Source: Phytohabitans rumicis
Lineage (GTDB): Bacteria; Actinomycetota; Actinomycetes; Mycobacteriales; Micromonosporaceae
Assembly: GCF_011764445.1 (NCBI RefSeq)
Contig: NZ_BLPG01000001.1
Location: 2,604,001-2,668,000, forward strand
Reading direction: 5' to 3'
DNA: 64,000 bases
The notes beneath the pieces are model-generated. The model made no database searches. It saw nothing but the letters and a program-made list of their open reading frames with translations, and was not told the origin of the DNA. This document shows positions 1 to 64,000 of the stretch, in pieces (the first letter of the stretch is position 1; every line of letters begins with the position of its first letter). A program made the position numbers and the translations under genes.

Positions 1-985
1 CGGCCGTGGAACCGCCGTCGATGACGACCACCACGTGCGGCCCGGGGAACGAGCTGGCCGCTGTCGGGTCGAAGCGCGGCCGGTTGGCCAGCACGTCGTC
101 CAGCATGGCCTCCAGCGCGGTGACCGACGGCGCGAAGAGCCGGATCGGGCCAACCGCGTCGAGCTTGGCCGGGTGCTGCGCGTGCGGCAGCCACTTGGCC
201 CACTCCCAGTGCGGCCGGTGCACCTCCTGCGCGCACAGGCCGACGAGCAGGTCGTCCGGCGCGTGGAACGTCGCCACCTGGGCCAGCGTGGCCCGCACCA
301 GGTCGCGGACCGCGCCCTCCGGGCCGCGCAGGTAGACGTGCGAGAAATCACGCAGCGCGATCGCGACCGGGAGGTCCGGCACGACGGAGTACGTCGCGAC
401 GAACTTGCGCAGTGCCATGGCGCACAGCGGTTCGAGCTCGTCGACCGGGCGGGTCTGCGGCGGTACGAGCGGGGTGGCGACCTCCTGCGCGCCCAGCCCG
501 ATGCGTACCACGGTGAAGTCGGCGTCGCTGCGCCGCCGCTCCCACAGCCGGCCGCCGCTCGCCGACGACCACAGCGCGTCCGGGTCGGGGTGCCGGTAGT
601 GGATGGCCTCGCGCTGCTGCCGGATGGTGGCGCGGATCTGGGCACGGAGCTGAGCGAGGCGGCGCATGTACTGCCGGCGGGACTCGATCATTTCCTTTTT
701 GCCCGGACCCGACTGATTCATCATCATCATCCCCATCATCCCGAGGATGGAGATGCCGAACATGCCGCCCGCCACGTACGTCAGCGGGCCGCCACCGCCG
801 CGCTGGCCGGCCATCATCAGGCCCATGGCCGCACCGCCGGCCGCCATGGGCAGGATCATGAGCATCCTGGTCCACGCCTTGCCGGACGCCTGCGGCACCT
901 CGGGTGGCGGGTCGAGGACGACCTCGCCGGTCGGGAGCGGCGGCGCGGCACGGCGCGGCGGCCGCTTGACAATCACCGATGTCAC
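1..985 (-). CDS. eccC: Type VII secretion ATPase EccC, N-terminal part (cut by window edge)
   Basis: EccC is the FtsK/SpoIIIE-type ATPase that drives export of WXG100 substrates across the membrane. Only the first 328 codons are here; the tandem ATPase domains lie beyond the left edge. The GTG start at 985 opens a basic, proline-rich segment (VKRPPRRAAPPLPTGEV), followed by two membrane helices at about residues 40-63 and 68-90 with a Met-rich end, as in EccC proteins. The segment after the helices (YMRRLAQLRAQIR, then W-rich stretches) fits the domain before the first ATPase module. It is divergent from eccD, with 98 bp between the starts, so a shared promoter region is likely. The family call rests on the N-terminal layout and the neighbours, since no Walker motif is visible. 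Confidence 0.88.
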   Translation of the reverse strand, partial: MTSVIVKRPPRRAAPPLPTGEVVLDPPPEVPQASGKAWTRMLMILPMAAGGAAMGLMMAGQRGGGGPLTYVAGGMFGISILGMMGMMMMNQSGPGKKEMIESRRQYMRRLAQLRAQIRATIRQQREAIHYRHPDPDALWSSASGGRLWERRRSDADFTVVRIGLGAQEVATPLVPPQTRPVDELEPLCAMALRKFVATYSVVPDLPVAIALRDFSHVYLRGPEGAVRDLVRATLAQVATFHAPDDLLVGLCAQEVHRPHWEWAKWLPHAQHPAKLDAVGPIRLFAPSVTALEAMLDDVLANRPRFDPTAASSFPGPHVVVVIDGGSTA

Positions 986-1083
986 CGCACGTCCTCCCCA
1001 CACTGCTGGCTGGTCAATCCTATAGAAGCGCCAACATGTTAGGTTGGGCCCGCTATCGGGCGGGTGACGGGGAGGTGACCAGC

Positions 1084-2493
1084 GTGACGGCCCCGGGCGG
1101 TCTCAGTCTGGCCAGGGTAACGGTCGCAGCGCCGAAGCGACGCATGGACGTCGCGCTGCCCGACAACCTCATCGTCGCCGAGTTGCTGCCGCATCTGCTG
1201 CGGCATGCCGGCGACGACCTCGGCGACACCGGCGAACGGCACGGCGGCTGGGTGCTGCGTCGCGCCACCGGTGCCATCCTCGAACCCACGCGCAACCTCT
1301 CCGTACAGGGCGTGCGCGACGGCGAACTGCTGCACCTCGCGCCGCGCCGCGACGACTGGCCCGAGCTGGCGTACGACGACGTGGTCGAGGTCATCGCCAG
1401 CGGCGCCCGGCGGGCCGGCCACTCCTGGGGCGAGGCCGCCACCCGCCGATGTGGACTGGCGGTCACCAGCGCGATCCTGGGCGCCGGACTCGTCGTACTC
1501 GTGATGTCAGGCCCGTCGTGGCCCGGACCCGCCGGCGTGGCGCTGGGCGTCGCGACCGTCCTCGCGGTCCTCGGCATCCTGCTGTCCCGGGCCCTGTCCG
1601 ACGCCGGCGCCGGCGCCGTCGTGGCCGCCTCCGGCCTGCCCTACGCGTTCGCCGGCGGCGCCTTGCTGGCGGCGCCGAGCGACATCGCGCTGTCGCGCCT
1701 CGGCTCGCCGAGCTTGCTGCTCGGGTCGGCTGCCCTCTTGGTCTTCAGCATCATCGGGTACGCCGGCGTAGCAGCCGTCCAGCGCCTCTTCATGGCGGGG
1801 CTGGCGACCAGCCTGGCCGGCCTGCTCGGCGCGCTGATCTGCTTCGCGGGCGCCTCCCCCGCGGGCGCGGCGGCGGTGACCTTGACCACGGTCATCGGCC
1901 TGCTGCCCAGCTACCCGCTGATTTCCAGCTCGCTCGGCCGCCTGCCGGTGCCCGAGCTGCCCGACCGGCCGGAGGCCATCCTGGAGGACCGCCCGGTCCC
2001 CAAGCGGTCCGACGTCTTCGCCGCGGTCGCCCGCGCCACCGAGCTGCTCACCGGGCTCAACCTGGCCGCGGCGGTCACCGGCGTGGTCACCATCGCGTTC
2101 CTGGTCGCCGAGGACGGCACGACCGCCGGCAACCTGCTGGTCTTCTCGGCCGCCGTGGCCATGCTGCTGCGCGCCCGCCTCTTCGCCCTGCCCCAGCAGC
2201 GGGTCCCGTTGCTGGTCAGCGGGATCATCGGCCTGGGGCTGCTGCTGTTCAGCTTCGCGGTCGACGCCGACTCGGCGGGCGGGCGGCTGCTCGTGCTCGC
2301 CGTCGTCGTGGTGGTCGCGGCGGCGGTGCTGGCGGCGGGCCTGGTGTACAGCCGGCGCAGCCCGTCGCCGTACCTGGGCCGCGCGGCCGACATCATCGAC
2401 GTGCTCGCCATCATGGCGCTGATTCCCTTGGCGTGCGGGGTCATCGGCCTGTTCGGCGCCATCCAGGGACTGTTCGCCTCGATCGGCGGGTGA
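1084..2493 (+). CDS. eccD: Type VII secretion membrane protein EccD
   Basis: EccD forms the membrane pore-lining part of the ESX core complex. The protein is 469 residues. Residues 1 to about 85 look like the ubiquitin-like YukD fold (VALPDNLIVAELLPHLLRHA), and the rest holds about eleven hydrophobic helices, as expected of the family. I prefer the GTG at 1084 because GGAGGTGA at 1072-1079 sits at normal Shine-Dalgarno distance; an upstream GTG at 1075 lies inside that ribosome-binding site. It is followed six bases later by eccB, so the two are almost certainly cotranscribed. It faces eccC head to head. Confidence 0.92.
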   Translation: MTAPGGLSLARVTVAAPKRRMDVALPDNLIVAELLPHLLRHAGDDLGDTGERHGGWVLRRATGAILEPTRNLSVQGVRDGELLHLAPRRDDWPELAYDDVVEVIASGARRAGHSWGEAATRRCGLAVTSAILGAGLVVLVMSGPSWPGPAGVALGVATVLAVLGILLSRALSDAGAGAVVAASGLPYAFAGGALLAAPSDIALSRLGSPSLLLGSAALLVFSIIGYAGVAAVQRLFMAGLATSLAGLLGALICFAGASPAGAAAVTLTTVIGLLPSYPLISSSLGRLPVPELPDRPEAILEDRPVPKRSDVFAAVARATELLTGLNLAAAVTGVVTIAFLVAEDGTTAGNLLVFSAAVAMLLRARLFALPQQRVPLLVSGIIGLGLLLFSFAVDADSAGGRLLVLAVVVVVAAAVLAAGLVYSRRSPSPYLGRAADIIDVLAIMALIPLACGVIGLFGAIQGLFASIGG

Positions 2494-2499
2494 GGACTC

Positions 2500-3903
2500 A
2501 TGGCGACCCGGCGCGACCAGCTCCACTCGTACCAGTTCCTGACCCAGCGCGTCATCTCCGCGTTCGTGATGCGGGAGACCGACCCGGCGCAGTCCCCGCT
2601 GCGGCGCGGCGTCGGCGCGGTCTTCGGCGGCGTGATGATCGCCGTCCTGGTGGCCGCCGGCTTCGGCATCTACGGCATCATCACCAAGATCGGCAGCGAC
2701 GGCTGGAAGACCGACGGCGCGGTCGTGATCGAGAAGGAGACCGGCGCCAGCTTCGTGTACGCCCAGGGCGTGCTGCGCCCCACGCTCAACTACACGTCCG
2801 CGGTGCTCGCCTCCGGCCGCCCCAGCACAAAGCCGTTCCGGGTGTCGAGCAACTCGCTGCGTGAGGTGCCCCGCGGCACCACCGTCGGCATCCCGGGCGC
2901 GCCGGACTCGCTGCCCAGCGCCAAGCGCCGCGTCGGTCTACCGTGGACGGTCTGCGCCACGCCGGGCACCGACACCTCCGGCAGCCCGACCAGCACCGTC
3001 ACGCTCGTGGTGGCGGGCGCACCGACCGGCGGCCGCGCGGTCGGCGCCGACGAGGGCATCCTGGTCCGCGACATCCAGCGCGGTGAGACGTACCTCGTCT
3101 GGCACGGCCACCGGCACGGGATCGCGTCGCCGGACCGCCTCGTGCCCGCCCTCTTCGGCACCGCCACCCCGGCCCTGGCCGGCACCGCCTGGCTCAACTC
3201 GCTGACCGCCGGCGCCGACATCACCCGGATCACGATCGACGACCGCGGCAACCCGTCGACGGCGTTCCCGGACCGCGCCATCGGCGACGTACTGATCGCC
3301 CAGACCGGCTCCGGCCCCCAGCACTACCTGGTCTTCGACGACGGCGTCGCGGCGATCACCCCGCTCCAACTCGCCGTCCTCGGCGCCGAATACGAGGTAC
3401 GTCCGGTCGAGGTGCCGCTCTCCGTGGTCACCCCGCAGGACAAGCAGAGCGCCCGGCTACGCCCCGTCCAGGGCGACATCGCCCCGCCGACCTCGGTGCC
3501 CACGCTCGTCCAGGCCAGCGGCAACGAGCAACTGTGCGCGGTCACCGCCGACGCCCAGTCCACGGCCGCCATCCGGGTGGGCGGCACGGTGGCGGGCCTG
3601 GAAACAGCCACCCCGACCCGCGCCCGGGGCGACGGCGGGGTCGCGCTCGCCGACCGCGTACTGGTCCCGGCCGGCCGGATCGCGGTGGTACGCGTACTGG
3701 GCGCACCAACCGCCGAGGCGGGCCCGTACTACCTGGTCACCGACGTGGGCATCAAATACGCCGCGGCCGACGAGCAGGTGCTCACGCTGCTGGGATACCC
3801 GCCCCAGGAGGCCGTCAACGTACCGGCCGCCCTGGTCAGCCGCATCCCGAGCGGCCCCACCCTGGACCCCGTACGCGCCGGCCAACCCGCAACCATCCCC
3901 TAA
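2500..3903 (+). CDS. eccB: Type VII secretion protein EccB
   Basis: EccB is the mostly extracytoplasmic subunit of the ESX membrane complex. The 467-residue length is usual for the family. The N-terminus (TRRDQLHSYQFLTQRVISA) is the EccB signature, followed by one membrane helix at about residues 38-61 and a large external domain with two cysteines (VCATP, LCAVT) that could form the conserved disulfide. It starts six bases after eccD. Its stop TAA at 3901-3903 is followed by a 660-bp convergent gap filled with three copies of the palindromic repeat. Confidence 0.93.
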   Translation: MATRRDQLHSYQFLTQRVISAFVMRETDPAQSPLRRGVGAVFGGVMIAVLVAAGFGIYGIITKIGSDGWKTDGAVVIEKETGASFVYAQGVLRPTLNYTSAVLASGRPSTKPFRVSSNSLREVPRGTTVGIPGAPDSLPSAKRRVGLPWTVCATPGTDTSGSPTSTVTLVVAGAPTGGRAVGADEGILVRDIQRGETYLVWHGHRHGIASPDRLVPALFGTATPALAGTAWLNSLTAGADITRITIDDRGNPSTAFPDRAIGDVLIAQTGSGPQHYLVFDDGVAAITPLQLAVLGAEYEVRPVEVPLSVVTPQDKQSARLRPVQGDIAPPTSVPTLVQASGNEQLCAVTADAQSTAAIRVGGTVAGLETATPTRARGDGGVALADRVLVPAGRIAVVRVLGAPTAEAGPYYLVTDVGIKYAAADEQVLTLLGYPPQEAVNVPAALVSRIPSGPTLDPVRAGQPATIP

Positions 3904-3951
3904 CCCCCGTTACGCCGTTACGCCGCCCGTCGCGTGCGTCGCTGCGCCCCC

Positions 3952-4044
3952 GGACCTTCCCGTCGATCAAGGGCATACGGCCGTGGTTCGATCTCTAATC
4001 CACGACCATTCGCCCTTGATCGGCGCAGAAGTCCTTGATCGACG
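3952..4044 (+). repeat. Palindromic repeat, copy A
   Basis: Copy A of the window-wide family. The core hairpin has arms at 3961-3986 and 4000-4025 (left arm starts CGTCGATCAAGGGC, right arm ends GCCCTTGATCGGCG) around the loop TTCGATCTCTAAT. An outer right arm (GTCCTTGATCGACG) reaches 4044; the outer left arm is decayed to GGACCTTCC. It lies just downstream of eccB. The asymmetric loop reads forward (GATCTC on the plus strand). Confidence 0.9.
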
Positions 4045-4185
4045 GGGCCAGCGCCACCCAGACCGCACGGACCGAAGCGGCCCCCGCCCGCGCTCCTCCG
4101 CCCGCTCCCAGCCCGCCCGCCCCGCCCGCCCTAGTCCGCCCGCCCTAGTCCGCCCGCCCGCGCTCGCCCGCCCGCCGGCCCGCCG

Positions 4186-4288
4186 CGTCGATCAAGGACC
4201 TTCCCGTCGATCAAGGGCATATGGTCGTGGTTCGATCTCAAATCCACGGCCATATGCCCTTGATCGACGCACCTTCCCTTGATCGGCG
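4186..4288 (+). repeat. Palindromic repeat, copy B
   Basis: Copy B has both outer arms and the core. The core arms carry CATATGGTCGTGG on the left and CCACGGCCATATG on the right around TTCGATCTCAAAT. Loop orientation is forward. It follows two tandem copies of a 14-base GC-rich unit (4123-4150) and sits in the convergent gap between eccB and the mycosin gene. Confidence 0.9.
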
Positions 4289-4515
4289 AGGCACCGCGTC
4301 GACCAGTCCGTCCAGACCGGGAGGGCGCGCCCTACGCACGGGCAGAGGTCCTGCGTCGCGGATGTTGACGACTTGCTGTCGTTGGGGCAGCAGAAGAGCG
4401 TCAACATCTACGACGACGCCTTCACAAAGCTGACAAGTCGGACGGGCGCTAGCCCATGCCCTCGCGCCAGACGCTCCGCGTAGCCCTCGCCGCCACCCAC
4501 CCAGCCCTTCCACCG

Positions 4516-4600
4516 CGTCGATCAAGGACTTTTGCGTCGATCAAGGGCATACGGCCATGGTTTAGAGATCGAACCACGACCATATGCCCTTGATCGACGC
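4516..4600 (-). repeat. Palindromic repeat, copy C, supplying the mycosin stop codon
   Basis: Copy C has the left outer arm and the core hairpin, with the loop in reverse orientation (TTTAGAGATCGAA on the plus strand). On the minus strand it is read as the last codons of the mycosin gene, and the loop supplies its TAA stop at 4562-4564. No right outer arm is visible beyond 4600. Confidence 0.9.
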
Positions 4601-5878
4601 AGCGCAGGGCGACGCAGCGCAGGGAGGGGCGCGGGCGAGCGGGGGCGGTGTTAGGGGCGGGGGAAGAGTTGGATGGGGGGCCGGGCTCTTCGGGTTCGGT
4701 GCGGGGGGCGGGCATGGGGGCGACGGCGGAGCGCCAGAAGCGGCGGCGGCCGCGGGCAGGACCACGGCGACGACCAGTACGGCCAGTGTGGCCAGTACGG
4801 CGAGCCCCGCCCCGGCCAGCGCCAGCTCGCGGCTGCGGGCCCACGCGGGCGACTCCGAACCGGACTGCGGCGCCAGGGCGGGCAGTGGTGCCGGCGAGCC
4901 GTTGACGAGGCGTTCGGTGACCGCCGCGTACGGGTTGACCACGCCGCGGCCGTACGCGGAACCGCCAGCCGCCGGGGTCGCCGTACCAAGGAGTTGGCGC
5001 GTGACCTGGTCGCCGCGCAGGCTGGACTGCCGGGCGTGGATCATGGCGGCCGTGGCGGCGACGAAGCCGCAGGCGACGCCGGTGCTGTTGACCACCGTCA
5101 TGCCGCGGCCGGTCTGCAGGGTGACGACGCCGGCGCCCGGCGCCACGATGTCGACGAAGTCGCCCTGCTGGGAGTTGGCCCACCGGGCGCCGTCCTCCTG
5201 GATGGCGCCGACGCCGACCACGCCGTCGTAGCTCGCCGGGTACGGCTTGCCGCTGCCACCTTGCCGGTTGCCCTGGTCACCGACCGCCGCGACGACGACC
5301 GCGCCGCTGGCCAGCGCCCGGTCGACGGCGTCCTGCAGCGCAGCGCTGTCGGTGTACGTGACGACCGGCACCGCGATCACGTGCACGCCCCGTGCCACGG
5401 CGGCGTCGATGCCCTTGGCGATCAGCCCCGGGTCGATGACGCTGAGGCTGGAGACGGTGTCGACCACCCGGATGGGCACGATCGTGACCCGCGGCGCCAG
5501 CCCGGCGAACCCGATCGCGTTGGTCTGCTGCGCGGCGATGACGCCGGCCACCTGGGTGCCCAGGCCAAGGCAGTCGTCGTTTGCCGGGCCGCTGCCGGCC
5601 ACCGCGTCGAAGCCCTCGGTCACCTGGTTGCCCAGCTGGTCCTGGCCGGCGTCGACGCCGGTGCTCAGCACCGCGACGGTCGCGCCGCCCCCACGGGTGA
5701 ACGGCCAGACCCTCTCGGGCCCGAGCATCCGCTGCGCCCAGGGCACCGTGTCGATCACCTGGCCGGGGTCGGCGCAGTTCGGCGCCCGTTGGGCGGCGGC
5801 CGCGGGGGTCGCCCCGATGGCGCAGGTCGCCGCCGCCAGGCACAGCGCGGCCACGGTACGGACGATCGGATGGGCCAT
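4562..5878 (-). CDS. mycP: Mycosin-like subtilase (MycP family), catalytic triad lost
   Basis: This is a membrane-anchored S8 serine protease homologue of the kind that completes ESX systems. It has a signal peptide (residues 1 to about 29), a subtilase domain (about 40-325), a hydrophobic helix (about 350-375) and a Pro-rich tail. The three catalytic positions are replaced: the Asp motif reads VAVLSTGVD (Ser72), the His motif reads CLGLGTQVAG (Leu106), and the Ser motif GTS reads GVACGFVAAT (Ala269). The oxyanion AAxGN motif reads AAVGDQGN. The fold appears intact while proteolysis should be impossible, so a structural role is inferred; mycosins are known to stabilise ESX complexes independently of protease activity. 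The last dozen residues (ASIKGIWSWFDL) and the stop come from a palindromic repeat. It is last in the minus-strand ESX operon. Confidence 0.9.
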   Translation of the reverse strand: MAHPIVRTVAALCLAAATCAIGATPAAAAQRAPNCADPGQVIDTVPWAQRMLGPERVWPFTRGGGATVAVLSTGVDAGQDQLGNQVTEGFDAVAGSGPANDDCLGLGTQVAGVIAAQQTNAIGFAGLAPRVTIVPIRVVDTVSSLSVIDPGLIAKGIDAAVARGVHVIAVPVVTYTDSAALQDAVDRALASGAVVVAAVGDQGNRQGGSGKPYPASYDGVVGVGAIQEDGARWANSQQGDFVDIVAPGAGVVTLQTGRGMTVVNSTGVACGFVAATAAMIHARQSSLRGDQVTRQLLGTATPAAGGSAYGRGVVNPYAAVTERLVNGSPAPLPALAPQSGSESPAWARSRELALAGAGLAVLATLAVLVVAVVLPAAAAASGAPPSPPCPPPAPNPKSPAPHPTLPPPLTPPPLARAPPCAASPCAASIKGIWSWFDL

Positions 5879-5879
5879 G

Positions 5880-6236
5880 TCAGACGATTTTGGTCCGGTT
5901 GATCTGGTTGCGATTGTCGTCGTCGGTGCCCTGGTACTCCGACATCGCGAGGATGGTGCCGTCGCCGACCTTGGTCAGGCGCTCGCCGGCCTCGTTGAGG
6001 TTGTCCACGATGGCCTCGCGGAGCGGCCCTTCGCTGCCCTCCGGCGTCACGTTGTACGTCTCGTAGAAGGCGGTGCCGTAGCTGTCGGCGCCCCACGGCT
6101 GCTCGGCCTCGATCGTCTCGATCTCGCCGGCGATGGCCTGGGCCTTGCTGTTGAAGGACGTGGCCATCGACCGCAGGATCGCGCCCCGGCCGCCGACCTC
6201 GTTGGGATCGTCGTCGATATTAAGATACGTACCCAC
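5880..6236 (-). CDS. Small helical ESX-locus protein, WXG100-like
   Basis: A 118-residue, mostly helical protein with no signal peptide. A central turn, EQPWGADSYGTAFYETY, resembles the W-x-G turn of WXG100 helical hairpins, with helices on both sides (FNSKAQAIAGEIETIEAE and EAIVDNLNEAGERLTKVG). I infer a secreted substrate or chaperone partner of this ESX system. It starts inside the end of the YbaB-like gene (17-bp overlap) and ends one base before the mycosin start, so it is translationally linked to both. Confidence 0.75.
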   Translation of the reverse strand: MGTYLNIDDDPNEVGGRGAILRSMATSFNSKAQAIAGEIETIEAEQPWGADSYGTAFYETYNVTPEGSEGPLREAIVDNLNEAGERLTKVGDGTILAMSEYQGTDDDNRNQINRTKIV

Positions 6237-6642
6237 GGCCGTCCTCCTCGTTCTTCTTCAACGCGTGCGGCAGATCGGCGTCGTGACTTTCCATCAGTAC
6301 GTCGAAATCCGTCTTTCCGATCAGGCCGGGTCCCGGGTCTTTGGGCATGATCTTGTCGACGATCTCGCGGGTCTTCTTGTTGGCGTCTTCGACCGCGGCG
6401 CGGACCGTGGACAGGATCGTCGCGGACAGCGCCTTCGAGTTGGGGGTGCGGTACACGCGCGGGTCGATCTCCAGCTCGATGAGCTGGCCCCGCGGGCCCA
6501 CGACCGCCTTGATCAACTTGTCGTCGGACCAGGCGGTGCCGGTGACCTCCATGACCTGCTGCCGGGTCTGCGCCGCGCTTTCCAGGGAGTGCTGAAGCTG
6601 GTCGATCACCCCACGGATCGCTGACCACTGCGGACGCTCCAC
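6220..6642 (-). CDS. YbaB/EbfC-family protein of the ESX locus
   Basis: A 140-residue protein with the YbaB arrangement: an N-terminal helix (IDQLQHSLESAAQTRQQV), a three-stranded segment (VVGPRGQLIELEIDPRVY) and a C-terminal helix. YbaB proteins bind DNA as dimers. In mycobacterial ESX loci the related EspL is a cytosolic protein needed for substrate stability or secretion, so a similar supporting role is likely here. It overlaps the next gene by 17 bp. Family call from fold pattern and context. Confidence 0.78.
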   Translation of the reverse strand: MERPQWSAIRGVIDQLQHSLESAAQTRQQVMEVTGTAWSDDKLIKAVVGPRGQLIELEIDPRVYRTPNSKALSATILSTVRAAVEDANKKTREIVDKIMPKDPGPGLIGKTDFDVLMESHDADLPHALKKNEEDGRGYVS

Positions 6643-6674
6643 GCCTCACCTCCCCGTCGGCTCATTCGACAGTA

Positions 6675-7529
6675 TCAACCCTGGCCGCGCAGCAGATCCC
6701 CGATGTCGCCCGGGGGCAGCGGCACCGGCGGGTCGATGTCGTCGTCGGGAAACGGGACCACCACCGGAACGACGGTCGACGTGGGGCCGTCGAACCGGCG
6801 GGCCAGTTCTACGGCGTGCGCGAGCAGCTCCGGGATCTGCTCACCGTGCAGCATGACGGCGATGGGCGAGCCGAAGTTGACCGCGAGGCGGTACTCCGTA
6901 CCGGGCCACTGCTGGAGCATCGCGACGAAGTCCATGGTCCTGGTCGGCACGCCGGCGTCGCCCAGGCACTCCTCGTACCGCTCCGGGGAGGTGAAGACCG
7001 GCACGGTCGGCGCGCCGTCCAGGTCCAGCGCCCGGGTCGGCACGATCACCCGCGCCGTCACCAGGACGTCGAGGAAGACGTCCGGGTCCGGCGCGACCAG
7101 TGCGTCGCGCAGCAGGCGCTCCACCTCGTTGGCCGGTACGAAGCCGGCCACGGTCGCCTGCGTGGGCACCAGCGTGGGCAGGTCGTCCGGGTTGACCAGC
7201 ACCCCGATCGGCGTGACCGGGTTGATCGCCAGCCCCCACCCGGCGGGCGTGCGCTGCACGACCTCCTGCAGGCTGGTCTGCCGCCACCCGTCCGACTCGA
7301 CCGCCCGCTGCATCGCCTCCGGCGAGGTGAAGACCAGCAGGTACGGCACGCCGTCCCGCTCCCGGGTGAGCAACCGCTGCTGCGGATCGGACGAGGCAGC
7401 GGACGCAAAGCCGGGCACCACCAAGGGACTGACCGCGAGGATCCGCATCACCTGGGCCTGGTCGCCGGCGCGTACCGCGTCGTGCAGCCGGCGCTCCACG
7501 TCGTTGGCGGGGGTCCACGGGGTGGTCAT
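6675..7529 (-). CDS. Protein with two SseB-like domains
   Basis: A 284-residue soluble protein with two tandem repeats of the SseB-type domain (about residues 6-115 and 125-240). Each begins with a similar helix (NDVERRLHDAVRAG and NEVERLLRDALVAP) and contains a strand reading VFTSPE. SseB domains occur in many actinobacterial ESX loci; their role there is unknown. The ATG at 7529 overlaps the stop of the upstream SUKH gene (ATGA), marking the true start although the frame is open further upstream. The C-terminus is an acidic Pro-rich tail. Confidence 0.8.
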   Translation of the reverse strand: MTTPWTPANDVERRLHDAVRAGDQAQVMRILAVSPLVVPGFASAASSDPQQRLLTRERDGVPYLLVFTSPEAMQRAVESDGWRQTSLQEVVQRTPAGWGLAINPVTPIGVLVNPDDLPTLVPTQATVAGFVPANEVERLLRDALVAPDPDVFLDVLVTARVIVPTRALDLDGAPTVPVFTSPERYEECLGDAGVPTRTMDFVAMLQQWPGTEYRLAVNFGSPIAVMLHGEQIPELLAHAVELARRFDGPTSTVVPVVVPFPDDDIDPPVPLPPGDIGDLLRGQG

Positions 7530-8590
7530 CGCGCCTCGAAGAGGGAGGTCAGCGGGTCCTGGCCGGACACCGGCGCCGGCTGCCACGGGGCCCGGGCACG
7601 TGCGGGGAGCCCGGCGCCGACCGCCTCGTCGCGTACCTGGGTGACCTGGCCGCGCTCGGCCCACTCCCCGGCCAGCCGCAACAGCGCCTCCGCCGGGCGG
7701 GCCAGCGCGGTCCACAGGTCGTCGATGCTGTCCGCGCACCGGTACAGCAGGTGGGCGCAGATGTGCTCGGCGTCGTACGCGTCGCGGTCGCGGGGATCGT
7801 CGTCGTCCCAGTACCAGATCGAGTCGAGGTCGCCGCCGGACACCTTGACCGCGAGCAGGCCGCCCTGGACGTACCCGATCGGCAGGAAGTCGACGGTGAG
7901 CCGGTCGCGCACCCATTCCACCACATAGGACAGATCCTGGTGCCGGTCGTCCCGGGCGATCCCGAAGAACGGCTGGTCGGCGACCAAGCCGTACCCGGAA
8001 AGGACGCCGGGCGCCGCGGGCCCGGCACCGTTGGTCTCGGCCAAAAACCGCCGGTATGCCGGCGGCAACGGCCAGCCGAGCGCGCTCTCCAGCAGGTCGA
8101 GCAGATCATCGGGTACGGGCTCGCCCGGCGCCCGCCGCGCGGATGCCGGCTCGGGGTCGACGCGCAGCCCTCGCCCGGCCGAGGGCAGCAGCCGCACCCC
8201 GCCCGCGTGCCGGAACGCCGCGTGCAGCTCGGCCGGCACCAGCGCTAACCGCCGGGGCGGGTCGGGCGCGCCCACGTGCGCCCAGCACCAGCCGACCGGC
8301 GTCGTGGCTGCCGTCCACAGTGGATCGCCGGCCGGCTCGGCGGCGGCGCGGGCCATCGCCTCGTTGGCCGCCAGCACGTCCACCACGCGCTGCTCGTCCC
8401 GGGTCAGCCCGGCGTCGGGCGGCGGCAGCTCGACGACCGCCCGCGCGCACAGCGGCCAGTCCGGAAAGCCGTACGGGGTGACCAGCACGCCTTGCCGGTA
8501 CCGGACCTGCAGCGTCGGCGACCCGGGGTGGATCACGCTCATCGCGAAGCGCGCTCCCGGGGCCAGGTCCGGCGGGTCGGCGGCGGTCAT
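7526..8590 (-). CDS. SMI1/KNR4 (SUKH) domain protein
   Basis: A 354-residue protein. Residues from about 160 to 285 match the SUKH fold: ALGWPLPPAYRRFLAETNG, then YGLV, then a Trp/Asp-rich stretch (IWYWDDDDPRDRDA). SUKH proteins commonly neutralise secreted polymorphic toxins. The N-terminal half is a separate, unrecognised domain. Its place inside an ESX operon raises the possibility of an immunity function for an exported toxin, but no toxin domain is visible nearby. ATGA overlaps link it to the genes on both sides. Confidence 0.78.
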   Translation of the reverse strand: MTAADPPDLAPGARFAMSVIHPGSPTLQVRYRQGVLVTPYGFPDWPLCARAVVELPPPDAGLTRDEQRVVDVLAANEAMARAAAEPAGDPLWTAATTPVGWCWAHVGAPDPPRRLALVPAELHAAFRHAGGVRLLPSAGRGLRVDPEPASARRAPGEPVPDDLLDLLESALGWPLPPAYRRFLAETNGAGPAAPGVLSGYGLVADQPFFGIARDDRHQDLSYVVEWVRDRLTVDFLPIGYVQGGLLAVKVSGGDLDSIWYWDDDDPRDRDAYDAEHICAHLLYRCADSIDDLWTALARPAEALLRLAGEWAERGQVTQVRDEAVGAGLPARARAPWQPAPVSGQDPLTSLFEAR

Positions 8591-9165
8591 GGTGCCAGTT
8601 TGGCGTATGTGCCGGCGGCGATCCGGACCAGCCGCGGCACGATGTCGGCTGGCATGCCGTCGGCGACGTTCACGGCCGCCTCGACCTCCAGCACCAGGTT
8701 GCCGTGGTAGCTGGTCAGCTTCACGTCGTCCTTGTCGCTGCTCCAGAACGCGTCAGTGCCGGCGCCGTCGACGTCGGTGTACGGCCGCTTCGCGAGCCGC
8801 CGGCCGGTCTCCACGAAGAGCTTCGCGGCCGCCTCGGTCTGCAGCAGGTCGGCGTCGATGGTGAGGCTGACGCTGCGCTCGGTCGACGTACGCCGGGTCA
8901 CGCACAGCTTTTCGGTGTTGACGAGCCGCGCGGCGTCCTCCTTGGGGTAGAGGTCGACGAGCGGGCTCTGGTCGGCCTTTTCGCACAGCTCGCCGGAGAG
9001 CGTGTAGACGACGCCGGCCGCGGCCGGCGCGGACGTGGCGGGGCTGTCCGACGCGAGCGGCGGCAACGGGATCTCACCGTCACCAGGCGTGTTGGCGTCG
9101 CCGCCGCCGGAGCAGCCGGCCACGAACGCCAGGAGCAGTGCGGCGGCGAGTGTGGCCGGCCTCAT
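8587..9165 (-). CDS. Putative lipoprotein of the ESX operon
   Basis: A 192-residue lipoprotein. The start at 9165 gives a short signal peptide with lipobox VAGC, then a Ser/Pro/Ala linker and a C-terminal domain with two cysteines (ELCEK, KLCVT). The general look is of the DUF3558-like actinobacterial lipoproteins, but I do not assign a family. The start overlaps the stop of the upstream gene (ATGA at 9162-9165), and its own stop overlaps the SUKH start, so it is in the same operon. Confidence 0.78.
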   Translation of the reverse strand: MRPATLAAALLLAFVAGCSGGGDANTPGDGEIPLPPLASDSPATSAPAAAGVVYTLSGELCEKADQSPLVDLYPKEDAARLVNTEKLCVTRRTSTERSVSLTIDADLLQTEAAAKLFVETGRRLAKRPYTDVDGAGTDAFWSSDKDDVKLTSYHGNLVLEVEAAVNVADGMPADIVPRLVRIAAGTYAKLAP

Positions 9166-11201
9166 GCGCCGAGGGTCGGCTTGGGCTCCGCCGACGGCGC
9201 GGCGGAACGAGCCGGTCCGCTGTCCAGGACACCACCGCCCGGCGTGTCCACGGTCCACGCGCCCTCCCGGTCGAGGATCCGGCGGATGTTGTCGAACTCA
9301 TCGTCGACCGAGACCTGCGGCTCCTGGGCGGACCGCTTGCGCGAGCCGATCTCGCCCTCGTACCCGGCGATGCCGTCGTTGCGCTTGCCGCGCATGACGC
9401 CGGCGGTCGGCTCCGGCGGCGGCGGCGCGCCGGGGTCGAGCCGGGCGGAGCGTCCGACCACCGGGCTCGCCGTCGGCCGCGGCGGCGGAGCCAGCGGGTT
9501 CAGCGGCGCATTGGGTACGGGCGGCGCCGTGCCCGGACGCGCCGGCGGCTCGGCCTGCGGGCTGCGCTGCTGCGGCCGGCTCAGCACCGGCGGTGTGGTG
9601 GCGCCGGGGTGCAACGGTGGGCCGCTGCCGCCCGGGTTCTGGCCGCCGCTCACGCCGGGCGTGCCGCGGCGCGGGTTGCCACCACCTCGGGACGGCGCTG
9701 GCGGGTTCGCGTGCGGGTTGCGCAGCACCGGCGAGGCGGGCGTGCCGGGCGGACCGCCGAACTGGTCGCTGACGCCGGGCGTGCCGGGCGTACCCGGCTT
9801 TGCCTGCTCGGGCCCGTCCGTGCCGCGCTTGCCCTGCGGCGGGTGCGGCGTGCCGGAGCCCGGCCCCCGGCCCTTGATCGTCGGCGGTGGCGGCGCCTGC
9901 GTGCCGCGCTGTGGCATGCCCGGCGGCAGACCACCTTCCGGCGACGGCGGCGTCATCCCGGCGCGCAGCACGCCGGGCCCGGCACCGCCCAGGTTCTTCA
10001 GCAGGCCGCTGGTGGCGGGCGCGGTCGGCAGCCCACCCGGGCCCAGGGCGGGCAGCTTGCCCGGGCCACCGGGCGGCAGTCCCGGCGGAACGACCGGCGG
10101 CACCACGGGCAGCTGGCCAACCGGAGGCGTCACGGTCGGCGTGGTGATGCTCGGCGGGGTCGCGGTCGGCGTGTCGATGTCCGGCTTCGTGATGTCGTCG
10201 GTGGTCGGCGCCTTGATGTCCGGGTCGACGTTGCCGAGCTTGTCCTTCAACCCGCTGACGTCGGGCTTCTTGTCGTTCAGCGCGGTGATGTTGGGGTTGA
10301 TGTTGGTGGGCGTCTGGATCTTCGGCGGCGGGCCGAAGTTCGGCATGCCGTACCTGGCGATGAACTCCGGGTTGGGCAGGACCGCGTCGCCCGGCCCCTC
10401 GTAGACCGTGGCCCGGCCGCCGGCGTAGTCCTCGCTCATCGTGCGCCAGTAGTCCTGCGCCATGTCGTACTGGATCTTCTGGGCCTTGTAGTGCCAGCCG
10501 AGCTGGGCGTTGCGCATCCAGGTGATGTAGTTGTCCGCCTGGTAGCTGCCCTTCGGGATCGCGTTGATGGAGGAGTACTTCTTGCCGTCGATGTCGGCGT
10601 TCTGCGGGTTGTCCAGCCACATGCTGCTCATCGAGACCATCGAGTCCTTGTACTGCTGGTACAGCCGCTCCATCTCGCCCCGGCGCTGGCTCATGGCGCT
10701 GGCCAGCGCGAGCGTGCCCATCCAGTTGTTGAAGGCGGCCTGCTCCCAGTCGTCGATCGACTTGAGCGTGGCGCCCGGGCCGCGAGCCAGGAACGCGTCG
10801 GCGCCGGCGCCGGTCCAGCCACCCTTGCCGCCTTCGCCGTCGCCGCCCTCCTTGAGGTTCTTGGCGGCGTTCAGGACCCGGCTGCGCAGATCCTGGAGAA
10901 CGTCGTGCAGCTGCCACCACTGGTCGGCGAGCCGGTGCAGCACGACCGGGTCCTGACTCATGATCCGCTTGTAGATATCCTCGATGCCGTTCGCGTAGTA
11001 GGCGCGCGTCTCGTCGCCCGGCTTCAGGCTGTCCCCGAACTGCTTCTCGAAGTTGGGCGTCGGATCGATGTACTGGTCGTCGCCCTGCGGCGGCGGGTAG
11101 TGCGAGATGTCCTCGCCCATCCGGCGCGCCATCCGCCGGTTCTCCATCAGGTCTTCGTTTTGCGATGGGGTGTACCCGAAGTAGTCGCCTTCGCCCGCCA
11201 T
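9162..11201 (-). CDS. Large ESX substrate-like protein, helical N-terminus and Pro/Gly-rich tail
   Basis: A 679-residue protein without a signal peptide. Residues 1 to about 290 are helical and contain a WXG-type turn, GGWTGAGADAFLARGPG, between long helices (IYKRIMSQDPVVLHRLADQW). Residues about 300-600 are low-complexity Pro/Gly/Thr sequence, and the end is a charged segment (VDDEFDNIRRILDREGAWTV). This is the layout of EspB/PPE-type ESX substrates, so I infer that it is exported by the adjacent machinery. The C-terminal DNIRRILDREGAW stretch is a candidate interaction module. It is preceded by the 326-residue gene with a 9-bp gap. Confidence 0.8.
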   Translation of the reverse strand: MAGEGDYFGYTPSQNEDLMENRRMARRMGEDISHYPPPQGDDQYIDPTPNFEKQFGDSLKPGDETRAYYANGIEDIYKRIMSQDPVVLHRLADQWWQLHDVLQDLRSRVLNAAKNLKEGGDGEGGKGGWTGAGADAFLARGPGATLKSIDDWEQAAFNNWMGTLALASAMSQRRGEMERLYQQYKDSMVSMSSMWLDNPQNADIDGKKYSSINAIPKGSYQADNYITWMRNAQLGWHYKAQKIQYDMAQDYWRTMSEDYAGGRATVYEGPGDAVLPNPEFIARYGMPNFGPPPKIQTPTNINPNITALNDKKPDVSGLKDKLGNVDPDIKAPTTDDITKPDIDTPTATPPSITTPTVTPPVGQLPVVPPVVPPGLPPGGPGKLPALGPGGLPTAPATSGLLKNLGGAGPGVLRAGMTPPSPEGGLPPGMPQRGTQAPPPPTIKGRGPGSGTPHPPQGKRGTDGPEQAKPGTPGTPGVSDQFGGPPGTPASPVLRNPHANPPAPSRGGGNPRRGTPGVSGGQNPGGSGPPLHPGATTPPVLSRPQQRSPQAEPPARPGTAPPVPNAPLNPLAPPPRPTASPVVGRSARLDPGAPPPPEPTAGVMRGKRNDGIAGYEGEIGSRKRSAQEPQVSVDDEFDNIRRILDREGAWTVDTPGGGVLDSGPARSAAPSAEPKPTLGA

Positions 11202-11210
11202 GACCGACCC

Positions 11211-12191
11211 CTACGCCATGCCGTAGTCGTTGACGGTGTGCTGCTGGCCATCGGAGTCGAGCGTCTCGGCCGCGTCCTCGACGGGCGTCTCGACCTCGCC
11301 GTCCTCGTGGCTGTCGCGCCGGACCGTCGTCTCGGTGACGTCCGGCTTCGCGTCTCCGGTCTTGGTCTCGTTGACGACCGTGACGCTGCCGTCGCTGTTC
11401 TCCGTCGTGGTGTTGGTGGTCGACCGCTGGTCGGCGCCCGAGCCGGTCGTGCTGGTCGTGCTGGTGGTCTGCCGGCCGTCGCTGGTCGTGCCGCGCTTGT
11501 CGGTCTGGGTGGAGAGAATCGTCTTGCCGTCCGCCGCGTAGATCGTGGTGGTGGTCACGTAGACGACGTCGCCGTTCGCGTTGATCTCGGTGCTCGAGTG
11601 GACGTGCTTCTGGGAGCCGTCCGCGAACGTGTAGTAGGCACCGTACGGGTACGGGGCGGTGCTGGTGGCCATGGAGTTGTCGGCCGTCAGGGACATCGCG
11701 TTCGTGCCGGCCTCCGCGGCCAGCCGCTGCTGCATCTCCTGGAACGTCTCGGTCTTGCGGAAGCCGCGCGGCCCGTTCGCGTCGGTGTCACCGAAGACGA
11801 AGCCGATGTCGTTGACGTTCGCGCCGTTCGCGTTGTCGGTGTTGGCGTACATCTCCGCCACGACGGCGGCTGCCCCACCGATGTTGACGACACCGATGGT
11901 CACGTCACCGACGAAGTGCCGGAAGTCACTGATCCGGCCGCGCAGGAACCGGGCGGCCTGCTGGCCCTCCGGGAGGATCTGGCCCTCCAATGGCGTATTC
12001 AGCGCGTCCTGCACGAGCATGCTCATCTCGGACATCGCCTTGCTCGCCGCCCCGGCGGCGTCACCGGACAGCTTCGACATCTCCTGGTAGTACGTGACCA
12101 GGTCCGTGACCTTGACCTTGACGTCCTCCGGGTCCGCGAAGGACTCGTAGGTGTAGGTCGAGCTGCCGCTATCCTCGTCCGGAATCGCCAT
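11211..12191 (-). CDS. ESX-associated protein with Thr-rich beta-repeat tail
   Basis: A 326-residue protein I do not recognise. The N-terminal half is helical, resembling a WXG-type secreted domain (KVTDLVTYYQEMSKLSGDAA) and including a hydrophobic stretch (VTIGVVNIGGAAAVVAEM). From about residue 190 the sequence turns into Thr/Ser/Asp-rich short strands with turns (TEINANGDVVYVTTTTIY, YAADGKTILSTQTDKRG), like extracellular beta repeats. There is no signal peptide, so if exported it would use the ESX system. It lies between the EsxA-like gene and the 679-residue gene. Confidence 0.75.
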   Translation of the reverse strand: MAIPDEDSGSSTYTYESFADPEDVKVKVTDLVTYYQEMSKLSGDAAGAASKAMSEMSMLVQDALNTPLEGQILPEGQQAARFLRGRISDFRHFVGDVTIGVVNIGGAAAVVAEMYANTDNANGANVNDIGFVFGDTDANGPRGFRKTETFQEMQQRLAAEAGTNAMSLTADNSMATSTAPYPYGAYYTFADGSQKHVHSSTEINANGDVVYVTTTTIYAADGKTILSTQTDKRGTTSDGRQTTSTTSTTGSGADQRSTTNTTTENSDGSVTVVNETKTGDAKPDVTETTVRRDSHEDGEVETPVEDAAETLDSDGQQHTVNDYGMA

Positions 12192-12297
12192 CGTGCCTCC
12201 CCCGATCCTGATCGAACGGTATTACGCGCTGCCCAGTGCCACAGACGACGGGTCCCGGCGAAGGCGCCACCGCGCTTCGCCGGGACACCCGTGTCCG

Positions 12298-12591
12298 TCA
12301 GAAGCCGGCCGAGATCTTCTGGTCGACGCTCTGCATGCGCTCGGAGGATGCCCCGAGAGCCTGGCCCAGGCGCATCAGCGCCGACTTGATCTCGTTGGCC
12401 CCGTCGTTCCACTGGCGCTGGGCGTCCTCGCACGCCTGGCCGGCGGCGCCCTGCCAGTCCTGGGCGAAGAGGGTCTTGAAGTCGTTGTACAGATCGCCCA
12501 GCTCGACGTCCAGGTTGCCGGAGTACGTGCCGATCGCGGTCGCCACGTCGCCGATGGCGGCGAAGTTGTAGCTGATTGGGATGTCAGTCAT
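12298..12591 (-). CDS. WXG100 (ESAT-6/EsxA-like) secreted protein
   Basis: A 97-residue WXG100 protein, the canonical size. Two helices flank the signature DWQGAAG at about residues 44-50; the C-terminal helix continues through ALGASSERMQSVDQK. These proteins are secreted as helical-hairpin heterodimers by EccC-type systems. It pairs with the gene directly upstream (12634-13065). Neither partner carries an obvious YxxxD/E tail. Confidence 0.88.
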   Translation of the reverse strand: MTDIPISYNFAAIGDVATAIGTYSGNLDVELGDLYNDFKTLFAQDWQGAAGQACEDAQRQWNDGANEIKSALMRLGQALGASSERMQSVDQKISAGF

Positions 12592-12633
12592 TGCAGTGTC
12601 GCCTCTCGAGTGTCTCGACTACGGATAAGAACG

Positions 12634-13065
12634 TCAGCCACGCAGGGCGCTGATGACGGCACCGTCGCCGGTCTCCGCCGCTGCCTGCCGGATGGTCTGT
12701 GCCGCGTCCTCGTCGTTGACGCCGTATTCCGTCGAGGCATTGCTGATCTTGCCGGACAGCTCGTCTAGCGCGTTCAGGACCTTCGTAAGGCCGTTGTTCA
12801 GGTCGCTGGACACGTTCTGCAGCGCCGCGTTGGCCGAACCGCTCATGCCGGTGCCGCTCAGATCGGTGACCTGGTCGAGCAACTGCGCCATGCCGGTAGC
12901 CAGGCGCTCACGGACGGTCTGGCAGCGCTCGGCCATCTTGTTGAGCTGGTCCTGTGTGGCGTGCACATTGCCGACGCCTGGAGTACCCGTCAAGGCGGAC
13001 TCACCCCGCTCCTCTGTAATGCCCCCGCCCAGGGGAGCCTCCCCTTGGGACGCATGACTGTCCAT
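12634..13065 (-). CDS. EsxB/CFP-10-like protein with Met in place of the WXG tryptophan
   Basis: A protein of about 143 residues whose last 100 positions form a WXG100-type hairpin (VHATQDQLNKMAERCQTVRE, then a turn, then VSSDLNNGLTKVLNALDEL). The turn reads GMSGSANAA, so Met occupies the usual Trp position. The C-terminus (QTIRQAAAET) may be the export tail. An N-terminal extension of about 40 Gly/Glu-rich residues precedes the hairpin. The start is uncertain: 13065 is chosen, but 13098 and starts nearer the hairpin are possible, as none has a strong ribosome-binding site. It heads the minus-strand ESX operon. Confidence 0.78.
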   Translation of the reverse strand: MDSHASQGEAPLGGGITEERGESALTGTPGVGNVHATQDQLNKMAERCQTVRERLATGMAQLLDQVTDLSGTGMSGSANAALQNVSSDLNNGLTKVLNALDELSGKISNASTEYGVNDEDAAQTIRQAAAETGDGAVISALRG

Positions 13066-13160
13066 GCGCCATACATCGCGACCCGAAGGTAACGCCATTT
13101 GTCCACTCAGACCAGCCCGGGGTGGGGCTGTGCCGGTTTTGCCGGCTATGACCTCGTGGC

Positions 13161-13208
13161 CAGGGCGTTCCTCACGGCGATTGCTCGTACTACGTGAGGA
13201 ACGCCCTG
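13161..13208. terminator. Perfect 16-bp inverted repeat, likely terminator
   Basis: CAGGGCGTTCCTCACG at 13161-13176 is exactly complementary to CGTGAGGAACGCCCTG at 13193-13208 around a 16-base loop. It lies 14 bp beyond the stop of the minus-strand CBM48 gene and upstream of the ESX operon, so it probably ends transcription of the former. No T-run follows, as is common in high-GC actinobacteria. Confidence 0.6.
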
Positions 13209-13221
13209 CCGGTTCACGGGT

Positions 13222-13497
13222 TCACAGGATGATTTCGCCGCCCTCGTGGTCGACGCGGTCGGCGTGCTCGTCGTCCAGCCACACACCACCGGTCGCCAGG
13301 TAGCGAAACCGGTACCGGCCGGGTTCGAGCTTGACCGTCACCGTACGGGTGCCGTCCTTGCGCGGCACCAGTTCGTGCCGGCCCGGCTCCCACTGGTTGA
13401 AACAGCCCACCACGCTCACCGAGCCTGCGGGCGCGTCCTTGGGCAGGCAGAACGTCACTCGGGTCTTCGTACCGAACAGCTTGTTTCTCTTGATCAC
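13222..13497 (-). CDS. Isoamylase N-terminal/CBM48-like small protein
   Basis: A 91-residue protein consisting of one glycogen-binding (AMPK-beta/CBM48-type) domain: VTFCLPKDAPAGSVSVVGCF, NQWEPGRHEL, and ending YRFRYLATGGVWLDDEHADR. Stand-alone copies are common in actinobacteria; carbohydrate binding is inferred, with no catalytic part. The GTG start at 13497 is fixed by a strong GGAGGAG four bases upstream. The gene stands alone, followed by a strong hairpin. Confidence 0.8.
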   Translation of the reverse strand: MIKRNKLFGTKTRVTFCLPKDAPAGSVSVVGCFNQWEPGRHELVPRKDGTRTVTVKLEPGRYRFRYLATGGVWLDDEHADRVDHEGGEIIL

Positions 13498-13750
13498 GTT
13501 GCTCCTCCGGCGTTTTTCAGGTTCGCCGGTATCGAGCTTTGCCCGGCCACGACCCGCCAGCCGGAAGCGACACACCGTGACTTTTAGAAGTAACGTGAGA
13601 AGGAATCGCGCGCCGGCCAATGCGCCCCAGCGATGTGCTGTTGAGAATCGCCGTCGGCTTGTCGAAGAGCCGCACCCAACCTGATCTTGGTGTTCCGGTT
13701 GCCGACTCGGGCGCGATGGGCAAAGCTCCCGTTTGGAGGTGTTTGTCACC

Positions 13751-14011
13751 ATGGCGATCTGCGAAGTCTGCGGCAACGACTACTGGCTGGCGTTCGAGAT
13801 ACGGACGATCAGCGGCGACACGCACGTGTTCGACTCGTTCGAATGCGCGATCCACCGGCTGGCCCCGGTGTGCGAGCACTGCCAATGCAAGATCGTCGGG
13901 CACGGCGTGGAGGTGTCCGGCCGGTTCTACTGCTGCGCGCACTGCGCCCGCTCGGCCGACACCGAGCACGGCTTCAAAATCCAGGACGCCGTCGGCGTCC
14001 ACCCGGGCTAG
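13751..14011 (+). CDS. Small cysteine-rich zinc-ribbon protein
   Basis: An 86-residue protein with four Cys/His clusters: CEVC near the start, FECAIH, CEHCQC, and CCAHC near the end. The pattern suggests two bound metal ions and resembles small actinobacterial proteins labelled prokaryotic metallothionein or zinc ribbon. Function is not known; metal buffering or a DNA/protein-binding zinc finger are both possible. The start at 13751 is supported by GGAGGTG about ten bases upstream. Confidence 0.75.
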   Translation: MAICEVCGNDYWLAFEIRTISGDTHVFDSFECAIHRLAPVCEHCQCKIVGHGVEVSGRFYCCAHCARSADTEHGFKIQDAVGVHPG

Positions 14012-14047
14012 CCCCTCGCCTGTCCCCCGCCGCGCCTGGTCGCGCGT

Positions 14048-14149
14048 GCCGATCAAGGCTTTCCGCGTCGATCAAGGGCATACGGCCGCGGTTTGATCTC
14101 CGATCCACGACCGTTTGCCCTTGATCGACGCGGAATCCCTTGATCGACG
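14048..14149 (+). repeat. Palindromic repeat, copy D
   Basis: A complete copy with outer arms (CGATCAAGGCTTTCCGCG and CGCGGAATCCCTTGATCG) and core hairpin; forward loop TTTGATCTCCGAT. The outer-to-inner spacers match each other (TTCCGCG with CGCGGAA), differing from other copies on both arms. It lies between two plus-strand genes, followed by a simple repeat of CGCGCCCTC units (about 14178-14220). Confidence 0.9.
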
Positions 14150-14331
14150 AACCGCGCAGGCAGCCCCGCGTCACGTCCGCGCGCCCTCCGCGCCCTCCGC
14201 GCCGCGCGCCCTCCGCGCCGTGTGCCCGATGATCGCGTTGATCAGGGGCGCGCTCCTGGGACACGCGGCCACACGCCCGAGCCACTCCCTGATCAACTCT
14301 CGGTCGGGGCGCGGCGGCCTACGATCGGGGC

Positions 14332-14919
14332 GTGGAGGTTCACGTCGCGGAGTTTGCCGAGTTGGACGGGCGCACGCTGTATGAGCTGCTGCGCCTGCGG
14401 GTGGACGTGTTCGTCGTCGAGCAGAAGTGCGCCTACCCCGAACTGGACGGGCGGGACACCGAGCCGGGGACCCGGCACGTCTGGCTCTCGTCGGGCGGGA
14501 CGCCAACGGCGTACCTCCGGATCCTGGACGACCCCGGCGGTGTCGCACGGATCGGCCGGGTCCTGGTGGTCGCGGCCGAGCGTGGCACCGGCGCCGCCGG
14601 TCGCCTGATGGCGGCCGCCCTCGACGTGGTCGGCGACCGCCCCTGCGTGCTGGACGCCCAGTCCCACCTGGTGGGCTTCTACGAGCGCTACGGCTTCCGG
14701 CCCACCGGCCCGGAGTTCATCGAGGACGGCATTCCCCACGTGCCGATGGCTAGGGCGTTTCTGGTGGATCTTTGTGGGGCTGCGGCGGATCCAGACGACG
14801 ACCGGCGGCACCGGGCGGAAGGCCACATACAACACCGGTATGCGACCTTCCGCCCGGCACCACCGGACCGCCGCCTGGACCTCGTCTCGCACCCACAAGA
14901 TCCACCAGAAACGCCCTAG
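14332..14919 (+). CDS. GNAT acetyltransferase (ElaA-like), C-terminus extended by a MITE
   Basis: A GNAT-family N-acetyltransferase similar to Ela[21 protein letters not shown], then [17 protein letters not shown], the acetyl-CoA loop [10 protein letters not shown], and the closing [20 protein letters not shown]. ElaA proteins normally end shortly after GIPHVPM (near residue 140). Here the frame runs 50-odd residues further through a MITE-like inverted repeat (14750-14919) whose end supplies the TAG stop. The extension is composed of repeat sequence and is unlikely to be functional. The substrate is unknown. Confidence 0.85.
14750..14919. mobile_element. MITE-like element, about 170 bp, inverted repeats ending in CTAG
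   Basis: Both ends begin with the same 23 bases (CTAGGGCGTTTCTGGTGG continuing ATCTT), pointing inward, and the imperfect complementarity continues to the centre near 14838. There is no coding capacity for a transposase. CTAG at 14750-14753 and at 14916-14919 may be target duplication or part of the termini; IS5-type elements often target CTAG or TA. It joins the 3' ends of the convergent GNAT and hemQ genes, and its right CTAG gives a TAG stop to each of them on opposite strands. Confidence 0.75.
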
Positions 14920-15614
14920 GGCAGCGACGCGACCAGCTCGGCCACCGAGCGGCGGCGACCGGTGAAGAACGGGACCTCCTCGCGGACGTGCCGCCGGGCC
15001 CGGGAGGCCCGCAGGTCACGCATCAGGTCGACGATCCGGTGCAGCTCGTCCGCCTCGAACGCGAGCATCCACTCGAAGTCGCCCAGCGCGAACGATGCCA
15101 CCGTGTTGGCCCGCACGTCCGGGTAGCCGCGCGCCATCCGGCCGTGCTCGGCGAGCATCTCGCGGCGCTCCTCGTCCGGCAGCAGGTACCACTCGTACGA
15201 GCGTACGAACGGGTAGACGCACACGTACGCGCGCGCCTCCTCGCCGGCCAGGAACGCGGGCAGGTGGCTCTTGTTGAACTCCGCCGGCCGGTGCAGCGCC
15301 ATCTGCGACCACACCGGGGCCAGGTGGCGGCCGAGGGCGGTGCGACGCAACAGCCCGTACGCCTCCTGGAGCGCGTCGGCGGACGAGGCGTGCCACCACA
15401 CCATCAGGTCGGCGTCGGCGCGCAGGCCGGACACGTCGTAGCTGCCGCGCACCACCACGTCCTTGGCGGCGAGCTGCTCGAAGAGCGAGTCCACCTCGCC
15501 GGCCAACGGCTCGCGCAGCGCCGGCAGCGGCGCGGCGGCGCGGAACACCGACCACATCGTGTACCGGATCGTGGCGTTCAGCTCCTTGATCCGGCCCGCG
15601 TTCGTCTCGCTCAT
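14916..15614 (-). CDS. hemQ: Coproheme decarboxylase HemQ (ChdC)
   Basis: HemQ converts coproheme to haem b, the last step of the coproporphyrin-dependent pathway of Gram-positive bacteria. The 232-residue protein shows the chlorite-dismutase-like fold markers: [10 protein letters not shown] near the start, [28 protein letters not shown], then [20 protein letters not shown] with the catalytic Tyr region, and [18 protein letters not shown]. It overlaps the start of nothing but shares ATGA-type overlap with hemY upstream (15611-15614). Its TAG stop lies in the CTAG end of the MITE-like element. Confidence 0.95.
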
Positions 15615-16954
15615 GTGCCCCATCCTTTCATCACCTCGTCGGCGGCGGCCTCGCCGGAACGCACGCACGCCGGGATGCCCACGCCGTCGTACCCGGCGCC
15701 GGCGAGCGCGAGCGTGGGCGGGAGCGCCGCCCGCAGCGCGGCCACCCGGTCCAGGTGCCCCGGCGCGTACTGCGGCAGCGCGCCGCCCCACCGCTGCACG
15801 TGTACACCGATCGGCGCCGGCAGGTCGACACTTACCAATGTGGACAGTTCGCTGTGGACGGCGGCGGCCAGCTCCGCGTCCGGGCGGTGCAGGGCGGGCT
15901 CTTCGCCGTACCGGCCCACCGACGCGCGCACCAGCGCCACCCCGTCCGCACGCCGCATGTGGGCCCACTTCGTCGTGAAGAAGGTCGCCGCCTTCGTCAG
16001 CGTGCCCTCGGTCGCCGGGACCAGAAAACCGGACAGCCGCGGCAGCTCCGGCGCCGGCACGGCCAGCGTCACCAGCGCCACGCTCGCGTAGTCCACCACC
16101 GCGTCCACATTGAGCAGTCGGGCGGCCGGGCGGGCGGGCAGGGCGAGGATGACCGCGTCCACTGTGTCCGTTCCGACCCGCCATCCGGCTGAGCTGCGGG
16201 TCAGCTCGCGGACCGGCGCGTCCAGCCGGATCTCCGCACCGGACGCCGCCGCGACCGCCGCCACCAGCCGGCTCACCCCGCCGGTGACGGTCGCGAAGAC
16301 GGGCGTGCCGGGCGGGCGCGGCGCCGCGGCCAGCGCCGCCCGCACCGCCCCGGTCAGCGTGTGCTCGGACCGCGCCGCCCGCGCCAGTCCGGGCATCGTC
16401 GCCGCCAGCGACAGCCCGTCGGCCCGCCCCGCGTACACCCCGCCGAGCAGCGGATCCACCAACCGGTCGACCACCTCGCCGCCCAGCCGCCGCCGCACCA
16501 GCGCGCCGACGGCGACGTCCTCCTCCGGCCCCAGCAGCGGACCGCCGCCGTCCCGGTCCCGGTCCGCGTCCGCCCGCGCCACCGCGTCCAGCCGATCTAG
16601 ATCTCCTGGTACGCCGAGGAGGGTCCCGCCCGGCAGGGGCAGGAGCGTGCCGTCGATCGCGACCGCCGCCTGCCCGATAGCCGGGTTGACCAGGTCCGGC
16701 GCCAGCCCCACCCGGCGCGCGAGCGTCACGGCGGCCGAGTCGCCACCCTCGGGATCGCGGACCAGGAACGCTTCCGCGCCGTACTCGATGATCGACCCCG
16801 CCACCGAACCGGTGCGCAGCTTGCCACCGAGGGCGCCGCTCTGCTCGTACACGATGATGGTCGTGCCGGCGGGCGCGCGGTCCCGCAGCCGGAGCGCGGC
16901 GGCCAACCCGGCGATTCCGCCGCCTACCACGGCGACGCGTGGCGGTTTGTGCAC
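15611..16954 (-). CDS. hemY: Coproporphyrinogen III oxidase HemY (protoporphyrinogen oxidase family)
   Basis: This FAD enzyme oxidises coproporphyrinogen III (given the hemQ partner) to coproporphyrin III. The 447-residue protein opens with the dinucleotide motif [17 protein letters not shown], followed by [15 protein letters not shown], and ends with a second FAD-contact motif ([19 protein letters not shown]). The last codons overlap the hemQ start (ATGA), so the two are coupled. The remaining haem gene hemE lies 2 kb away on the same strand. Confidence 0.94.
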
Positions 16955-17039
16955 GGCTCCACACTGTCAGGTCTCGACTGCGCATCGACATCCGGGCCTG
17001 GCGTTGTGTGACGTTCGCGGCACATGCCAAGGTCGCTCG

Positions 17040-17909
17040 ATGACACGGGGTGTGTTCTTTCTGATGGTCTTTTTGCTCGCCGCCTGCTCCTCGCCCACTC
17101 CTTCTCCCCCGCCCGAGCCGTCCTTCACACCCACGGCCGGTGACCATCGATTGACGCTGTCGTCGGGCGGGATCGAGCGCACATATCGGGTACACGCCCC
17201 GGCTGGGTACGACGCGAGCCGGCCCGTTCCGGTGGTGATCGGCCTGCACTTCTACCCCGGCGACGGCCAGGGGCTGCAGGAGATGATCGGCCTGGACGCG
17301 CAGGCCGACAAGGCGGGCTTTCTGACCGCCTACCCGGACGGCGTGAATGGCGGCTTCAACGCGCTGGTGTGCTGCGGCGACCAGGACGACGTCGCCTTCG
17401 TCAAGGCGCTGGTGGACGAGCTGAAGACCGTCTGGAAGGCCGACCCGGACCGGATCTACCTGACCGGCATCTCCAACGGCGGCGACATGAGCTTCAAGCT
17501 GGCCGTCGAACTGCCCGACACCTTCGCGGCGATCGCGCCGGTCAGCGGCGGGTTCATCGGCACGAAACCGACGGAGGCGAGCTACGCGCCGAAGAGCCCG
17601 GTGTCGGTGCTGACGTTCATCGGCGCGCAGGACCGGTTCGCCGACCAGTTCGACGGCGGCATCCAGGCGTGGCAGGAACGGGTGGGCTGCACGCCGTCCC
17701 GCCCGGCCCCGGTCCGCGGCTCGGCGACGGCCTCGCGGACCACGGCGCCCTGCGAGGACGGCAGCGAGGTGGTCGTCTACCGGCTGCCGGACATGGGGCA
17801 CAGCTGGCCGGGCGCCACCCAAGGGCAGCTCGCGGCCCCCGACGCCGGCGTGGTCGCCACGGATCTGATCTGGGCGTTCTTCGCCGCCCACCCTAGGCTT
17901 CGGGGGTGA
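17040..17909 (+). CDS. Secreted esterase lipoprotein (LpqC/PHB depolymerase-like)
   Basis: A 289-residue alpha/beta-hydrolase exported as a lipoprotein: signal peptide with lipobox LAAC (Cys16), a Pro/Ser linker, then the hydrolase. The nucleophile motif is GISNGG (Ser145); the acid is in GAQDRFAD and the His in MGHSWPG. Overall it matches the CE1/LpqC group of polyhydroxybutyrate-depolymerase or feruloyl-esterase-like enzymes; the natural substrate is unknown. It is divergent from hemY, and its stop overlaps the next start (GTGA). Confidence 0.87.
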
Positions 17910-18667
17910 CTGAGCAACGCGTGGCGGTGGTGACCGGGGCGGCACGAGGGATCGGGCGGCGGGTGGCGGAGGTGCTGGCCGCCGAGGGGTACGCCCTGGC
18001 GCTCCTCGACCGGCAGCCGGTGACCGCGGATCTCGCCTGGACCGGAGACGTGAGTTCCGAGGCCGACGTGACCGCGTTCGCCGCGGCGGTCGATGAGCGC
18101 TTCGGGCGGGTGGACGTGCTGGTCAACAACGCCGGCGTCGCGTTCATCACGCCGCTGGAGCAGACCACGCTCGACGACTGGCGCACGGTGCTCGACGTCA
18201 ACCTGACCGGGCCGTTCCTGCTCAGCCGGGAGTTCGGCCGGCGGATGCTGGCCGCCGGCGCGGGCGCGATCGTCAACATCGCCTCGGTGGCGGGGCTGCG
18301 CGGCGTGGCCGACCGCGCCGCGTACAACGCCAGCAAGCACGGCCTCATCGGGCTGACCCGCACGCTGGCCGCCGAGTGGGGCGGGCGCGGCGTACGGGTC
18401 AACGCCGTCTGCCCCGGCTGGGTCAAGACCGAGATGGACGTCGCCTCCCAGGCCGAGGGCGCGTACGGCGACGCGGACATCACCGACCACGTTCCCATGG
18501 GACGCTTCGCCACTCCGGACGACGTCGCCCAGGCGGTGTCCTTCCTGGCCGATCCCGGGCGGGCGGCGTTCATCAACGGTGCCGCCCTGTCGGTGGACGG
18601 CGGCTGGCACGCCGACGGCAGTTGGCAGTCGCTACGCCTGGCTAGCCGCGCTCGCCTCGTGGATTAG
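17906..18667 (+). CDS. Short-chain dehydrogenase/reductase
   Basis: A 253-residue classical SDR. The Rossmann motif is [11 protein letters not shown], followed by VNNAG, and the catalytic set reads ASVAG (Ser) with YNASKHG (Tyr and Lys). The tail [20 protein letters not shown] is typical of FabG-like NAD(P)H oxidoreductases; the substrate cannot be told. The GTG start at 17906 overlaps the esterase stop. Its last 36 bases overlap the 3' end of hemE on the other strand. Confidence 0.9.
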
Positions 18668-19678
18668 GTCCACAACCCGGCCCAACACGTCCGGATCGGT
18701 CTCCGGCAGCACGCCGTGGCCCAGGTTGAAGATGTGCCCGGAGGCGGCCCGGCCCTCGGCGAGCACCCGCCGCACCTCGGCCTCCACCACCGGCCACGGC
18801 GCGAAGAGCGCGCACGGGTCCAGGTTGCCCTGCACCGACCTGCCCGGCCCGATCAGCGGCACCGCGGCATCCAGCGGGGTACGCCAGTCCACGCCCACCA
18901 CGTCGGCCCCGGCCTCGCCCATCGCGCCGAGCAGCTGCGCGGTGCCCACGCCGAAGTGGATCCGCGGCACGGTGCCGGCCAGCCCGTTCAACACGTACGT
19001 CGAGTGCGGCAGCACGTAGCGCCGGTAGTCGGCCTCGGACAGCGCGCCGGCCCACGAGTCGAACAGCTGCACGGCGGACACGCCCGCGGCCACCTGCACC
19101 CGCAGGAACTCCAGCGTGATCTCGGCAAGCCGCGCGCACAGGGCGTGCCAGAGCTCCGGCTGGCCGTACATCATGGTCTTGGTCTTCGCGTGCGTGCGCG
19201 ACGGCCCGCCCTCGACGAGATAGCTGGCCAGCGTGAACGGCGCCCCCGCGAACCCGATCAGCGGCGTGCCGCCCAGCTCGGCGACCAGCAGCCGCACCGC
19301 CTCGTCCACATAGGAGACATCCGCCGCCGTGATCGCACGGAGCCGATCAAGATCTTCCGGGGTACGGATCGGATCGGCCACCACCGGCCCGGTGCCCGGC
19401 ACGATGTCGAGGTCGACACCGGCCGCCGCCACCGGCACCACGATGTCGCTGAAGAGGATCGCGGCGTCGACGCCGTGCCGGCGTACCGGCTGGAGGGTGA
19501 TCTCGGCCACGAGGTCCGGGCGGCGGCACGACTCGAGCATCGGGATGCCGGCCCGCACCTTCCGGTACTCCGGCAACGACCGTCCCGCCTGCCGCATGAA
19601 CCACACCGGCGTGTGTGGCACGGACTCGCCGCGGCAGGCCCGGACGAACGCCGATTCGGTTGGATTCGTGGTTGTCAT
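18632..19678 (-). CDS. hemE: Uroporphyrinogen decarboxylase
   Basis: HemE decarboxylates uroporphyrinogen III to coproporphyrinogen III, the substrate used by the hemY/hemQ branch nearby. The 348-residue protein has the signature [19 protein letters not shown], then ILFSDIVVP with the catalytic Asp, [15 protein letters not shown], and GNLDP. The ATG at 19678 starts [11 protein letters not shown]. It is divergent from DUF3000 and convergent with the SDR, with a 36-bp overlap of coding ends. Confidence 0.96.
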
Positions 19679-19760
19679 CGTCGGCCATGGTGCCACGGCG
19701 ACCCGGCCCGTCGGCGCGGCGGTCCCCCGCGCTGGCCGTGATCGGCTTAGGCTGCGAACT

Positions 19761-20327
19761 ATGGCGTCCCCCACCGGGTATCCGGAGACCTTCACGCGGG
19801 CCGTGGCCGGGTTGAAGGCCGTGACGCCGCGCGCGGAGATCCTCCTGGAGGAGGTGGCCGCCCCGCAGCGGCTCGCCCCGTACGCCTACGCGCTGAGCGG
19901 GCTCGTCATGAAGGACGGCGACGAGGTCGCCACCGGGCGGCTGATCCTGCTGCACGACCCGGCCGGCCACGAGGCGTGGGACGGCACGTTGCGCCTGGTC
20001 ACGTACGTCACCGCCGAACTGGAGACCGACCTCGCGGCCGACCCGCTGCTGCCCGCCGTGGGCTGGACCTGGCTCACCGACGCGCTCGAAGCCGAGGACG
20101 CCACGTACACGGCGGTCGGCGGCACCATCACCCAGACCACCTCGACGCGGTTCGGCGACCTGGCCGGCCCGCCCGCGGCCGCCGACATCGAGATCCGGGC
20201 CTCCTGGACACCCGTCGGCGACGACCTCGGCGCCCACCTGCTGGCGTGGTGCGCGCTGCTCGCCTCCACCGCGGGCCTCCCACCACCCGGCGTAACCGCC
20301 CTCCACGAACGCCGCGTCACCGCCTAA
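19761..20327 (+). CDS. DUF3000 family protein
   Basis: A 188-residue soluble protein matching DUF3000, which in actinobacteria sits between hemE and ribonuclease D. Visible features are [20 protein letters not shown], a strand [17 protein letters not shown] and the C-terminal [20 protein letters not shown]. Function is unknown. Divergent from hemE with 82 bp between the starts. Followed by a 650-bp gap carrying two copies of the palindromic repeat. Confidence 0.87.
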
Positions 20328-20392
20328 CTTCCACGCCCCCACGCGCGCCTACCCGCACCCGCCCGGCCCTGCCCGCGCGCGCCAGCCCAGCG

Positions 20393-20441
20393 CGGACGCC
20401 GGCCCGGCACGGACGCCGGCCCGGCACGGACGCCGGCCCGG
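20393..20441. repeat. 17-bp tandem repeat, about 2.9 copies
   Basis: The unit CGGACGCCGGCCCGGCA occurs at 20393 and 20410 with a partial third copy from 20427. It directly precedes palindromic repeat copy E. It has no coding role and looks like a replication-slippage tract specific to this locus. Confidence 0.85.
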
Positions 20442-20457
20442 CGCCAGCCGGCGCGGG

Positions 20458-20560
20458 CGTCGATCAAGGACCTTCGCGTCGATCAAGGGCAAACGGTCGT
20501 GGATCGGAGATCAAAGCACGACCATTCGCCCTTGATCGACGCACAAAGCCTTAATCGACG
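20458..20560 (-). repeat. Palindromic repeat, copy E
   Basis: A complete copy with both outer arms; the right outer arm carries a change (GCCTTAATCGACG). Reverse loop orientation (ATCGGAGATCAAA on the plus strand). It lies between DUF3000 and the minus-strand proline-rich membrane protein gene, in a convergent gap. Confidence 0.9.
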
Positions 20561-20721
20561 CGCCCGCGCGCGACGTGCGCGACGTGCGTGGACAGGCGCG
20601 GCGTGCGCGGCGTGCGCGCAGAAACCCTGGGCCGTACGAAGGCCGTGGCACGGCCGCCGCGCGAGCGGCGCTGCCCAGTCGCGCACGGCCTATCCGAGCC
20701 CGCACCACCGCCCACCGCGGG

Positions 20722-20901
20722 CATCGATCAAGGAATTCCCCGTCGATCAAGGGCAAACGGCCGCGGATCGGAGATCAAACCACGACCATTCGCCCTTGAT
20801 CGACGCACCAGCCCTTGATCGACGAGCCAGCCCTTGATCGACGCACCAGCCCTTGATCGACGCGGCCTGCCCCTGATCGACGCACAAAGCGTTGATCGAC
20901 G
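20722..20901 (-). repeat. Palindromic repeat, copy F, with expanded right arm
   Basis: The core hairpin lies at 20741-20805 with a reverse loop. To its right the outer-arm half is multiplied: five tandem units of 19-20 bp (20805-20900), each ending CTTGATCGAC or a close variant (GCACCAGCCCTTGATCGAC, then GAGCCAGCCCTTGATCGAC, and so on). The left outer arm is single. This is the only copy in the window with tandem growth of one arm. Confidence 0.9.
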
Positions 20902-20979
20902 AGGAGAGCGGCGCGCGCGGCGATGTGGAGCGCGAGCGGGCGTGTCAGGGGACGGGCCGGAGGGACGGGAGGAAAAGGG

Positions 20980-21993
20980 CTAGAGGTACTTTTCGGCCTC
21001 GTTGCAAGGCTTTTCCAGGGCGTTGGCGGCGCGTTCGGCGCTCGCCGTGTTGCCGGACGCCAGCGCGTCGAGGAATGCCGTGACCGCGTTGAGGCAGCTC
21101 GCGATCGCCGCCTTTTCCTTCTCGGTCTGGTCCTTGGCGTTCTGGGTGCCGGTCAGGTCGGTTTCGAGCTGACCCGCCTTGTCCTGGGCCGCCTGCAGGT
21201 CGCGCTTGAGGTTGTCGATCTCGGTGGTCTTCGCGGAGATCTCGCTGTCACGCGTGCTGACCTGCTCGTTCATCGTCTTTTCGGTGGCGGTCAGGTCGCT
21301 GGACTTGCTGATGAACAGCCCGGTCATGACGCCGCCGAGGATGAAGAGCAGCACGGCCACGATGCCCAGGATCAGGGTGGCCTGGCCCCGCTTGGGCGGC
21401 GGGGTGACGGCGCCGTACGGGGAGCCGTAGGGCGAGCCGGACATCGGCGGGCCGGAGTAGGGCACCCCGGACAGCGGGGGCGCGGACAGCGGCGGTCCGG
21501 CCGGCGGGGCGGATGCCGGGTCGTACCCGGGGGCGGCGGCGTATCCCGGGGTGGCGTCGTAGCCGGCCGGCGGGTACGGCGCGGCCGAGACCGGCGGCGC
21601 CGCGGCGGGCTGCGGGATCGCGGCGGCGCCCGGGGCGTATCCGGGGGCGGCCGGGGCGTACCCCGGGGCGGCCGGGGGGTACCCAGGAGCGGCCGGGGCG
21701 TACCCCGGAGCGGCGGGCGGGTAGCCGGTGGCGTACCCCGGAGCCGGAGAGGCGGGCGCCGGTTGGGCGGGCACGCCGTACGGGGGCTGCGGCGCGGGCG
21801 GGACCGAGGTGGGCTCCGGCTGCTGGTACGCGGCGGTCGGGTCCGGCGGCGGGTACGCCGCGGCGGGGACCGACCCCGTCGGGATGGTGTACGCCTGCTC
21901 GTTGCCGGCCGGCATCGGCTGCGTCGGCGGGTCCGGCGGGACGCTTCCCGGCGGCGGGTAAGGACCGCCCGGAGCGCTCGGGGGGTAGGACAT
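20980..21993 (-). CDS. Proline-rich single-pass membrane protein with coiled coil
   Basis: A 337-residue protein. Residues 1 to about 215 are Pro/Gly/Tyr/Ala-rich with tandem PGYAPAA and PGYPPAA repeats. One membrane helix (ATLILGIVAVLLFILGGVM) follows at about 220-242, then an external coiled coil (TEIDNLKRDLQAAQDKAGQL) and a short globular end with two cysteines. The topology is cytoplasmic tail, helix, external domain. Such tails are seen on actinobacterial sensor or secretion-associated proteins, but no function can be assigned. It shares its design with the upstream protease gene 73 bp away. Confidence 0.8.
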   Translation of the reverse strand: MSYPPSAPGGPYPPPGSVPPDPPTQPMPAGNEQAYTIPTGSVPAAAYPPPDPTAAYQQPEPTSVPPAPQPPYGVPAQPAPASPAPGYATGYPPAAPGYAPAAPGYPPAAPGYAPAAPGYAPGAAAIPQPAAAPPVSAAPYPPAGYDATPGYAAAPGYDPASAPPAGPPLSAPPLSGVPYSGPPMSGSPYGSPYGAVTPPPKRGQATLILGIVAVLLFILGGVMTGLFISKSSDLTATEKTMNEQVSTRDSEISAKTTEIDNLKRDLQAAQDKAGQLETDLTGTQNAKDQTEKEKAAIASCLNAVTAFLDALASGNTASAERAANALEKPCNEAEKYL

Positions 21994-22066
21994 CGTTCCT
22001 CCAGGTGCCACGCCTGAGCGGCGCGGAAGGTGGGCGCGCGCCGGAGCGACGCGCGAGGGGCACGAA

Positions 22067-23161
22067 TCAGCAGATCTTGAAGTCGTCGCAAGCGGTCTTG
22101 ATCGGCACCGCCAGGCCGATGCCCTCCGCGTCCCGGGCCTTGGCGGTCGCGATGCCGACCACCTGCTTGGCCGCGTTGATCACCGGGCCGCCCGAGTTAC
22201 CGGGGTTGATGGGCGCGTCGAACTGGATCACCGTGCCGGTGCCGTCCTCGTCCTTGCGGATGGCGCTCACGACGCCGGTGGTCACGGTGTCCTCCAGCCC
22301 GAGCGGGGCGCCGATCACCACGATCTGCTGGCCGGACTTGACCGCCTCGGTCGCCATCGTCAGCCCGGTGAACTTGTTGTTCGTTCGCAGCTGGGCGACG
22401 TCGTCCTCCTCGTCGACCTTGACGATCGTGGCGGGCCACCGCTGGTCCTTGCGCTCGATGAAGACCTCGCGCTGGCCGGCCTCCCAGACCGACTCGACGA
22501 CGTGGTAGTTCGTGAAGAGGTTCGTCGTCGACCCGGTCTGCTTCCCGACCGCGAACGCCGTACCGGTGAACTGGCCGGCCGATACGCGGAAGACGCTGGG
22601 CAGCACCTCGGACGAGATCGCCTCCGGGTTGAACGCCTTGCCCGCCTCGGTCTCCAGGTCGGTCGTGCGCTCCTCGATGGAGTCGATGCGGGTCTTGTCG
22701 GCGGCCTGCGCGTCGGCCACCTGCTTTTCGCCGTCGACGACCCGGCCCTGCAGGTCGCGGATCTGGACCGCCTGCCAGCCGGCCACGGCGCTGAGGACGA
22801 CGACCATGGCCAGCGCCGCGAGGCCGGGCCAGGTCCACCGGCCACGGCCACGGGCACGCGGCGGCGGGCCGCCGTACGGTTCCGCCGGCAGCGCGGACAT
22901 CGGCGGCGCCGAGAGGGGGTACGCGGGCGCGGGGAACGCCGCGGGCGAATAGCCCGGGGACGGTACGGGCGACCCGACGGGCGGCAACGGCCCGGGCCGG
23001 TACATGGTGTCGCCGCCCGGCCGGTACATCGCGTCGTCGGGTGGGCCCGACGCCGGCCCGGCCGTACCCGGTGACACGCTCATCACGTCGTCGACCGAGT
23101 GGCGTGGTCCAGGCAGCGGTGCTCCGGGCTGCGCGGACAGTGGGTCATACCCAGCGGCCAT
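22067..23161 (-). CDS. Membrane-anchored trypsin-like serine protease (HtrA-like, no PDZ)
   Basis: A 364-residue protein with a Pro/Gly-rich cytoplasmic N-terminus (about 1-110), one membrane helix (LAALAMVVVLSAVAGWQAVQ), a short coiled coil and an external trypsin-fold domain. The catalytic triad is present: His220 (TNYHVVE), Asp253/254 (DEEDDVAQL) and Ser323 (PGNSGGPV). Unlike DegP it ends without a PDZ domain. I infer quality control or signalling in the cell envelope. The start is at 23161, preceded by GGGAGGG; a perfect palindrome GTCACGTGAC lies about 100 bp upstream at 23262-23271. Confidence 0.87.
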   Translation of the reverse strand: MAAGYDPLSAQPGAPLPGPRHSVDDVMSVSPGTAGPASGPPDDAMYRPGGDTMYRPGPLPPVGSPVPSPGYSPAAFPAPAYPLSAPPMSALPAEPYGGPPPRARGRGRWTWPGLAALAMVVVLSAVAGWQAVQIRDLQGRVVDGEKQVADAQAADKTRIDSIEERTTDLETEAGKAFNPEAISSEVLPSVFRVSAGQFTGTAFAVGKQTGSTTNLFTNYHVVESVWEAGQREVFIERKDQRWPATIVKVDEEDDVAQLRTNNKFTGLTMATEAVKSGQQIVVIGAPLGLEDTVTTGVVSAIRKDEDGTGTVIQFDAPINPGNSGGPVINAAKQVVGIATAKARDAEGIGLAVPIKTACDDFKIC

Positions 23162-23332
23162 CGAGATCTCGCCCTCCCCTGAGACACGCGTTCCACGGTC
23201 GCATCCCGACACAACCCGGCGGCCGTACCCGTCGGAAACGACATTTGTCTCCTTCATGCTGTCACGTGACCCAGGAGACGCGCCGGGCACCGGCTGCTCG
23301 TTGCCGGCCGGCGATCACACTACGGTTGTCGG

Positions 23333-24646
23333 GTGACCGACGAACCACCCCTGCGCCGTCGGGCCGCGCAACGCCAAGCAGGGGACGGACCACACAGCCG
23401 GCAGCTTCCGGCACCCGAGAACGTGGGGCCCGACCCAACGCCTGGCGGGCCCGTTCCGCTCACCGCACCCCGCGACGGCACCCCGACACCGGTGGCGACA
23501 CCGCACGAGCTTGCCGAGGTCGTGGCGCGTTTCGCCGCGGGCACGGGGCCGGTGGCGGTGGACGCCGAGCGCGCGTCCGGCTACCGGTACACGCAGCGCG
23601 CGTACCTGGTGCAGCTGCGCCGGGCCGGCGCCGGCACCGTGCTGATCGACCCCTTGCCGCTCGGCGATCTGCGCACGCTCGACGAGGCCATCGCGGACGC
23701 CGAATGGGTGCTGCACGCCGCCAGCCAGGACCTGCCCTGCCTGGCCGATCTCGGCCTGCGACCACGTCGCCTATTTGACACCGAATTGGCCGCTCGGCTA
23801 GCCGGATTCGAGCGAGTCGGGTTGGCGGCACTGACCGAACAGCTACTTGGCTACACCCTCGAAAAGCATCATTCGGCGGCGGACTGGTCCAGCCGGCCGC
23901 TGCCGGAGTCGTGGCTGACGTACGCCGCGCTGGACGTGGAGCTCCTTGCCGACCTGCGCGACAAGCTCGCCGCCGAGCTCGCGGCGCAGGGCAAGGACCA
24001 GTGGGCGGCCGAGGAGTTCGCCGCGCTGGTGGCGTGGGGTGCGCAGCCGCCGCGGCCGCGCCCGGACCCCTGGCGGCGCACGTCCGGCATCCACCGCATC
24101 CGCGGGGCGCGGGCGCAGGCCCGGGTACGGGCGATGTGGTACGCCCGGGACGAGATCGCCTCCCGGCGTGACTCGGCACCCGGCCGGGTCCTGCCCGACG
24201 CGGCGATCATCGCCGCCGCCGAGTTGGATCCCAAGGACGAGCGGACGCTGCTGACCCTGCCCGGGTTCGGTGGCCGCTCGGTACGCCGGCTGGCCCGCAC
24301 CTGGATCGACGCGCTGGCCGAGGCCCGTGCGCTGGCCGACGACGCCCTGCCGGTCAACCCGCCGCTCGACGGTCCGCCACCCCCGCACCGGTGGGCCGAG
24401 CGGGATCCCATCGCGGCGGCGCGCCTGGCCCGGTGCCGCGAGGTGGTCACCACGACCGCCGGCGCGTACACCTTGCCGCCGGAAAACCTGATCACGCCGG
24501 ACTCCGTACGGCGGCTCGCCTGGACGCCGCCCGAGGAGATCTCCCCGGAGACGGTCTCCGCGACGCTGCGCGGCTACGGCGCGCGGGCCTGGCAGGTGGG
24601 CCTGATCGGAGAAAAGCTGGCCGGAGCGCTCCGCGACCCCGAGTGA
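23333..24646 (+). CDS. rnd: Ribonuclease D-like 3'-5' exonuclease with HRDC domain
   Basis: A 437-residue DEDD-family exonuclease. The acidic metal-binding set is visible: VAVDAERA (DxE), HAASQDLPCL (second Asp) and TYAALDVELL (YxxxD-type end). An HRDC-like helical domain follows around residues 240-320 (LDPKDERTLLTLPGFGG). RNase D trims 3' ends of structured RNAs. The GTG start at 23333 begins MTDEPPLRRR, and a 50-residue Pro-rich leader precedes the catalytic domain. The neighbour order DUF3000 - rnd - thiolase is common in actinobacteria. Confidence 0.9.
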   Translation: MTDEPPLRRRAAQRQAGDGPHSRQLPAPENVGPDPTPGGPVPLTAPRDGTPTPVATPHELAEVVARFAAGTGPVAVDAERASGYRYTQRAYLVQLRRAGAGTVLIDPLPLGDLRTLDEAIADAEWVLHAASQDLPCLADLGLRPRRLFDTELAARLAGFERVGLAALTEQLLGYTLEKHHSAADWSSRPLPESWLTYAALDVELLADLRDKLAAELAAQGKDQWAAEEFAALVAWGAQPPRPRPDPWRRTSGIHRIRGARAQARVRAMWYARDEIASRRDSAPGRVLPDAAIIAAAELDPKDERTLLTLPGFGGRSVRRLARTWIDALAEARALADDALPVNPPLDGPPPPHRWAERDPIAAARLARCREVVTTTAGAYTLPPENLITPDSVRRLAWTPPEEISPETVSATLRGYGARAWQVGLIGEKLAGALRDPE

Positions 24647-24670
24647 CCCGTACCACAGCGCAACCCTAGT

Positions 24671-24682
24671 TACCGACGAGTA
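24671..24682. promoter_or_regulatory. Possible operator upstream of fadA
   Basis: TACCGACGAGTA, a loose inverted repeat (TAC...GTA), lies 40 bp before the fadA start in the 76-bp rnd-fadA gap, overlapping a likely promoter region. Fatty-acid-degradation operons of actinobacteria are often controlled by TetR or GntR repressors binding such sites. This is a weak match to no defined consensus. Confidence 0.25.
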
Positions 24683-24722
24683 GCATCCCGGGCAGACGTA
24701 AAACCCCACGAGGAGGCCCGTC

Positions 24723-25913
24723 GTGCCCCGTCAAGTCCGGGATGTCGTCTTCGTCGACGGCGTCCGCACCCCGTTCGGCAAGGCGGGCGGCATGTACGCC
24801 AACACCCGCGCCGACGACCTGGTCATCCGCTGCATCCGCGAGCTGCTGCGGCGCAACCCCCAGCTCCCGCCCGAGCGCGTCGACGAGGTGGCCATCGCGG
24901 CCACCACGCAGATCGGCGACCAGGGGCTGACCATCGGCCGCACCGCGGCCCTGCTCGCCGGCCTGCCCAAGACCGTTCCCGGGTACGCCATCGACCGGAT
25001 GTGCGCCGGCGCGATGACCGCGGTCACCACCGTCGCCGGCGGCATCGCCATGGGCGCGTACGACGTGGCGATCGCGGGCGGCGTCGAGCACATGGGCCGG
25101 CACCCGATGGGCGAGGGCGTCGACCCCAACCCGCGCATCCTGACCGAGAAGCTGGTCGACCCCTCCGCGCTCGTCATGGGCGCCACCGCGGAGAACCTGC
25201 ACGACCGGGTGCCGCAGATCACAAAGGCCCGCGCGGACGCGTTCGGCCTCGCGTCGCAGGAGCGGACCGCCAAGGCGTACGCCGACGGCAAGATCCAGCC
25301 CGACCTGGTCACGGTGGCCGTGCGCGACCCGGAGACCGGGTGGGGTCTCGCCACCGTCGACGAGGCGCCCCGCGAGACCAGCCTGGAAAAGCTGGCCACG
25401 CTGAAGACGCCGTTCCGCGCGCACGGCAAGGTGACCGCGGGCAACGCCGCCGGCCTCAACGACGGCGCCACCGCCAGCCTGCTCGCCGCCGAGGACGTCG
25501 CCCGCGAGCTGGGCCTGCCGGTGGGGATGCGCCTGGTGTCGTACGGCTTCGTCGGCGTCGAGCCGGAGATCATGGGGTACGGCCCGATCCCGTCGACGGA
25601 GAAGGCGCTCCGCATCGCCGGGCTGTCCATCGAGGACATCGGCCTCTTCGAGCTGAACGAGGCGTTCGCCGTGCAGGTGCTGGCGTTCCTCGACCACTTC
25701 GGCATCGCCGACGACGACCCGCGGGTCAACCCGTGGGGCGGCGCGATCTCGGTCGGCCACCCGCTGGCGTCCTCCGGCGTACGGCTGATGACCCAGCTCG
25801 CGCGGCAGTTCGCCGAGCACCCCGAGGTGCGGTACGGCCTGACGGCCATGTGCATCGGCATCGGCATGGGCGGCACGGTCATCTGGGAGAACCCGGCGTG
25901 GGAGGGCAAGTGA
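24723..25913 (+). CDS. fadA: Acetyl-CoA acyltransferase (thiolase, FadA)
   Basis: A 396-residue thiolase that cleaves 3-ketoacyl-CoA in beta-oxidation. Catalytic residues are in place: nucleophile Cys94 (DRMCAGAM), His346 (SVGHPLASSG) and Cys377 (MCIGIGMGG), plus the NEAFAVQ motif. The GTG start begins MPRQVRDVVFVDGVRTPFGK, typical of the family. Its TGA overlaps the fadB start (GTGA at 25910-25913), giving a coupled fadA-fadB operon that probably forms the multienzyme complex. Confidence 0.95.
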   Translation: MPRQVRDVVFVDGVRTPFGKAGGMYANTRADDLVIRCIRELLRRNPQLPPERVDEVAIAATTQIGDQGLTIGRTAALLAGLPKTVPGYAIDRMCAGAMTAVTTVAGGIAMGAYDVAIAGGVEHMGRHPMGEGVDPNPRILTEKLVDPSALVMGATAENLHDRVPQITKARADAFGLASQERTAKAYADGKIQPDLVTVAVRDPETGWGLATVDEAPRETSLEKLATLKTPFRAHGKVTAGNAAGLNDGATASLLAAEDVARELGLPVGMRLVSYGFVGVEPEIMGYGPIPSTEKALRIAGLSIEDIGLFELNEAFAVQVLAFLDHFGIADDDPRVNPWGGAISVGHPLASSGVRLMTQLARQFAEHPEVRYGLTAMCIGIGMGGTVIWENPAWEGK

Positions 25914-27973
25914 GCACGGAGTTTCCGAACGAGGTCGTCACCAAGTCGCTCCTGCGCTTCGTCGACGTGCCCGGCCTCGACAAGCGGGCCGCACTGATCA
26001 CATTGGACAACGGCTTCGACCACAAGAAGCCCAACTCCTTCGGCCCGGGCGGGCTGGCCAGCCTGGACGCCGCCATCACCGAGGCGCTGGCCGCCAACCC
26101 GGCGTTCATCGCGGTGACCGGCAAGCCGTACATCTTCTGTGTCGGCGCGGACCTCACCGGCCTGCCGCTGGTGACCGACCGCGAGCAGGCCCTGGAGGTC
26201 GGCCGGCTCGGCCACAAGGTGTTCGCGCGGCTGAAGGACAGCGCGGTGCCGACGTTCGCGTTCGTGAACGGCGCGGCCATGGGCGGCGGCCTGGAGCTGG
26301 CGCTGCACTGCCACTACCGGACGGTGTCCGGCGGCGCCGCGGCGGTCGGGCTGCCCGAGGTCCTGCTCGGCCTGGTGCCCGGCTGGGGCGGCACCCAACT
26401 GCTGCCCAACCTGATCGGCATCCCGGCCGCGGCCCAGGTGATCATCCAGAACCCGCTGATGCAGAACAAGATGCTCAGGCCGGCGCAGGTGGCCGAGCTG
26501 GGCATCGCCGACGTGCTCCTCGAGGCGGCCGACTTCCTGGAGCGGTCCCTGGAGTGGGCGGCCGGCGTCGTACGCGGGGAGGTGACCGTCACCCGGCCCG
26601 AGGTCGACAAGGACATGTGGGACGGCGTGCTGTTCTTCGCCCGCAAGACGCTGGACGAGCGGCTGCACGGCGCGGTGCCGTCCGCGTACCGGGCGCTTGA
26701 CCTGCTCGCGCTCGCCAAGGACGCGCCGTTCGCCGACGGCACGGCCGCCGAGGACGAGGCCCTGGCCGACCTGGTGCTGAGCGAGGAGCTGCGCAGCGGC
26801 CTGTACGCCTTCGACCTGGTCCAGCGGCGCGCGAAGCGACCGGCCGGTGCGCCGTCGCCCGCGCTGGCCCGCGACGTGACCAAGGTCGGCGTCGTCGGCG
26901 CCGGGCTGATGGCGGGCCAGATCGGGCTGCTCTTCGCCCGCCGCCTCGAGGTGCCGGTCGTCCTCACCGACCTGGACCAGACCCGGGTCGACAAGGGCGT
27001 GGCGTACGTGCACGCCGAGATCGACAAGCTCGCCTCCAAGGGCCGGCTGGACGCGGGCAAGGCGGCCAAGCTGCGCGGCCTGGTGACCGGCTCGGTGGAC
27101 AAGGGCGCCTTCGCCGACGCCGACCTGGTGATCGAGGCGGTCTTCGAGGAGCTCGGCGTCAAGAAGCAGGTCTGGGCCGAGGTGGAAAAGATCGTCTCGC
27201 CGGAGACGGTGCTGGCGACCAACACCTCCTCGCTCTCGGTGACCGCGATGGCCGCCGACCTGGAGCACCCCGAGCGGGTCGTCGGGTTCCACTTCTTCAA
27301 CCCGGTGGCGGTCATGCCGCTGCTGGAGATCATCCGCGCCGACCGCACCGACGACGCCACGCTGGCCACCGCGTTCGCGGTGGGCAAGCAGCTGCGCAAG
27401 TCCTGCGTGCTGGTCAAGGACGCGCCCGCGTTCGTGTTCAACCGGCTGCTGACCCGCTTCCTCGGCGAGATCTTCGCGGCCGTGGACGAGGGCACCCCGC
27501 TGGACGTGGCGAACGAGGCGCTCGACCCGCTGGGCCTGCCCATGCGCCCGCTCCCGCTGCTCCAGCTCGTCGGGCCGGCGGTGGCGTACCACGTGGGCGG
27601 CATCCTGCACGCCGCGTTCCCGGACCGGTTCGCGGTCAGCGACAACCTCAAGCGGCTCGCCGAGGCCGGCCGGCCCCTCCTGGTCGACAACGAGGTCGAC
27701 CAGGAGGTCGCTGCGCTGCTCGCGGTGGGCGACCAGCCGTCGACCGCCGAGCAGGTACGCCAGCGTGCGCTCGACGCGCTCGCCCAGGAGATCCGGCTCA
27801 TGCTCGACGAGGGCGTGGTCGCCGAGGCGCAGGACATCGACCTGTGCCTGATCCTGGGCGGCGGGTGGCCGTTCCACCTGGGCGGCATCACCCCGTACCT
27901 GGACCGCACCGGCACGTCCGAGCGAGTGACCGGCCAACGCTTCCTGCCTCGCGGCGTCGCCAGCCTCGCCTAA
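25910..27973 (+). CDS. fadB: 3-hydroxyacyl-CoA dehydrogenase / enoyl-CoA hydratase (FadB)
   Basis: A 687-residue bifunctional beta-oxidation enzyme. The N-terminal crotonase domain (about 1-290) shows FCVGADLTG, GAAMGGGLELAL and the catalytic-Glu region PEVLLGLVPGWGGTQ. The C-terminal dehydrogenase has the NAD motif VGVVGAGLMAGQIG, TNTSSLSV and HFFNPVAVMPLLEI. It hydrates enoyl-CoA and oxidises the 3-hydroxyacyl product for FadA. It is translationally coupled to fadA and followed by a perfect hairpin. Confidence 0.95.
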   Translation: MSTEFPNEVVTKSLLRFVDVPGLDKRAALITLDNGFDHKKPNSFGPGGLASLDAAITEALAANPAFIAVTGKPYIFCVGADLTGLPLVTDREQALEVGRLGHKVFARLKDSAVPTFAFVNGAAMGGGLELALHCHYRTVSGGAAAVGLPEVLLGLVPGWGGTQLLPNLIGIPAAAQVIIQNPLMQNKMLRPAQVAELGIADVLLEAADFLERSLEWAAGVVRGEVTVTRPEVDKDMWDGVLFFARKTLDERLHGAVPSAYRALDLLALAKDAPFADGTAAEDEALADLVLSEELRSGLYAFDLVQRRAKRPAGAPSPALARDVTKVGVVGAGLMAGQIGLLFARRLEVPVVLTDLDQTRVDKGVAYVHAEIDKLASKGRLDAGKAAKLRGLVTGSVDKGAFADADLVIEAVFEELGVKKQVWAEVEKIVSPETVLATNTSSLSVTAMAADLEHPERVVGFHFFNPVAVMPLLEIIRADRTDDATLATAFAVGKQLRKSCVLVKDAPAFVFNRLLTRFLGEIFAAVDEGTPLDVANEALDPLGLPMRPLPLLQLVGPAVAYHVGGILHAAFPDRFAVSDNLKRLAEAGRPLLVDNEVDQEVAALLAVGDQPSTAEQVRQRALDALAQEIRLMLDEGVVAEAQDIDLCLILGGGWPFHLGGITPYLDRTGTSERVTGQRFLPRGVASLA

Positions 27974-27974
27974 C

Positions 27975-28032
27975 CCGTGATCAAGGCGTCCTTCAAGTCG
28001 TTCTAGCGACTTGAAGGACGCCTTGATCACGG
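27975..28032. terminator. Perfect 26-bp inverted repeat after fadB
   Basis: The left arm at 27975-28000 (starts CCGTGATCAAGGCGTCC) and the right arm at 28007-28032 (ends CCTTGATCACGG) pair without mismatch around TTCTAG. It begins two bases after the fadB TAA, so it is most likely its terminator. The outer bases share GATCAAGG/CCTTGATC with the palindromic repeat family, but the rest of the stem is different. Confidence 0.75.
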
Positions 28033-28120
28033 AGGGGTGGCCCGGCTCACATCACAGATGGCCGGGCTGCCTCGTCTCAGAGCTGAAGGACAAGTTCTTG
28101 AGACGGAGAAGGTGTTGGTC

Positions 28121-29053
28121 ATGCGGGTATTCGTGGCAGGTGGAACCGGGGTCCTGGGGCAACGGCTCGTGCCGCAACTGGTGGACCGGGGCCACCAGGT
28201 GACGGCTACGACGACGGGCGCGGCCAAGCTGGGCCTGCTGGCGCGGTTGGGCGCGGAGGGCGTCGTGATGGACGGGCTGGACGCGGCGTCGGTCAGCGCG
28301 GCGGTGGCCGCGGCCCGGCCGGACGTGATCGTGCACCAGATGACCGCGATTTCCGTGACGCACGCCGGCAAGGCGGACATGAAGCACATGGATCGGTGGT
28401 TCGCCACCACCAACCGGCTGCGCACCGAGGCGACGGACAACCTGCTGGCCGCGGCCGAGGCGACCGGCGTGCCCCATTTCGTCGCGCAGAGCTACGCCGG
28501 CTGGAACGGGATCCGCGAGGGCGGTTGGGTCAAGACCGAGGAGGACCCGCTGGACCTGCACGAAGGGACGCCGGCGCACCCCGGGATGGTGGCGATCCGG
28601 CACCTCGAGGACGTGGTGGGCAAGGCGGACGGCGCGGTCCTGCGGTACGGCTGGCTCTACGGGCCGGGCGCCACCGACGACCTGGTCGAGCCCGTGCGCA
28701 AGCGGCAATTCCCGGTCGTCGGGGGCGGGCGCGGCCACACCTCGTTCGTGCACCTCGACGACGCGGCCAGCGCCACCGTCCTGGCCGTGGAGCAGCAGGC
28801 CCGGGGCCTGTTCAATATCGTCGACGACGAGCCGGCACCGGCCAACCAGTGGCTGCCCTACCTGGCGGAGTGTGCGGGGGCGAAGCCGCCGATGCGGGTC
28901 CCCGCGTGGCTGGCCCGGCCGCTGGCCGGGCAGGTCGCGGTGGCGGTCATGACCGAGGGGCGCGGCTTCTCCAACGCCAAGGCCAAGCGGGAGCTCGGCT
29001 GGACGCTGCGCTATCCGTCGTGGCGGCAGGGCTTCAAGGCAGAGTTGGCGTGA
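28121..29053 (+). CDS. NAD-dependent epimerase/dehydratase family protein
   Basis: A 310-residue extended SDR. The Rossmann motif is VFVAGGTGVLGQRLVPQL and it has the substrate-domain features LRYGWLYGPGATDDL and the late motif NAKAKRELGWTLRYPSWRQG, as in atypical SDR epimerases. The usual catalytic YxxxK is not evident (SYAGWNG occupies the region), so catalysis is uncertain. The start at 28121 has a purine-rich GGAGAAGG upstream. It is a single gene following the fadB terminator. Confidence 0.85.
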   Translation: MRVFVAGGTGVLGQRLVPQLVDRGHQVTATTTGAAKLGLLARLGAEGVVMDGLDAASVSAAVAAARPDVIVHQMTAISVTHAGKADMKHMDRWFATTNRLRTEATDNLLAAAEATGVPHFVAQSYAGWNGIREGGWVKTEEDPLDLHEGTPAHPGMVAIRHLEDVVGKADGAVLRYGWLYGPGATDDLVEPVRKRQFPVVGGGRGHTSFVHLDDAASATVLAVEQQARGLFNIVDDEPAPANQWLPYLAECAGAKPPMRVPAWLARPLAGQVAVAVMTEGRGFSNAKAKRELGWTLRYPSWRQGFKAELA

Positions 29054-29376
29054 GACGTCTCGCGGTGAGGGTGAAGAAATCAAAAGATGTTGAGCTGCCG
29101 CGACGCGGTCCGGCGTCCGCATAGCGGTCCGCTCAAGTGTTTCCTGCAGAGAAGCAGAGCAAAGCGCTTCGGGACCGAACCCCACGTCGTACGCCGCCGC
29201 GAACCCACCGGCACCACCTGCCGGGTCGGTTGTGGACCGCGCAGGGTGAGGCCGCGGGAGCGACGGCACGGACCACGACGGACATCGCGGTAGCTCAGAA
29301 TCTGATCCTGAACCTAACCTCAAATCTCCAGGACTTTTCCGAACCGGGGAAGGGGGCGGAAGGCGACACGGATACG
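29054..29376. other. 323-bp intergenic region upstream of the HTH gene
   Basis: No convincing gene: the open frame that continues upstream of the HTH start has unnatural composition here. The stretch 29290-29340 is markedly less GC-rich than its surroundings and probably contains the promoter. A purine-rich ribosome-binding region (GGGGGCGGAAGG) lies at 29351-29362. Confidence 0.5.
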
Positions 29377-30927
29377 GTGTCCTTAGTGTCCACACGGTTC
29401 CGGATCGCCTGGTTGCTGCGCTCGCTGCGACGGCATGCGCAGGATCCCGTGCTGCGCAACGGGCGCCGGTTCGCCGCGGCGTTCCCCAGCGGGATCGAGG
29501 GTGAGGTCGCGGGCGGCATCAACCCCAGCCAGGTCACGCGCTGGGAGACCGGGCAGACGCCGGTCACCTATCGCGTGCTGCGCGGCTACGAGCGGCTGCT
29601 GGGTCTGGGCCGGCGCAGCCTGGTCACGCTCGTCGACAGCACCGTCCGCTTCGAGCAGGGCGTCATCGGCGCGCCACCGCTCGGCCGTCCGGCGGTGCCC
29701 GACGAGGCGGTACGCCAGCGGCGGCTGCTCGACCTCGTGGAGCGCGCCGACTCGCCCGCGCCGATGCACAGCCGCGACTGGGACGACCTGACCGCGCTGC
29801 TGTCCGGCTGGCGGTACCCGTGCCTGCGCGACCGGGACTGGGAGCAGCTCACCGGGCGCCTCGCCACCGAGCTGTACGTCAGCGAGGGCCACGCCTGGCT
29901 GCGCCGTCAGGAGGCGCTCTTCCGGCTGCTCGGCCACCCGAGCGGCGGGCGGATCGCGATCGCGACCTGCGCCGGGCTGCTGGCCGACCCGACCAACCCC
30001 GGTTGCGGCGACATCCTGCTCACCCTCGACGGCGTCCGGGAGGAGAGCGCCAGCGGGCTCGTGCTGCGCCAGTTCCAGGCGGCCAGCGGCGGCGAGGCGC
30101 AGCACCGGGCCGCCGTGGTGAGCCTGCAGAAGCTCAAGCTCGGCCACTTCCGCGGGCGGCACCTGGACACGCTGGTCACGCACGCCACCGAGCTGGTGAC
30201 GCTGCCGCAGTTGCACGGCACGCTGCGGGTGATGGCGGCCGAGCTGCTGCGGATCGTGCCCCACCCGCACCGGGCCGCGCGGGAGCAGCTGCGCCGGGCC
30301 GCGGACGCCCACCGCTCGGTCGCGGCGGTGTCGCGTACCGGGCGGCTGCACGCGAGCCGGGCGGCGGCGACCGTGCCGGACGGCGACCCGGTCCTGGGCG
30401 CGCTGGTGGAAGACCTGCTGCACCAGCCGGACGTGAGCCGGCGGTTCTTCGCCGCCCAGTGGCTGGCGCTCAGCCCGTACGGGCGACCGCTCGGCCGGCA
30501 GCTCGCCGCCGAGTTGCGCCGGCCGGAGGTGATGCGCGACGAGGTAACCGCCCCGGTGCACCTGGAGGCGCTGACGATCCTGGGCAGCCCCGCCGAGCGC
30601 CCGCTCGGCGAGCGGCTGCTCGTCTCCCCCGGGCTGCCGGCGAGCGTACGGGTGAGCGCCGCCCGGGCGCTGACGCACATGCCGGGCCGCAGCGCGGACG
30701 CGTTCTGGCGGCGCGCGCTGGCACACCACCGGGCGGCCTGGCACCGCATGCCGTCGCCGGGCGTGGCCGCGGTTTTGGACCACCTCGTGTACGCCGCCGG
30801 CAGCACGCAGAACCACGGGATGCTGCGCGACGTGGCCGCAGACCCGTCGCTGCCCGCCACGATGCGGTCGGTCGCGCGCTGGTGGTGCCGCCACCCGGAC
30901 CTGGCGCCGGCGGGCGTCGAGACCTGA
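29377..30927 (+). CDS. Large regulator with N-terminal XRE-type HTH
   Basis: A protein of about 516 residues. The N-terminus has a helix-turn-helix-like region (GINPSQVTRWETGQTPVTYRVLRGYERLLGL split across two helices: INPSQVTRWETG, then YRVLRGYERLLG). The remaining 400 residues are helical and Arg/Leu-rich, with HEAT-like repeats (HLEALTILGSPAERPLGERL). This is a common but uncharacterised actinobacterial design. The start is one of two GTG codons, 29377 or 29386. Confidence 0.72.
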   Translation: MSLVSTRFRIAWLLRSLRRHAQDPVLRNGRRFAAAFPSGIEGEVAGGINPSQVTRWETGQTPVTYRVLRGYERLLGLGRRSLVTLVDSTVRFEQGVIGAPPLGRPAVPDEAVRQRRLLDLVERADSPAPMHSRDWDDLTALLSGWRYPCLRDRDWEQLTGRLATELYVSEGHAWLRRQEALFRLLGHPSGGRIAIATCAGLLADPTNPGCGDILLTLDGVREESASGLVLRQFQAASGGEAQHRAAVVSLQKLKLGHFRGRHLDTLVTHATELVTLPQLHGTLRVMAAELLRIVPHPHRAAREQLRRAADAHRSVAAVSRTGRLHASRAAATVPDGDPVLGALVEDLLHQPDVSRRFFAAQWLALSPYGRPLGRQLAAELRRPEVMRDEVTAPVHLEALTILGSPAERPLGERLLVSPGLPASVRVSAARALTHMPGRSADAFWRRALAHHRAAWHRMPSPGVAAVLDHLVYAAGSTQNHGMLRDVAADPSLPATMRSVARWWCRHPDLAPAGVET

Positions 30928-31012
30928 GCACCTCAGCGGAGGCGGATTGCGCGGCCGGGACTCACAAGCAACATCCCGACCGTACGGCAGCCACCGCCGC
31001 TACGTTCGCCGC

Positions 31013-31941
31013 ATGAGCGCGCGTCGGCCTCCCGCTCGTGACGGGATCCAGCCCGCCACGGCCGGCGCCGCGCTCCCTCCTGCCCTGCGCACCCTGCCCG
31101 GCGCCACCGAGGCCGAGCTGCACGCCCGGATCGAGCGCTACCTGAGCTGGGCCGGCCTCGTCTGGGGGCCGGCCCCAATCCTCCCTACCGGACCAGCGTC
31201 GCCGGGTTTCCGGTGCGGTTGAGCCCGCGCCGCAAGGCGGTGGCGGTCGTCGTGCCGGTGGCGCACGACGTACGGCCGGAGGAGCTCACCGACGCGCAGG
31301 CCCCGGCGCTCGCGGGCGCGGGTGGCGCGCTGCTGCGCCTCGTGCCGGCCGTCGCGGGGTGGAACCTGGTGGCCACCACCGTCGTACCGGCGGAGCCGCT
31401 GCACCTGGTGGACCTCGATCACGCGGTCAAGACCACCGTGGCCCGCGCCATGGCGGCACCGGCCCTCGGCGGGCGCCCCGCGCGGGACGGACCGCCGGCA
31501 GCCCTGCCACCGGTACGGCGGGACACCGGCGACCCGTTGCTGGACCCGACCAAGGAGCGCGACTTCCAGCGCGTCGTGGCCTCGCTGGAGGCGCTCGACG
31601 TGCCGGTCGACCGGTACCAGTGGGGGCCCGGCATCGCGCACGTCGCGTCCGGGCCGCTGCTCGTCCGGCTGGACGCCGGCCGGAGCGTTCCGGTGCTGTC
31701 GATCGACCTGCTGCTCGGCGGGGTCGACCCGGCCATGGCCACCGCCGCCAACGTCCGCCGCCTGCTCAGCCCGCCGAACGCCGCGGGCCGGCTGGCGCTG
31801 CGCCGGGGCGGCGACGGCCTGTACCTCACCCGCTGCGCCGAGGTGGTGTTCTGCGAGACCGCGCACGGCAACCTGCGCGCGGTGCTGGCCGACCTGTACG
31901 CCGCCGGGCCGACTACGACGCCTGTGGTACCGCCGCCTTAG
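31013..31941 (+). pseudogene. Conserved hypothetical gene split by a one-base deletion
   Basis: Two open frames are joined end to end: 31013-31222 (69 residues) and one from a GTG at 31213 to 31941 (242 residues). The sequence joins sensibly if one C is restored near 31171-31178: LSWAGLVWGPAP is followed in the other frame by NPPYRTSVAGFPVRLSPRRK. The intact product would be about 309 residues. I do not recognise a family; there is no signal peptide or membrane segment. Its last 29 bases overlap the end of the histidine kinase gene on the other strand. Whether the break is real or a sequence error cannot be told here. Confidence 0.65.
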
Positions 31942-33121
31942 CCGCGACCACCGGGGTGGTGTCCGCCGCCGGGAGCGTGACCGTGACCTCCAGCCCGCCG
32001 CCCTCCTGGGCCGCGGCGGTCACCGTCCCGCCGTGGGCGTCGCACACCGCCCGTACGATGGACAGCCCCAAGCCCGAGCCCCGCGCGCCGGTGCGTTCGC
32101 GACCGCCGCGCCGGAAGGGCTCGAAGAGCCCGGGCACGTCGACCTGGTCGACCTCGAAGCCGGTGTTGCCCACGACCAGCCACGCCGCGGCCGCGTCCGA
32201 GCCGGTACGCGCCCACACCTTGCCGTGCAGGTGGTTGTAGCGGATCGCGTTCTCGATCAGGTTGCCGGCGAGCCGGTCGAGCAGGCTGGGGTCGCCCACG
32301 ACGGGCGCCGGCTCCAGCGAGGTGGTCACGGTCAGCTTCAGCCGGTCGGCCTCGCCGCGCACCGCGGAGAGCGCGTTCGTGGCCGCGGTGGCGAGGTCGG
32401 CGGGCACCTTGCGGGCCAGCCGCCGCCCGGACTGGGCCTCGCTGCGCGCCAGCACCAGCAGCGCGTCGACCAGGCCGTTGGCGCGCTCCGAGGCGTCCCG
32501 GACGACCGTGGCCATCCGGCGGTACTCGGCCACGTCGGCCTCGTCGTCGGCCAGCGTCACGTCGATCTCGGTACGCATGACGGCCAGCGGCGTACGCAGC
32601 TCGTGCGAGGCGTTGGCCACGAACCGCTTCTGCGCCTCGAACGCCTCGCCCAGCCGGTCCAGCATCGCATCGAACGTGCCCGCCAGCTCGGCCACCTCGT
32701 CGTCCGCGCCGGAGTAGCGGATGCGCTGGTCGAGGGTCTCCCCGCCGAGCCGCTGCGCGGTCGACGTCACCTGGTGCAGCGGGCGCAGCGCGCGGCCGGC
32801 CACCGCGTACGCCCCGGCCACCCCGACCACGCTGATCGCCAGCAGCGCGACCAGGCCCTTGGCCAGCAGCTCCCGCGAGGCCGCGTCGACCACCTGGTCC
32901 TGCCAGTCCCGGGCGTCCAGTTCCTGCCCGTTCGCGAGGGTCACCGTGGTGCCCGCGCTGAGCTCGTCGGCGGGGTGCAGCGCGTCGCCGACGAGCAACC
33001 AGGCCAGCACCACCAGGATCGCGCCGGCACCGACCAGCAGCACGCCGTTGAGCACGGTCAGCCGCAGCCGCAGCGTCGGCCGCAGCCGATGCCGGCCGGG
33101 CCGGCCCGAGTACACCGTCAT
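31913..33121 (-). CDS. Sensor histidine kinase
   Basis: A 402-residue membrane kinase with two helices (about 22-45 and 88-108) enclosing a small external domain of about 40 residues, then HAMP, the H-box ANASHELRTPLAV (His173), the N-box NLIENAIRYN, and G-boxes ending ARGSGLGLSIV. It phosphorylates the response regulator whose stop overlaps its start (ATGA, 33118-33121). The small sensor loop suggests sensing at or in the membrane. The three PQQ-propeller proteins lie just upstream on the same strand. Confidence 0.93.
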   Translation of the reverse strand: MTVYSGRPGRHRLRPTLRLRLTVLNGVLLVGAGAILVVLAWLLVGDALHPADELSAGTTVTLANGQELDARDWQDQVVDAASRELLAKGLVALLAISVVGVAGAYAVAGRALRPLHQVTSTAQRLGGETLDQRIRYSGADDEVAELAGTFDAMLDRLGEAFEAQKRFVANASHELRTPLAVMRTEIDVTLADDEADVAEYRRMATVVRDASERANGLVDALLVLARSEAQSGRRLARKVPADLATAATNALSAVRGEADRLKLTVTTSLEPAPVVGDPSLLDRLAGNLIENAIRYNHLHGKVWARTGSDAAAAWLVVGNTGFEVDQVDVPGLFEPFRRGGRERTGARGSGLGLSIVRAVCDAHGGTVTAAAQEGGGLEVTVTLPAADTTPVVAAKAAVPQAS

Positions 33122-33786
33122 GCCGTCACCCGGTAGCCGGCGCCGACGACCGTCTCGATCAACGGCGGGTCGCCGATCTTCTTCCGCAGCGTCATGACCG
33201 TCACCCGCACGGTCGTGGTGAACGGGTCCGTGTTCGCGTCCCAGACCCGTTCCAGCAGCTCCTCGCTGGAGACCACAGCGCCGCGGGCCTTGAGCAGCTC
33301 CTCCAGCACGCCGAACTCCTTGCGGGTCAGGTCGACGGCCGCGCCGGCCCGGGTGACGACCCGCTTGGCCGGGTCGAGCACCAGGTCGGCGACCGCCAGC
33401 ACCGGCGGCGCCGCTGGCGTGGCCCGCCGGCCCAGCGCCTGCACCCGGGCCACCAGCTCGTCGAACGCGAACGGCTTCGGCAGGTAGTCGTCCGCGCCCA
33501 GTTGGAGCCCCTCCACGCGGTCGGCGACGGTGCCGCTCGCGGTCAGCATCAAGACCCGGGTCAAGGCGCCCGACGACACCAGGTCCGCGCAGATCTGATC
33601 GCCGTGGATCCCGGGCAGGTCACGATCGAGTACGACAACGTCGTACCGGGTCACGAACGCCATCTCGTGGCCGGTGGACCCGTCGTACGCCAGATCCACG
33701 GCCATGCCCTGCCGGCGCAGGCCGCGCGCGATCGCGTCGGCCAGATTGCGCTCGTCCTCGACCACCAGGACCCGCACGGCAGCCAC
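33118..33786 (-). CDS. OmpR-family response regulator
   Basis: A 222-residue regulator with a receiver domain (VLVVEDERNLADAI, phospho-acceptor Asp54 in VVLDRDLPG, Thr83, Lys104 in YLPKPFAF) and a winged-helix DNA-binding domain ending DPPLIETVVGAGYRV. It pairs with the overlapping kinase gene. The 72 bp between its start and the PQQ gene upstream is its likely promoter region. The regulon is unknown; the adjacent propeller genes are candidates. Confidence 0.94.
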   Translation of the reverse strand: MAAVRVLVVEDERNLADAIARGLRRQGMAVDLAYDGSTGHEMAFVTRYDVVVLDRDLPGIHGDQICADLVSSGALTRVLMLTASGTVADRVEGLQLGADDYLPKPFAFDELVARVQALGRRATPAAPPVLAVADLVLDPAKRVVTRAGAAVDLTRKEFGVLEELLKARGAVVSSEELLERVWDANTDPFTTTVRVTVMTLRKKIGDPPLIETVVGAGYRVTA

Positions 33787-33858
33787 CTCCGTTCGTTGTG
33801 CCAGGACAGCCTCCGTCAGGGGGCGTTAAGCCCATGTGAGCCAACGTAACCCGACCGG

Positions 33859-35178
33859 TCACGCCCCCATGATCGGACGCCACACGCCGACCGTCGCGTT
33901 GAGTCGCCGGCAGAGTACGGCGTCCGCCCACACCTCGCAGTCGCCGGTGACGTCGCCGACCACGCCGAAGACGCGGGCCGCGCCGGTGGCCGGATCGAGC
34001 CGGGCGAACCAGGCCCGCGCCGTGGCCAGATCGGAGCGCATGCCGATCAACTGCCCGGCGCTGTCCGGCGGGCCGATCACGCTCCAGATGCCCAGCTCGC
34101 CCACCTGGGCGCCGGTGGCCGGGTCGAGGACGACCAGCGGCACCTCGGACTCCCGGCCGCGCGCCCCGGAGATCAGGTAAGCGCCGGCCCGCACGACGAA
34201 CGACCAGTCCGGGTCGGACCACAGGATCCGGCCGGTGGCCGGGTCGAGCACCCGCACCCCGCCGATGTGGGAGACCACGCACACCGTTTCGCCGCAGTTC
34301 GGCGAGATGTACTCGGTGGCCAGGTCGATCGGGGACCTCCAGCGCAGCTCCAGCCGGGTCAGCCCGTACGCCGACACCACCGGCCCGCCCTCGCGCACCA
34401 GCATCAGGTCGCCGGCGAACTGCACGTAGCTGGCCGGCTCGTTCGGCAGGCGCGCGGGCAGCAGGTCGGCGCTCACCAGCACCCGCCCGTCCTCGGCGTC
34501 GCGCACCTCGACGAGCCCGGACGGCAGCAGCGTCACCACGTGGGTGGGCGCGTCGTCCACGTACCGGTAGGAGAGCCAGGCCCCGGTCGGCACCCGGTAC
34601 GACCAGCGCACCACCCCGGTCACCGGGTCGACGGCCTCCAGCACCTCGGTGCCCGTACCGGCGGTGGGGGCGCCGTCCGGCGACGTCCAGAGCAGCACGT
34701 GCCCGCGCGGCGTGACGCCCTCGAAGAGCGCCCGGCGGCGCCACGACACGGTGCCGGTGTCCTCCCGGATCGACACGCTCTCCACCTGCTCCAGCAGCTC
34801 CGGCTGGGTGCTGATCAGCATCTGCCCGGACGCCAAACCGACGCCCCGCAACGCCCCCTTCAGCGGCAGCGGCGCCTCCCACAGCAGGCGCGCGTCCGGC
34901 AGCCCGTACGCCGAGATGGTCCGCGTGTCGGCGGGCACGGCGCGGTCGTTCGTGACGACGTAAAACCGGTCGCCCACCGCGAACGAGGTGTCGCCGAGCC
35001 GGGCCGGGATGGTGGCCTCGGTCAGCGGCACCGGCAGTGGGGTGGCCGGCCCCAGGAGCACGGCGAGCGCCGCCAGGCCGGCCAGCGCCCAGCCGAACCG
35101 GGGCCGCGCCGGCTCCGGCTCGACGGGCGGCGAACCGTGCCCCACCTCGCCAAGATCGATGACGCCGATCACTGCCAC
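33859..35178 (-). CDS. PQQ-type beta-propeller membrane protein, paralogue 1
   Basis: A protein of about 439 residues with a short cytoplasmic start (VIGVIDLGEVG), one membrane helix (FGWALAGLAALAVLLGPATP) and an external propeller of PQQ-like repeats such as LDPATGAQVGELG and VLDPATGRILWSD. It is the third of three tandem paralogues by transcription order. Such proteins bind ligands or partners rather than catalyse. The start is GTG 35178, or 35172, two bases after the upstream stop. Confidence 0.82.
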   Translation of the reverse strand: MAVIGVIDLGEVGHGSPPVEPEPARPRFGWALAGLAALAVLLGPATPLPVPLTEATIPARLGDTSFAVGDRFYVVTNDRAVPADTRTISAYGLPDARLLWEAPLPLKGALRGVGLASGQMLISTQPELLEQVESVSIREDTGTVSWRRRALFEGVTPRGHVLLWTSPDGAPTAGTGTEVLEAVDPVTGVVRWSYRVPTGAWLSYRYVDDAPTHVVTLLPSGLVEVRDAEDGRVLVSADLLPARLPNEPASYVQFAGDLMLVREGGPVVSAYGLTRLELRWRSPIDLATEYISPNCGETVCVVSHIGGVRVLDPATGRILWSDPDWSFVVRAGAYLISGARGRESEVPLVVLDPATGAQVGELGIWSVIGPPDSAGQLIGMRSDLATARAWFARLDPATGAARVFGVVGDVTGDCEVWADAVLCRRLNATVGVWRPIMGA

Positions 35179-35180
35179 GG

Positions 35181-36440
35181 TTACAGTTTGCGCCGCGGAG
35201 CCCACACTCCGACAGATCCGTCGCCGCGCCGGCAGACCACCGCGCTCGGCGCGACAGCGCAGCCGAAGACGTCGGTGGCCACGCCCAGGACCACGGTCCG
35301 GCGCGCGTCCGCGTCGAGCCACCCGACCCAGGCCCGGTTGGTGCTGGGCTCGGGGCGCACGCCCAGCACCCGCGGGCCGGCCAACCGCGGCGTCTGCCAC
35401 TGCCCGAAATCGGCCACCTCATGACCGTTCGCCGGGTCGAGCACCCCCACCCGCGGCGGATCCTCCAGACCGTACGCGATCAGGTACGGCCCGAGCGGCT
35501 CCATGGAGCCCCAGCCGTCCACCCCCCACCGGGTCCGGCCGGTGGCGGCGTCGAGCACCCGGACCCCGTTCGGCGACCGGCTCACGCACAGGTTTCCCTG
35601 GCCGCACTCGCCGCTGACGAACTCCAGCTCCAGGTTGACGTCCGCCTGCCACCGGCGTTCGAGCCGGTCCAGGTCGTACGCCGTGACGATCGGCCGCTCA
35701 CCATCCCATCCGGCGATCAGCAGCACGTCGCCGACCACCTGCACGGCCGACTGGGGATCGGCGGCCGGCAGCTTGGCCGAGGCCAGCTCGGTCCCGGTGT
35801 TGTCGTCGTACACCCACGCCTGGCCGGACGTGGCCCACCGCACGAGCCGGCCACGGGTGGACGTCACCGTGTCGTCCGCCGGGATCGTCAGCGACCACCG
35901 CGGCGCGCCGTCCCGCACCGCGACGCTCTCGATCCGATTCGCCCTCTCTCCGGGGCGGTAGTCCCCCATCAGCACCGTCCCCGCGGCGCGCGGCTCGAAC
36001 CACCCCGGGCGCCGCCACAGCACCTGGCCGGTGTCCGTCCGGATGGCGACGGTCTCGATCGCCGCGGTCTCCATCAGCACGAGGAGCATTCCGTCCACAA
36101 CGGACATCCAGCGCAGCGGTCCGCCCGGGTTCAGCGACACCTTCCAGGCGAGCCGGGCCTCGGGCAGCCGGTACATCGCGATCGTCCGCTCGCCGGGGTC
36201 CACCACGGCGGCGTCCGGCGTCGTCAGGAAGAGCGCGTCGCCGTCCACGGTGAAGCCCGTACCGGTGGGCACCGGGATCGTGACGTCGACCAGCCCACCG
36301 CGTACCGGCGAAGCGGCACCCACGGCGGCGAGGAGCGCGATCACCGCGACCACGGCGGCGGCCGTGCGGCGCCGCCGCCGCGACCAGCGCGGCGGATCGA
36401 CGACCGGCGCGTCCCGCGCCTCCCCCAGGTCGATCACCAT
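35181..36440 (-). CDS. PQQ-type beta-propeller membrane protein, paralogue 2
   Basis: A 419-residue protein opening MVIDLGEARDAPVVDPPRW, followed by a membrane helix (AAAVVAVIALLAAVGAAS) and propeller repeats including VLDAATGRTRWGVDG and VLDPANGHEVADFG. The end (CAVAPSAVVCRRGDGSVGVW) parallels paralogue 1 (VLCRRLNATVGVW), a conserved C-terminal strand. It sits between its two paralogues with short gaps, so one operon is likely. Function unknown. Confidence 0.85.
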   Translation of the reverse strand: MVIDLGEARDAPVVDPPRWSRRRRRTAAAVVAVIALLAAVGAASPVRGGLVDVTIPVPTGTGFTVDGDALFLTTPDAAVVDPGERTIAMYRLPEARLAWKVSLNPGGPLRWMSVVDGMLLVLMETAAIETVAIRTDTGQVLWRRPGWFEPRAAGTVLMGDYRPGERANRIESVAVRDGAPRWSLTIPADDTVTSTRGRLVRWATSGQAWVYDDNTGTELASAKLPAADPQSAVQVVGDVLLIAGWDGERPIVTAYDLDRLERRWQADVNLELEFVSGECGQGNLCVSRSPNGVRVLDAATGRTRWGVDGWGSMEPLGPYLIAYGLEDPPRVGVLDPANGHEVADFGQWQTPRLAGPRVLGVRPEPSTNRAWVGWLDADARRTVVLGVATDVFGCAVAPSAVVCRRGDGSVGVWAPRRKL

Positions 36441-36479
36441 ACGGATGCGATCCCCCGCTCCACCCGCCGGTTCCGCTTC

Positions 36480-37774
36480 TTAGTGGTACGTCCAGATGCG
36501 CAACTGGTCTGTCGGCGCGCGGCACACCACGCTCTCCGTGCCGGGCACGCAGTCCCACACACGGTACGGCAGGACGCCCAGCATCCGGGGGCCTCGGTGT
36601 GTGGTGCGGCGATCGACAGCCAGGTCTGCTCGCCCCTGCCCCGGGCCACCGCGACCAGCCCGGTGCCCTCGCTCACCGCCACCGACGTCTCCCAGCCGGC
36701 CAGGTCGAAGAGGGTGCGCCCGCTGTCCGGCTCGACGGCGGCCAACCCGGCGCCCGGCGCCGACGCCACCAGCACCCCGCCCGCTTCGAAGACCGCGTCG
36801 GCGCCCGCCACCGCCCAGCCGAGGGCGCCGGTCGCCGGGTCGATGGCCTCGATGCCGCCGGACGTGCCGGTACAGATCCACCGGCCACAGGCGCTGATCC
36901 GGCGCCCCTCCTCCTCGGCGACGGCCCGGGTCCAGCGGGGTTCGAGCGTGTTCCGGTCATAGGCGGCGATGCCCACCGAACCGGACGTGTCCTGGTACCC
37001 CAGCACGACCGTGTCGCCGGCCGTCACGGCGAAGCTCGGCCCGGCTCCCGGCGGCGGCACCACCCGGGACGCCCGCAGCGCGCCACTGTGGGCGTCGCGC
37101 AACTCGACCCGGCCGTCGCCGGTCAGCACCATGGCCCGCCCGTCGCCGACCGGCCGGATCGTCGCCGACACCGGGTACGCGGCTTCCCACAGCTCCTGCC
37201 CGGTACGCAGGTCGACCGCCCGCACCGTCGAACCGGCCGGCGCCGGCAGCCGGGGCGACCAGCCGCCCACCAGCCCGGTACGCCCGTCCGCCACGACCAC
37301 CCGTACCGGCAGGGACCACAGCACCCGCCCGGTCTCGGCGTCCATCGCGGTGGTGGGCGTCGAGATGCCCTCGCCGGCCACCAACCCGGTGATCAGCACG
37401 AGACCGTCCGCCGCCTGGAGGTCGACCACCTGCTCGACGCTCGACTCGTACGGCGCCGTCCACAGTGGACGCCCACTGGGCAGCTCGTACGCCGACAGCA
37501 ACCACCGATGCTCCGCCGGCTGGCCGGTGCTCTCCGTCGTGGCCGCCGACACGTACAGCCGGTCACCGAGCACGACAAAGTCGGTACGCGGCTCCAGCGC
37601 GTAACTGGCCGTGGGCACGAGGACCGGTCCCGGAGCGGGCGCCGACGCGGCAACGGCGAGCAGCAGGCCGGCGCAGACGGCGTACGTCAACGGGCGCAAC
37701 ACCCGGGACGGCCGCCACCAGTCGCGCAGTCGCGTAGCCGGCGCCTCCCGCTCGTACCCGAGATCGATAACCAC
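36480..37774 (-). pseudogene. PQQ-type beta-propeller membrane protein, paralogue 3, frameshifted near its end
   Basis: Paralogue 3 begins at GTG 37774 (VVIDLGYEREAPATRL), with a membrane helix (LTYAVCAGLLLAVAASAP) and propeller repeats (AIDPATGALGWAVAGAD). After WLSIAAPHTEAP the frame leaves the family pattern. Shifting by one base at the G-run 36587-36591 (plus strand) restores MLGVLPYRVWDC and SVVCRAPTDQLRIWTYH with a stop at 36480, matching the C-termini of the two paralogues. As printed, the frame runs on to 36434. One lost base explains this, most simply a sequence error. Confidence 0.75.
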
Positions 37775-37950
37775 GCAATAAAGCGTGCCACGCCCTCCCC
37801 CACTCCCCCTCCCGCGCGCATCGCGGCCCTCCCCGCGCGGCCCGCGGCGCGCTCCGCGCGCCCTTCTCCGCGGCCCCGGCGCGCTCCGCGCGCCCCCCTC
37901 CGCGCGCCCTTCTCCGCGGGCCCGGCGCGCTGCGCGCGCCCCCCTCTGCG

Positions 37951-38033
37951 CGTCGATCAAGGGCATACGGCCGTGGTTTGATCTCTAATCCGCGACCGTT
38001 TGCCCTTGATCGACGCAAAAGTCCTTGATCGAG
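37951..38033 (+). repeat. Palindromic repeat, copy G
   Basis: Core hairpin plus right outer arm (GTCCTTGATCGAGG); the left outer arm is missing, replaced by a GCGCGCC-type simple repeat (about 37785-37945). Forward loop TTTGATCTCTAAT. It is the only copy in a divergent gap (37775-38141), between the PQQ paralogue 3 start and a plus-strand membrane protein. The rest of that gap shows no gene. Confidence 0.9.
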
Positions 38034-38141
38034 GTCGGGCTGGGCGGGTTGGATGTTGGCACATCCTGATCGTGTCCCGTAACCAAGGCCGATCCGTGGA
38101 TGGGTAACGTCCGTGGCTGGCAGACGGCGAGGGGAGACGCG

Positions 38142-39413
38142 GTGGCGTACGGCCAGACGAGCGTGAACGGGCGGAGTCCCACGGTGGCGACCCTCGACGC
38201 GGCGCTGGAGCGGGCGGTGCGCCGTGCCTCGGTGATGCGGCAGGGCTTCTACGTGGTCGTCCTGCTCGTGGCACTCGCCGGCCAGGTGTCCGGCGCGGTG
38301 GAGGCGCTGGGCATCCCGCTGGCCGCCGCGATTCCGGCGGTCGCCGCGCTGGAGTTGGGCGGCATCGTCGTGCTGGCCAACGCCGACGTGCGCCGCCGGC
38401 TCGGCGAGCGGGCCATCGGCTCCCGGCTGCTGTCGGCGGCGATCGCGGTGGGCGCGGTCGCCTTCAACTGGCTGGCGCACGACGACCACCTGCTCGGCGG
38501 CTTCTTCGCCGGAATGTCCGCGCTCGGCTACCTGGTGTGGCTGACGCACACGGAAAACCAGCGCCGCGACCGGCTACGCGCCACCGGCGACCTGCCGCCC
38601 ACCACGCCGGCGTACGAGGTCGTCGGCCACTGGCTGCGCCACCCGTGGCTGACCAACCGCGCGAAGTCGCTCGCCAAGGCCAACCCCGACCTGGGCCTGT
38701 ACGGCTCGATCGCGGCCGCGCAGGACGAGATCAGGCGCAACCGGCGCCGCCGCGCCATCGCCAAGGTGCTGCACCGCAAGATCCGCGCGGCCGTGGACCC
38801 GACGACCGCCGACATCGCCCTTGCCGTGTACGACCTAGAGGAGATCGCCGGACGGCTGGCGAGCCAGGCGGACTACGACGGACTGACCGCACTGATCGCC
38901 GCCGACCTGGCACCCGCTCGGCTCGCCCCGTCCCCGTCGTCGTTGGCGACTTCTGAGCCCGCGCCGTCGCCTGCCGACACCTCCGCATCCGAGCAGGTTG
39001 AGCCCCCGTCGGCGGCGCTGACCGAGACGACCGACCAGTTCCGGGTGCTCGCCGCGGTACGGCGCGAACTGGAAGAGTTGCAGGCACCCGGCCGCAGCCA
39101 GGGACCCAGCTCACCCCGGCGGCGCCCCCGAACGCCCGAGCCGCCCGCTCCGGCGCCGTCCACCCCGCTGGCCGACGAAGAGCCGGAGCCGGTGTCCCGT
39201 ACCGCCCGGCGGGACCGGTCGCTGCGCAGCCGTGTCCACGCCGCGCTCGACCGGCACGCACCCGTGGACGGACGGGGCGACAGCACCCAGCTCGTCGACC
39301 TGGTCACCGACGTACTCCAACTCGACGACGTCGAGCGGATCAGCGCCGCCACGTACGTACAGACGTGGCAGCGGGACGCCGGTGTGCCTATCCCGCAGCA
39401 GGCCCGCCCGTAA
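38142..39413 (+). CDS. Membrane protein with four N-terminal helices and long charged tail
   Basis: A 423-residue protein I do not assign to a named family. Residues about 30-140 hold about four hydrophobic helices (FYVVVLLVALAGQVSGAVEA, AAIPAVAALELGGIVVLANA), resembling DUF2637-like or plasmid Spd-type membrane proteins. The remainder is cytoplasmic: a basic helical region (RRNRRRRAIAKVLHRKIRAA), a Pro/Ser/Glu linker and a C-terminal helical domain (RSRVHAALDRHAPVDG). The GTG start at 38142 follows GAGGGGAG. Confidence 0.75.
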   Translation: MAYGQTSVNGRSPTVATLDAALERAVRRASVMRQGFYVVVLLVALAGQVSGAVEALGIPLAAAIPAVAALELGGIVVLANADVRRRLGERAIGSRLLSAAIAVGAVAFNWLAHDDHLLGGFFAGMSALGYLVWLTHTENQRRDRLRATGDLPPTTPAYEVVGHWLRHPWLTNRAKSLAKANPDLGLYGSIAAAQDEIRRNRRRRAIAKVLHRKIRAAVDPTTADIALAVYDLEEIAGRLASQADYDGLTALIAADLAPARLAPSPSSLATSEPAPSPADTSASEQVEPPSAALTETTDQFRVLAAVRRELEELQAPGRSQGPSSPRRRPRTPEPPAPAPSTPLADEEPEPVSRTARRDRSLRSRVHAALDRHAPVDGRGDSTQLVDLVTDVLQLDDVERISAATYVQTWQRDAGVPIPQQARP

Positions 39414-39516
39414 CGCGTGCGCCGCGACCGACCCGACCCCGCTACCCCTGAGTAGGGCGCAGTCGCCCGTGTGGCGCCCGCACCCGCCGGTCGTCCGCTC
39501 CCCACCGCTGGCCGTC

Positions 39517-39600
39517 CGTCGATCAAGGACTTTCGCGTCGATCAAGGGCAAACGGTCGTGGATCGGAGATCAAAGCACGACCATACGCCCTTGATCGACG
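39517..39600 (-). repeat. Palindromic repeat, copy H
   Basis: Left outer arm (CGTCGATCAAGGACTTTCG) and core hairpin; reverse loop ATCGGAGATCAAA. The right outer arm is absent. It lies 50 bp from the end of dxs in the convergent gap between the membrane protein gene and dxs. Confidence 0.9.
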
Positions 39601-39652
39601 CCAAAACCGCCGACGGCGCGACGCCGAGAGGTGGGAGCGGCGAGGGAAGGGG

Positions 39653-41569
39653 TTAGGCGCGGGTGGCTAGGTCGGGGTGGGTGGCGGGCTCTTCCAGGCG
39701 AGAGAGCCAACCGGTGACCTCGCGGGCCACGTCCTGGGCGGTCAGGCCCAGGTCGGCCAGGATCTGGGCGCGGCTGCCGTGCGGGTGCCAGTCCTGCGGT
39801 ACGCCGATGTCGCGCAGCGGTACGTCCACGTCGGCGTCGCGTAGCGCCTTGGCCACCGCGTCGCCGACGCCGCCGGTGCGTACGCCGTCTTCCACTGTCA
39901 CGACGAGCCGGTGGTCGCGCGCGAGGGTCACCAGTTCCGCCGGCACCGGGCGCACCCAGCGCGGGTCGACGACGGTCACGCCGTACCCGTGCTCGGCGAC
40001 CCGGGTGGCCACGTCGACGCCGAGCTGGCCGAACGCGCCGACCGCGACCAGCAGCACGTCCTTGCGGGGCGACTCCACCAGCACGTCGACGGTGCCCACG
40101 CGCCGGACCGCGGGGAGGTCAACAGCCACCGAGCCGGTCGGGAAGCGCAGCACGGTCGGGCCGTCGTCGACCGCGACCGCCTCGCGCAGCTCCTCGCGCA
40201 GGGTGGCGGCGTCGCGCGGCGCGGCGATGCGCAGGCCGGGCACCACCCCGAAGACCGACATGTCCCAGATGCCGTAGTGGCTGGGCCCGTCGGGGCCGGT
40301 GATGCCGGCGCGGTCGAGCACGAAGGTGACGGGCAGCTTGTGCATGGCCACGTCGAGCAGGACCTGGTCGAAGGCCCGGTTCAGGAATGTCGCGTACACG
40401 GCCACCACCGGGTGCAGGCCGCCGAGCGCCAGGCCGGCCGCCGAGGTGGCGGCGTGCTGCTCGGCGATGCCCACGTCGTACACCCGCTCGGGGTACTTGC
40501 GGGCCAGCGTGGCGATGCCGGTCGGCTCGGCCATCGCGGCGGTGATGCCGACGATGTCAAGCCGCTCGTCGGCGATCGCCACCAGTTCGTCGGCGAAGAC
40601 GTGCGTCCACTTCACCGAGGGCGCGGCGAGCAGCTTGCCGGTCTCCACGTCGAACGCGCTGGGACCGTGCAGGCAGTCGGCCTCGTCCTCTTCGGCCGGG
40701 CGGTAGCCGTACCCCTTGCGAGTGACCGCGTGGACGATGACCGGGCCCCCGAAACCCTTCGCACGGCGGAAGGCCGACTCGACGGCGGCCACGTCGTGGC
40801 CGTCGATCGGGCCGACGTACTTGATGCCGAGGTCCTCGAACATGGCCTGCGGCGCGACCGCGTCCTTGATGCCGGTCTTGACCGCGTGCAAAACCTCGTA
40901 CATCGGGCGGCCGACCACCGGCGTCGCGCCGAGTGTGTCCTTGACCACGTCGAGGACCCTTTCGTAGCCGGGGTTGAGCCGCAGCCGGGACAGGTGGTCG
41001 GCGAGGCCACCGATGGTCGGCGCGTACGAGCGGCCGTTGTCGTTGACAACGATGACTAGCGGATTGCGCGCCGCGGCGATGTTGTTGAGCGCTTCCCAGC
41101 ACATGCCGCCGGTCAGGGCGCCGTCGCCGACGACGGCGACGACCTGCCGCGCCTCACCCCGCAGCGCGTACGCCTTGGCCAGCCCATCCGCGTACGACAG
41201 CGCGGTCGAGGCGTGTGAGTTCTCGATGATGTCGTGGTCGCTCTCGGCCTGGTTGGGATAGCCGGAGAGGCCGCCGCGCTGGCGGAGCTGGTCGAAGCCG
41301 GCCTGCCGCCCCGTCAGCATTTTGTGGACATATGCCTGATGTCCGGTATCGAACAGGAAGCGATCCATGGGCGAGTCGAAGACCCGGTGCATGGCCAGCG
41401 TCAGCTCCACCACGCCGAGGTTGGGCCCCAGGTGGCCGCCGGTGCGCGACACCTTGGCCACGAGGAAGTCGCGGATCTCCGCAGCGAGCAGCGTCAGCTC
41501 ATCGGCCGACATCCGCTTGACGTCCTGAGGACTACGGATCGTGCTCAGAAGACCAAACTCAGCGCTCAT
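39653..41569 (-). CDS. dxs: 1-deoxy-D-xylulose-5-phosphate synthase
   Basis: DXS condenses pyruvate and glyceraldehyde 3-phosphate with thiamine diphosphate, the first step of the MEP isoprenoid pathway. The 638-residue length is typical. Signatures include [13 protein letters not shown], the ThDP motif [49 protein letters not shown] and [18 protein letters not shown]. The start is at 41569 ([11 protein letters not shown]); an in-frame ATG at 41596 is less likely. Confidence 0.97.
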
Positions 41570-41704
41570 GACCGCCGAGTCTATCGAGGCCAGCACCGCG
41601 CCGCGCCGGACTCTGTGTCGAAGACGTGAAGGCTCTGGGGATGATTCGACAAGGTCAGCGGGGCACCAAGCCTGACTGGCCGGTCAGGATTGGCGCCGCC
41701 TCGC

Positions 41705-42888
41705 TCAGCAGGTCGGTGCGACTTGCCCGTCCGAGCCGGTGTACATGTAGGCGTCCGAGACGAAGTACCCCGGAGCCAGCCGGTCCCAGAGGTTCGTCGT
41801 GCCGTACGTCCCGGTGACCGTGTCGCCGCGCACCTGGCACTCGATGATCGGCCGGGCGTAGTTGGCGGCCAGCCCCACCACCGCGTTGCTCACCCGGGGT
41901 CCACTGCGGACGTTCACCGGCCCGCCCGCCGTGCGCACCGTTCCGCGTACACCCGTGCCCGTCCACAGGTACGTCACGGTGACCCACGCGTTGTCGTCAG
42001 CAGCAGCCCGTCCCAGAAGGTGCCGTCGGCCAGGTCGATGCCGGCCGGGTTGGCCACCGTCCGCCCAAACTGGTCCTTGCCGCCGTTGTACCCAACCTCG
42101 TACGCCGCCTGCGCCTCCGGCCTGCCCTGCGGCAGGTCCGTCCACGACGGGCGCACCGAGGGCGGGTTCCAGTAGTCGTCGGTGGTGTTCCACGGGCCGA
42201 CGTCCCAGACCGGCGCCCACTCGCAGCGGCCGGACGCGGCGCACACCCGTACCGTGTAGTCGCCCGTGTCGCGCGGTGCCAGGCCCCGGCGCGACGGCAG
42301 CGCCACGAAGTGGTCCCGGCTGGTGATCACGTGGCCGTTGGCGGTGGTGCCGCCGACGAGCCCTTCGCGCGTCGCGTAGACGCGGTAGGTGTTGCCGAGC
42401 GCGAGCGGAGCCACCGCCGACTCGGCCCGCCCGGCGGTCAGCCGGACGCCGCGCACCGATGGCGTCGCGCCGGCCGCCCCGAACAGGCCGACCCGCACCT
42501 GCACAGCCGTCGTGTCGGGCAGCGTCGCCGGCGCCTCCGTCCACTCCGACCACCGCTGCGCGCCGAGCAGGGCACGCACCTCGACACTCACCGCCATACC
42601 GGCCGGGGTGGCTGCGACAACGTTGGCGCGTACCAGGTTGACCGGTTGCGCCGTGGCGTGCACGCGCCCGACCAGGTAGCCGCCCACCTGCCCGGTCCCC
42701 GCGCTCGCCGGACCGGCTCGCCCGCCGGCGAGCGTCAGACCTGCGGTGGACCAGACAACGTTGGCATCATCACCGTCCACTGTGTACAGCATCAGATCCC
42801 ACGCGCCGCCCGCCACCGCCGCGGCCGGCGCCGGGTGCGCCGCGACAAGACCAATCTCCTCCCCAGGAATGCGACGAATCCCCAGCAT
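41705..42888 (-). pseudogene. SH3-domain-type hypothetical protein, frameshifted
   Basis: Reading from ATG 42888 gives 304 residues to a stop at 41974, ending WDGLLLTTTRGSP. In the neighbouring frame the sequence continues naturally as DNAWVTVTYLWTGTGVRG and ends as a bacterial SH3-like domain (GPVNVRSGPRVSNAVVG) at 41705. One base lost near 41990-42000 accounts for it. The intact protein would be about 393 residues with beta-rich modules (LMLYTVDGDDANVVWSTAGL). No clear signal peptide is seen at the chosen start. I suspect an extracellular peptidase-like or cell-wall protein but cannot name it. Confidence 0.65.
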
Positions 42889-42985
42889 GGGGGGATCGAC
42901 CTACATCGCTGATACAAAAACGTGCCTCACCCATCCGACTGACAAATCGGACAGAACCTACCATTAGTCCTGTACGCTCAGTGAC

Positions 42986-43231
42986 ATGTCCGCTGCTCCC
43001 CCGGGACATCGAGCGCGCCGTCCCGATGGGTCAGCCGTCGGCCAGGCGCTCGCGATGGTCGTCATCCTGCTGCTCTGCCTGCCGCTTTTGCCGCTGATCC
43101 TGGTAGTCGTAGCCGTCATCCGCGTACGCGACAGCATCACGGCCCGCCGCTCCGTACGCGCCGCTCCCGCTCGCCCGTTCCACGGCGCGCCCGCCTTCCC
43201 CGCCGATCCGGGCCACAAACACGTGGCCTGA
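42986..43231 (+). CDS. Small single-pass membrane protein, hypothetical
   Basis: An 81-residue frame with one strong membrane helix (MVVILLLCLPLLPLILVVV) flanked by basic segments (HRARRPDG before, RVRDSITARRSVR after). It is divergent from the SH3-type gene with 97 bp between starts. Codon third positions are GC-rich as in real genes, but no Shine-Dalgarno is obvious. Not recognised. Confidence 0.45.
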   Translation: MSAAPPGHRARRPDGSAVGQALAMVVILLLCLPLLPLILVVVAVIRVRDSITARRSVRAAPARPFHGAPAFPADPGHKHVA

Positions 43232-43341
43232 CCCAGTTGCCACCCCGGCGCCGGCCTCCGCCCCGACCACGGCGTCGATCATGAAGTTAGCGCCCCCGAG
43301 AGCGCTTTCCCCCGACGACAACTCCATGATCACCGCAGGCT

Positions 43342-43411
43342 GGCGCCGATCTAGGAGTTATCGTGGGTATAAATCGGACTCGATACCCACGATAAGTCCT
43401 AGATCGGCGCC
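43342..43411. repeat. 29-bp inverted repeat with one mismatch
   Basis: The left arm at 43342-43370 (GGCGCCGATCTAGGAGTTAT, then CGTGGGTAT) pairs with 43383-43411 at all but one position, around a 12-base loop AAATCGGACTCG. It is unusually AT-rich for this genome and unrelated to the main palindromic family. It may end transcription of the small membrane gene, or be a relic of a mobile element. Confidence 0.8.
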
Positions 43412-43544
43412 GGTCGCTTCGGCGACACCCGAGAATCCTTAGCCGCCCGGCCGTGTGGGTGCGCTATCACGCGCGAGCCCCAAGAGGGCAGCCCTATTGG
43501 GGCCGGTCCAGGCCCTCGCGAGAGCCGGCCTGGATCACTCCCGC

Positions 43545-43780
43545 CCTCACCTCCGCCTCCAGCCCCGCGCGCCCGCCACCCGCGCCCACCCGCGCCCACC
43601 CGCGCCCGCCTCTCCGCGCGCCCGCCACCCGCTCGCCCCGCCGCCCGCGCCCCCCGCACCGCGCCGCGCCGCCGCGCCGCCGCGCCACCCCGCCACCTGC
43701 GCCCCCGCCACCGCGCCGCGCCGCCGCGCCACCCCCCGCCACCGCGCCCCCGGCCCCGCGCGCCCGCCGCCCGCGCCCGG
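43545..43780. repeat. Strongly C-biased low-complexity tract
   Basis: About 235 bp built of CGCGCCC, CCACCCGCGCC and CCGCCGCG units, almost pure C on the plus strand with little A or T. It has no coding sense and abuts palindromic copy I. The minus strand is rich in G runs and could form G-quadruplexes. Confidence 0.75.
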
Positions 43781-43864
43781 CGCCGATCAAGGGAAAGTGC
43801 GTCGATCAAGGGCAAACGGTCGTGGATCAGAGATCAAAGCACGACCGTTCGCCCTTGATCGACG
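43781..43864 (-). repeat. Palindromic repeat, copy I
   Basis: Decayed left outer arm (GCCGATCAAGGGAAAGTG) and a good core; reverse loop ATCAGAGATCAAA. It lies between the C-biased tract and the 3' end of the rlmCD-type gene, in a convergent gap. Confidence 0.88.
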
Positions 43865-43935
43865 GGAAGAGGCCGGCGCGAGAGGCGCGCGGGGAGAGGC
43901 GAGCGCGGAGAGGCAGGCGCGGAAGAAGCGGAGGG

Positions 43936-45153
43936 CTATGGGAGGAGGAGGGCTACGCACTCTACGTGGTGGGTCATGGGGAAGAGGTCGTAGGCGCGTA
44001 GCGCGGCCAATTGCCAGCCGCCCTCGCGGAAGGTTCGCACGTCTCGGGCGAACGCGGCCGGGTCGCACGCCACGTACGCGACCGCGCGCGGCCGCGCTGC
44101 CATCACCGCCCGGGACACCGCCGCCTTCGCCCCGGTACGCGGCGGGTCGAGCACGACCAGGTCCACCGGACCGCGTAGCCGTCGCCGCAGTGCGACCTCC
44201 ACCTTGGCCGGTACGATCCGCAGCCCGGTCAGGTCGCCCAGGTTGGCGCGGGCGGCGGCGACGGCGGGCGGCGCCGATTCGACGAGCGTGATCGGCGCGG
44301 AGGGGCCGAGCCGGGTGGCGAGCGCGGCGGCGAACAGGCCGGCCCCGCCGTACAGGTCCCAGGCCGACTCTCCCGGACTCGGGTCCAGCAGGTCGAGGAC
44401 CGCGCCGGCCAGGGTGTCCGCCGCCGAGGGGTGCACCTGCCAGAACGCGCCCGCCGGCAGGGTCCACTCCCGCCCGACGGCGCGCTCGACCACGGAAACA
44501 CCCGGTGCGACGACACCGGCGCGGGCCACCACCTCCACGGCGTCGACGGACCAGGTTTGCGACAACACCGGCAGTGACTGGATGGACGGGTGCGCGATCC
44601 GGCACCGGTCGACCGGTACGACCTCGTGCGACCGGTGCTTGAGCAGCCCGGGCCGGCCGGCGGCGTCCACGGCGTACCGGATGCGGGTGCGCCAGCCCAG
44701 CGGCCCGCCGGGGAGCGGCTCGACGCGTACCGGGAAATCGGGCAGGCCGGCGAGCCGGGCGAGTTGCTCGCGCACGACGGCGGCCTTCCATTCCAGTTGC
44801 GCGGGCGGCGCGACGTGCTGCAGGTCGCAGCCGCCGCACCCGCCGGCGTGCGCGAAGGGGCACGGCGGCGGGACGCGGTCCGGCGACGGTTCGAGGATCG
44901 AGACCGCGTCCGCGCGCAGATAGCCCGGGTGCTCCTCGGTGACCTCGGCGATCACCCGCTCGCCGGGCAGCGCGTGCCGGACGAAGACCACCTGGCCGGG
45001 CGGCTCACCGTAGCGGGCAACACAGTGCCCACCGTGGGCCACCGCACCCACCGTCACCTCAATGCGGTCAAGGATCAGTGAACCTTTTTCAACCTCCACC
45101 TGCGGCCCGTCGAATCCGCGGCCTTCGCGCCGTTCAGGTTGAAAAAAGTTCAT
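43936..45153 (-). CDS. 23S rRNA (uracil-5-)-methyltransferase, RlmCD/RumA type
   Basis: A 405-residue SAM-dependent RNA methyltransferase. It has a TRAM domain (VGAVAHGGHCVARYG), a [4Fe-4S] cysteine cluster (CPFAHAGGCGGCDLQHV), the SAM motif WDLYGGAGLFAAAL, VVLDPPRTGAK, and the catalytic Cys in YVACDPAAFARD. It probably makes m5U in 23S rRNA. The start ATG at 45151-45153 overlaps the upstream permease stop (ATGA), so translation is coupled. A 17-bp inverted repeat encloses the first codons (45079-45095 with 45136-45152). Confidence 0.92.
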   Translation of the reverse strand: MNFFQPERREGRGFDGPQVEVEKGSLILDRIEVTVGAVAHGGHCVARYGEPPGQVVFVRHALPGERVIAEVTEEHPGYLRADAVSILEPSPDRVPPPCPFAHAGGCGGCDLQHVAPPAQLEWKAAVVREQLARLAGLPDFPVRVEPLPGGPLGWRTRIRYAVDAAGRPGLLKHRSHEVVPVDRCRIAHPSIQSLPVLSQTWSVDAVEVVARAGVVAPGVSVVERAVGREWTLPAGAFWQVHPSAADTLAGAVLDLLDPSPGESAWDLYGGAGLFAAALATRLGPSAPITLVESAPPAVAAARANLGDLTGLRIVPAKVEVALRRRLRGPVDLVVLDPPRTGAKAAVSRAVMAARPRAVAYVACDPAAFARDVRTFREGGWQLAALRAYDLFPMTHHVECVALLLP

Positions 45154-47141
45154 CGTTCGCGGGGGCCGCGCGCCGGGCCACGGGCGAGGTCGCGGTCGTA
45201 GCGGTCGAGGTCCTTGGCGGCGCTGGAGGCGAGCTGCCAGGGCACGCTGGTCACCATCACGCCCGGCTCGAAGAGCAACCGGCCCTTGATCCGCAGTGCG
45301 CTCTGGTTGTGCAGGAGGTGCTCCCACCACTTGCCCACGACGTACTCGGGAATGAAGACCGTGACCACGTCGCGGGGTGCGTCCCGGCGGACCGACTTGA
45401 CGAAGTCGATGATCGGGCGGGTGATCTCCCGGTACGGCGAGTCGACGACGGTGAGCGGCACCGGGATCTCCCGGCGTTCCCACTCCTGCTGGATGCGGCG
45501 GGTGTCCTTGTCGTCGACGTTGACGGTGAGCGCGGTGAGGCTGTCCGGCCGGGTGGCCTGGGCGTAGGCGACGGCCCGCAGGGTCGGCATGTGCACGTTG
45601 CTGACCAGCACGACCGCGTGGTTGCGGGCGGGCAGCACGGGCCGGTCCTCGGCCGGGGCCAGCTCGCGGGCGACCGTGTCGTAGTGCCGGCGGATGGCCA
45701 GCATCGTCAGGTAGATCACCGCCATCGCGGCGATCGCGATCCAGGCGCCGAGCAGGAACTTCGTCACCAGTACGACGATCAGCACGGCCCCGGTCATCAC
45801 GGCGCCGAACGCGTTGATGGCCCGCGAACGGATCATGCGGCGGCGGTGGTCGGGGTCGCGGGTGCGGGGCAGCAGCTTGTTCCAGTGCCGGATCATCCCG
45901 ATCTGCGACAGCGTGAACGACACGAACACACCCACGATGTAGAGCTGGATGAGCCGGGTGACCTCGGCCTGGAACGCCACGACCAGCACGATCGCGAAGA
46001 GCGCCAGCATGATGATGCCGTTGGAGAACGCCAGCCGGTCGCCCCGGGTGTGCAACTGGCGGGGCAGGTAGCGGTCCTGGGCGAGGATCGAGCCGAGCAC
46101 CGGGAAGCCGTTGAACGCCGTGTTCGCCGCCAGGAAGAGGATCAGCGCGGTGGCGCCGGCCACCACGTAGAGCAGTACCGAGCCGTCCCCGAAGATCGCC
46201 GTGCCGATCTGGGTGGTGACCGTCTTCTGCTCGTACCCGGGCGGGCCTTGCACGATCTGCTGCGCCGGGTCCTCCATGAACTGCAGGTGGGTCAGGCGGG
46301 ACATCCAGACGATGCCGACCAGCATGGTCACCGCGACAACCCCGAGCAGCAACAGCGTCGTCGCCGCGTTGCGGCTCTTCGGCGGCTTAAACGCGGGTAC
46401 GCCGTTGGAGATCGCCTCCACGCCGGTGAGCGCCGCGCAGCCCGACGAGAACGTCCGTAACAGCAGGAACGCCATCGCGAACCCGGTCAGGTGCTCCTCC
46501 TCGGCGGCGATCACCAGCCCGGCGCTGGGCGCACGCAGGTCGTCGCCGAGCACGAAGATGCGGACCAGGCCGGTGAGCAGCATGCCGATGATGACGATCA
46601 TGAAGCCGTACGTCGGGATCGCGAACGCGGTGCCGGACTCGCGCAGCCCGCGCAGGTTCATCGCGGTGAGGATCGCCACCGCGGTCACCGCGACGCCCAC
46701 CTTGTGCTCGGCGACCCACGGGATGACCGAGCCGAGGTTGGCGACGCCCGACGAGGTCGACACGGCCACCGTGAGCACGTAGTCGACCAGCAGCGCGCTG
46801 GCCACCCCCACGCCCGCCTTCGGGCCGAGGTTGACGGTCGCCACCTCGTAGTCGCCGCCGCCCGACGGGTACGCGTGGACGTTCTGGCGGTAGCTGGCGA
46901 CCACGGTCAGCATGACCACCACGACGGCCAGCGCCACCCACGGCGAGTACAGGTAGGCGCCGGCGCCCGCGATCGAGAGCGTCAGCAGGATCTCGTCCGG
47001 CGCGTACGCCACGCTCGAAAGCGCGTCGGAGGCGAACACCGGCAGCGCGATCCGCTTCGGCAGCAGTGTGTGCTGGAGGCGATCGGATTTGAACGGCCGG
47101 CCGACGAGCAGGCGTTTCAGCAGGGAGGTGGGACTGGCCAC
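45150..47141 (-). CDS. APC-superfamily permease with USP-like C-terminal domain, KimA-type
   Basis: A 663-residue transporter with about twelve membrane helices (ALPVFASDALSSVAYAPDEI near the start is typical of the APC fold) and a C-terminal cytosolic domain of universal-stress-protein type (HAVVLVSNVHMPTLRAVAYA, LTALTVNVDDKDT). This combination is that of the potassium importer KimA. The divergent neighbours are two TrkA-type K+ regulatory proteins, which supports potassium transport. The GTG at 47141 is the likely start. Its stop overlaps the rRNA methyltransferase start. Confidence 0.86.
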   Translation of the reverse strand: MASPTSLLKRLLVGRPFKSDRLQHTLLPKRIALPVFASDALSSVAYAPDEILLTLSIAGAGAYLYSPWVALAVVVVMLTVVASYRQNVHAYPSGGGDYEVATVNLGPKAGVGVASALLVDYVLTVAVSTSSGVANLGSVIPWVAEHKVGVAVTAVAILTAMNLRGLRESGTAFAIPTYGFMIVIIGMLLTGLVRIFVLGDDLRAPSAGLVIAAEEEHLTGFAMAFLLLRTFSSGCAALTGVEAISNGVPAFKPPKSRNAATTLLLLGVVAVTMLVGIVWMSRLTHLQFMEDPAQQIVQGPPGYEQKTVTTQIGTAIFGDGSVLLYVVAGATALILFLAANTAFNGFPVLGSILAQDRYLPRQLHTRGDRLAFSNGIIMLALFAIVLVVAFQAEVTRLIQLYIVGVFVSFTLSQIGMIRHWNKLLPRTRDPDHRRRMIRSRAINAFGAVMTGAVLIVVLVTKFLLGAWIAIAAMAVIYLTMLAIRRHYDTVARELAPAEDRPVLPARNHAVVLVSNVHMPTLRAVAYAQATRPDSLTALTVNVDDKDTRRIQQEWERREIPVPLTVVDSPYREITRPIIDFVKSVRRDAPRDVVTVFIPEYVVGKWWEHLLHNQSALRIKGRLLFEPGVMVTSVPWQLASSAAKDLDRYDRDLARGPARGPRER

Positions 47142-47232
47142 AAGCGCCGATCGTACGGGCGACGGCCGGCCGGCGCCGCACCGGAGGCGATCACATGGCA
47201 CGCTACTCGTGGACGGATGAGGGGAGTCACGG

Positions 47233-47897
47233 GTGCACGTCGTGATCATGGGCTGCGGGCGGGTCGGCTCCACGCTGGCCCACAATCTGGAGGCGCGCGA
47301 CCACACGATCGCGGTGATCGACCAGAACGCGGACGCGTTCCGCCGGCTGGGCCCCGAATTCGGCGGGATCACGGTCACCGGCATCGGGTTCGACGGCGAC
47401 GTGCTGCGCCAGGCCGGCATCGAACGCGCCGACGCGTTCGCGGCCGTGTCCAGCGGCGACAACTCCAACATCATCTCCGCCCGGCTGGCCCGGGAGACGT
47501 TCGGCGTGTCCCGCGTGGTGGCCCGGATCTACGACCAGAAGCGCGCGGAGGTGTACGAACGGCTGGGCATCCCGACGGTGGCGACCGTGCGCTGGACCGC
47601 CGACCGGATCCTGCGGCAACTGGTCCCCGAGGGCACCGTGGAGATCTTCCGCGACCCGACCAGCACGGTCTCGATCATCGAGGTGCCGGTGCACAAGGAC
47701 TGGTTCGGCCGGCCCCTGCACGACCTGGAGAAGGTCGGCGGCGCGCGGGTGGCGTACCTGACCCGGTTCGGCATCGGCACCCTCCCGACCCCCACCACCA
47801 TCCTCCAAGAGGGCGACCAGGTCTTCATGATCGTCACTGACGACATCGCGGAAGCCGTCAGCGCGGCGGTCAGCACCGCGCCGGAAGGGGGCGGTAG
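47233..47897 (+). CDS. TrkA-type potassium uptake regulatory protein 1
   Basis: An RCK protein of about 221 residues: NAD-binding domain (VVIMGCGRVGSTLAHNLE, AVIDQNADAF) and a TrkA-C domain (IIEVPVHKDWFGRPLHDLEK). It gates K+ transport in response to nucleotides. As printed the frame has no stop before 48588; restoring one G in the run 47887-47891 produces TAG at 47895-47897, two bases before the next start, the normal spacing for this pair. The GTG start is at 47233. Confidence 0.8.
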
Positions 47898-47899
47898 CC

Positions 47900-48588
47900 G
47901 TGCGGGTCGCCATCGCCGGAGCCGGCAACGTCGGCCGTTCCATCGCGCAGGAGCTCATCGAGAACGGCCACCAGGTGATGCTCATCGAGCGTTCACCGGG
48001 CATGCTGCGCCCCGAGCGGGTGCCGAGCGCGGAGTGGATCCTCGCGGACGCGTGCGAGCTGGCCAGCCTCGAAGAGGCCGATGTGGCCGGTTGCGACGTG
48101 GTGGTCGCGGCCACCGGCGACGACAAGGTCAACCTGGTCGTCTCGCTGCTGGCGAAGACCGAGTTCGCCGTGGCGCGCGTGGTCGCCCGGGTCAACCGGG
48201 CCGAGAACGAATGGCTCTTCACCGAGCAGTGGGGCGTCGACGTCGCGGTCAGCAAGCCGCGCGTGATGGCCGCGCTCGTGGAGGAGGCGGTCACGGTCGG
48301 CGACCTGGTGCGGCTCATGACGTTCCGCCAGGGCGAGGCCAACCTGGTGGAGATCACGCTGCCGCCGACCGCGCCCTACGTCGGCCACCCGGTGCACGCC
48401 GTGCCGCTCCCCGGGACGCCGCCCTCGTGGCGATCCTGCGCGGCAAGCGGGTGCTGGTGCCCACGCCGGACGACCCGATCGAGGCCGGCGACGAGCTGAT
48501 CTTCGTGTGCACCGCCGAGGTCGAGGACACCGTCCGCGCGGTCATCCTGGGCGCCGACAGCGTCGAACGCACGCGCGGCGGGGGATAG
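47900..48588 (+). pseudogene. TrkA-type potassium uptake regulatory protein 2, frameshifted
   Basis: A second RCK protein (VAIAGAGNVGRSIAQELIEN, VVVAATGDDKVNLVVSLLAK). After HAVPLP the frame deteriorates and stops at 48499. In the next frame the expected TrkA-C ending appears: AALVAILRGKRVLVPTPDD, IEAGDELIFVCTAEVEDTV, stop at 48588. One C missing from the run 48409-48412 explains it. The intact protein would be about 229 residues. Confidence 0.78.
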
Positions 48589-48600
48589 CCCGGCCTCTAT

Positions 48601-48740
48601 GCCGGCGCGGCCTCCCGGTCACAGGGCTGCGGGTCACGCGCCGCGCGGCCTTTATGCCGGCGCGGCCTCCCGGTCACAGGGCTGCGGGTCACGCGCCGCG
48701 CGGCCTTTATGCCGGCGCGGCCTCCGGGTGCGGGTCACCC
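48601..48740. repeat. 55-bp tandem repeat, two full copies and one shortened
   Basis: Units start at 48601, 48656 and 48711 with GCCGGCGCGGCCTCC; the first two are identical over 55 bp and the third lacks an internal 15-base piece. It fills the convergent gap between the second trkA gene and DUF3159 and contributes the last codons and stop of DUF3159. Confidence 0.9.
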
Positions 48741-49350
48741 GCCGCACGGCCCAGACCGTAAAGGCCAGCAGCAGGAGGTACGGCGGGTAGCCCAGCACCA
48801 GCCGGGCGATGCCGAGCGCGGTGTCCTGGTCGGCGACGTAGAGGCCGGCCTGGACGCCCACCTTGGCCAGCCACACCACGCCCCAGAGCACGGTCAGCCG
48901 GCTGAAGAGGCGGATGAGCCGGGCATCGGTGCGCCATTCGGCCTTGCCACCCGCCACGATCACCGACCAGATCCAGCCCACCAGCGGCTGCCGGATCGCC
49001 ACGGACGCGAGCAGCGCCAGGCCGTACCCGATGCCGTACAGGATGCCGGGCAGGTAGAAGTCCTTTTCGTCGCCGGTGCGCCAGGCGATGAACGCGCCGA
49101 TGCCCACCCCGAAGAGGCCGTTCACCGCGTGGCGGATCGGGCGGCGCTGGATCAGGCGCAGCGCGGCGATCGCCAGCGCGATCCCGACCGAGGCGATCAG
49201 CGCGGGGTTGAGGTCGGCGACGATGTTGACGACCACGAACACCATGACCGGCACGCTGGACTCGACAAGTCCCCGCCAGCCGCCCAACTGGTCGGCCATC
49301 TGCTCGGCGAAGCTGGGCAAGCGTTCTTCGTCGTCGTCCGGCTGCGTCAT
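48652..49350 (-). CDS. DUF3159 membrane protein
   Basis: A 232-residue protein with about six membrane helices (SVPVMVFVVVNIVADLNPAL, LALLASVAIRQPLVGWIWSV) and a soluble acidic start (TQPDDDEERLPSFAEQM). It matches DUF3159, found beside an OB-fold protein in this conserved block. Function is unknown; a channel or transporter-like role is possible. Its last 25 residues (RRHKGRAARDPQPCDREA) are encoded by the 55-bp tandem repeat. Confidence 0.85.
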   Translation of the reverse strand: MTQPDDDEERLPSFAEQMADQLGGWRGLVESSVPVMVFVVVNIVADLNPALIASVGIALAIAALRLIQRRPIRHAVNGLFGVGIGAFIAWRTGDEKDFYLPGILYGIGYGLALLASVAIRQPLVGWIWSVIVAGGKAEWRTDARLIRLFSRLTVLWGVVWLAKVGVQAGLYVADQDTALGIARLVLGYPPYLLLLAFTVWAVRRVTRTRRPRRHKGRAARDPQPCDREAAPA

Positions 49351-49352
49351 AT

Positions 49353-49733
49353 TTATCGAGGCGCTTCCAGCTCGTAGTACGGGTTGTAGATGACTTTACG
49401 GTCGTCGCGCACCGCGACGCGACCACGCGCGGTCAACTGCCGGCCGGGCTCGATGCCGGCGATGTGCCGCCGACCGAGCCAGACGAGCGTGACCACGTCG
49501 CTGCCGTCGTACAGGTCCGCCTCCAGGGTCGGGAGGTTGGTGCGTGGAGTGTAGACCACCGTACGCAACCGGCCGGACACCGAGACGAGCTGCCCCCGCC
49601 GGCACAGGCCCGCCAGCGTAGATCCGGACTCGGCGCTTTCCCGTTGCAGCTCCTCCGCGTCGAGCTCGGCCTCGCTCGCCGTGAGGCGCTGGAAGAACCG
49701 GCGGACCGAAGATTGGTTTTGGTCGGTCGCCAT
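49353..49733 (-). CDS. OB-fold nucleic-acid-binding protein
   Basis: A 126-residue protein with an OB-fold core: GQLVSVSGRLRTVVYTPRTN, LEADLYDGSDVVTLVWLGRR and GRQLTARGRVAVRDDRKVIY, ending NPYYELE. The family resembles the OB domain of RecG-like and aminoacyl-tRNA-associated proteins and is always near DUF3159. Nucleic-acid binding is inferred from the fold. It ends two bases before the DUF3159 start. Confidence 0.87.
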   Translation of the reverse strand: MATDQNQSSVRRFFQRLTASEAELDAEELQRESAESGSTLAGLCRRGQLVSVSGRLRTVVYTPRTNLPTLEADLYDGSDVVTLVWLGRRHIAGIEPGRQLTARGRVAVRDDRKVIYNPYYELEAPR

Positions 49734-49858
49734 GACCTTGGTTGTCGCCTCCTAGAGAGCCGGCGCCCGCATACGCCGACCCGTCCAGCGTACGTCGCCC
49801 CGTCCCCGCCGCTCACCCCGCCGATCAAGGCTTTCTCGCCCCTCAAGGGGTCTCCCCG

Positions 49859-49958
49859 CCGATCAAGGACTTTCCCGTCGATCAAGGGCATATGGCCGTG
49901 GTTCGATCTCCGATCCACGACCGTTTGCCCTTGATCGACGGGAAAGTCCTTGATCGGC
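49859..49958 (+). repeat. Palindromic repeat, copy J (complete, near-perfect stem)
   Basis: One of the two best-preserved copies: outer arms CGATCAAGGACTTTCCCG and CGGGAAAGTCCTTGATCG pair perfectly and enclose the core with forward loop TTCGATCTCCGAT, giving arms of about 43 bp. A partial extra outer arm lies at 49820-49839. It sits between the OB-fold gene start and the end of DUF3710, both on the minus strand. Confidence 0.92.
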
Positions 49959-50027
49959 ACGGGCAGCGCGGGGCCGCCGCGCATGGCGCGGACGGACGAG
50001 CGTGGTGCCGGCGGGTGGCGAAAGGGG

Positions 50028-50776
50028 TTACGGGCGGGGGCGGGGGAGGGCTTGCGGCGTGAGGGCTGGCTGGGGCCGGCGCCGTTGACCGTAGGCGCGG
50101 CGGCCGGCTGTGGCTCCGCGGACTGCGCCGCGCCTTCCGCGTGGGCCTGCTCGGCGAGCTCCCGCGGCAGCCGCAGCGGCAGCGGCTCACGCACCGGCTT
50201 CGCCTCGTGTCCCCGGTCGACGACGAGGCCGTGCAGGCACGCGACCAGCGGGCCGGCGTTCACCGGATCGGCCGCCGCGGGACCCTGGTACACGCCGCGC
50301 ACCATCCAGCGCGGCCCGTCGACGCCGACGAAGCGCAGGTCGGTCAGGCCCTCGGGGGTACGGACGCGGGCGCGCAGCTCGATGCCGTACTCGCCGTTGA
50401 TCTCCTCGGCCGCGACACCGTCGTCGAAGAGCGACTTGCGGATCTCCGCACGGACCTCTTCCCAGATGCCCTCGGTACGCGGAGCCGCGAACACGCCGAG
50501 TTGGAGGGCGTTGTCGCCGTGCACCAGCACCACCTGCTGGACCGCGCCATCGGGGTTCGCCTGCACCCGGACCTCTACGCCCTCGATCGCCGGGATCTGC
50601 AGGCTGCCCAGGTCGAGCCGCTGCACCCCGCCCGGCGCCTCGGACACGTCGTACGGCCCTACGGTCGGGACCGACTCCGGCTCCGGGGTCTCCACGAAGT
50701 CACTGGGGCGCGCCCGGCGGTTGTCGTTGCCGCGCGCGTGCCGTCCGGAGCTCTCTCGACGCCGCGAGAACATCAC
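50028..50776 (-). CDS. DUF3710 family protein
   Basis: A DUF3710 protein of about 249 residues: [69 protein letters not shown]. As printed the frame misses its stop and runs through palindromic copy J into the OB-fold gene in another frame. Restoring one C in the C/G run at 50031-50048 yields the ending KPSPRPRP and TAA at 50028-50030, just before the repeat, as for neighbouring genes. The ATG at 50776 overlaps the dut stop. Function unknown. Confidence 0.75.
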
Positions 50777-51249
50777 TGACCCTCCTCAACCCGACCAAGT
50801 CCCGCGTGCCCACCCGTCGACCCGTGCCCGCCCGCACCCCGGCTGGAGTCGGGCAGCTCGTCGACCACCTGGAAGTGCGCCCGCTCCACCCGCTGGACGA
50901 GGAGCTGCGCGATCCGGTCGCCCCGGGAGATCTTCGCGGTCGTGTCCGGGTCGTGGTTGACCAGGTTGACGAGGATCTCCCCGCGGTAGCCCGCGTCGAC
51001 CGTGCCCGGCGCGTTGAGCACCGTCACGCCCAGCCGGGCGGCCAGCCCGGACCGCGGGTGCACCAGTCCGACGTACCCGTGTGGCAGCGCGATCGCCACG
51101 CCGGTGCGGACCAGCGCCCGCGTCCCCGGCGCTATCTCCACGTCTTCGGCCGCGACGAGGTCGGCGCCCGCGTCGCCCGGATGGGCGTACGCGGGCAGCG
51201 GCAGGTCCGGGTCGAGCCGGCGCACCGGTACGGGCACAGCGTCGGTCAC
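50773..51249 (-). CDS. dut: Deoxyuridine 5'-triphosphate nucleotidohydrolase
   Basis: dUTPase hydrolyses dUTP to dUMP, protecting DNA from uracil. The 158-residue protein has the five motifs: [48 protein letters not shown] and the flexible Gly-rich end [13 protein letters not shown]. The GTG start is at 51249. Its stop overlaps the DUF3710 start (ATGA), so these form an operon. Confidence 0.96.
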
Positions 51250-51342
51250 GTCAGTCTCTTTCGTTCGCGTGGACTTCGGGCTCGGGGTGGTCCCTCCATC
51301 CTGCCGTGTGTGGTCCGGCCGCCGAGACGTACCCTCACCCTC

Positions 51343-51786
51343 GTGGAGTATGCCGAACGCCTCACCGTGCCGTGGTGGCTGTGGGTGCCCGGCCTCGGCG
51401 CCGCCGGCCTCCTCGCGGCCGAGATCTGGATGGGCTCCGGCGGGCTGCGCGCGTGGCTCCCGTTCGCGCTGCTCGTGCCGCTGGCGGCCGCCGGTCTGTG
51501 GTGGGTGGGCCGCATCCACGTCCGGGTCACCGACGGCGAGTTGCACGTCGACGACGCCCACCTGCCGGTGCGCTTCATCTCCGACGTGGTGCCGCTCGAC
51601 GCGTCCGGCAAGCGCGAGGTGCTCGGCGTGGGCGCCGACCCGCTGGCGTTCGTCGTGCAGCGACCGTGGGTGGGCGGGGCGGTCCAGGTGATCCTCGACG
51701 ACCCGGCCGACCCCACGCCGTACTGGGTGGTCAGCTCCCGGCGCCCGGCCAAGCTGGCGGCCGCCGTCCTGGCCGCCCGCGACTAG
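51343..51786 (+). CDS. DUF3093 membrane protein
   Basis: A 147-residue protein with two adjacent membrane helices ([39 protein letters not shown]) and a small soluble domain ([18 protein letters not shown], ending [16 protein letters not shown]). It matches DUF3093, found divergent from dut in actinobacteria. The GTG start is 51343. Function unknown. Confidence 0.85.
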
Positions 51787-52588
51787 TCGCTGACGACCTC
51801 GCCCTCGATCGCCTTGCGGACCTGCCTGCGCAGGTCGTCACGGATGCGCTCGGCGAGGCCCTGGGTCGCCCGGCGGTTGAGATACCCGGCCACCGCCGCG
51901 CCGGTCAGCATGGGGCCGAGCGTGGTCAGGTTGCGCCCGAACCGGCGCAGCAACCGGTCCCGCAGGTCCTTGCGGGCCGCCGTACTCAGGATGGCGCCGA
52001 CCCCGACACCCGGCACGAGCGGATTGACGCCGCGCTGGCTGGACCACGCCTGGATCAGGTTGACGGCGCGCTGAGCGCCGGTGCCGGGCACCGGCATCCC
52101 GTACACCTCGTGCAGCTCGCCGATGAGCTTGATCTCGATGGAGACCACCGCGACCGTCTCGGCGGCGAGTAGCACGGGAGCCGTCAGCAGGGTCGGCGTC
52201 GCCGCCCATTCGATCGCGGCGATGCCACCCCGGCGGCGCCGACGCCCGCGGTCGCCCGCGCGGCGTTGCGGACGAGCCGGTCGGCGAGCGCCTCGCCGTC
52301 CAGTCCATCGTGGTGCTGGCGGAGCGTCTCCAGGTCGCGGACCGGGATGTGCGGCGCCAGGTCGCCGACCGTGTCCGTCATCCAGCGGATGACGGACTTC
52401 GGCCGGAACATGGCACCGAGCCCACGCCCGCGCACCTGACCGGCCAGCCGGCGCAGGAGCTGCTTGCGCTCTGCCGCGGGTACGTCCGCGCCGGCCAGCT
52501 CCGCCACCGTCTTGCCGAGGGCAGGGTCGACCGCCGGCGACTTGCCGAGGGCAGAGTCCGCCCCCGGCTCGGGAATTCCGTCCGTCAT
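51783..52588 (-). pseudogene. Conserved hypothetical helical protein, frameshifted
   Basis: The gene starts at 52588 (MTDGIPEPGADSALGKS) after GGGGGA. Its frame breaks at about residue 119 and ends 52184; the rest continues in another frame to 51783. Restoring one C (plus strand) in the run 52228-52231 joins the parts as GAAGGGIAAIEWAATPTLL and then AAETVAVVSIEIKLIGELHE, a natural helical sequence with amphipathic membrane-like stretches. The intact protein would be about 268 residues. It is a conserved neighbour of DUF4193 with no known function. Confidence 0.75.
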
Positions 52589-52627
52589 TGCTCCCCCGCC
52601 CGTCTCCGGCACAGGATCAGCCTCTGG

Positions 52628-52924
52628 TCAGGCGCACTCGGTACAGATCAGTTCGCCGTTCCGCTCGAAGGCCAGCTGGCTCCGGTGATGCACCAGGAAA
52701 CAGCGGGCGCAGCGGAACTCGTCCTGCTGCATCGGCAGCACCTTGACGGTCAGCTCCTCGTCGGCAAGGTCCGCTCCGGGTAGCTCGAAGCTCTCGGCGA
52801 CCTCGGCCTCGTCCACGTCCACGGCGCCCGACTGTGAGTCGACCCGCCGGGCCTTGAGCTCCTCCAGGCTGTCCTCGCCGAGGTCGACCTCGTCGCGACG
52901 CGGGGCGTCGTAGTCGGTGGCCAT
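52628..52924 (-). CDS. DUF4193 zinc-ribbon protein
   Basis: A 98-residue acidic protein ending in a zinc ribbon: FRCARCFLVHHRSQL and LICTECA give four cysteines. It matches DUF4193, a small protein universal in actinobacteria near dut and the sigma factor gene. A role in transcription or RNA processing is conceivable but unproven. The start ATG is at 52924. Confidence 0.9.
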   Translation of the reverse strand: MATDYDAPRRDEVDLGEDSLEELKARRVDSQSGAVDVDEAEVAESFELPGADLADEELTVKVLPMQQDEFRCARCFLVHHRSQLAFERNGELICTECA

Positions 52925-53326
52925 CGGTTGTCACTCTCCCGTTCGATGTGTCGCTTCCGGGTGTAACGCCGGACGACGATGTTTCGGTTCCCAGCTAGGC
53001 GCCGGGTAACCCGCCTGGTCCGACTTGGCACATCACCGTGCCAGCCGGGTCGCAGCCTCCCGGAGGAAACTCCCCCTGCGAGCCGGGTACCTTACCGCCC
53101 CCTGGGCGAGGCATGTATACCGCCCCTGTGGGATGCATGTACGCCCGCGCGCGCGAAGTTGTTCCCAATGTGACTCAGGCGACACGAAGATAGGGGTCAG
53201 ACTCTCTGGATCAACGTCAACGCGCCGGCACGGCGACCTGTTTCCGGCCCTTTTCACGTGTCCCTCGCGCCCCTGCGGCATACTCGGTAGCCATCCAGCC
53301 ACGACGTACGTACGGGGAGCACACCC
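52925..53326. other. 402-bp divergent intergenic region
   Basis: No gene is visible. It must hold the promoters of DUF4193 and of the LytR_C gene; CATACT at 53278-53283 is a possible -10 for the latter. No inverted repeat or palindromic copy stands out. Confidence 0.5.
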
Positions 53327-53851
53327 ATGACCTTTGCCCGAGTGCGAGCGCTCGTCGTCGTTGGCGTACTCGTCGCGGCAGCGTTGGTCTTCGTCGTGGT
53401 CGCCCTGGCGCGTGACACCCAAGGTGGAGCCGTCCCGGTCGCGAGCTGCCCGGAGGGCTGGGTACGGGCCGACCTGACGCTCCGCGAAGAAAAAGACATC
53501 AAGATCAACGTCTACAACGCGACAGACACGCCCGGGCTGGCCAATTCGGTCGCGGATGACTTCGCGAACCGGAAGTTCCAGGTCAAGAAGAAGGGCAACG
53601 ACCCGAAGAAAAAGGGCGTCGCCGACGTGGCGGTGCTCCGGTACGGCCCCAAGGCGGTCGGCTCGGCGCACGTGATCCAGGCGTACTTCCTCGCCAAGGC
53701 GGAGAACGAGTACGACCCCAACCGTACGGACGACATCGTCGACGTGGTGATCGGGGACGCGTTCCAGCAGCTGGCCACCCCGACCGAGAAAAACCAGTCC
53801 CTGGTCGACCTCGGCAGCCCCCAGCTCCCCAAGCAGAGCTGCGCCCTGTAA
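53327..53851 (+). CDS. LytR C-terminal domain membrane protein
   Basis: A 174-residue protein with an N-terminal membrane helix (ALVVVGVLVAAALVFVVVAL) and an external LytR_C domain: INVYNATDTPGLANSVADD, KFQVKKKGNDPKKKG, VAVLRYGPKAVGSA, VDVVIGDAFQQL. LytR_C modules accompany cell-wall glycopolymer ligases or stand alone, as here. The start follows GGGGAG. It is convergent with the inositol monophosphatase gene. Confidence 0.9.
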   Translation: MTFARVRALVVVGVLVAAALVFVVVALARDTQGGAVPVASCPEGWVRADLTLREEKDIKINVYNATDTPGLANSVADDFANRKFQVKKKGNDPKKKGVADVAVLRYGPKAVGSAHVIQAYFLAKAENEYDPNRTDDIVDVVIGDAFQQLATPTEKNQSLVDLGSPQLPKQSCAL

Positions 53852-53900
53852 CCCACGCCGCCCTCCCGGACGCGCCGTGCGGCGCCGCGCCGCGCGGGCG

Positions 53901-54003
53901 CGCCGATCAAGGACTTGCCCGTCGATCAAGGGCATACGGCCGTGCTTTGATCTCAAAACCACGACCATTTGCCCTTGATCGACGGGCAAGTCCTTGATCG
54001 GCG
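53901..54003 (+). repeat. Palindromic repeat, copy K (complete, with covarying spacer)
   Basis: A complete copy. The spacer between outer and inner arms differs from copy J, yet both arms changed together (ACTTGCCCG with CGGGCAAGT), and the outermost bases are CGCC/GGCG on both sides. Forward loop TTTGATCTCAAAA. It lies in the convergent gap between the LytR_C and inositol monophosphatase genes. Confidence 0.92.
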
Positions 54004-54007
54004 GGCC

Positions 54008-54097
54008 GACGCACGACGGCGCGACGCACGACGGCGCGACGCACGACGGCGCGACGCACGACGGCGCGACGCACGACGGCGCGACGCACGACGGCGC
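54008..54097. repeat. 15-bp tandem repeat, six perfect copies
   Basis: GACGCACGACGGCGC is repeated six times without change, starting five bases after palindromic copy K. It has no spacers, so it is not a CRISPR. It lies in the convergent gap before the inositol monophosphatase gene. Confidence 0.95.
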
Positions 54098-54139
54098 GCG
54101 ACAGGGCCGTCGTGCGACGGCGGGCGGGGCGGGAGGGGG

Positions 54140-54937
54140 CTAGGGGCCGCCGGCGGCGTCCAGCTCGACCAGGCGGTCGTGGAGGGGTTTGAAGAGCGCT
54201 GGCGGGGCCGCGACGACCATGTCGAGCCCGGGTGGTGCGCCGGACAGGCCGCCGACCAGTAGGCCCGCCTCGGTGGCGACCAGCCCGCCGGCCGCGTGGT
54301 CCCAGGGGTTTAGGCCCTTTTCGTAGTACGCGTCCAGTTGGCCCTCGGCGGCCATGCACAGATCCACCGACGCCGAGCCGAACCGCCGGATGTCGCGTAT
54401 GTGGGCCAGCAGCCCGTGCAGGACGCCCGCCTGGTGCACCCGCCGCGCCGGGTCGTACCCGAAGCCGGTGCCGACGAGCGCCTGGCCCAGGTCGGTCGCG
54501 GGGGATCCGCGCAGGCGGCGGCCGTCGCGGTGGGCGCCGCCGCCCAGCGTGGCCGTCCACTCCGCTCCGGTCGCCGGGTTGTGTACGACGCCGGCGACGA
54601 CCTGGCCGTCCACCTCGGCGGCCAGCGAGACGGCGTACTGGGGCAGGTCGTAGAGGTAGTTCACGGTCCCGTCGATCGGGTCCAGGATCCAGCGCACCTC
54701 GCCGGTCGCCCCGCTCGCCCCGTACTCCTCGCCGAGCACGACGTCGCGCGGTCGGCGTACCCGGAGCGTCTCCACGACCTGGCGCTCGACGGCGCGGTCG
54801 GCGGCGGTCACGACATCGGTGTCGGTGCTCTTGGTGGCGACGCCGGAAACGCCCTCTTCGCGCATGCGGCGGGCGGTCTTGCCCGCCTCCCGGACGATCT
54901 CCACCGCGATCGCGAGCAGCTCTGTCGCGTCCTGCAT
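54140..54937 (-). CDS. Inositol monophosphatase family protein
   Basis: A 265-residue Mg-dependent phosphatase (SuhB/IMPase type). Metal-binding motifs are present: VVLGEEYGASG, WILDPIDGTVNYLYDLPQ and LNPWDHAAGGLVATEAG. It dephosphorylates inositol 1-phosphate or a related sugar phosphate such as for phosphatidylinositol or cofactor synthesis. It is divergent from sigA, with 250 bp between the starts. Confidence 0.94.
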   Translation of the reverse strand: MQDATELLAIAVEIVREAGKTARRMREEGVSGVATKSTDTDVVTAADRAVERQVVETLRVRRPRDVVLGEEYGASGATGEVRWILDPIDGTVNYLYDLPQYAVSLAAEVDGQVVAGVVHNPATGAEWTATLGGGAHRDGRRLRGSPATDLGQALVGTGFGYDPARRVHQAGVLHGLLAHIRDIRRFGSASVDLCMAAEGQLDAYYEKGLNPWDHAAGGLVATEAGLLVGGLSGAPPGLDMVVAAPPALFKPLHDRLVELDAAGGP

Positions 54938-55062
54938 CCAGTACCCCCTACGACCCGCCCAAGGCCCGTATCATCCTCCCAGAGACCTGACATGCTCGTT
55001 TGCGGCGGCCCCCGGAGCCGCTCCCCCGGCGTGCACCGCGGGATGATCGCCGCAGACAGCGT

Positions 55063-55068
55063 TACAAT
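55063..55068 (+). promoter_or_regulatory. Candidate -10 element of the sigA promoter
   Basis: TACAAT, five of six bases of the consensus, lies 120 bp before the sigA start within AGCGTTACAATTC. No good -35 is seen at 17 bp, so this is a suggestion only. Confidence 0.35.
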
Positions 55069-55187
55069 TCACGCCTGCCCACCGCGACGCGAACCATCAC
55101 CGCCCGGATGGTCCACGACACGGGGGCTCCCACACAAACAACCGGCCAGTCATTGCTTCGTGCTGTGCTATCTCCGGAAGGTCATTC

Positions 55188-56813
55188 GTGACAGAGCCTC
55201 GCCACAACGGCGCCGACGTTCGCTCGATCACCGATTCGTTGATCGCCCACGCCCAGAGCGCCGGCGGCCAGTTGACGTCGGCTGAGGTGACGCGCACGGT
55301 CGAGTCCGCCGAGGTGACCCCGGCCCAGGCCAAGAAGATCTTGCGTGCGCTCGCCGACGCTGGCGTGACCGTGGTGTGGGACGGATCGGTAAGCACCCGC
55401 CGCCGCGTCTCCGCCGCGCGGTCCGCGACACCCGCGTCGAAGGCGACCACCGCCAAGGCGACCAAGACGGCGGCCAGTAGAGCGCCCGCTCCCCCGCAGC
55501 AGGCGCCAGCCGAGGAGGCCACCGTGACTCCGCTGAAGAAGACCGCGCCCGCGGCGGAGACCGCTCAGGCGGCCAAGGCCCCGGCCGTCCCGGCCAAGGC
55601 CCCCGCCAAGAAGGCCGCCCCGGACGCCGCGCCCAAGAACGGCCCGGCCAAGAAGGCGGCCAAGGCCGTCGATGGCCAGCCCGCCGAGGGTACGCCGGCA
55701 GAGGGCGTCGTCGAGGGCGAGGACATCGATCCGGAGGCGCTGGCCGCCGAGATCGAGGACGTGGTGGTCGAGGAGCCGGCCGAGCTCGCCGAGGCGGCGC
55801 AGGCCGACGCGACGGCGGACAGCAACGACTTCGAGTGGGACGACGAGGAGTCCGAGGCCCTCAAGCAGGCCCGCCGCGACGCCGAGCTGACGGCGTCCGC
55901 CGACTCGGTCCGCGCCTACCTCAAGCAGATCGGCAAGGTCCCGCTGCTCAACGCCGAGCAGGAGGTCGAGCTCGCCAAGCGGATCGAGGCCGGGCTGTAC
56001 GCGGCGGAGCGGCTGCGCGCCGCCGAGGAGGGCGAGGAGAAGCTCCCCACCCAGATGAACCGCGACCTGAGCTGGATCGGGCGCGACGGCGAGCGGGCCA
56101 AGAACCACCTGCTGGAGGCCAACCTGCGGCTCGTGGTGTCGCTGGCCAAGCGGTACACCGGCCGCGGCATGGCCTTCCTCGACCTCATCCAGGAAGGCAA
56201 CCTCGGCCTCATCCGCGCCGTCGAAAAATTCGACTACACCAAGGGCTACAAATTCTCCACCTACGCCACCTGGTGGATCCGCCAAGCCATCACCCGCGCC
56301 ATGGCCGACCAAGCCCGCACCATCCGCATCCCGGTCCACATGGTCGAAGTGATCAACAAGCTCGGTCGCATCCAGCGCGAGCTGCTCCAGGATCTGGGCC
56401 GCGAGCCCACCCCGGAGGAGCTGGCCAAGGAGATGGACATCACACCGGAAAAGGTGCTGGAGATCCAGCAGTACGCCCGGGAGCCCATCTCGCTCGACCA
56501 GACCATCGGCGACGAGGGCGACAGCCAGCTCGGCGACTTCATCGAGGACTCCGAGGCGGTCGTCGCGGTCGACGCGGTCAGCTTCTCGCTACTGCAGGAC
56601 CAGCTCCAGCAGGTGCTGCAGACGCTCTCCGAGCGCGAGGCCGGCGTCGTACGGCTGCGGTTCGGCCTGACCGACGGGCAGCCGCGGACGCTCGACGAGA
56701 TCGGGCAGGTGTACGGCGTGACCCGTGAGCGTATTCGCCAGATCGAGTCGAAGACAATGTCAAAGTTGCGACACCCGTCGCGCTCGCAGGTGCTGCGGGA
56801 TTACCTCGATTAA
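55188..56813 (+). CDS. sigA: Principal RNA polymerase sigma factor (SigA/HrdB)
   Basis: A 541-residue group 1 sigma-70. After a Lys/Ala-rich N-terminus ([14 protein letters not shown]), regions 1.2-4 follow: [83 protein letters not shown], and region 4.2 [20 protein letters not shown]. The end [13 protein letters not shown] is the usual sigma terminus. The GTG start at 55188 gives [16 protein letters not shown]. Codon use in region 2 (about 56185-56350) differs from the rest. Confidence 0.97.
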
Positions 56814-57060
56814 GGGCGTTTCGTCAACAGAGCGTGTCGCTTTGATCACCAGCCGTATATCGAGGTGTGATCATCTTCTCGTTGCCAAGTTGTGATCGTT
56901 GACGTGGCACCCTTGTCGCACGGCACACTGTTCGGTACCCACGTGTGACCTCGGTCCCCCGAGGGCACTCCGGGAAGGCGGCACCCCCCAAGGGTGTTGC
57001 ACGATAGGTGAGCAACGACCGAGGAACATGTTCATCGGTGACGACCAGAGGAGGAAGGCG

Positions 57061-57299
57061 ATGACCCCGACTCTCACGCCGCCGCCCGAAACGGCGGCGC
57101 CCCGGCCGCTGATGAACGGTGCGACCGCTGCAACGCTGCCGGCAAGCTCCGCATCACCCTGGCGGGCGGGAGTGAGCTGGTGTTCTGTGGACACCACGCG
57201 AACAAGTACGCCGAGGATCTCGTGAAGATCACCGTGCAGTTCGTCTCCGACCCGGAGTTCAGCTGGCGCGGCGCGGAGCTGATGTCCAACCCCAACTGA
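57061..57299 (+). pseudogene. DUF7455-like small zinc-binding protein, frameshifted
   Basis: The gene opens MTPTLTPPPETAAPRPLMN. A one-base loss at 57116-57118 (AACGG, expected AACCGG) breaks the frame; in the next frame it continues as RCDRCNAAGKLRITLAGG, ELVFCGHHANKYAEDL, and ends MSNPN with TGA at 57297-57299. The intact 79-residue protein would carry the CxxC and CGHH metal ligands of DUF7455. It follows sigA, as in other actinobacteria, after a GAGGAGG ribosome-binding site. Confidence 0.78.
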
Positions 57300-57323
57300 C
57301 GAAGACGTCAGCGAAGGCCTGAG

Positions 57324-57354
57324 ACCGGCCGGAGGAGGTGTGCCTCCGGCCGGT
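57324..57354. terminator. Hairpin terminator between DUF7455 and the helicase gene
   Basis: ACCGGCCGGAGG at 57324-57335 pairs perfectly with CCTCCGGCCGGT at 57343-57354 around AGGTGTG, followed by the T-containing TCGTCTTCACTTC. It lies in the 66-bp convergent gap and could serve both genes. Confidence 0.75.
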
Positions 57355-57365
57355 TCGTCTTCACT

Positions 57366-59090
57366 TCACAGCGTCTGCACCGTCGCGATGCGCTCCTCGA
57401 GCTGCTCGATCGTGGCCTGGGCGCTCGGCGGGCCGCCGCAGAGCCGGCGCAGCTCGGCGTGGATCTTTCCGTGGGGCAGCCCGCTGCGGTGGTGGTGCGC
57501 GTTGACCAGCGAGTTGAGCTGGCGGCGCAGCGCGATCCGGCGCTCCCCCGCCGTACGCGGGCCGGCCGGCTGGGGCGGCGCCGTCGTGGTGGGCGCGGTG
57601 GCCTGAGCACGCCGCTGAGCGGCCATCTGCTCCGCCTGGCGCTTGTTGAGCAGCAGGGACACCTGGTCGGCCGTGAGCAGGCCGGGCAGCCCCAGATACT
57701 CCTCCTCCTCCGGCGTACCCGCCTGCGCGCCCGTCCCGAACGACGCGCCGTCGAAGATGACCTGGTCCAGCTCGGCGGTGGCGGACAGCGCCTCGAACCG
57801 CTTCTCCAGCTCGCCGCTGGCGTCCTCGGCGCGCTGGGCGCGCTCCAGGAGCAGGTCCTCCTCGGCGCGCTTGGGCTCGCCCAGCACGTGGTCGCGCTCG
57901 GCCTCCATCTCGCTGGCCAGCCCCAGCAGGTGCGGCACGCTGGGCAGGAACACCGACGCCGTCTCGCCGGGCTTGCGGGCCCGGACGAACCGCCCGATCG
58001 CCTGGGCGAAGTAGAGCGGCGTGGAGGCGCTCGTCGCGTACACCCCGACGGCCAGGCGGGGGATGTCGACGCCCTCGGAGACCATCCGCACCGCGACCAT
58101 CCAGCGCTGGTCCGACGCGGCGAACGCGGCGATCCGCGCCGACGCCCCCGCGTCGTCGGAGAGCACGACCACCGCCTTTTCGCCGGTGACCCGCTCGATC
58201 AGCTTGGCGTACGCCCGCGCGGTCTGCTGGTCGCTCGCGATGACCAGCCCGCCGGCGTCGGACATGCCGCCGACCCGCAGCACCTGCAGCCGGGCGTCGG
58301 CGGCCCGCAGCACCTGCGGCATCCAGTCGCCGGCCGGGTCCAGGGCTGTGCGCCACGCCTGGGCGACCAGGTCCTGCGTCATCGGCTCGCCGAGCCGCGC
58401 CGCCAGCTCGTCGCCCGCGCTGGTGCGCCACCGGGTCTCCCCCGAGTACGCCAGGAAGATGACCGGCCGCACGACCCCTTCCCGCAGGGCGTCGGAGTAC
58501 CCGTACACCGAGTCGGAGCGGGACCGCTGCAGGCCGTCAGAGCCCCGCTCGTACGTCACGAAGGGGATGGGGTTGTCATCCGACCGGAACGGCGTGCCGG
58601 TGAGCATCAGGCGCCGTACGGCGGGCTCGAAGGCGGCGCGGACGCCGTCGCCCCACGACCGGGAGTCGCCGGCGTGGTGGATCTCGTCGAGGATCACCAT
58701 CGTGCGCCGGGTCATCGTGCGCCGCCGGTGCACCTGCGGCGCGACCCCCACCTGGGCGTACGTCACGACGGCGCCGTGGAAGTCGGCCGCGGAGTGGATG
58801 TCGGCGTTGCGGAAGGACGCGTCGAGCTGGATGCCGACCCGGGCCGCCGCGGCCGCCCACTGCGTCTTCAGGTGCTCGGTCGGCGCCACCACGGTGACCG
58901 CCTCGACCGTGCCGTCGGCGAGCAGCTCAGCCGCGATACGCAGCGCGAAGGTCGTCTTGCCGGCGCCGGGCGTGGCCACCGCCATGAAGTCGTCGGAACG
59001 GCGGCGCAGATACTCCACCATCGCCTTGCGCTGCCATGCCCGCAGTGGTGGAAACTCCGCCAACGCCAGCCGCACCCCAGCTCCCTCCAC
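57366..59090 (-). CDS. DEAD/DEAH-box helicase
   Basis: A 574-residue superfamily 2 helicase. Walker A reads ATPGAGKTTFAL, Walker B is VILDEIHHAGD, motif III is LMLTGTPFRSDD, and the C-terminal RecA-like domain ends with QAIGRFVRARKPG (motif VI) after MVSEGVDIPRLAVGV. The last 120 residues are a Gln/Ala-rich linker and a helical domain. It is a conserved actinobacterial neighbour of sigA with unknown target. The GTG start is at 59090. Confidence 0.92.
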   Translation of the reverse strand: MEGAGVRLALAEFPPLRAWQRKAMVEYLRRRSDDFMAVATPGAGKTTFALRIAAELLADGTVEAVTVVAPTEHLKTQWAAAAARVGIQLDASFRNADIHSAADFHGAVVTYAQVGVAPQVHRRRTMTRRTMVILDEIHHAGDSRSWGDGVRAAFEPAVRRLMLTGTPFRSDDNPIPFVTYERGSDGLQRSRSDSVYGYSDALREGVVRPVIFLAYSGETRWRTSAGDELAARLGEPMTQDLVAQAWRTALDPAGDWMPQVLRAADARLQVLRVGGMSDAGGLVIASDQQTARAYAKLIERVTGEKAVVVLSDDAGASARIAAFAASDQRWMVAVRMVSEGVDIPRLAVGVYATSASTPLYFAQAIGRFVRARKPGETASVFLPSVPHLLGLASEMEAERDHVLGEPKRAEEDLLLERAQRAEDASGELEKRFEALSATAELDQVIFDGASFGTGAQAGTPEEEEYLGLPGLLTADQVSLLLNKRQAEQMAAQRRAQATAPTTTAPPQPAGPRTAGERRIALRRQLNSLVNAHHHRSGLPHGKIHAELRRLCGGPPSAQATIEQLEERIATVQTL

Positions 59091-59163
59091 ACATGAAAGC
59101 GCCCCCGCGCAGAAGCGCGAAGGCGGCCTTCAGCATAGCGGGCGGGTATGACAGCTCAGCCGA

Positions 59164-59382
59164 TCACTCGGCCATCGACTCGTAGATCTCCTTGCACTGC
59201 GGGCAGACCGGCGAGCCCGGCTTGGGCACCTTGGTCACCGGGAAGGTCTCGCCGCACAGAGCGATCACGAACGTCCCCATGACCGCACTCTCGGCGATCT
59301 TCTCCTTGCGGACATAGTGGAACATCTCAGGACCAGTATCGGCGTCCTTCAGATCCGGATGCTCGAGAACCTCAGTGCTCAC
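59164..59382 (-). CDS. DUF3039 family protein
   Basis: A 72-residue protein starting [20 protein letters not shown] and ending in a zinc-binding [12 protein letters not shown] with a further Cys in [10 protein letters not shown]. It matches DUF3039. The GTG at 59382 is fixed by GGAGGTG nine bases upstream. Divergent from psuG, with overlapping promoter regions in the 70-bp gap. Function unknown. Confidence 0.9.
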
Positions 59383-59452
59383 GTCGAGTAACACCTCCAG
59401 CCCTCTAGTTTCCCACCTCCGCGCCGCTCGGTCCATCGGAACGCATACGGTA

Positions 59453-60361
59453 ATGATCGTGACGGACTTTCACATCGAGTACGGCGCCGAGGTGGCCCAG
59501 GCGGTCCAGGCCGGCCGGCCCGTCGTGGCCCTGGAGAGCACCATCGTCTCGCACGGCCTGCCCCGCCCGGACAACCTTCGGGTGGCCCGCGAGATCGAGC
59601 AGACCGTACGCGCCACCGGTGCCGTCCCCGCCACCATCGGCATGGTCGGCGGCCGCCTCGTGGTGGGCCTCGACGACGCGCAGCTCACCCACCTGGCCAC
59701 CGCGGACGACGTGACCAAGCTCTCCGTACGCGACCTGGCCGTGGCCGCCGCCGCCCGCGCGGACGGGGCCACCACGGTCGCCGCGACCAGCGCCGTGGCG
59801 GTCGCCGCCGGCCTCAAGGTCTTCGCCACCGGCGGGCTCGGCGGCGTGCACCGCGAAGCCTTCGACGAGTCGAACGACCTCATCACGCTGGCGCGTACCC
59901 CGATCGTGGTGGTGTGCGCGGGCGTCAAGTCCATCCTGGACGTCGGCGCCACCCTCGAACGCCTGGAAACCCTCGGCGTCACCGTGGTCGGCTACCGCAC
60001 CCGGCGGTTCCCCGGCTTCTTCATCACCGACGCCGGCTTCGACCTCGACTGGTCGGTCGAGTCGCCCGAGGACGTCGCCGCGATCATGGCGGCCCGGCGC
60101 GGGCAGGGCGTCCACCACGGCGGCGTACTCGTCGCCAACCCGCTGCCCACCGACGAGCAACTCGACCCGGACCTGCACGACCGCACGCTCGCCGACGGCC
60201 TCGCCAAGCTGGAGAGCGAGGGCATCACCGGCAAGGCGGTCACCCCGTTCCTGCTGGCCCACTTCCACGCCGCCACCGAGGGGCGCAGCCTCGCCGTCAA
60301 CACCCGGATCATCCTGCGCAACGCCGAGTTGGCCGGCCGGATCGCCGTAGCCGCCGCATGA
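59453..60361 (+). CDS. psuG: Pseudouridine-5'-phosphate glycosidase
   Basis: PsuG splits pseudouridine 5'-phosphate reversibly into uracil and ribose 5-phosphate. The 302-residue protein has the family motifs [17 protein letters not shown], the catalytic-Lys region [45 protein letters not shown] and GVLVANPLP. It is coupled to the kinase psuK by an ATGA overlap (60358-60361), together forming a pseudouridine degradation pathway. Confidence 0.93.
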
Positions 60362-61233
60362 TCCTCGTCGTTGGCGACCTGGCCACCGACGTGGTCGCGG
60401 CCGTCGAATCCGCGCTCGCCACCGGCTCGGACACCCGGGCGCGGATCCGCTTCACGGGCGGCGGCCAGGCCGCCAACACCGCCGCGTGGCTCGCCGAGCT
60501 GGGCGCGCCGGTCACCCTCGTCGCGGCGGTCGGCGCCGACGACGCCGGCCGGGCCCGGGTGGCCGAACTGACCGCCCTCGGCGTCCGGTGCGCGATACAC
60601 GAGCACGCCGGCGCGGCGACCGGCAGCGTGATCGTGCTGACCCACGACGGCGAGCGCACCATGGTCACCGACCGCGGCGCGAACCTCCTGCTCTCCGCCG
60701 ACCACGTCGACACCGCCCTGACCGCTTCCCTCGACGCTCGGCATGTGCACGTCTCCGCGTACACCTTGCTGGATGGCGGGTCCCGCGAGGCCGGGCTGCG
60801 CGCGCTGGCCGCGGCGCGCGAACGCGGGCTGACGACGAGCGTCGACGCGGCGTCCGCGGCCCCGTTGCGGCGCGCCGGCGCCGCCTTCCTGGATTGGGTA
60901 CGGGGTGCCGACCTGCTCCTGGCCAACGCGGACGAGGCGGCGGTGCTGGCCGGCGTGGGAGACGCGGCCACGCAGGCGCGCGCGCTGGCCGAGGTGGCCG
61001 CGAACGCCGTCGTGAAGCGCGGCGCGGACGGCGCGGTGTGGGCCGCGGCCGGGCAGGTCGTGTCGGCACCCGGCCGCCCGGCGGCGGTGGTGGACCCGAC
61101 GGGCGCCGGCGACGCCTTCGCGGCGGCCCTGCTGGCAAGCTGGCTGGCCGGCGCGCCCCCGGCGGAATCCCTGGCCGCCGCCGTAGCCACCGGCGCCCGC
61201 GCCGTAACCACCCTAGGCGCCCGCCCGACCTAG
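60358..61233 (+). CDS. psuK: PfkB-family kinase, probable pseudouridine kinase
   Basis: A 291-residue ribokinase-like kinase: [11 protein letters not shown] at the start, [18 protein letters not shown], and the catalytic motif [15 protein letters not shown] with the base Asp. It would phosphorylate pseudouridine for PsuG; the family alone is not specific, and the assignment rests on the overlap with psuG. It is followed by a convergent gap with two palindromic copies. Confidence 0.87.
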
Positions 61234-61237
61234 TCCA

Positions 61238-61275
61238 CCCCGCGGCGCCCTCCCCGCGGCGCCCTCCCCGCGGCG
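61238..61275. repeat. 14-bp tandem repeat beside copy L
   Basis: CCCCGCGGCGCCCT occurs two and a half times (from 61238, 61252 and 61266), running directly into the left outer arm of palindromic copy L. Confidence 0.8.
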
Positions 61276-61373
61276 ATCAAGGACCTGGCCGTCGATCAAG
61301 GGCGTATGGCCGTGGTTCGATCTCCAATCCGCGACCGTATGCCCTTGATCGACGCACTTTCCCTTGATCGGCG
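61273..61373 (+). repeat. Palindromic repeat, copy L
   Basis: A complete copy with forward loop TTCGATCTCCAAT. The outer spacers do not match well (GGACCTGGC on the left, CACTTTCCC on the right). It lies 40 bp from the psuK stop. Confidence 0.9.
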
Positions 61374-61456
61374 AAGCGCCGCGCCGACCGGGCCGCACGG
61401 CCCCGGAGCGGCCCCCACGCCCGCTCCCCGGCCCGCGCCAGCCCGCCCGCCCGCCC

Positions 61457-61540
61457 CGTCGATCAAGGACTTTCCCGTCGATCAAGGGCATATGGCCGTG
61501 GTTTAGAGATCGAACCACGACCATATGCCCTTGATCGACG
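61457..61540 (-). repeat. Palindromic repeat, copy M
   Basis: Left outer arm and a nearly perfect core (GGGCATATGGCCGTGG with CCACGACCATATGCCC); reverse loop TTTAGAGATCGAA. It lies on the DUF3099 side of the convergent gap, opposite in orientation to copy L on the psuK side. Confidence 0.92.
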
Positions 61541-61593
61541 CGGCGGGGCGCGGCGCCGGCCGGGGCGCGGCGCGGGCGGGCGGGTGGGGGTGG

Positions 61594-61953
61594 CTAGGGC
61601 TGGTCGGCGTCGATTGTGCGGGGTGGGGGTGCGTCGGGGAGCGCGGACGGTGACGGCTCCTCGTGGTGGTGGCGCTTGTGGCTGAGCCGGTGCCGGTCCT
61701 TCGGTGGGCGGTCGTTGGCGAGGATCACGGCGAGCCAGGGGATCAGCACCATGCCCAGCAGGCACAGCGGAAGCCACAGCCAGAGCATGGGCGCCTTGGC
61801 GCCGACCAGGAGCGCCGCCACGACCAGGCAGCCGGCCCGGATGGACATCATCAGGACGTACCGCACCTGGCGGCTGCGCAACTGGTCGGCCTGGCTGCGG
61901 TCAGCGTCGGTGATCAGGATCGGCCGCTGGGCCTTTCGCTTCACACGTCCCAT
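61594..61953 (-). CDS. DUF3099 membrane protein
   Basis: A 119-residue protein with a soluble start (RPILITDADRSQADQLRSRQ), two membrane helices (YVLMMSIRAGCLVVAALLVG, MLWLWLPLCLLGMVLIPWLA) and a His/Lys-rich cytoplasmic tail (HRLSHKRHHHEEP). It matches DUF3099. Function unknown. Start at 61953. Confidence 0.87.
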   Translation of the reverse strand: MGRVKRKAQRPILITDADRSQADQLRSRQVRYVLMMSIRAGCLVVAALLVGAKAPMLWLWLPLCLLGMVLIPWLAVILANDRPPKDRHRLSHKRHHHEEPSPSALPDAPPPRTIDADQP

Positions 61954-62021
61954 CCTTCCACTGACTTCACGGCGCCGAACAGCCAGGCGGCGCGTGTTAC
62001 GTGCGTGGTACGCTCGCGTCC

Positions 62022-62309
62022 GTGGGCAACAGGTTCAGCTTCACCGACGAGGGCCTGAGCAACCTGCGGCTCTACGAGGTGACTCCCGGCGACGTCTGGG
62101 AGGCGCTGCACAGTTCCCGCCGGGTCATCCGGCACCTGGGCGACGACGTGATGGTCGTGTACGCGGCGACGCGGCGCGGCCGGCGGCTGGCGATCCTTCT
62201 CGCCGAGGCCGACCGCACCGACAACGACTGGGACGTCCTGTCCGCACGCGACCTGACCGATGTCGAGTCCAAGCGGTACGACGAGGCTCTACAGGGGTGG
62301 CGACCATGA
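62022..62309 (+). CDS. BrnT-like toxin of a toxin-antitoxin pair
   Basis: A 95-residue protein with the BrnT/RelE-like pattern: EGLSNLRLYEVTPGDVWEAL, RVIRHLGDDVMVVYAATRRG, and the closing WDVLSARDLTDVESKRYDEA. BrnT toxins are ribonucleases of the RelE fold. The GTG start at 62022 follows an unclear ribosome-binding site. Its stop overlaps the next start (ATGA, 62306-62309), the normal arrangement of a toxin with its antitoxin. Activity is inferred, not evident from catalytic residues. Confidence 0.72.
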   Translation: MGNRFSFTDEGLSNLRLYEVTPGDVWEALHSSRRVIRHLGDDVMVVYAATRRGRRLAILLAEADRTDNDWDVLSARDLTDVESKRYDEALQGWRP

Positions 62310-62617
62310 ACAGAAACGACGCGATCAAGCAGTTCCACGAGGGTGGGGAGCGGCTCGCGGAGCTGATCGGCGAGGGACAGCCGGTCGAGCTGCCCGCCCC
62401 GGACACGGACGTGCCGATGGTCAGCCGCTCGGTGCGGTTGCCGGTTGAGACGTACGAGCGGGTGCGCGCCGCGGCCGAGGCACGCGGCATCGGGGTGACC
62501 ACGCTGATGCGGCAGTGGATCGAAGCCGGCCTCGCCGACCTCGACGACTCGGCGACCGTGTCGCTCGCCGACGTGCGCCGGGCGATCGCGGCACTGGCTC
62601 ACCCGACCGCCGCCTGA
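62306..62617 (+). CDS. Ribbon-helix-helix antitoxin
   Basis: A 103-residue protein whose C-terminal half is an RHH/CopG-type DNA-binding domain (VSRSVRLPVETYERVRAAAE, GIGVTTLMRQWIEAGL). The N-terminus (MNRNDAIKQFHEGGERLAEL) would wrap the toxin. It would neutralise the overlapping toxin and repress the operon. GGGGTGG lies just before the ATG at 62306. Confidence 0.75.
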   Translation: MNRNDAIKQFHEGGERLAELIGEGQPVELPAPDTDVPMVSRSVRLPVETYERVRAAAEARGIGVTTLMRQWIEAGLADLDDSATVSLADVRRAIAALAHPTAA

Positions 62618-62624
62618 AGCGCGT

Positions 62625-63191
62625 TTACTTCTTGGCGGCGGCCTTCATCTGCTGCTTGTACTCGCGCACCTTGACGAGCGAGTCGGCGTCGACGATGTCG
62701 GCGACCGACTTGTACGTGCCGTCCGGCCCGTAGTCGCCGGCGGCCTGCTGCCAGCCCTCGGGGCGTACGCCGTATTGCTTGCCGAGCAGAGCGACGAAAA
62801 TCTGTGCTTTTTGCTTGCCGAACCCGGGCACCTCACTGACCCGCTTCAGCAACTCCTTGCCCGTGCCCGCGTCTGACCACAGCGCGGCCGCGTCGCCGTC
62901 GTACTTCTCGACGAGGAGGCGGCAGGCGTCCTGCACCCGGGCGGCCATCGCCTTGGGGAAGCGGTGCAGCGCCGGTGGCGTGGCGAAGATGGCGGTCAGC
63001 GCTTCCGGGTCGTACTCGGCGAGTTCCCGCGCCGTCGGCTCGTGTCCGAGGCGCCGCACCAGGTCGTACGGGGAACTGAACGCGCGTTCCAGTGGGATCT
63101 GCTGGTCGAGGATCATGCCGATGAACAGCGCTAGCGGGCTGCGCTGAAGCAGCTTGTTGGCCTCGGCGTCAATAGGCAGTAACAGTGTCAT
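62625..63191 (-). CDS. HhH-GPD-type DNA repair protein
   Basis: A 188-residue protein of the HhH-GPD base-excision family: ALFIGMILDQQIPLERAFSS, helices to RFPKAMAARVQDACRLLVEK, and the hairpin SEVPGFGKQKAQIFVALLGK. The catalytic Lys/Asp of classic glycosylases is not clearly present (Lys in GFGKQKAQ, no obvious GVGxxTA..D), so activity is uncertain. The start is at 63191 or 63200. Its stop is eight bases from the antitoxin stop. Confidence 0.85.
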   Translation of the reverse strand: MTLLLPIDAEANKLLQRSPLALFIGMILDQQIPLERAFSSPYDLVRRLGHEPTARELAEYDPEALTAIFATPPALHRFPKAMAARVQDACRLLVEKYDGDAAALWSDAGTGKELLKRVSEVPGFGKQKAQIFVALLGKQYGVRPEGWQQAAGDYGPDGTYKSVADIVDADSLVKVREYKQQMKAAAKK

Positions 63192-63390
63192 ACACCCCAT
63201 CCTGCCCGATCAGTGCCTCCGGTGAAGCGACAGATGAGACCGCAAGCCGGGTCCACTTTGGAAGAGGTAATCTCACGCAGTCGACATTTGTGACAGGTCG
63301 TCCCACCGTGACTTGCGGGGCGCCGTCGATCGCGCGGGGGGCGCGGCGGTTCAGGCGTGGGAAGGACCCACTGGCACCAGGAGGCTTCCC

Positions 63391-63951
63391 GTGAGCAGAT
63401 ACGTCATCACCATCACCCCGGACAACGGCGGGGGGACCGGCGCCGACACCGCACACACCACCGTGCGCGTGGACACGTCGACCGGGCAGACCCGCATCAC
63501 CGAACTGACCGTCCGGGCCGCCAGCGGCGGCGGGCTGGCACCCGCCGATCTGCCCCCGGTGGACCTGGACCTGCTGGTCCGCGCCCTGACCGGCCCCATG
63601 CCGGCGCAGGCACTGCCGCCCACCGCGGCGGCGGCGGAACCGGAGGCGGCGGAGGAAGCCACCGTGGTCGCACCGGCCGCGCCCGCTCCTCGCCGCCGGG
63701 CCCGCAAGGCCGCGACGCGGGCACGGAAGGCGACCGCCGCCAAGAAGACGGCCGCGAAGAAGGCGACGGCACAAAAGGCCACCGGCACCCGGGCGTACCG
63801 GCGGATGCCCGAGCCCGAAGAGGTCATGGACGCCTACCGGCGTACCGGCTCGATCACCGCCGTGGCCGAACACTTCGACGTGCCGCGGCACACCGTCGCC
63901 GGCTGGGCCCGCCGCCTGCGCGGCCTCGGATACGCCATCGGCCGCCAGTAG
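63391..63951 (+). CDS. Putative DNA-binding protein with Lys/Ala-rich linker
   Basis: A 186-residue protein of three parts: an N-terminal beta domain (YVITITPDNGGGTGADTAHT, TRITELTVRAASGGG), a histone-like Lys/Ala-rich linker (ATRARKATAAKKTAAKKATA), and a C-terminal helix-turn-helix (MDAYRRTGSITAVAEHFDVP, RHTVAGWARRLRG). DNA binding is likely, perhaps as a nucleoid protein. The GTG start at 63391 follows AGGAGG. Not a named family to me. Confidence 0.75.
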   Translation: MSRYVITITPDNGGGTGADTAHTTVRVDTSTGQTRITELTVRAASGGGLAPADLPPVDLDLLVRALTGPMPAQALPPTAAAAEPEAAEEATVVAPAAPAPRRRARKAATRARKATAAKKTAAKKATAQKATGTRAYRRMPEPEEVMDAYRRTGSITAVAEHFDVPRHTVAGWARRLRGLGYAIGRQ

Positions 63952-64000
63952 GGCTTTCCCCGGCCTTTCGGTCGCATTTGATCCGATGGCGTAACAGCGC

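Follow-up and report, generated by a model that had tools for sequence, protein, structure and literature searches.

The stretch analysed here, referred to as the window, is 64,000 nucleotides of the Phytohabitans rumicis genome (contig NZ_BLPG01000001.1, positions 2,604,001 to 2,668,000). Thirteen copies of a long palindrome, designated A to M, lie in it, nearly all between genes. A first-pass annotation had listed them from the letters alone; all were re-located and are real, and a repeat search of the window returned the same 13 places as one family of 114 nt. In these copies the core is 65 nt long and reads CGTCGATCAAGGGC, inner arm, 13-nt loop, inner arm, GCCCTTGATCGACG, except that the right end of copy A is GGCG instead of GCCCTTGATCGACG. 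The loop has the form TTYGATCTCNRAW, from which the strand of each palindrome was assigned.

The loop strand is + in seven copies, namely A (3961..4044, core and right arm), B (4205..4288, with a left outer arm also present from 4186), D (14066..14149, left box from 14047), G (37951..38034, in a divergent gap), J (49876..49959, a near-perfect palindrome of 103 nt with a left arm from 49857), K (53920..54003, left arm from 53901) and L (61290..61373). It is - in the other six: C (4516..4599), E (20458..20541), F (20722..20805), H (39517..39600), I (43781..43864) and M (61457..61540), L and M being the left and right members of a head-to-head pair. Five further 12-nt boxes, to which no strand was given, stand beside copy F at steps of 19 to 20 nt (20813..20901). 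Copy C does enter a gene end, as had been noted: a called minus-strand gene (4562-5878) ends within its loop.

With one gene-call set, the ten copies in six convergent gaps, two in tandem gaps and one in a divergent gap that had been described are all recovered. The gap of copy I, however, counts as convergent only when a weak ORF (43055-43231) is accepted as real, and becomes tandem when the gene caller is given a larger training set. The claim of at least one copy in every convergent gap longer than about 200 bp is true of the window with one gene-call set, but cruder calls leave three such gaps without one (691, 552 and 315 bp), and the claim fails beyond the window, only 45 of the 82 convergent gaps of at least 200 bp in 2.06 Mb being occupied.

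The 'outer arms' of the first-pass annotation exist, and are better described as further CGTCGATCAAGG boxes repeated at a 19-nt step. When copies are oriented by their loop, a second right arm, CCTTGATCG, follows at this step in all 13, and the left outer arm is optional; of the 152 copies found in the 2.06 Mb surrounding the window, 150 carry the right arm and 68 the left. Read along the loop strand, the element is asymmetrical, with a C-rich leader of about 100 nt, then a 26-bp hairpin, then the second arm 19 nt further on. The 12-nt boxes are more conserved than the inner stem, and they seldom stand alone: 189 half sites were counted for 50 copies in 464 kb, each copy having three or four. 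RNA folding energies for both strands of copies B, H and J (six strands) range from -52 to -89 kcal/mol, with z from -6.9 to -16.7. At the four CGTC positions of the stem, Watson-Crick pairing is found at pairs 1, 2 and 4 in 146-148 of the 152 copies; at pair 3 it is found in 111, and G-U in a further 28. An intrinsic terminator consists of a GC hairpin followed by a U-tract. This candidate was rejected: no U-tract follows the hairpin (across the 152 copies the downstream positions are G-rich, with no T run), and a terminator scan of window positions 1-20000 flagged none of the four copies there. Both results also count against a directional role at transcript 3' ends.

Copy number and occurrence in other genomes

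Searched with up to three mismatches, the core pattern has 287 matches on each strand of the 10.71 Mb genome, and the reversed pattern, used as a control, has none. No copy matches on both strands within three mismatches (2.06 Mb), so that the two sets correspond to separate copies, about 574 in total. The window is dense, with 13 copies in 64 kb versus about one per 19 kb over the genome; regions of the chromosome free of copies exist as well.

A looser pattern, GATCNAGG...CCTNGATC, matches 622 times in this genome. Among 250 Micromonosporaceae genomes, the next seven counts are 443, 131, 103, 101, 98, 81 and 80, and most genomes have fewer than 20; 171 genomes from other families of the same order yield 0 to 14 matches each. 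Other species of the same genus (G002-G005) have 9 to 24, from which it follows that the palindrome family is dispensable, a point against a directional role at gene 3' ends. At one locus shared by four species of the genus (L033-L036), an apparent diverged palindrome with a 19-nt second arm was seen by eye. Related palindromes with the same loop are found in two other genera, their stem changes being compensated. A broader scan found the family in Micromonosporaceae only, among the matches listed; at least 112 of its stretches come from Micromonospora sp. CPCC 205371 and at least eight from two MAGs.

Phage and plasmid records gave no blastn match to copy J, and viral contigs held no match to the pattern. 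Rfam returned nothing above the gathering threshold for the window and, for copy J, 23 matches that were all below gathering, 20 of them to microRNA hairpin models. The literature search found no description of this palindrome family among the matches listed; a family already catalogued, which had been set beforehand as a refuting outcome, was thus not found within that scope.

Placement and direction relative to genes

Gene context was assessed over the 2.06 Mb around the window, with genes called by a simple hexamer model and not taken from an annotation. There, 72 of the 152 copies lie in convergent gaps, 55 in tandem gaps and 12 in divergent ones; 12 are genic and one is at the edge. Convergent gaps total 51.1 kb, tandem gaps 179.3 kb and divergent gaps 91.3 kb, which gives densities of 1.41, 0.31 and 0.13 copies per kb. 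Among gaps of at least 100 bp, 54 of the 107 convergent ones hold a copy, compared to 46 of 405 in the tandem class and 11 of 230 in the divergent class. Since gaps of 100-300 bp still differ by class (22 of 48, 17 of 248 and 1 of 134, respectively), the bias is not explained by gap size alone. Twenty called genes overlap a copy at their 3' end, as at copy C; in 18 of them the copy is in sense, and such ends yield C-terminal tags such as SIKGIWSWFDL. A bias towards gene 3' ends elsewhere in the genome, whose absence had been set beforehand as a refuting test, is thus present, and the view of the family as REP-like and tied to gene 3' ends is upheld.

In convergent gaps, 58 of the 72 copies point the same way as the nearest gene (P = 1.6e-7, the copies being not fully independent), and 45 of the 72 begin 25-100 nt past the stop codon of the gene whose direction they share. 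Tandem gaps of the same genome hold 29 sense and 26 antisense copies, which argues against a directional 3'-end element. For CPCC 205371, 26 of 30 convergent copies agree with the nearest gene and tandem gaps have 27 sense and 11 antisense copies, in stretches that were chosen for holding a copy and with 60 of 138 copies dropped for lying at stretch edges; when the MAG stretches are mixed in, the convergent figure is 28 of 33.

Copies sharing a gap in inverted orientation always stand head-to-head. There are 18 such pairs in the P. rumicis genome (11 in convergent, 6 in tandem gaps and 1 in a divergent gap) and 20 in CPCC 205371, with none the other way in either; the latter count is the same with or without one MAG stretch (L171). 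Same-direction pairs number nine and four, respectively. If copies that overlap gene ends are counted too, the numbers are 24 head-to-head, 6 and 3 same-direction, and again none the other way. This constant arrangement is consistent with each gene end having its own element, which would stop transcription as it enters the gap. Head-to-head pairs also predominate among REPs, according to the available part of PMC3733652, so that pairing alone is no proof of a 3'-end role. The spacers between partners have no one common sequence.

The leader is seen as a skew of C over G, which upstream on the loop strand is about +0.33 across some 100 nt, with T exceeding A in the nearest stretch; downstream it is -0.22, fading over 100-150 nt. 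Antisense and divergent copies have a similar skew and gaps without copies a skew of about 0, so that the leader belongs to the element. The corresponding values in CPCC 205371 are +0.27 upstream and about 0 downstream (one MAG stretch included). Four other genera have a C excess to the left of the palindrome in 27 of 29 rows, taken as found, that is, not loop-oriented and with some rows being the same place twice. Inward C skew is not unique to this family, which weighs against the directional reading: another palindrome family (24 members) has a skew of 0.29 in the nearest 25 nt, a value from few bases, and unclustered palindromes have 0.02. Rho-dependent terminators have a C-rich, G-poor region ahead of the stop site. 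Such a region is present here in composition, and C-rich, G-poor RNA ahead of a hairpin would look like a Rho-assisted 3' end, although composition alone is no proof of Rho.

Stem pairing and candidate roles

Inner stems differ among species and are mostly still paired. The 31 cores compared came from the P. rumicis genome, CPCC 205371 and G001, G032 or its MAG, G076 and another MAG, representing three placed genera. Their covariation score is 0.278, compared to 0.120 in shuffles and at most 0.070 in slid alignments, and 13 of the 26 pairs have changes on both sides; further pair types number 27, not above the 27.3 of shuffles, which tells against the directional 3'-end reading. All of these cores share the GATC and AGG in the left arm and the GATC in the loop. 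Among copies of the one genome, each arm varies independently of the other (at pair 21/45, for example, TA occurs 62 times, CA 40, TG 40 and CG 10). Pairing is therefore not kept copy by copy, a further point against that reading, and the constraint would be exerted on a longer time scale or on a master copy of the family. On the loop strand G-U pairs exceed A-C pairs, at 155:111 and 306:117 (one MAG stretch included); this excess weakly favours RNA made from the loop strand, but it is shared by descent. The sequence is also conserved far beyond a terminator's needs, again a difficulty for the directional reading.

From the observed anatomy, the usual position 25-100 nt past stop codons, the bias in orientation seen in convergent gaps and the compensated pairing between species, we infer, with about as much belief as doubt, that these dispersed palindromes are a lineage-specific REP-like family serving as a directional element of transcript 3' ends. 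Its role would probably be that of a terminator or RNA-end protector, perhaps assisted by Rho. On its way out of a gene, RNA polymerase would extrude first the leader, onto which Rho or another factor may load, and next the hairpin, which would pause the polymerase and afterwards mark and protect the RNA 3' end. A convergent gap would hold one element per gene, hence pairs that face each other.

Known systems resemble this family in part. REP elements comprise GTAG- and CGTC-tagged superfamilies of 20-40 bp palindromes with an unpaired tag, the CGTC members having stems of 8-9 bp and loops of 4-5; they lie mostly in convergent or unidirectional gaps, many as head-to-head dimers, often near gene ends (PMC3733652, in the portion available). 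The present palindromes are likewise numerous and intergenic, and share those gap types, the head-to-head pairs and the closeness to gene ends. They differ from REPs as described there by a core of 65 nt, a stem of 26 bp (longer with the outer arms), a loop of 13 nt, a CGTC that is paired, and an additional second arm and C-rich leader. Length, paired CGTC, loop, second arm and the absence of a Y1 transposase rule out a GTAG or CGTC REP as defined in that portion of the paper. Inverted palindrome pairs flanking variable spacers also recall BIMEs and REPINs, but these are RAYT-linked, as far as the accessible text of PMC2817692 goes, and the P. rumicis genome is without a Y1 transposase. The 'HS-U-lack' 3' ends of Streptomyces clavuligerus are strong stem-loops lacking U, likened to I-shaped or Rho-dependent ends in the part of PMC8269248 at hand. 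The strong hairpin, the missing U-tract and the GC-rich actinobacterial host are common to both; those ends, however, are presented there as a class of 3' ends and not as repeats sharing a conserved loop and boxes.

Of all the readings, directional 3'-end function has the best support, and its main rival is a selfish, REP-like miniature mobile repeat, which would prefer or tolerate gene 3' ends, owe its direction to insertion and form a hairpin without a role for the host. We regard this as possible, though on balance unlikely. It would account for the patchy occurrence among species, for sequences that are species-specific in the carriers, for called gene ends running into copies and for copy-free regions of the chromosome. 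Six loci, all chosen for a copy in the relative, were compared with CPCC 205371: the copy is absent from the P. rumicis genome at four and present in both at two. At one of them, a convergent gap measures 222 bp with a copy (L112) and 22 bp without one in P. rumicis. Such presence and absence at orthologous places also suits mobility, but no clean target-site duplication or insertion boundary was seen by eye at the six loci. The Y1 (PF01797) transposase was not found in seven of the eight genomes searched, G000, G001 and G032 among them, and is present in G078. Its absence from the P. rumicis genome speaks against a selfish repeat and excludes a RAYT-mobilised REP; for this kind of enzyme, it also bears out the earlier remark that no transposase is linked. 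A parent element with its transposase between neighbouring copies was rejected as well, the genes in the nine candidate intervals (one gene per interval) looking ordinary by eye. So was a composite transposon carrying one shared cargo: the interiors of 63 pairs, some of them enclosing a gene, had nothing in common among the matches listed but segments of 55-172 bp, in both orientations, which we took for other repeats. Finally, the loop and arms are conserved in two other genera, and compensated changes keep the stem paired, both of which count against a purely selfish repeat.

The first-pass annotation had suggested bidirectional terminators, that is, a symmetric element serving two converging genes together, and this now appears improbable. 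It would fit the nearly palindromic stem, the good folding of both strands in the three copies tried, the many convergent gaps with one copy (38 singles) and the lack of overall strand preference among tandem copies of the genome (29 to 26). Yet the loop, the second arm (150 of 152 copies) and the leader all give the element a direction, 31 of the 38 single convergent copies are nearer the gene they point with, and both the agreement of 58 of 72 copies with the nearest gene and the exclusively head-to-head pairs are directional too. Slightly less probable still is a double-stranded site for a nucleoid or chromosome protein, with 12-bp GATC boxes at a 19-bp step: the step, the box arrays and the greater conservation of boxes than of inner stem favour it, but boxes seldom stand alone, as the half-site count indicates, orientation follows the genes in convergent gaps, and for Gbn, the one checkable GATC-binding protein, whose sites are likewise GATC-based and actinobacterial (PMC9239103, available in part), the motif GATCWT occurs in 0 of the 13 window copies and 1 of 152, so that a Gbn site was rejected.

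A bolder form of the directional 3'-end reading, which we consider rather unlikely, would have a trans-acting, lineage-specific factor recognise the conserved loop together with both boxes, either in nascent RNA or in DNA, and end transcription leaving genes. C-rich leaders would have evolved site by site, and the whole would be a genome-wide boundary system of one bacterial family, with directional insulators derived from a domesticated repeat.

To our knowledge, transcript ends without U-tracts have been little mapped in very GC-rich actinobacteria. With about 574 similar directional sites, this genome provides a ready test set and, if the sites do end RNA, this would be testable at hundreds of places; possibly they could also serve as one-way parts for engineering antibiotic producers. 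If the palindromes are mobile, they would represent a large REP-like family lacking the usual transposase.

Further palindrome families and tandem repeats

Other repeats share the window with the main family, the dispersed directional hairpin repeat. A near-perfect palindrome distinct from it, which begins GATCAAGGCGTCCTTCAAGTCG, occupies positions 27979-28028; a stop codon lies only a few bases before it. Its family numbers 24 members in the 2.06 Mb around the window, none of which falls in a divergent gap. The third family, represented at 43348-43405 by a member beginning GATCTAGGAGTTATCGTGGGTATAAATCGGAC, is smaller (six members in the same 2.06 Mb). A palindrome resembling this family was observed at a locus from another genus (L041).

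Besides these families, about ten others built on long palindromes were found in that stretch (positions 2404001-4468000 of contig NZ_BLPG01000001.1), a figure based on 12 further clusters with at least three members, low-complexity ones among them. One, AGGAAGGGCCCCTTCCT, has 27 members there. Of the three largest palindrome families after the main one, two had no member in a divergent gap over the 2.06 Mb, and the other had a single one.

Two tandem repeats are also present in the window: a 15-nt unit at 53999-54103, directly adjoining main-family copy K (53920..54003, plus strand), and three copies of a 55-nt unit at 48588-48752.

Chromosomal regions apparently without main-family copies

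No main-family copy was among the matches listed for approximately 0.84-1.76 and 6.92-8.04 Mb of the contig, nor in 400 kb sampled within these regions. The dnaA gene (4.435 Mb) is roughly equidistant from the two, and their called coding density is lower (0.72-0.75, compared to 0.85).

Copies at contig ends

In the draft genome of Micromonospora sp. CPCC 205371, a relative carrying the main family, several contigs end inside or adjoining a copy (L061, L090, L099, L111 and others). The repeat therefore appears to break assemblies.
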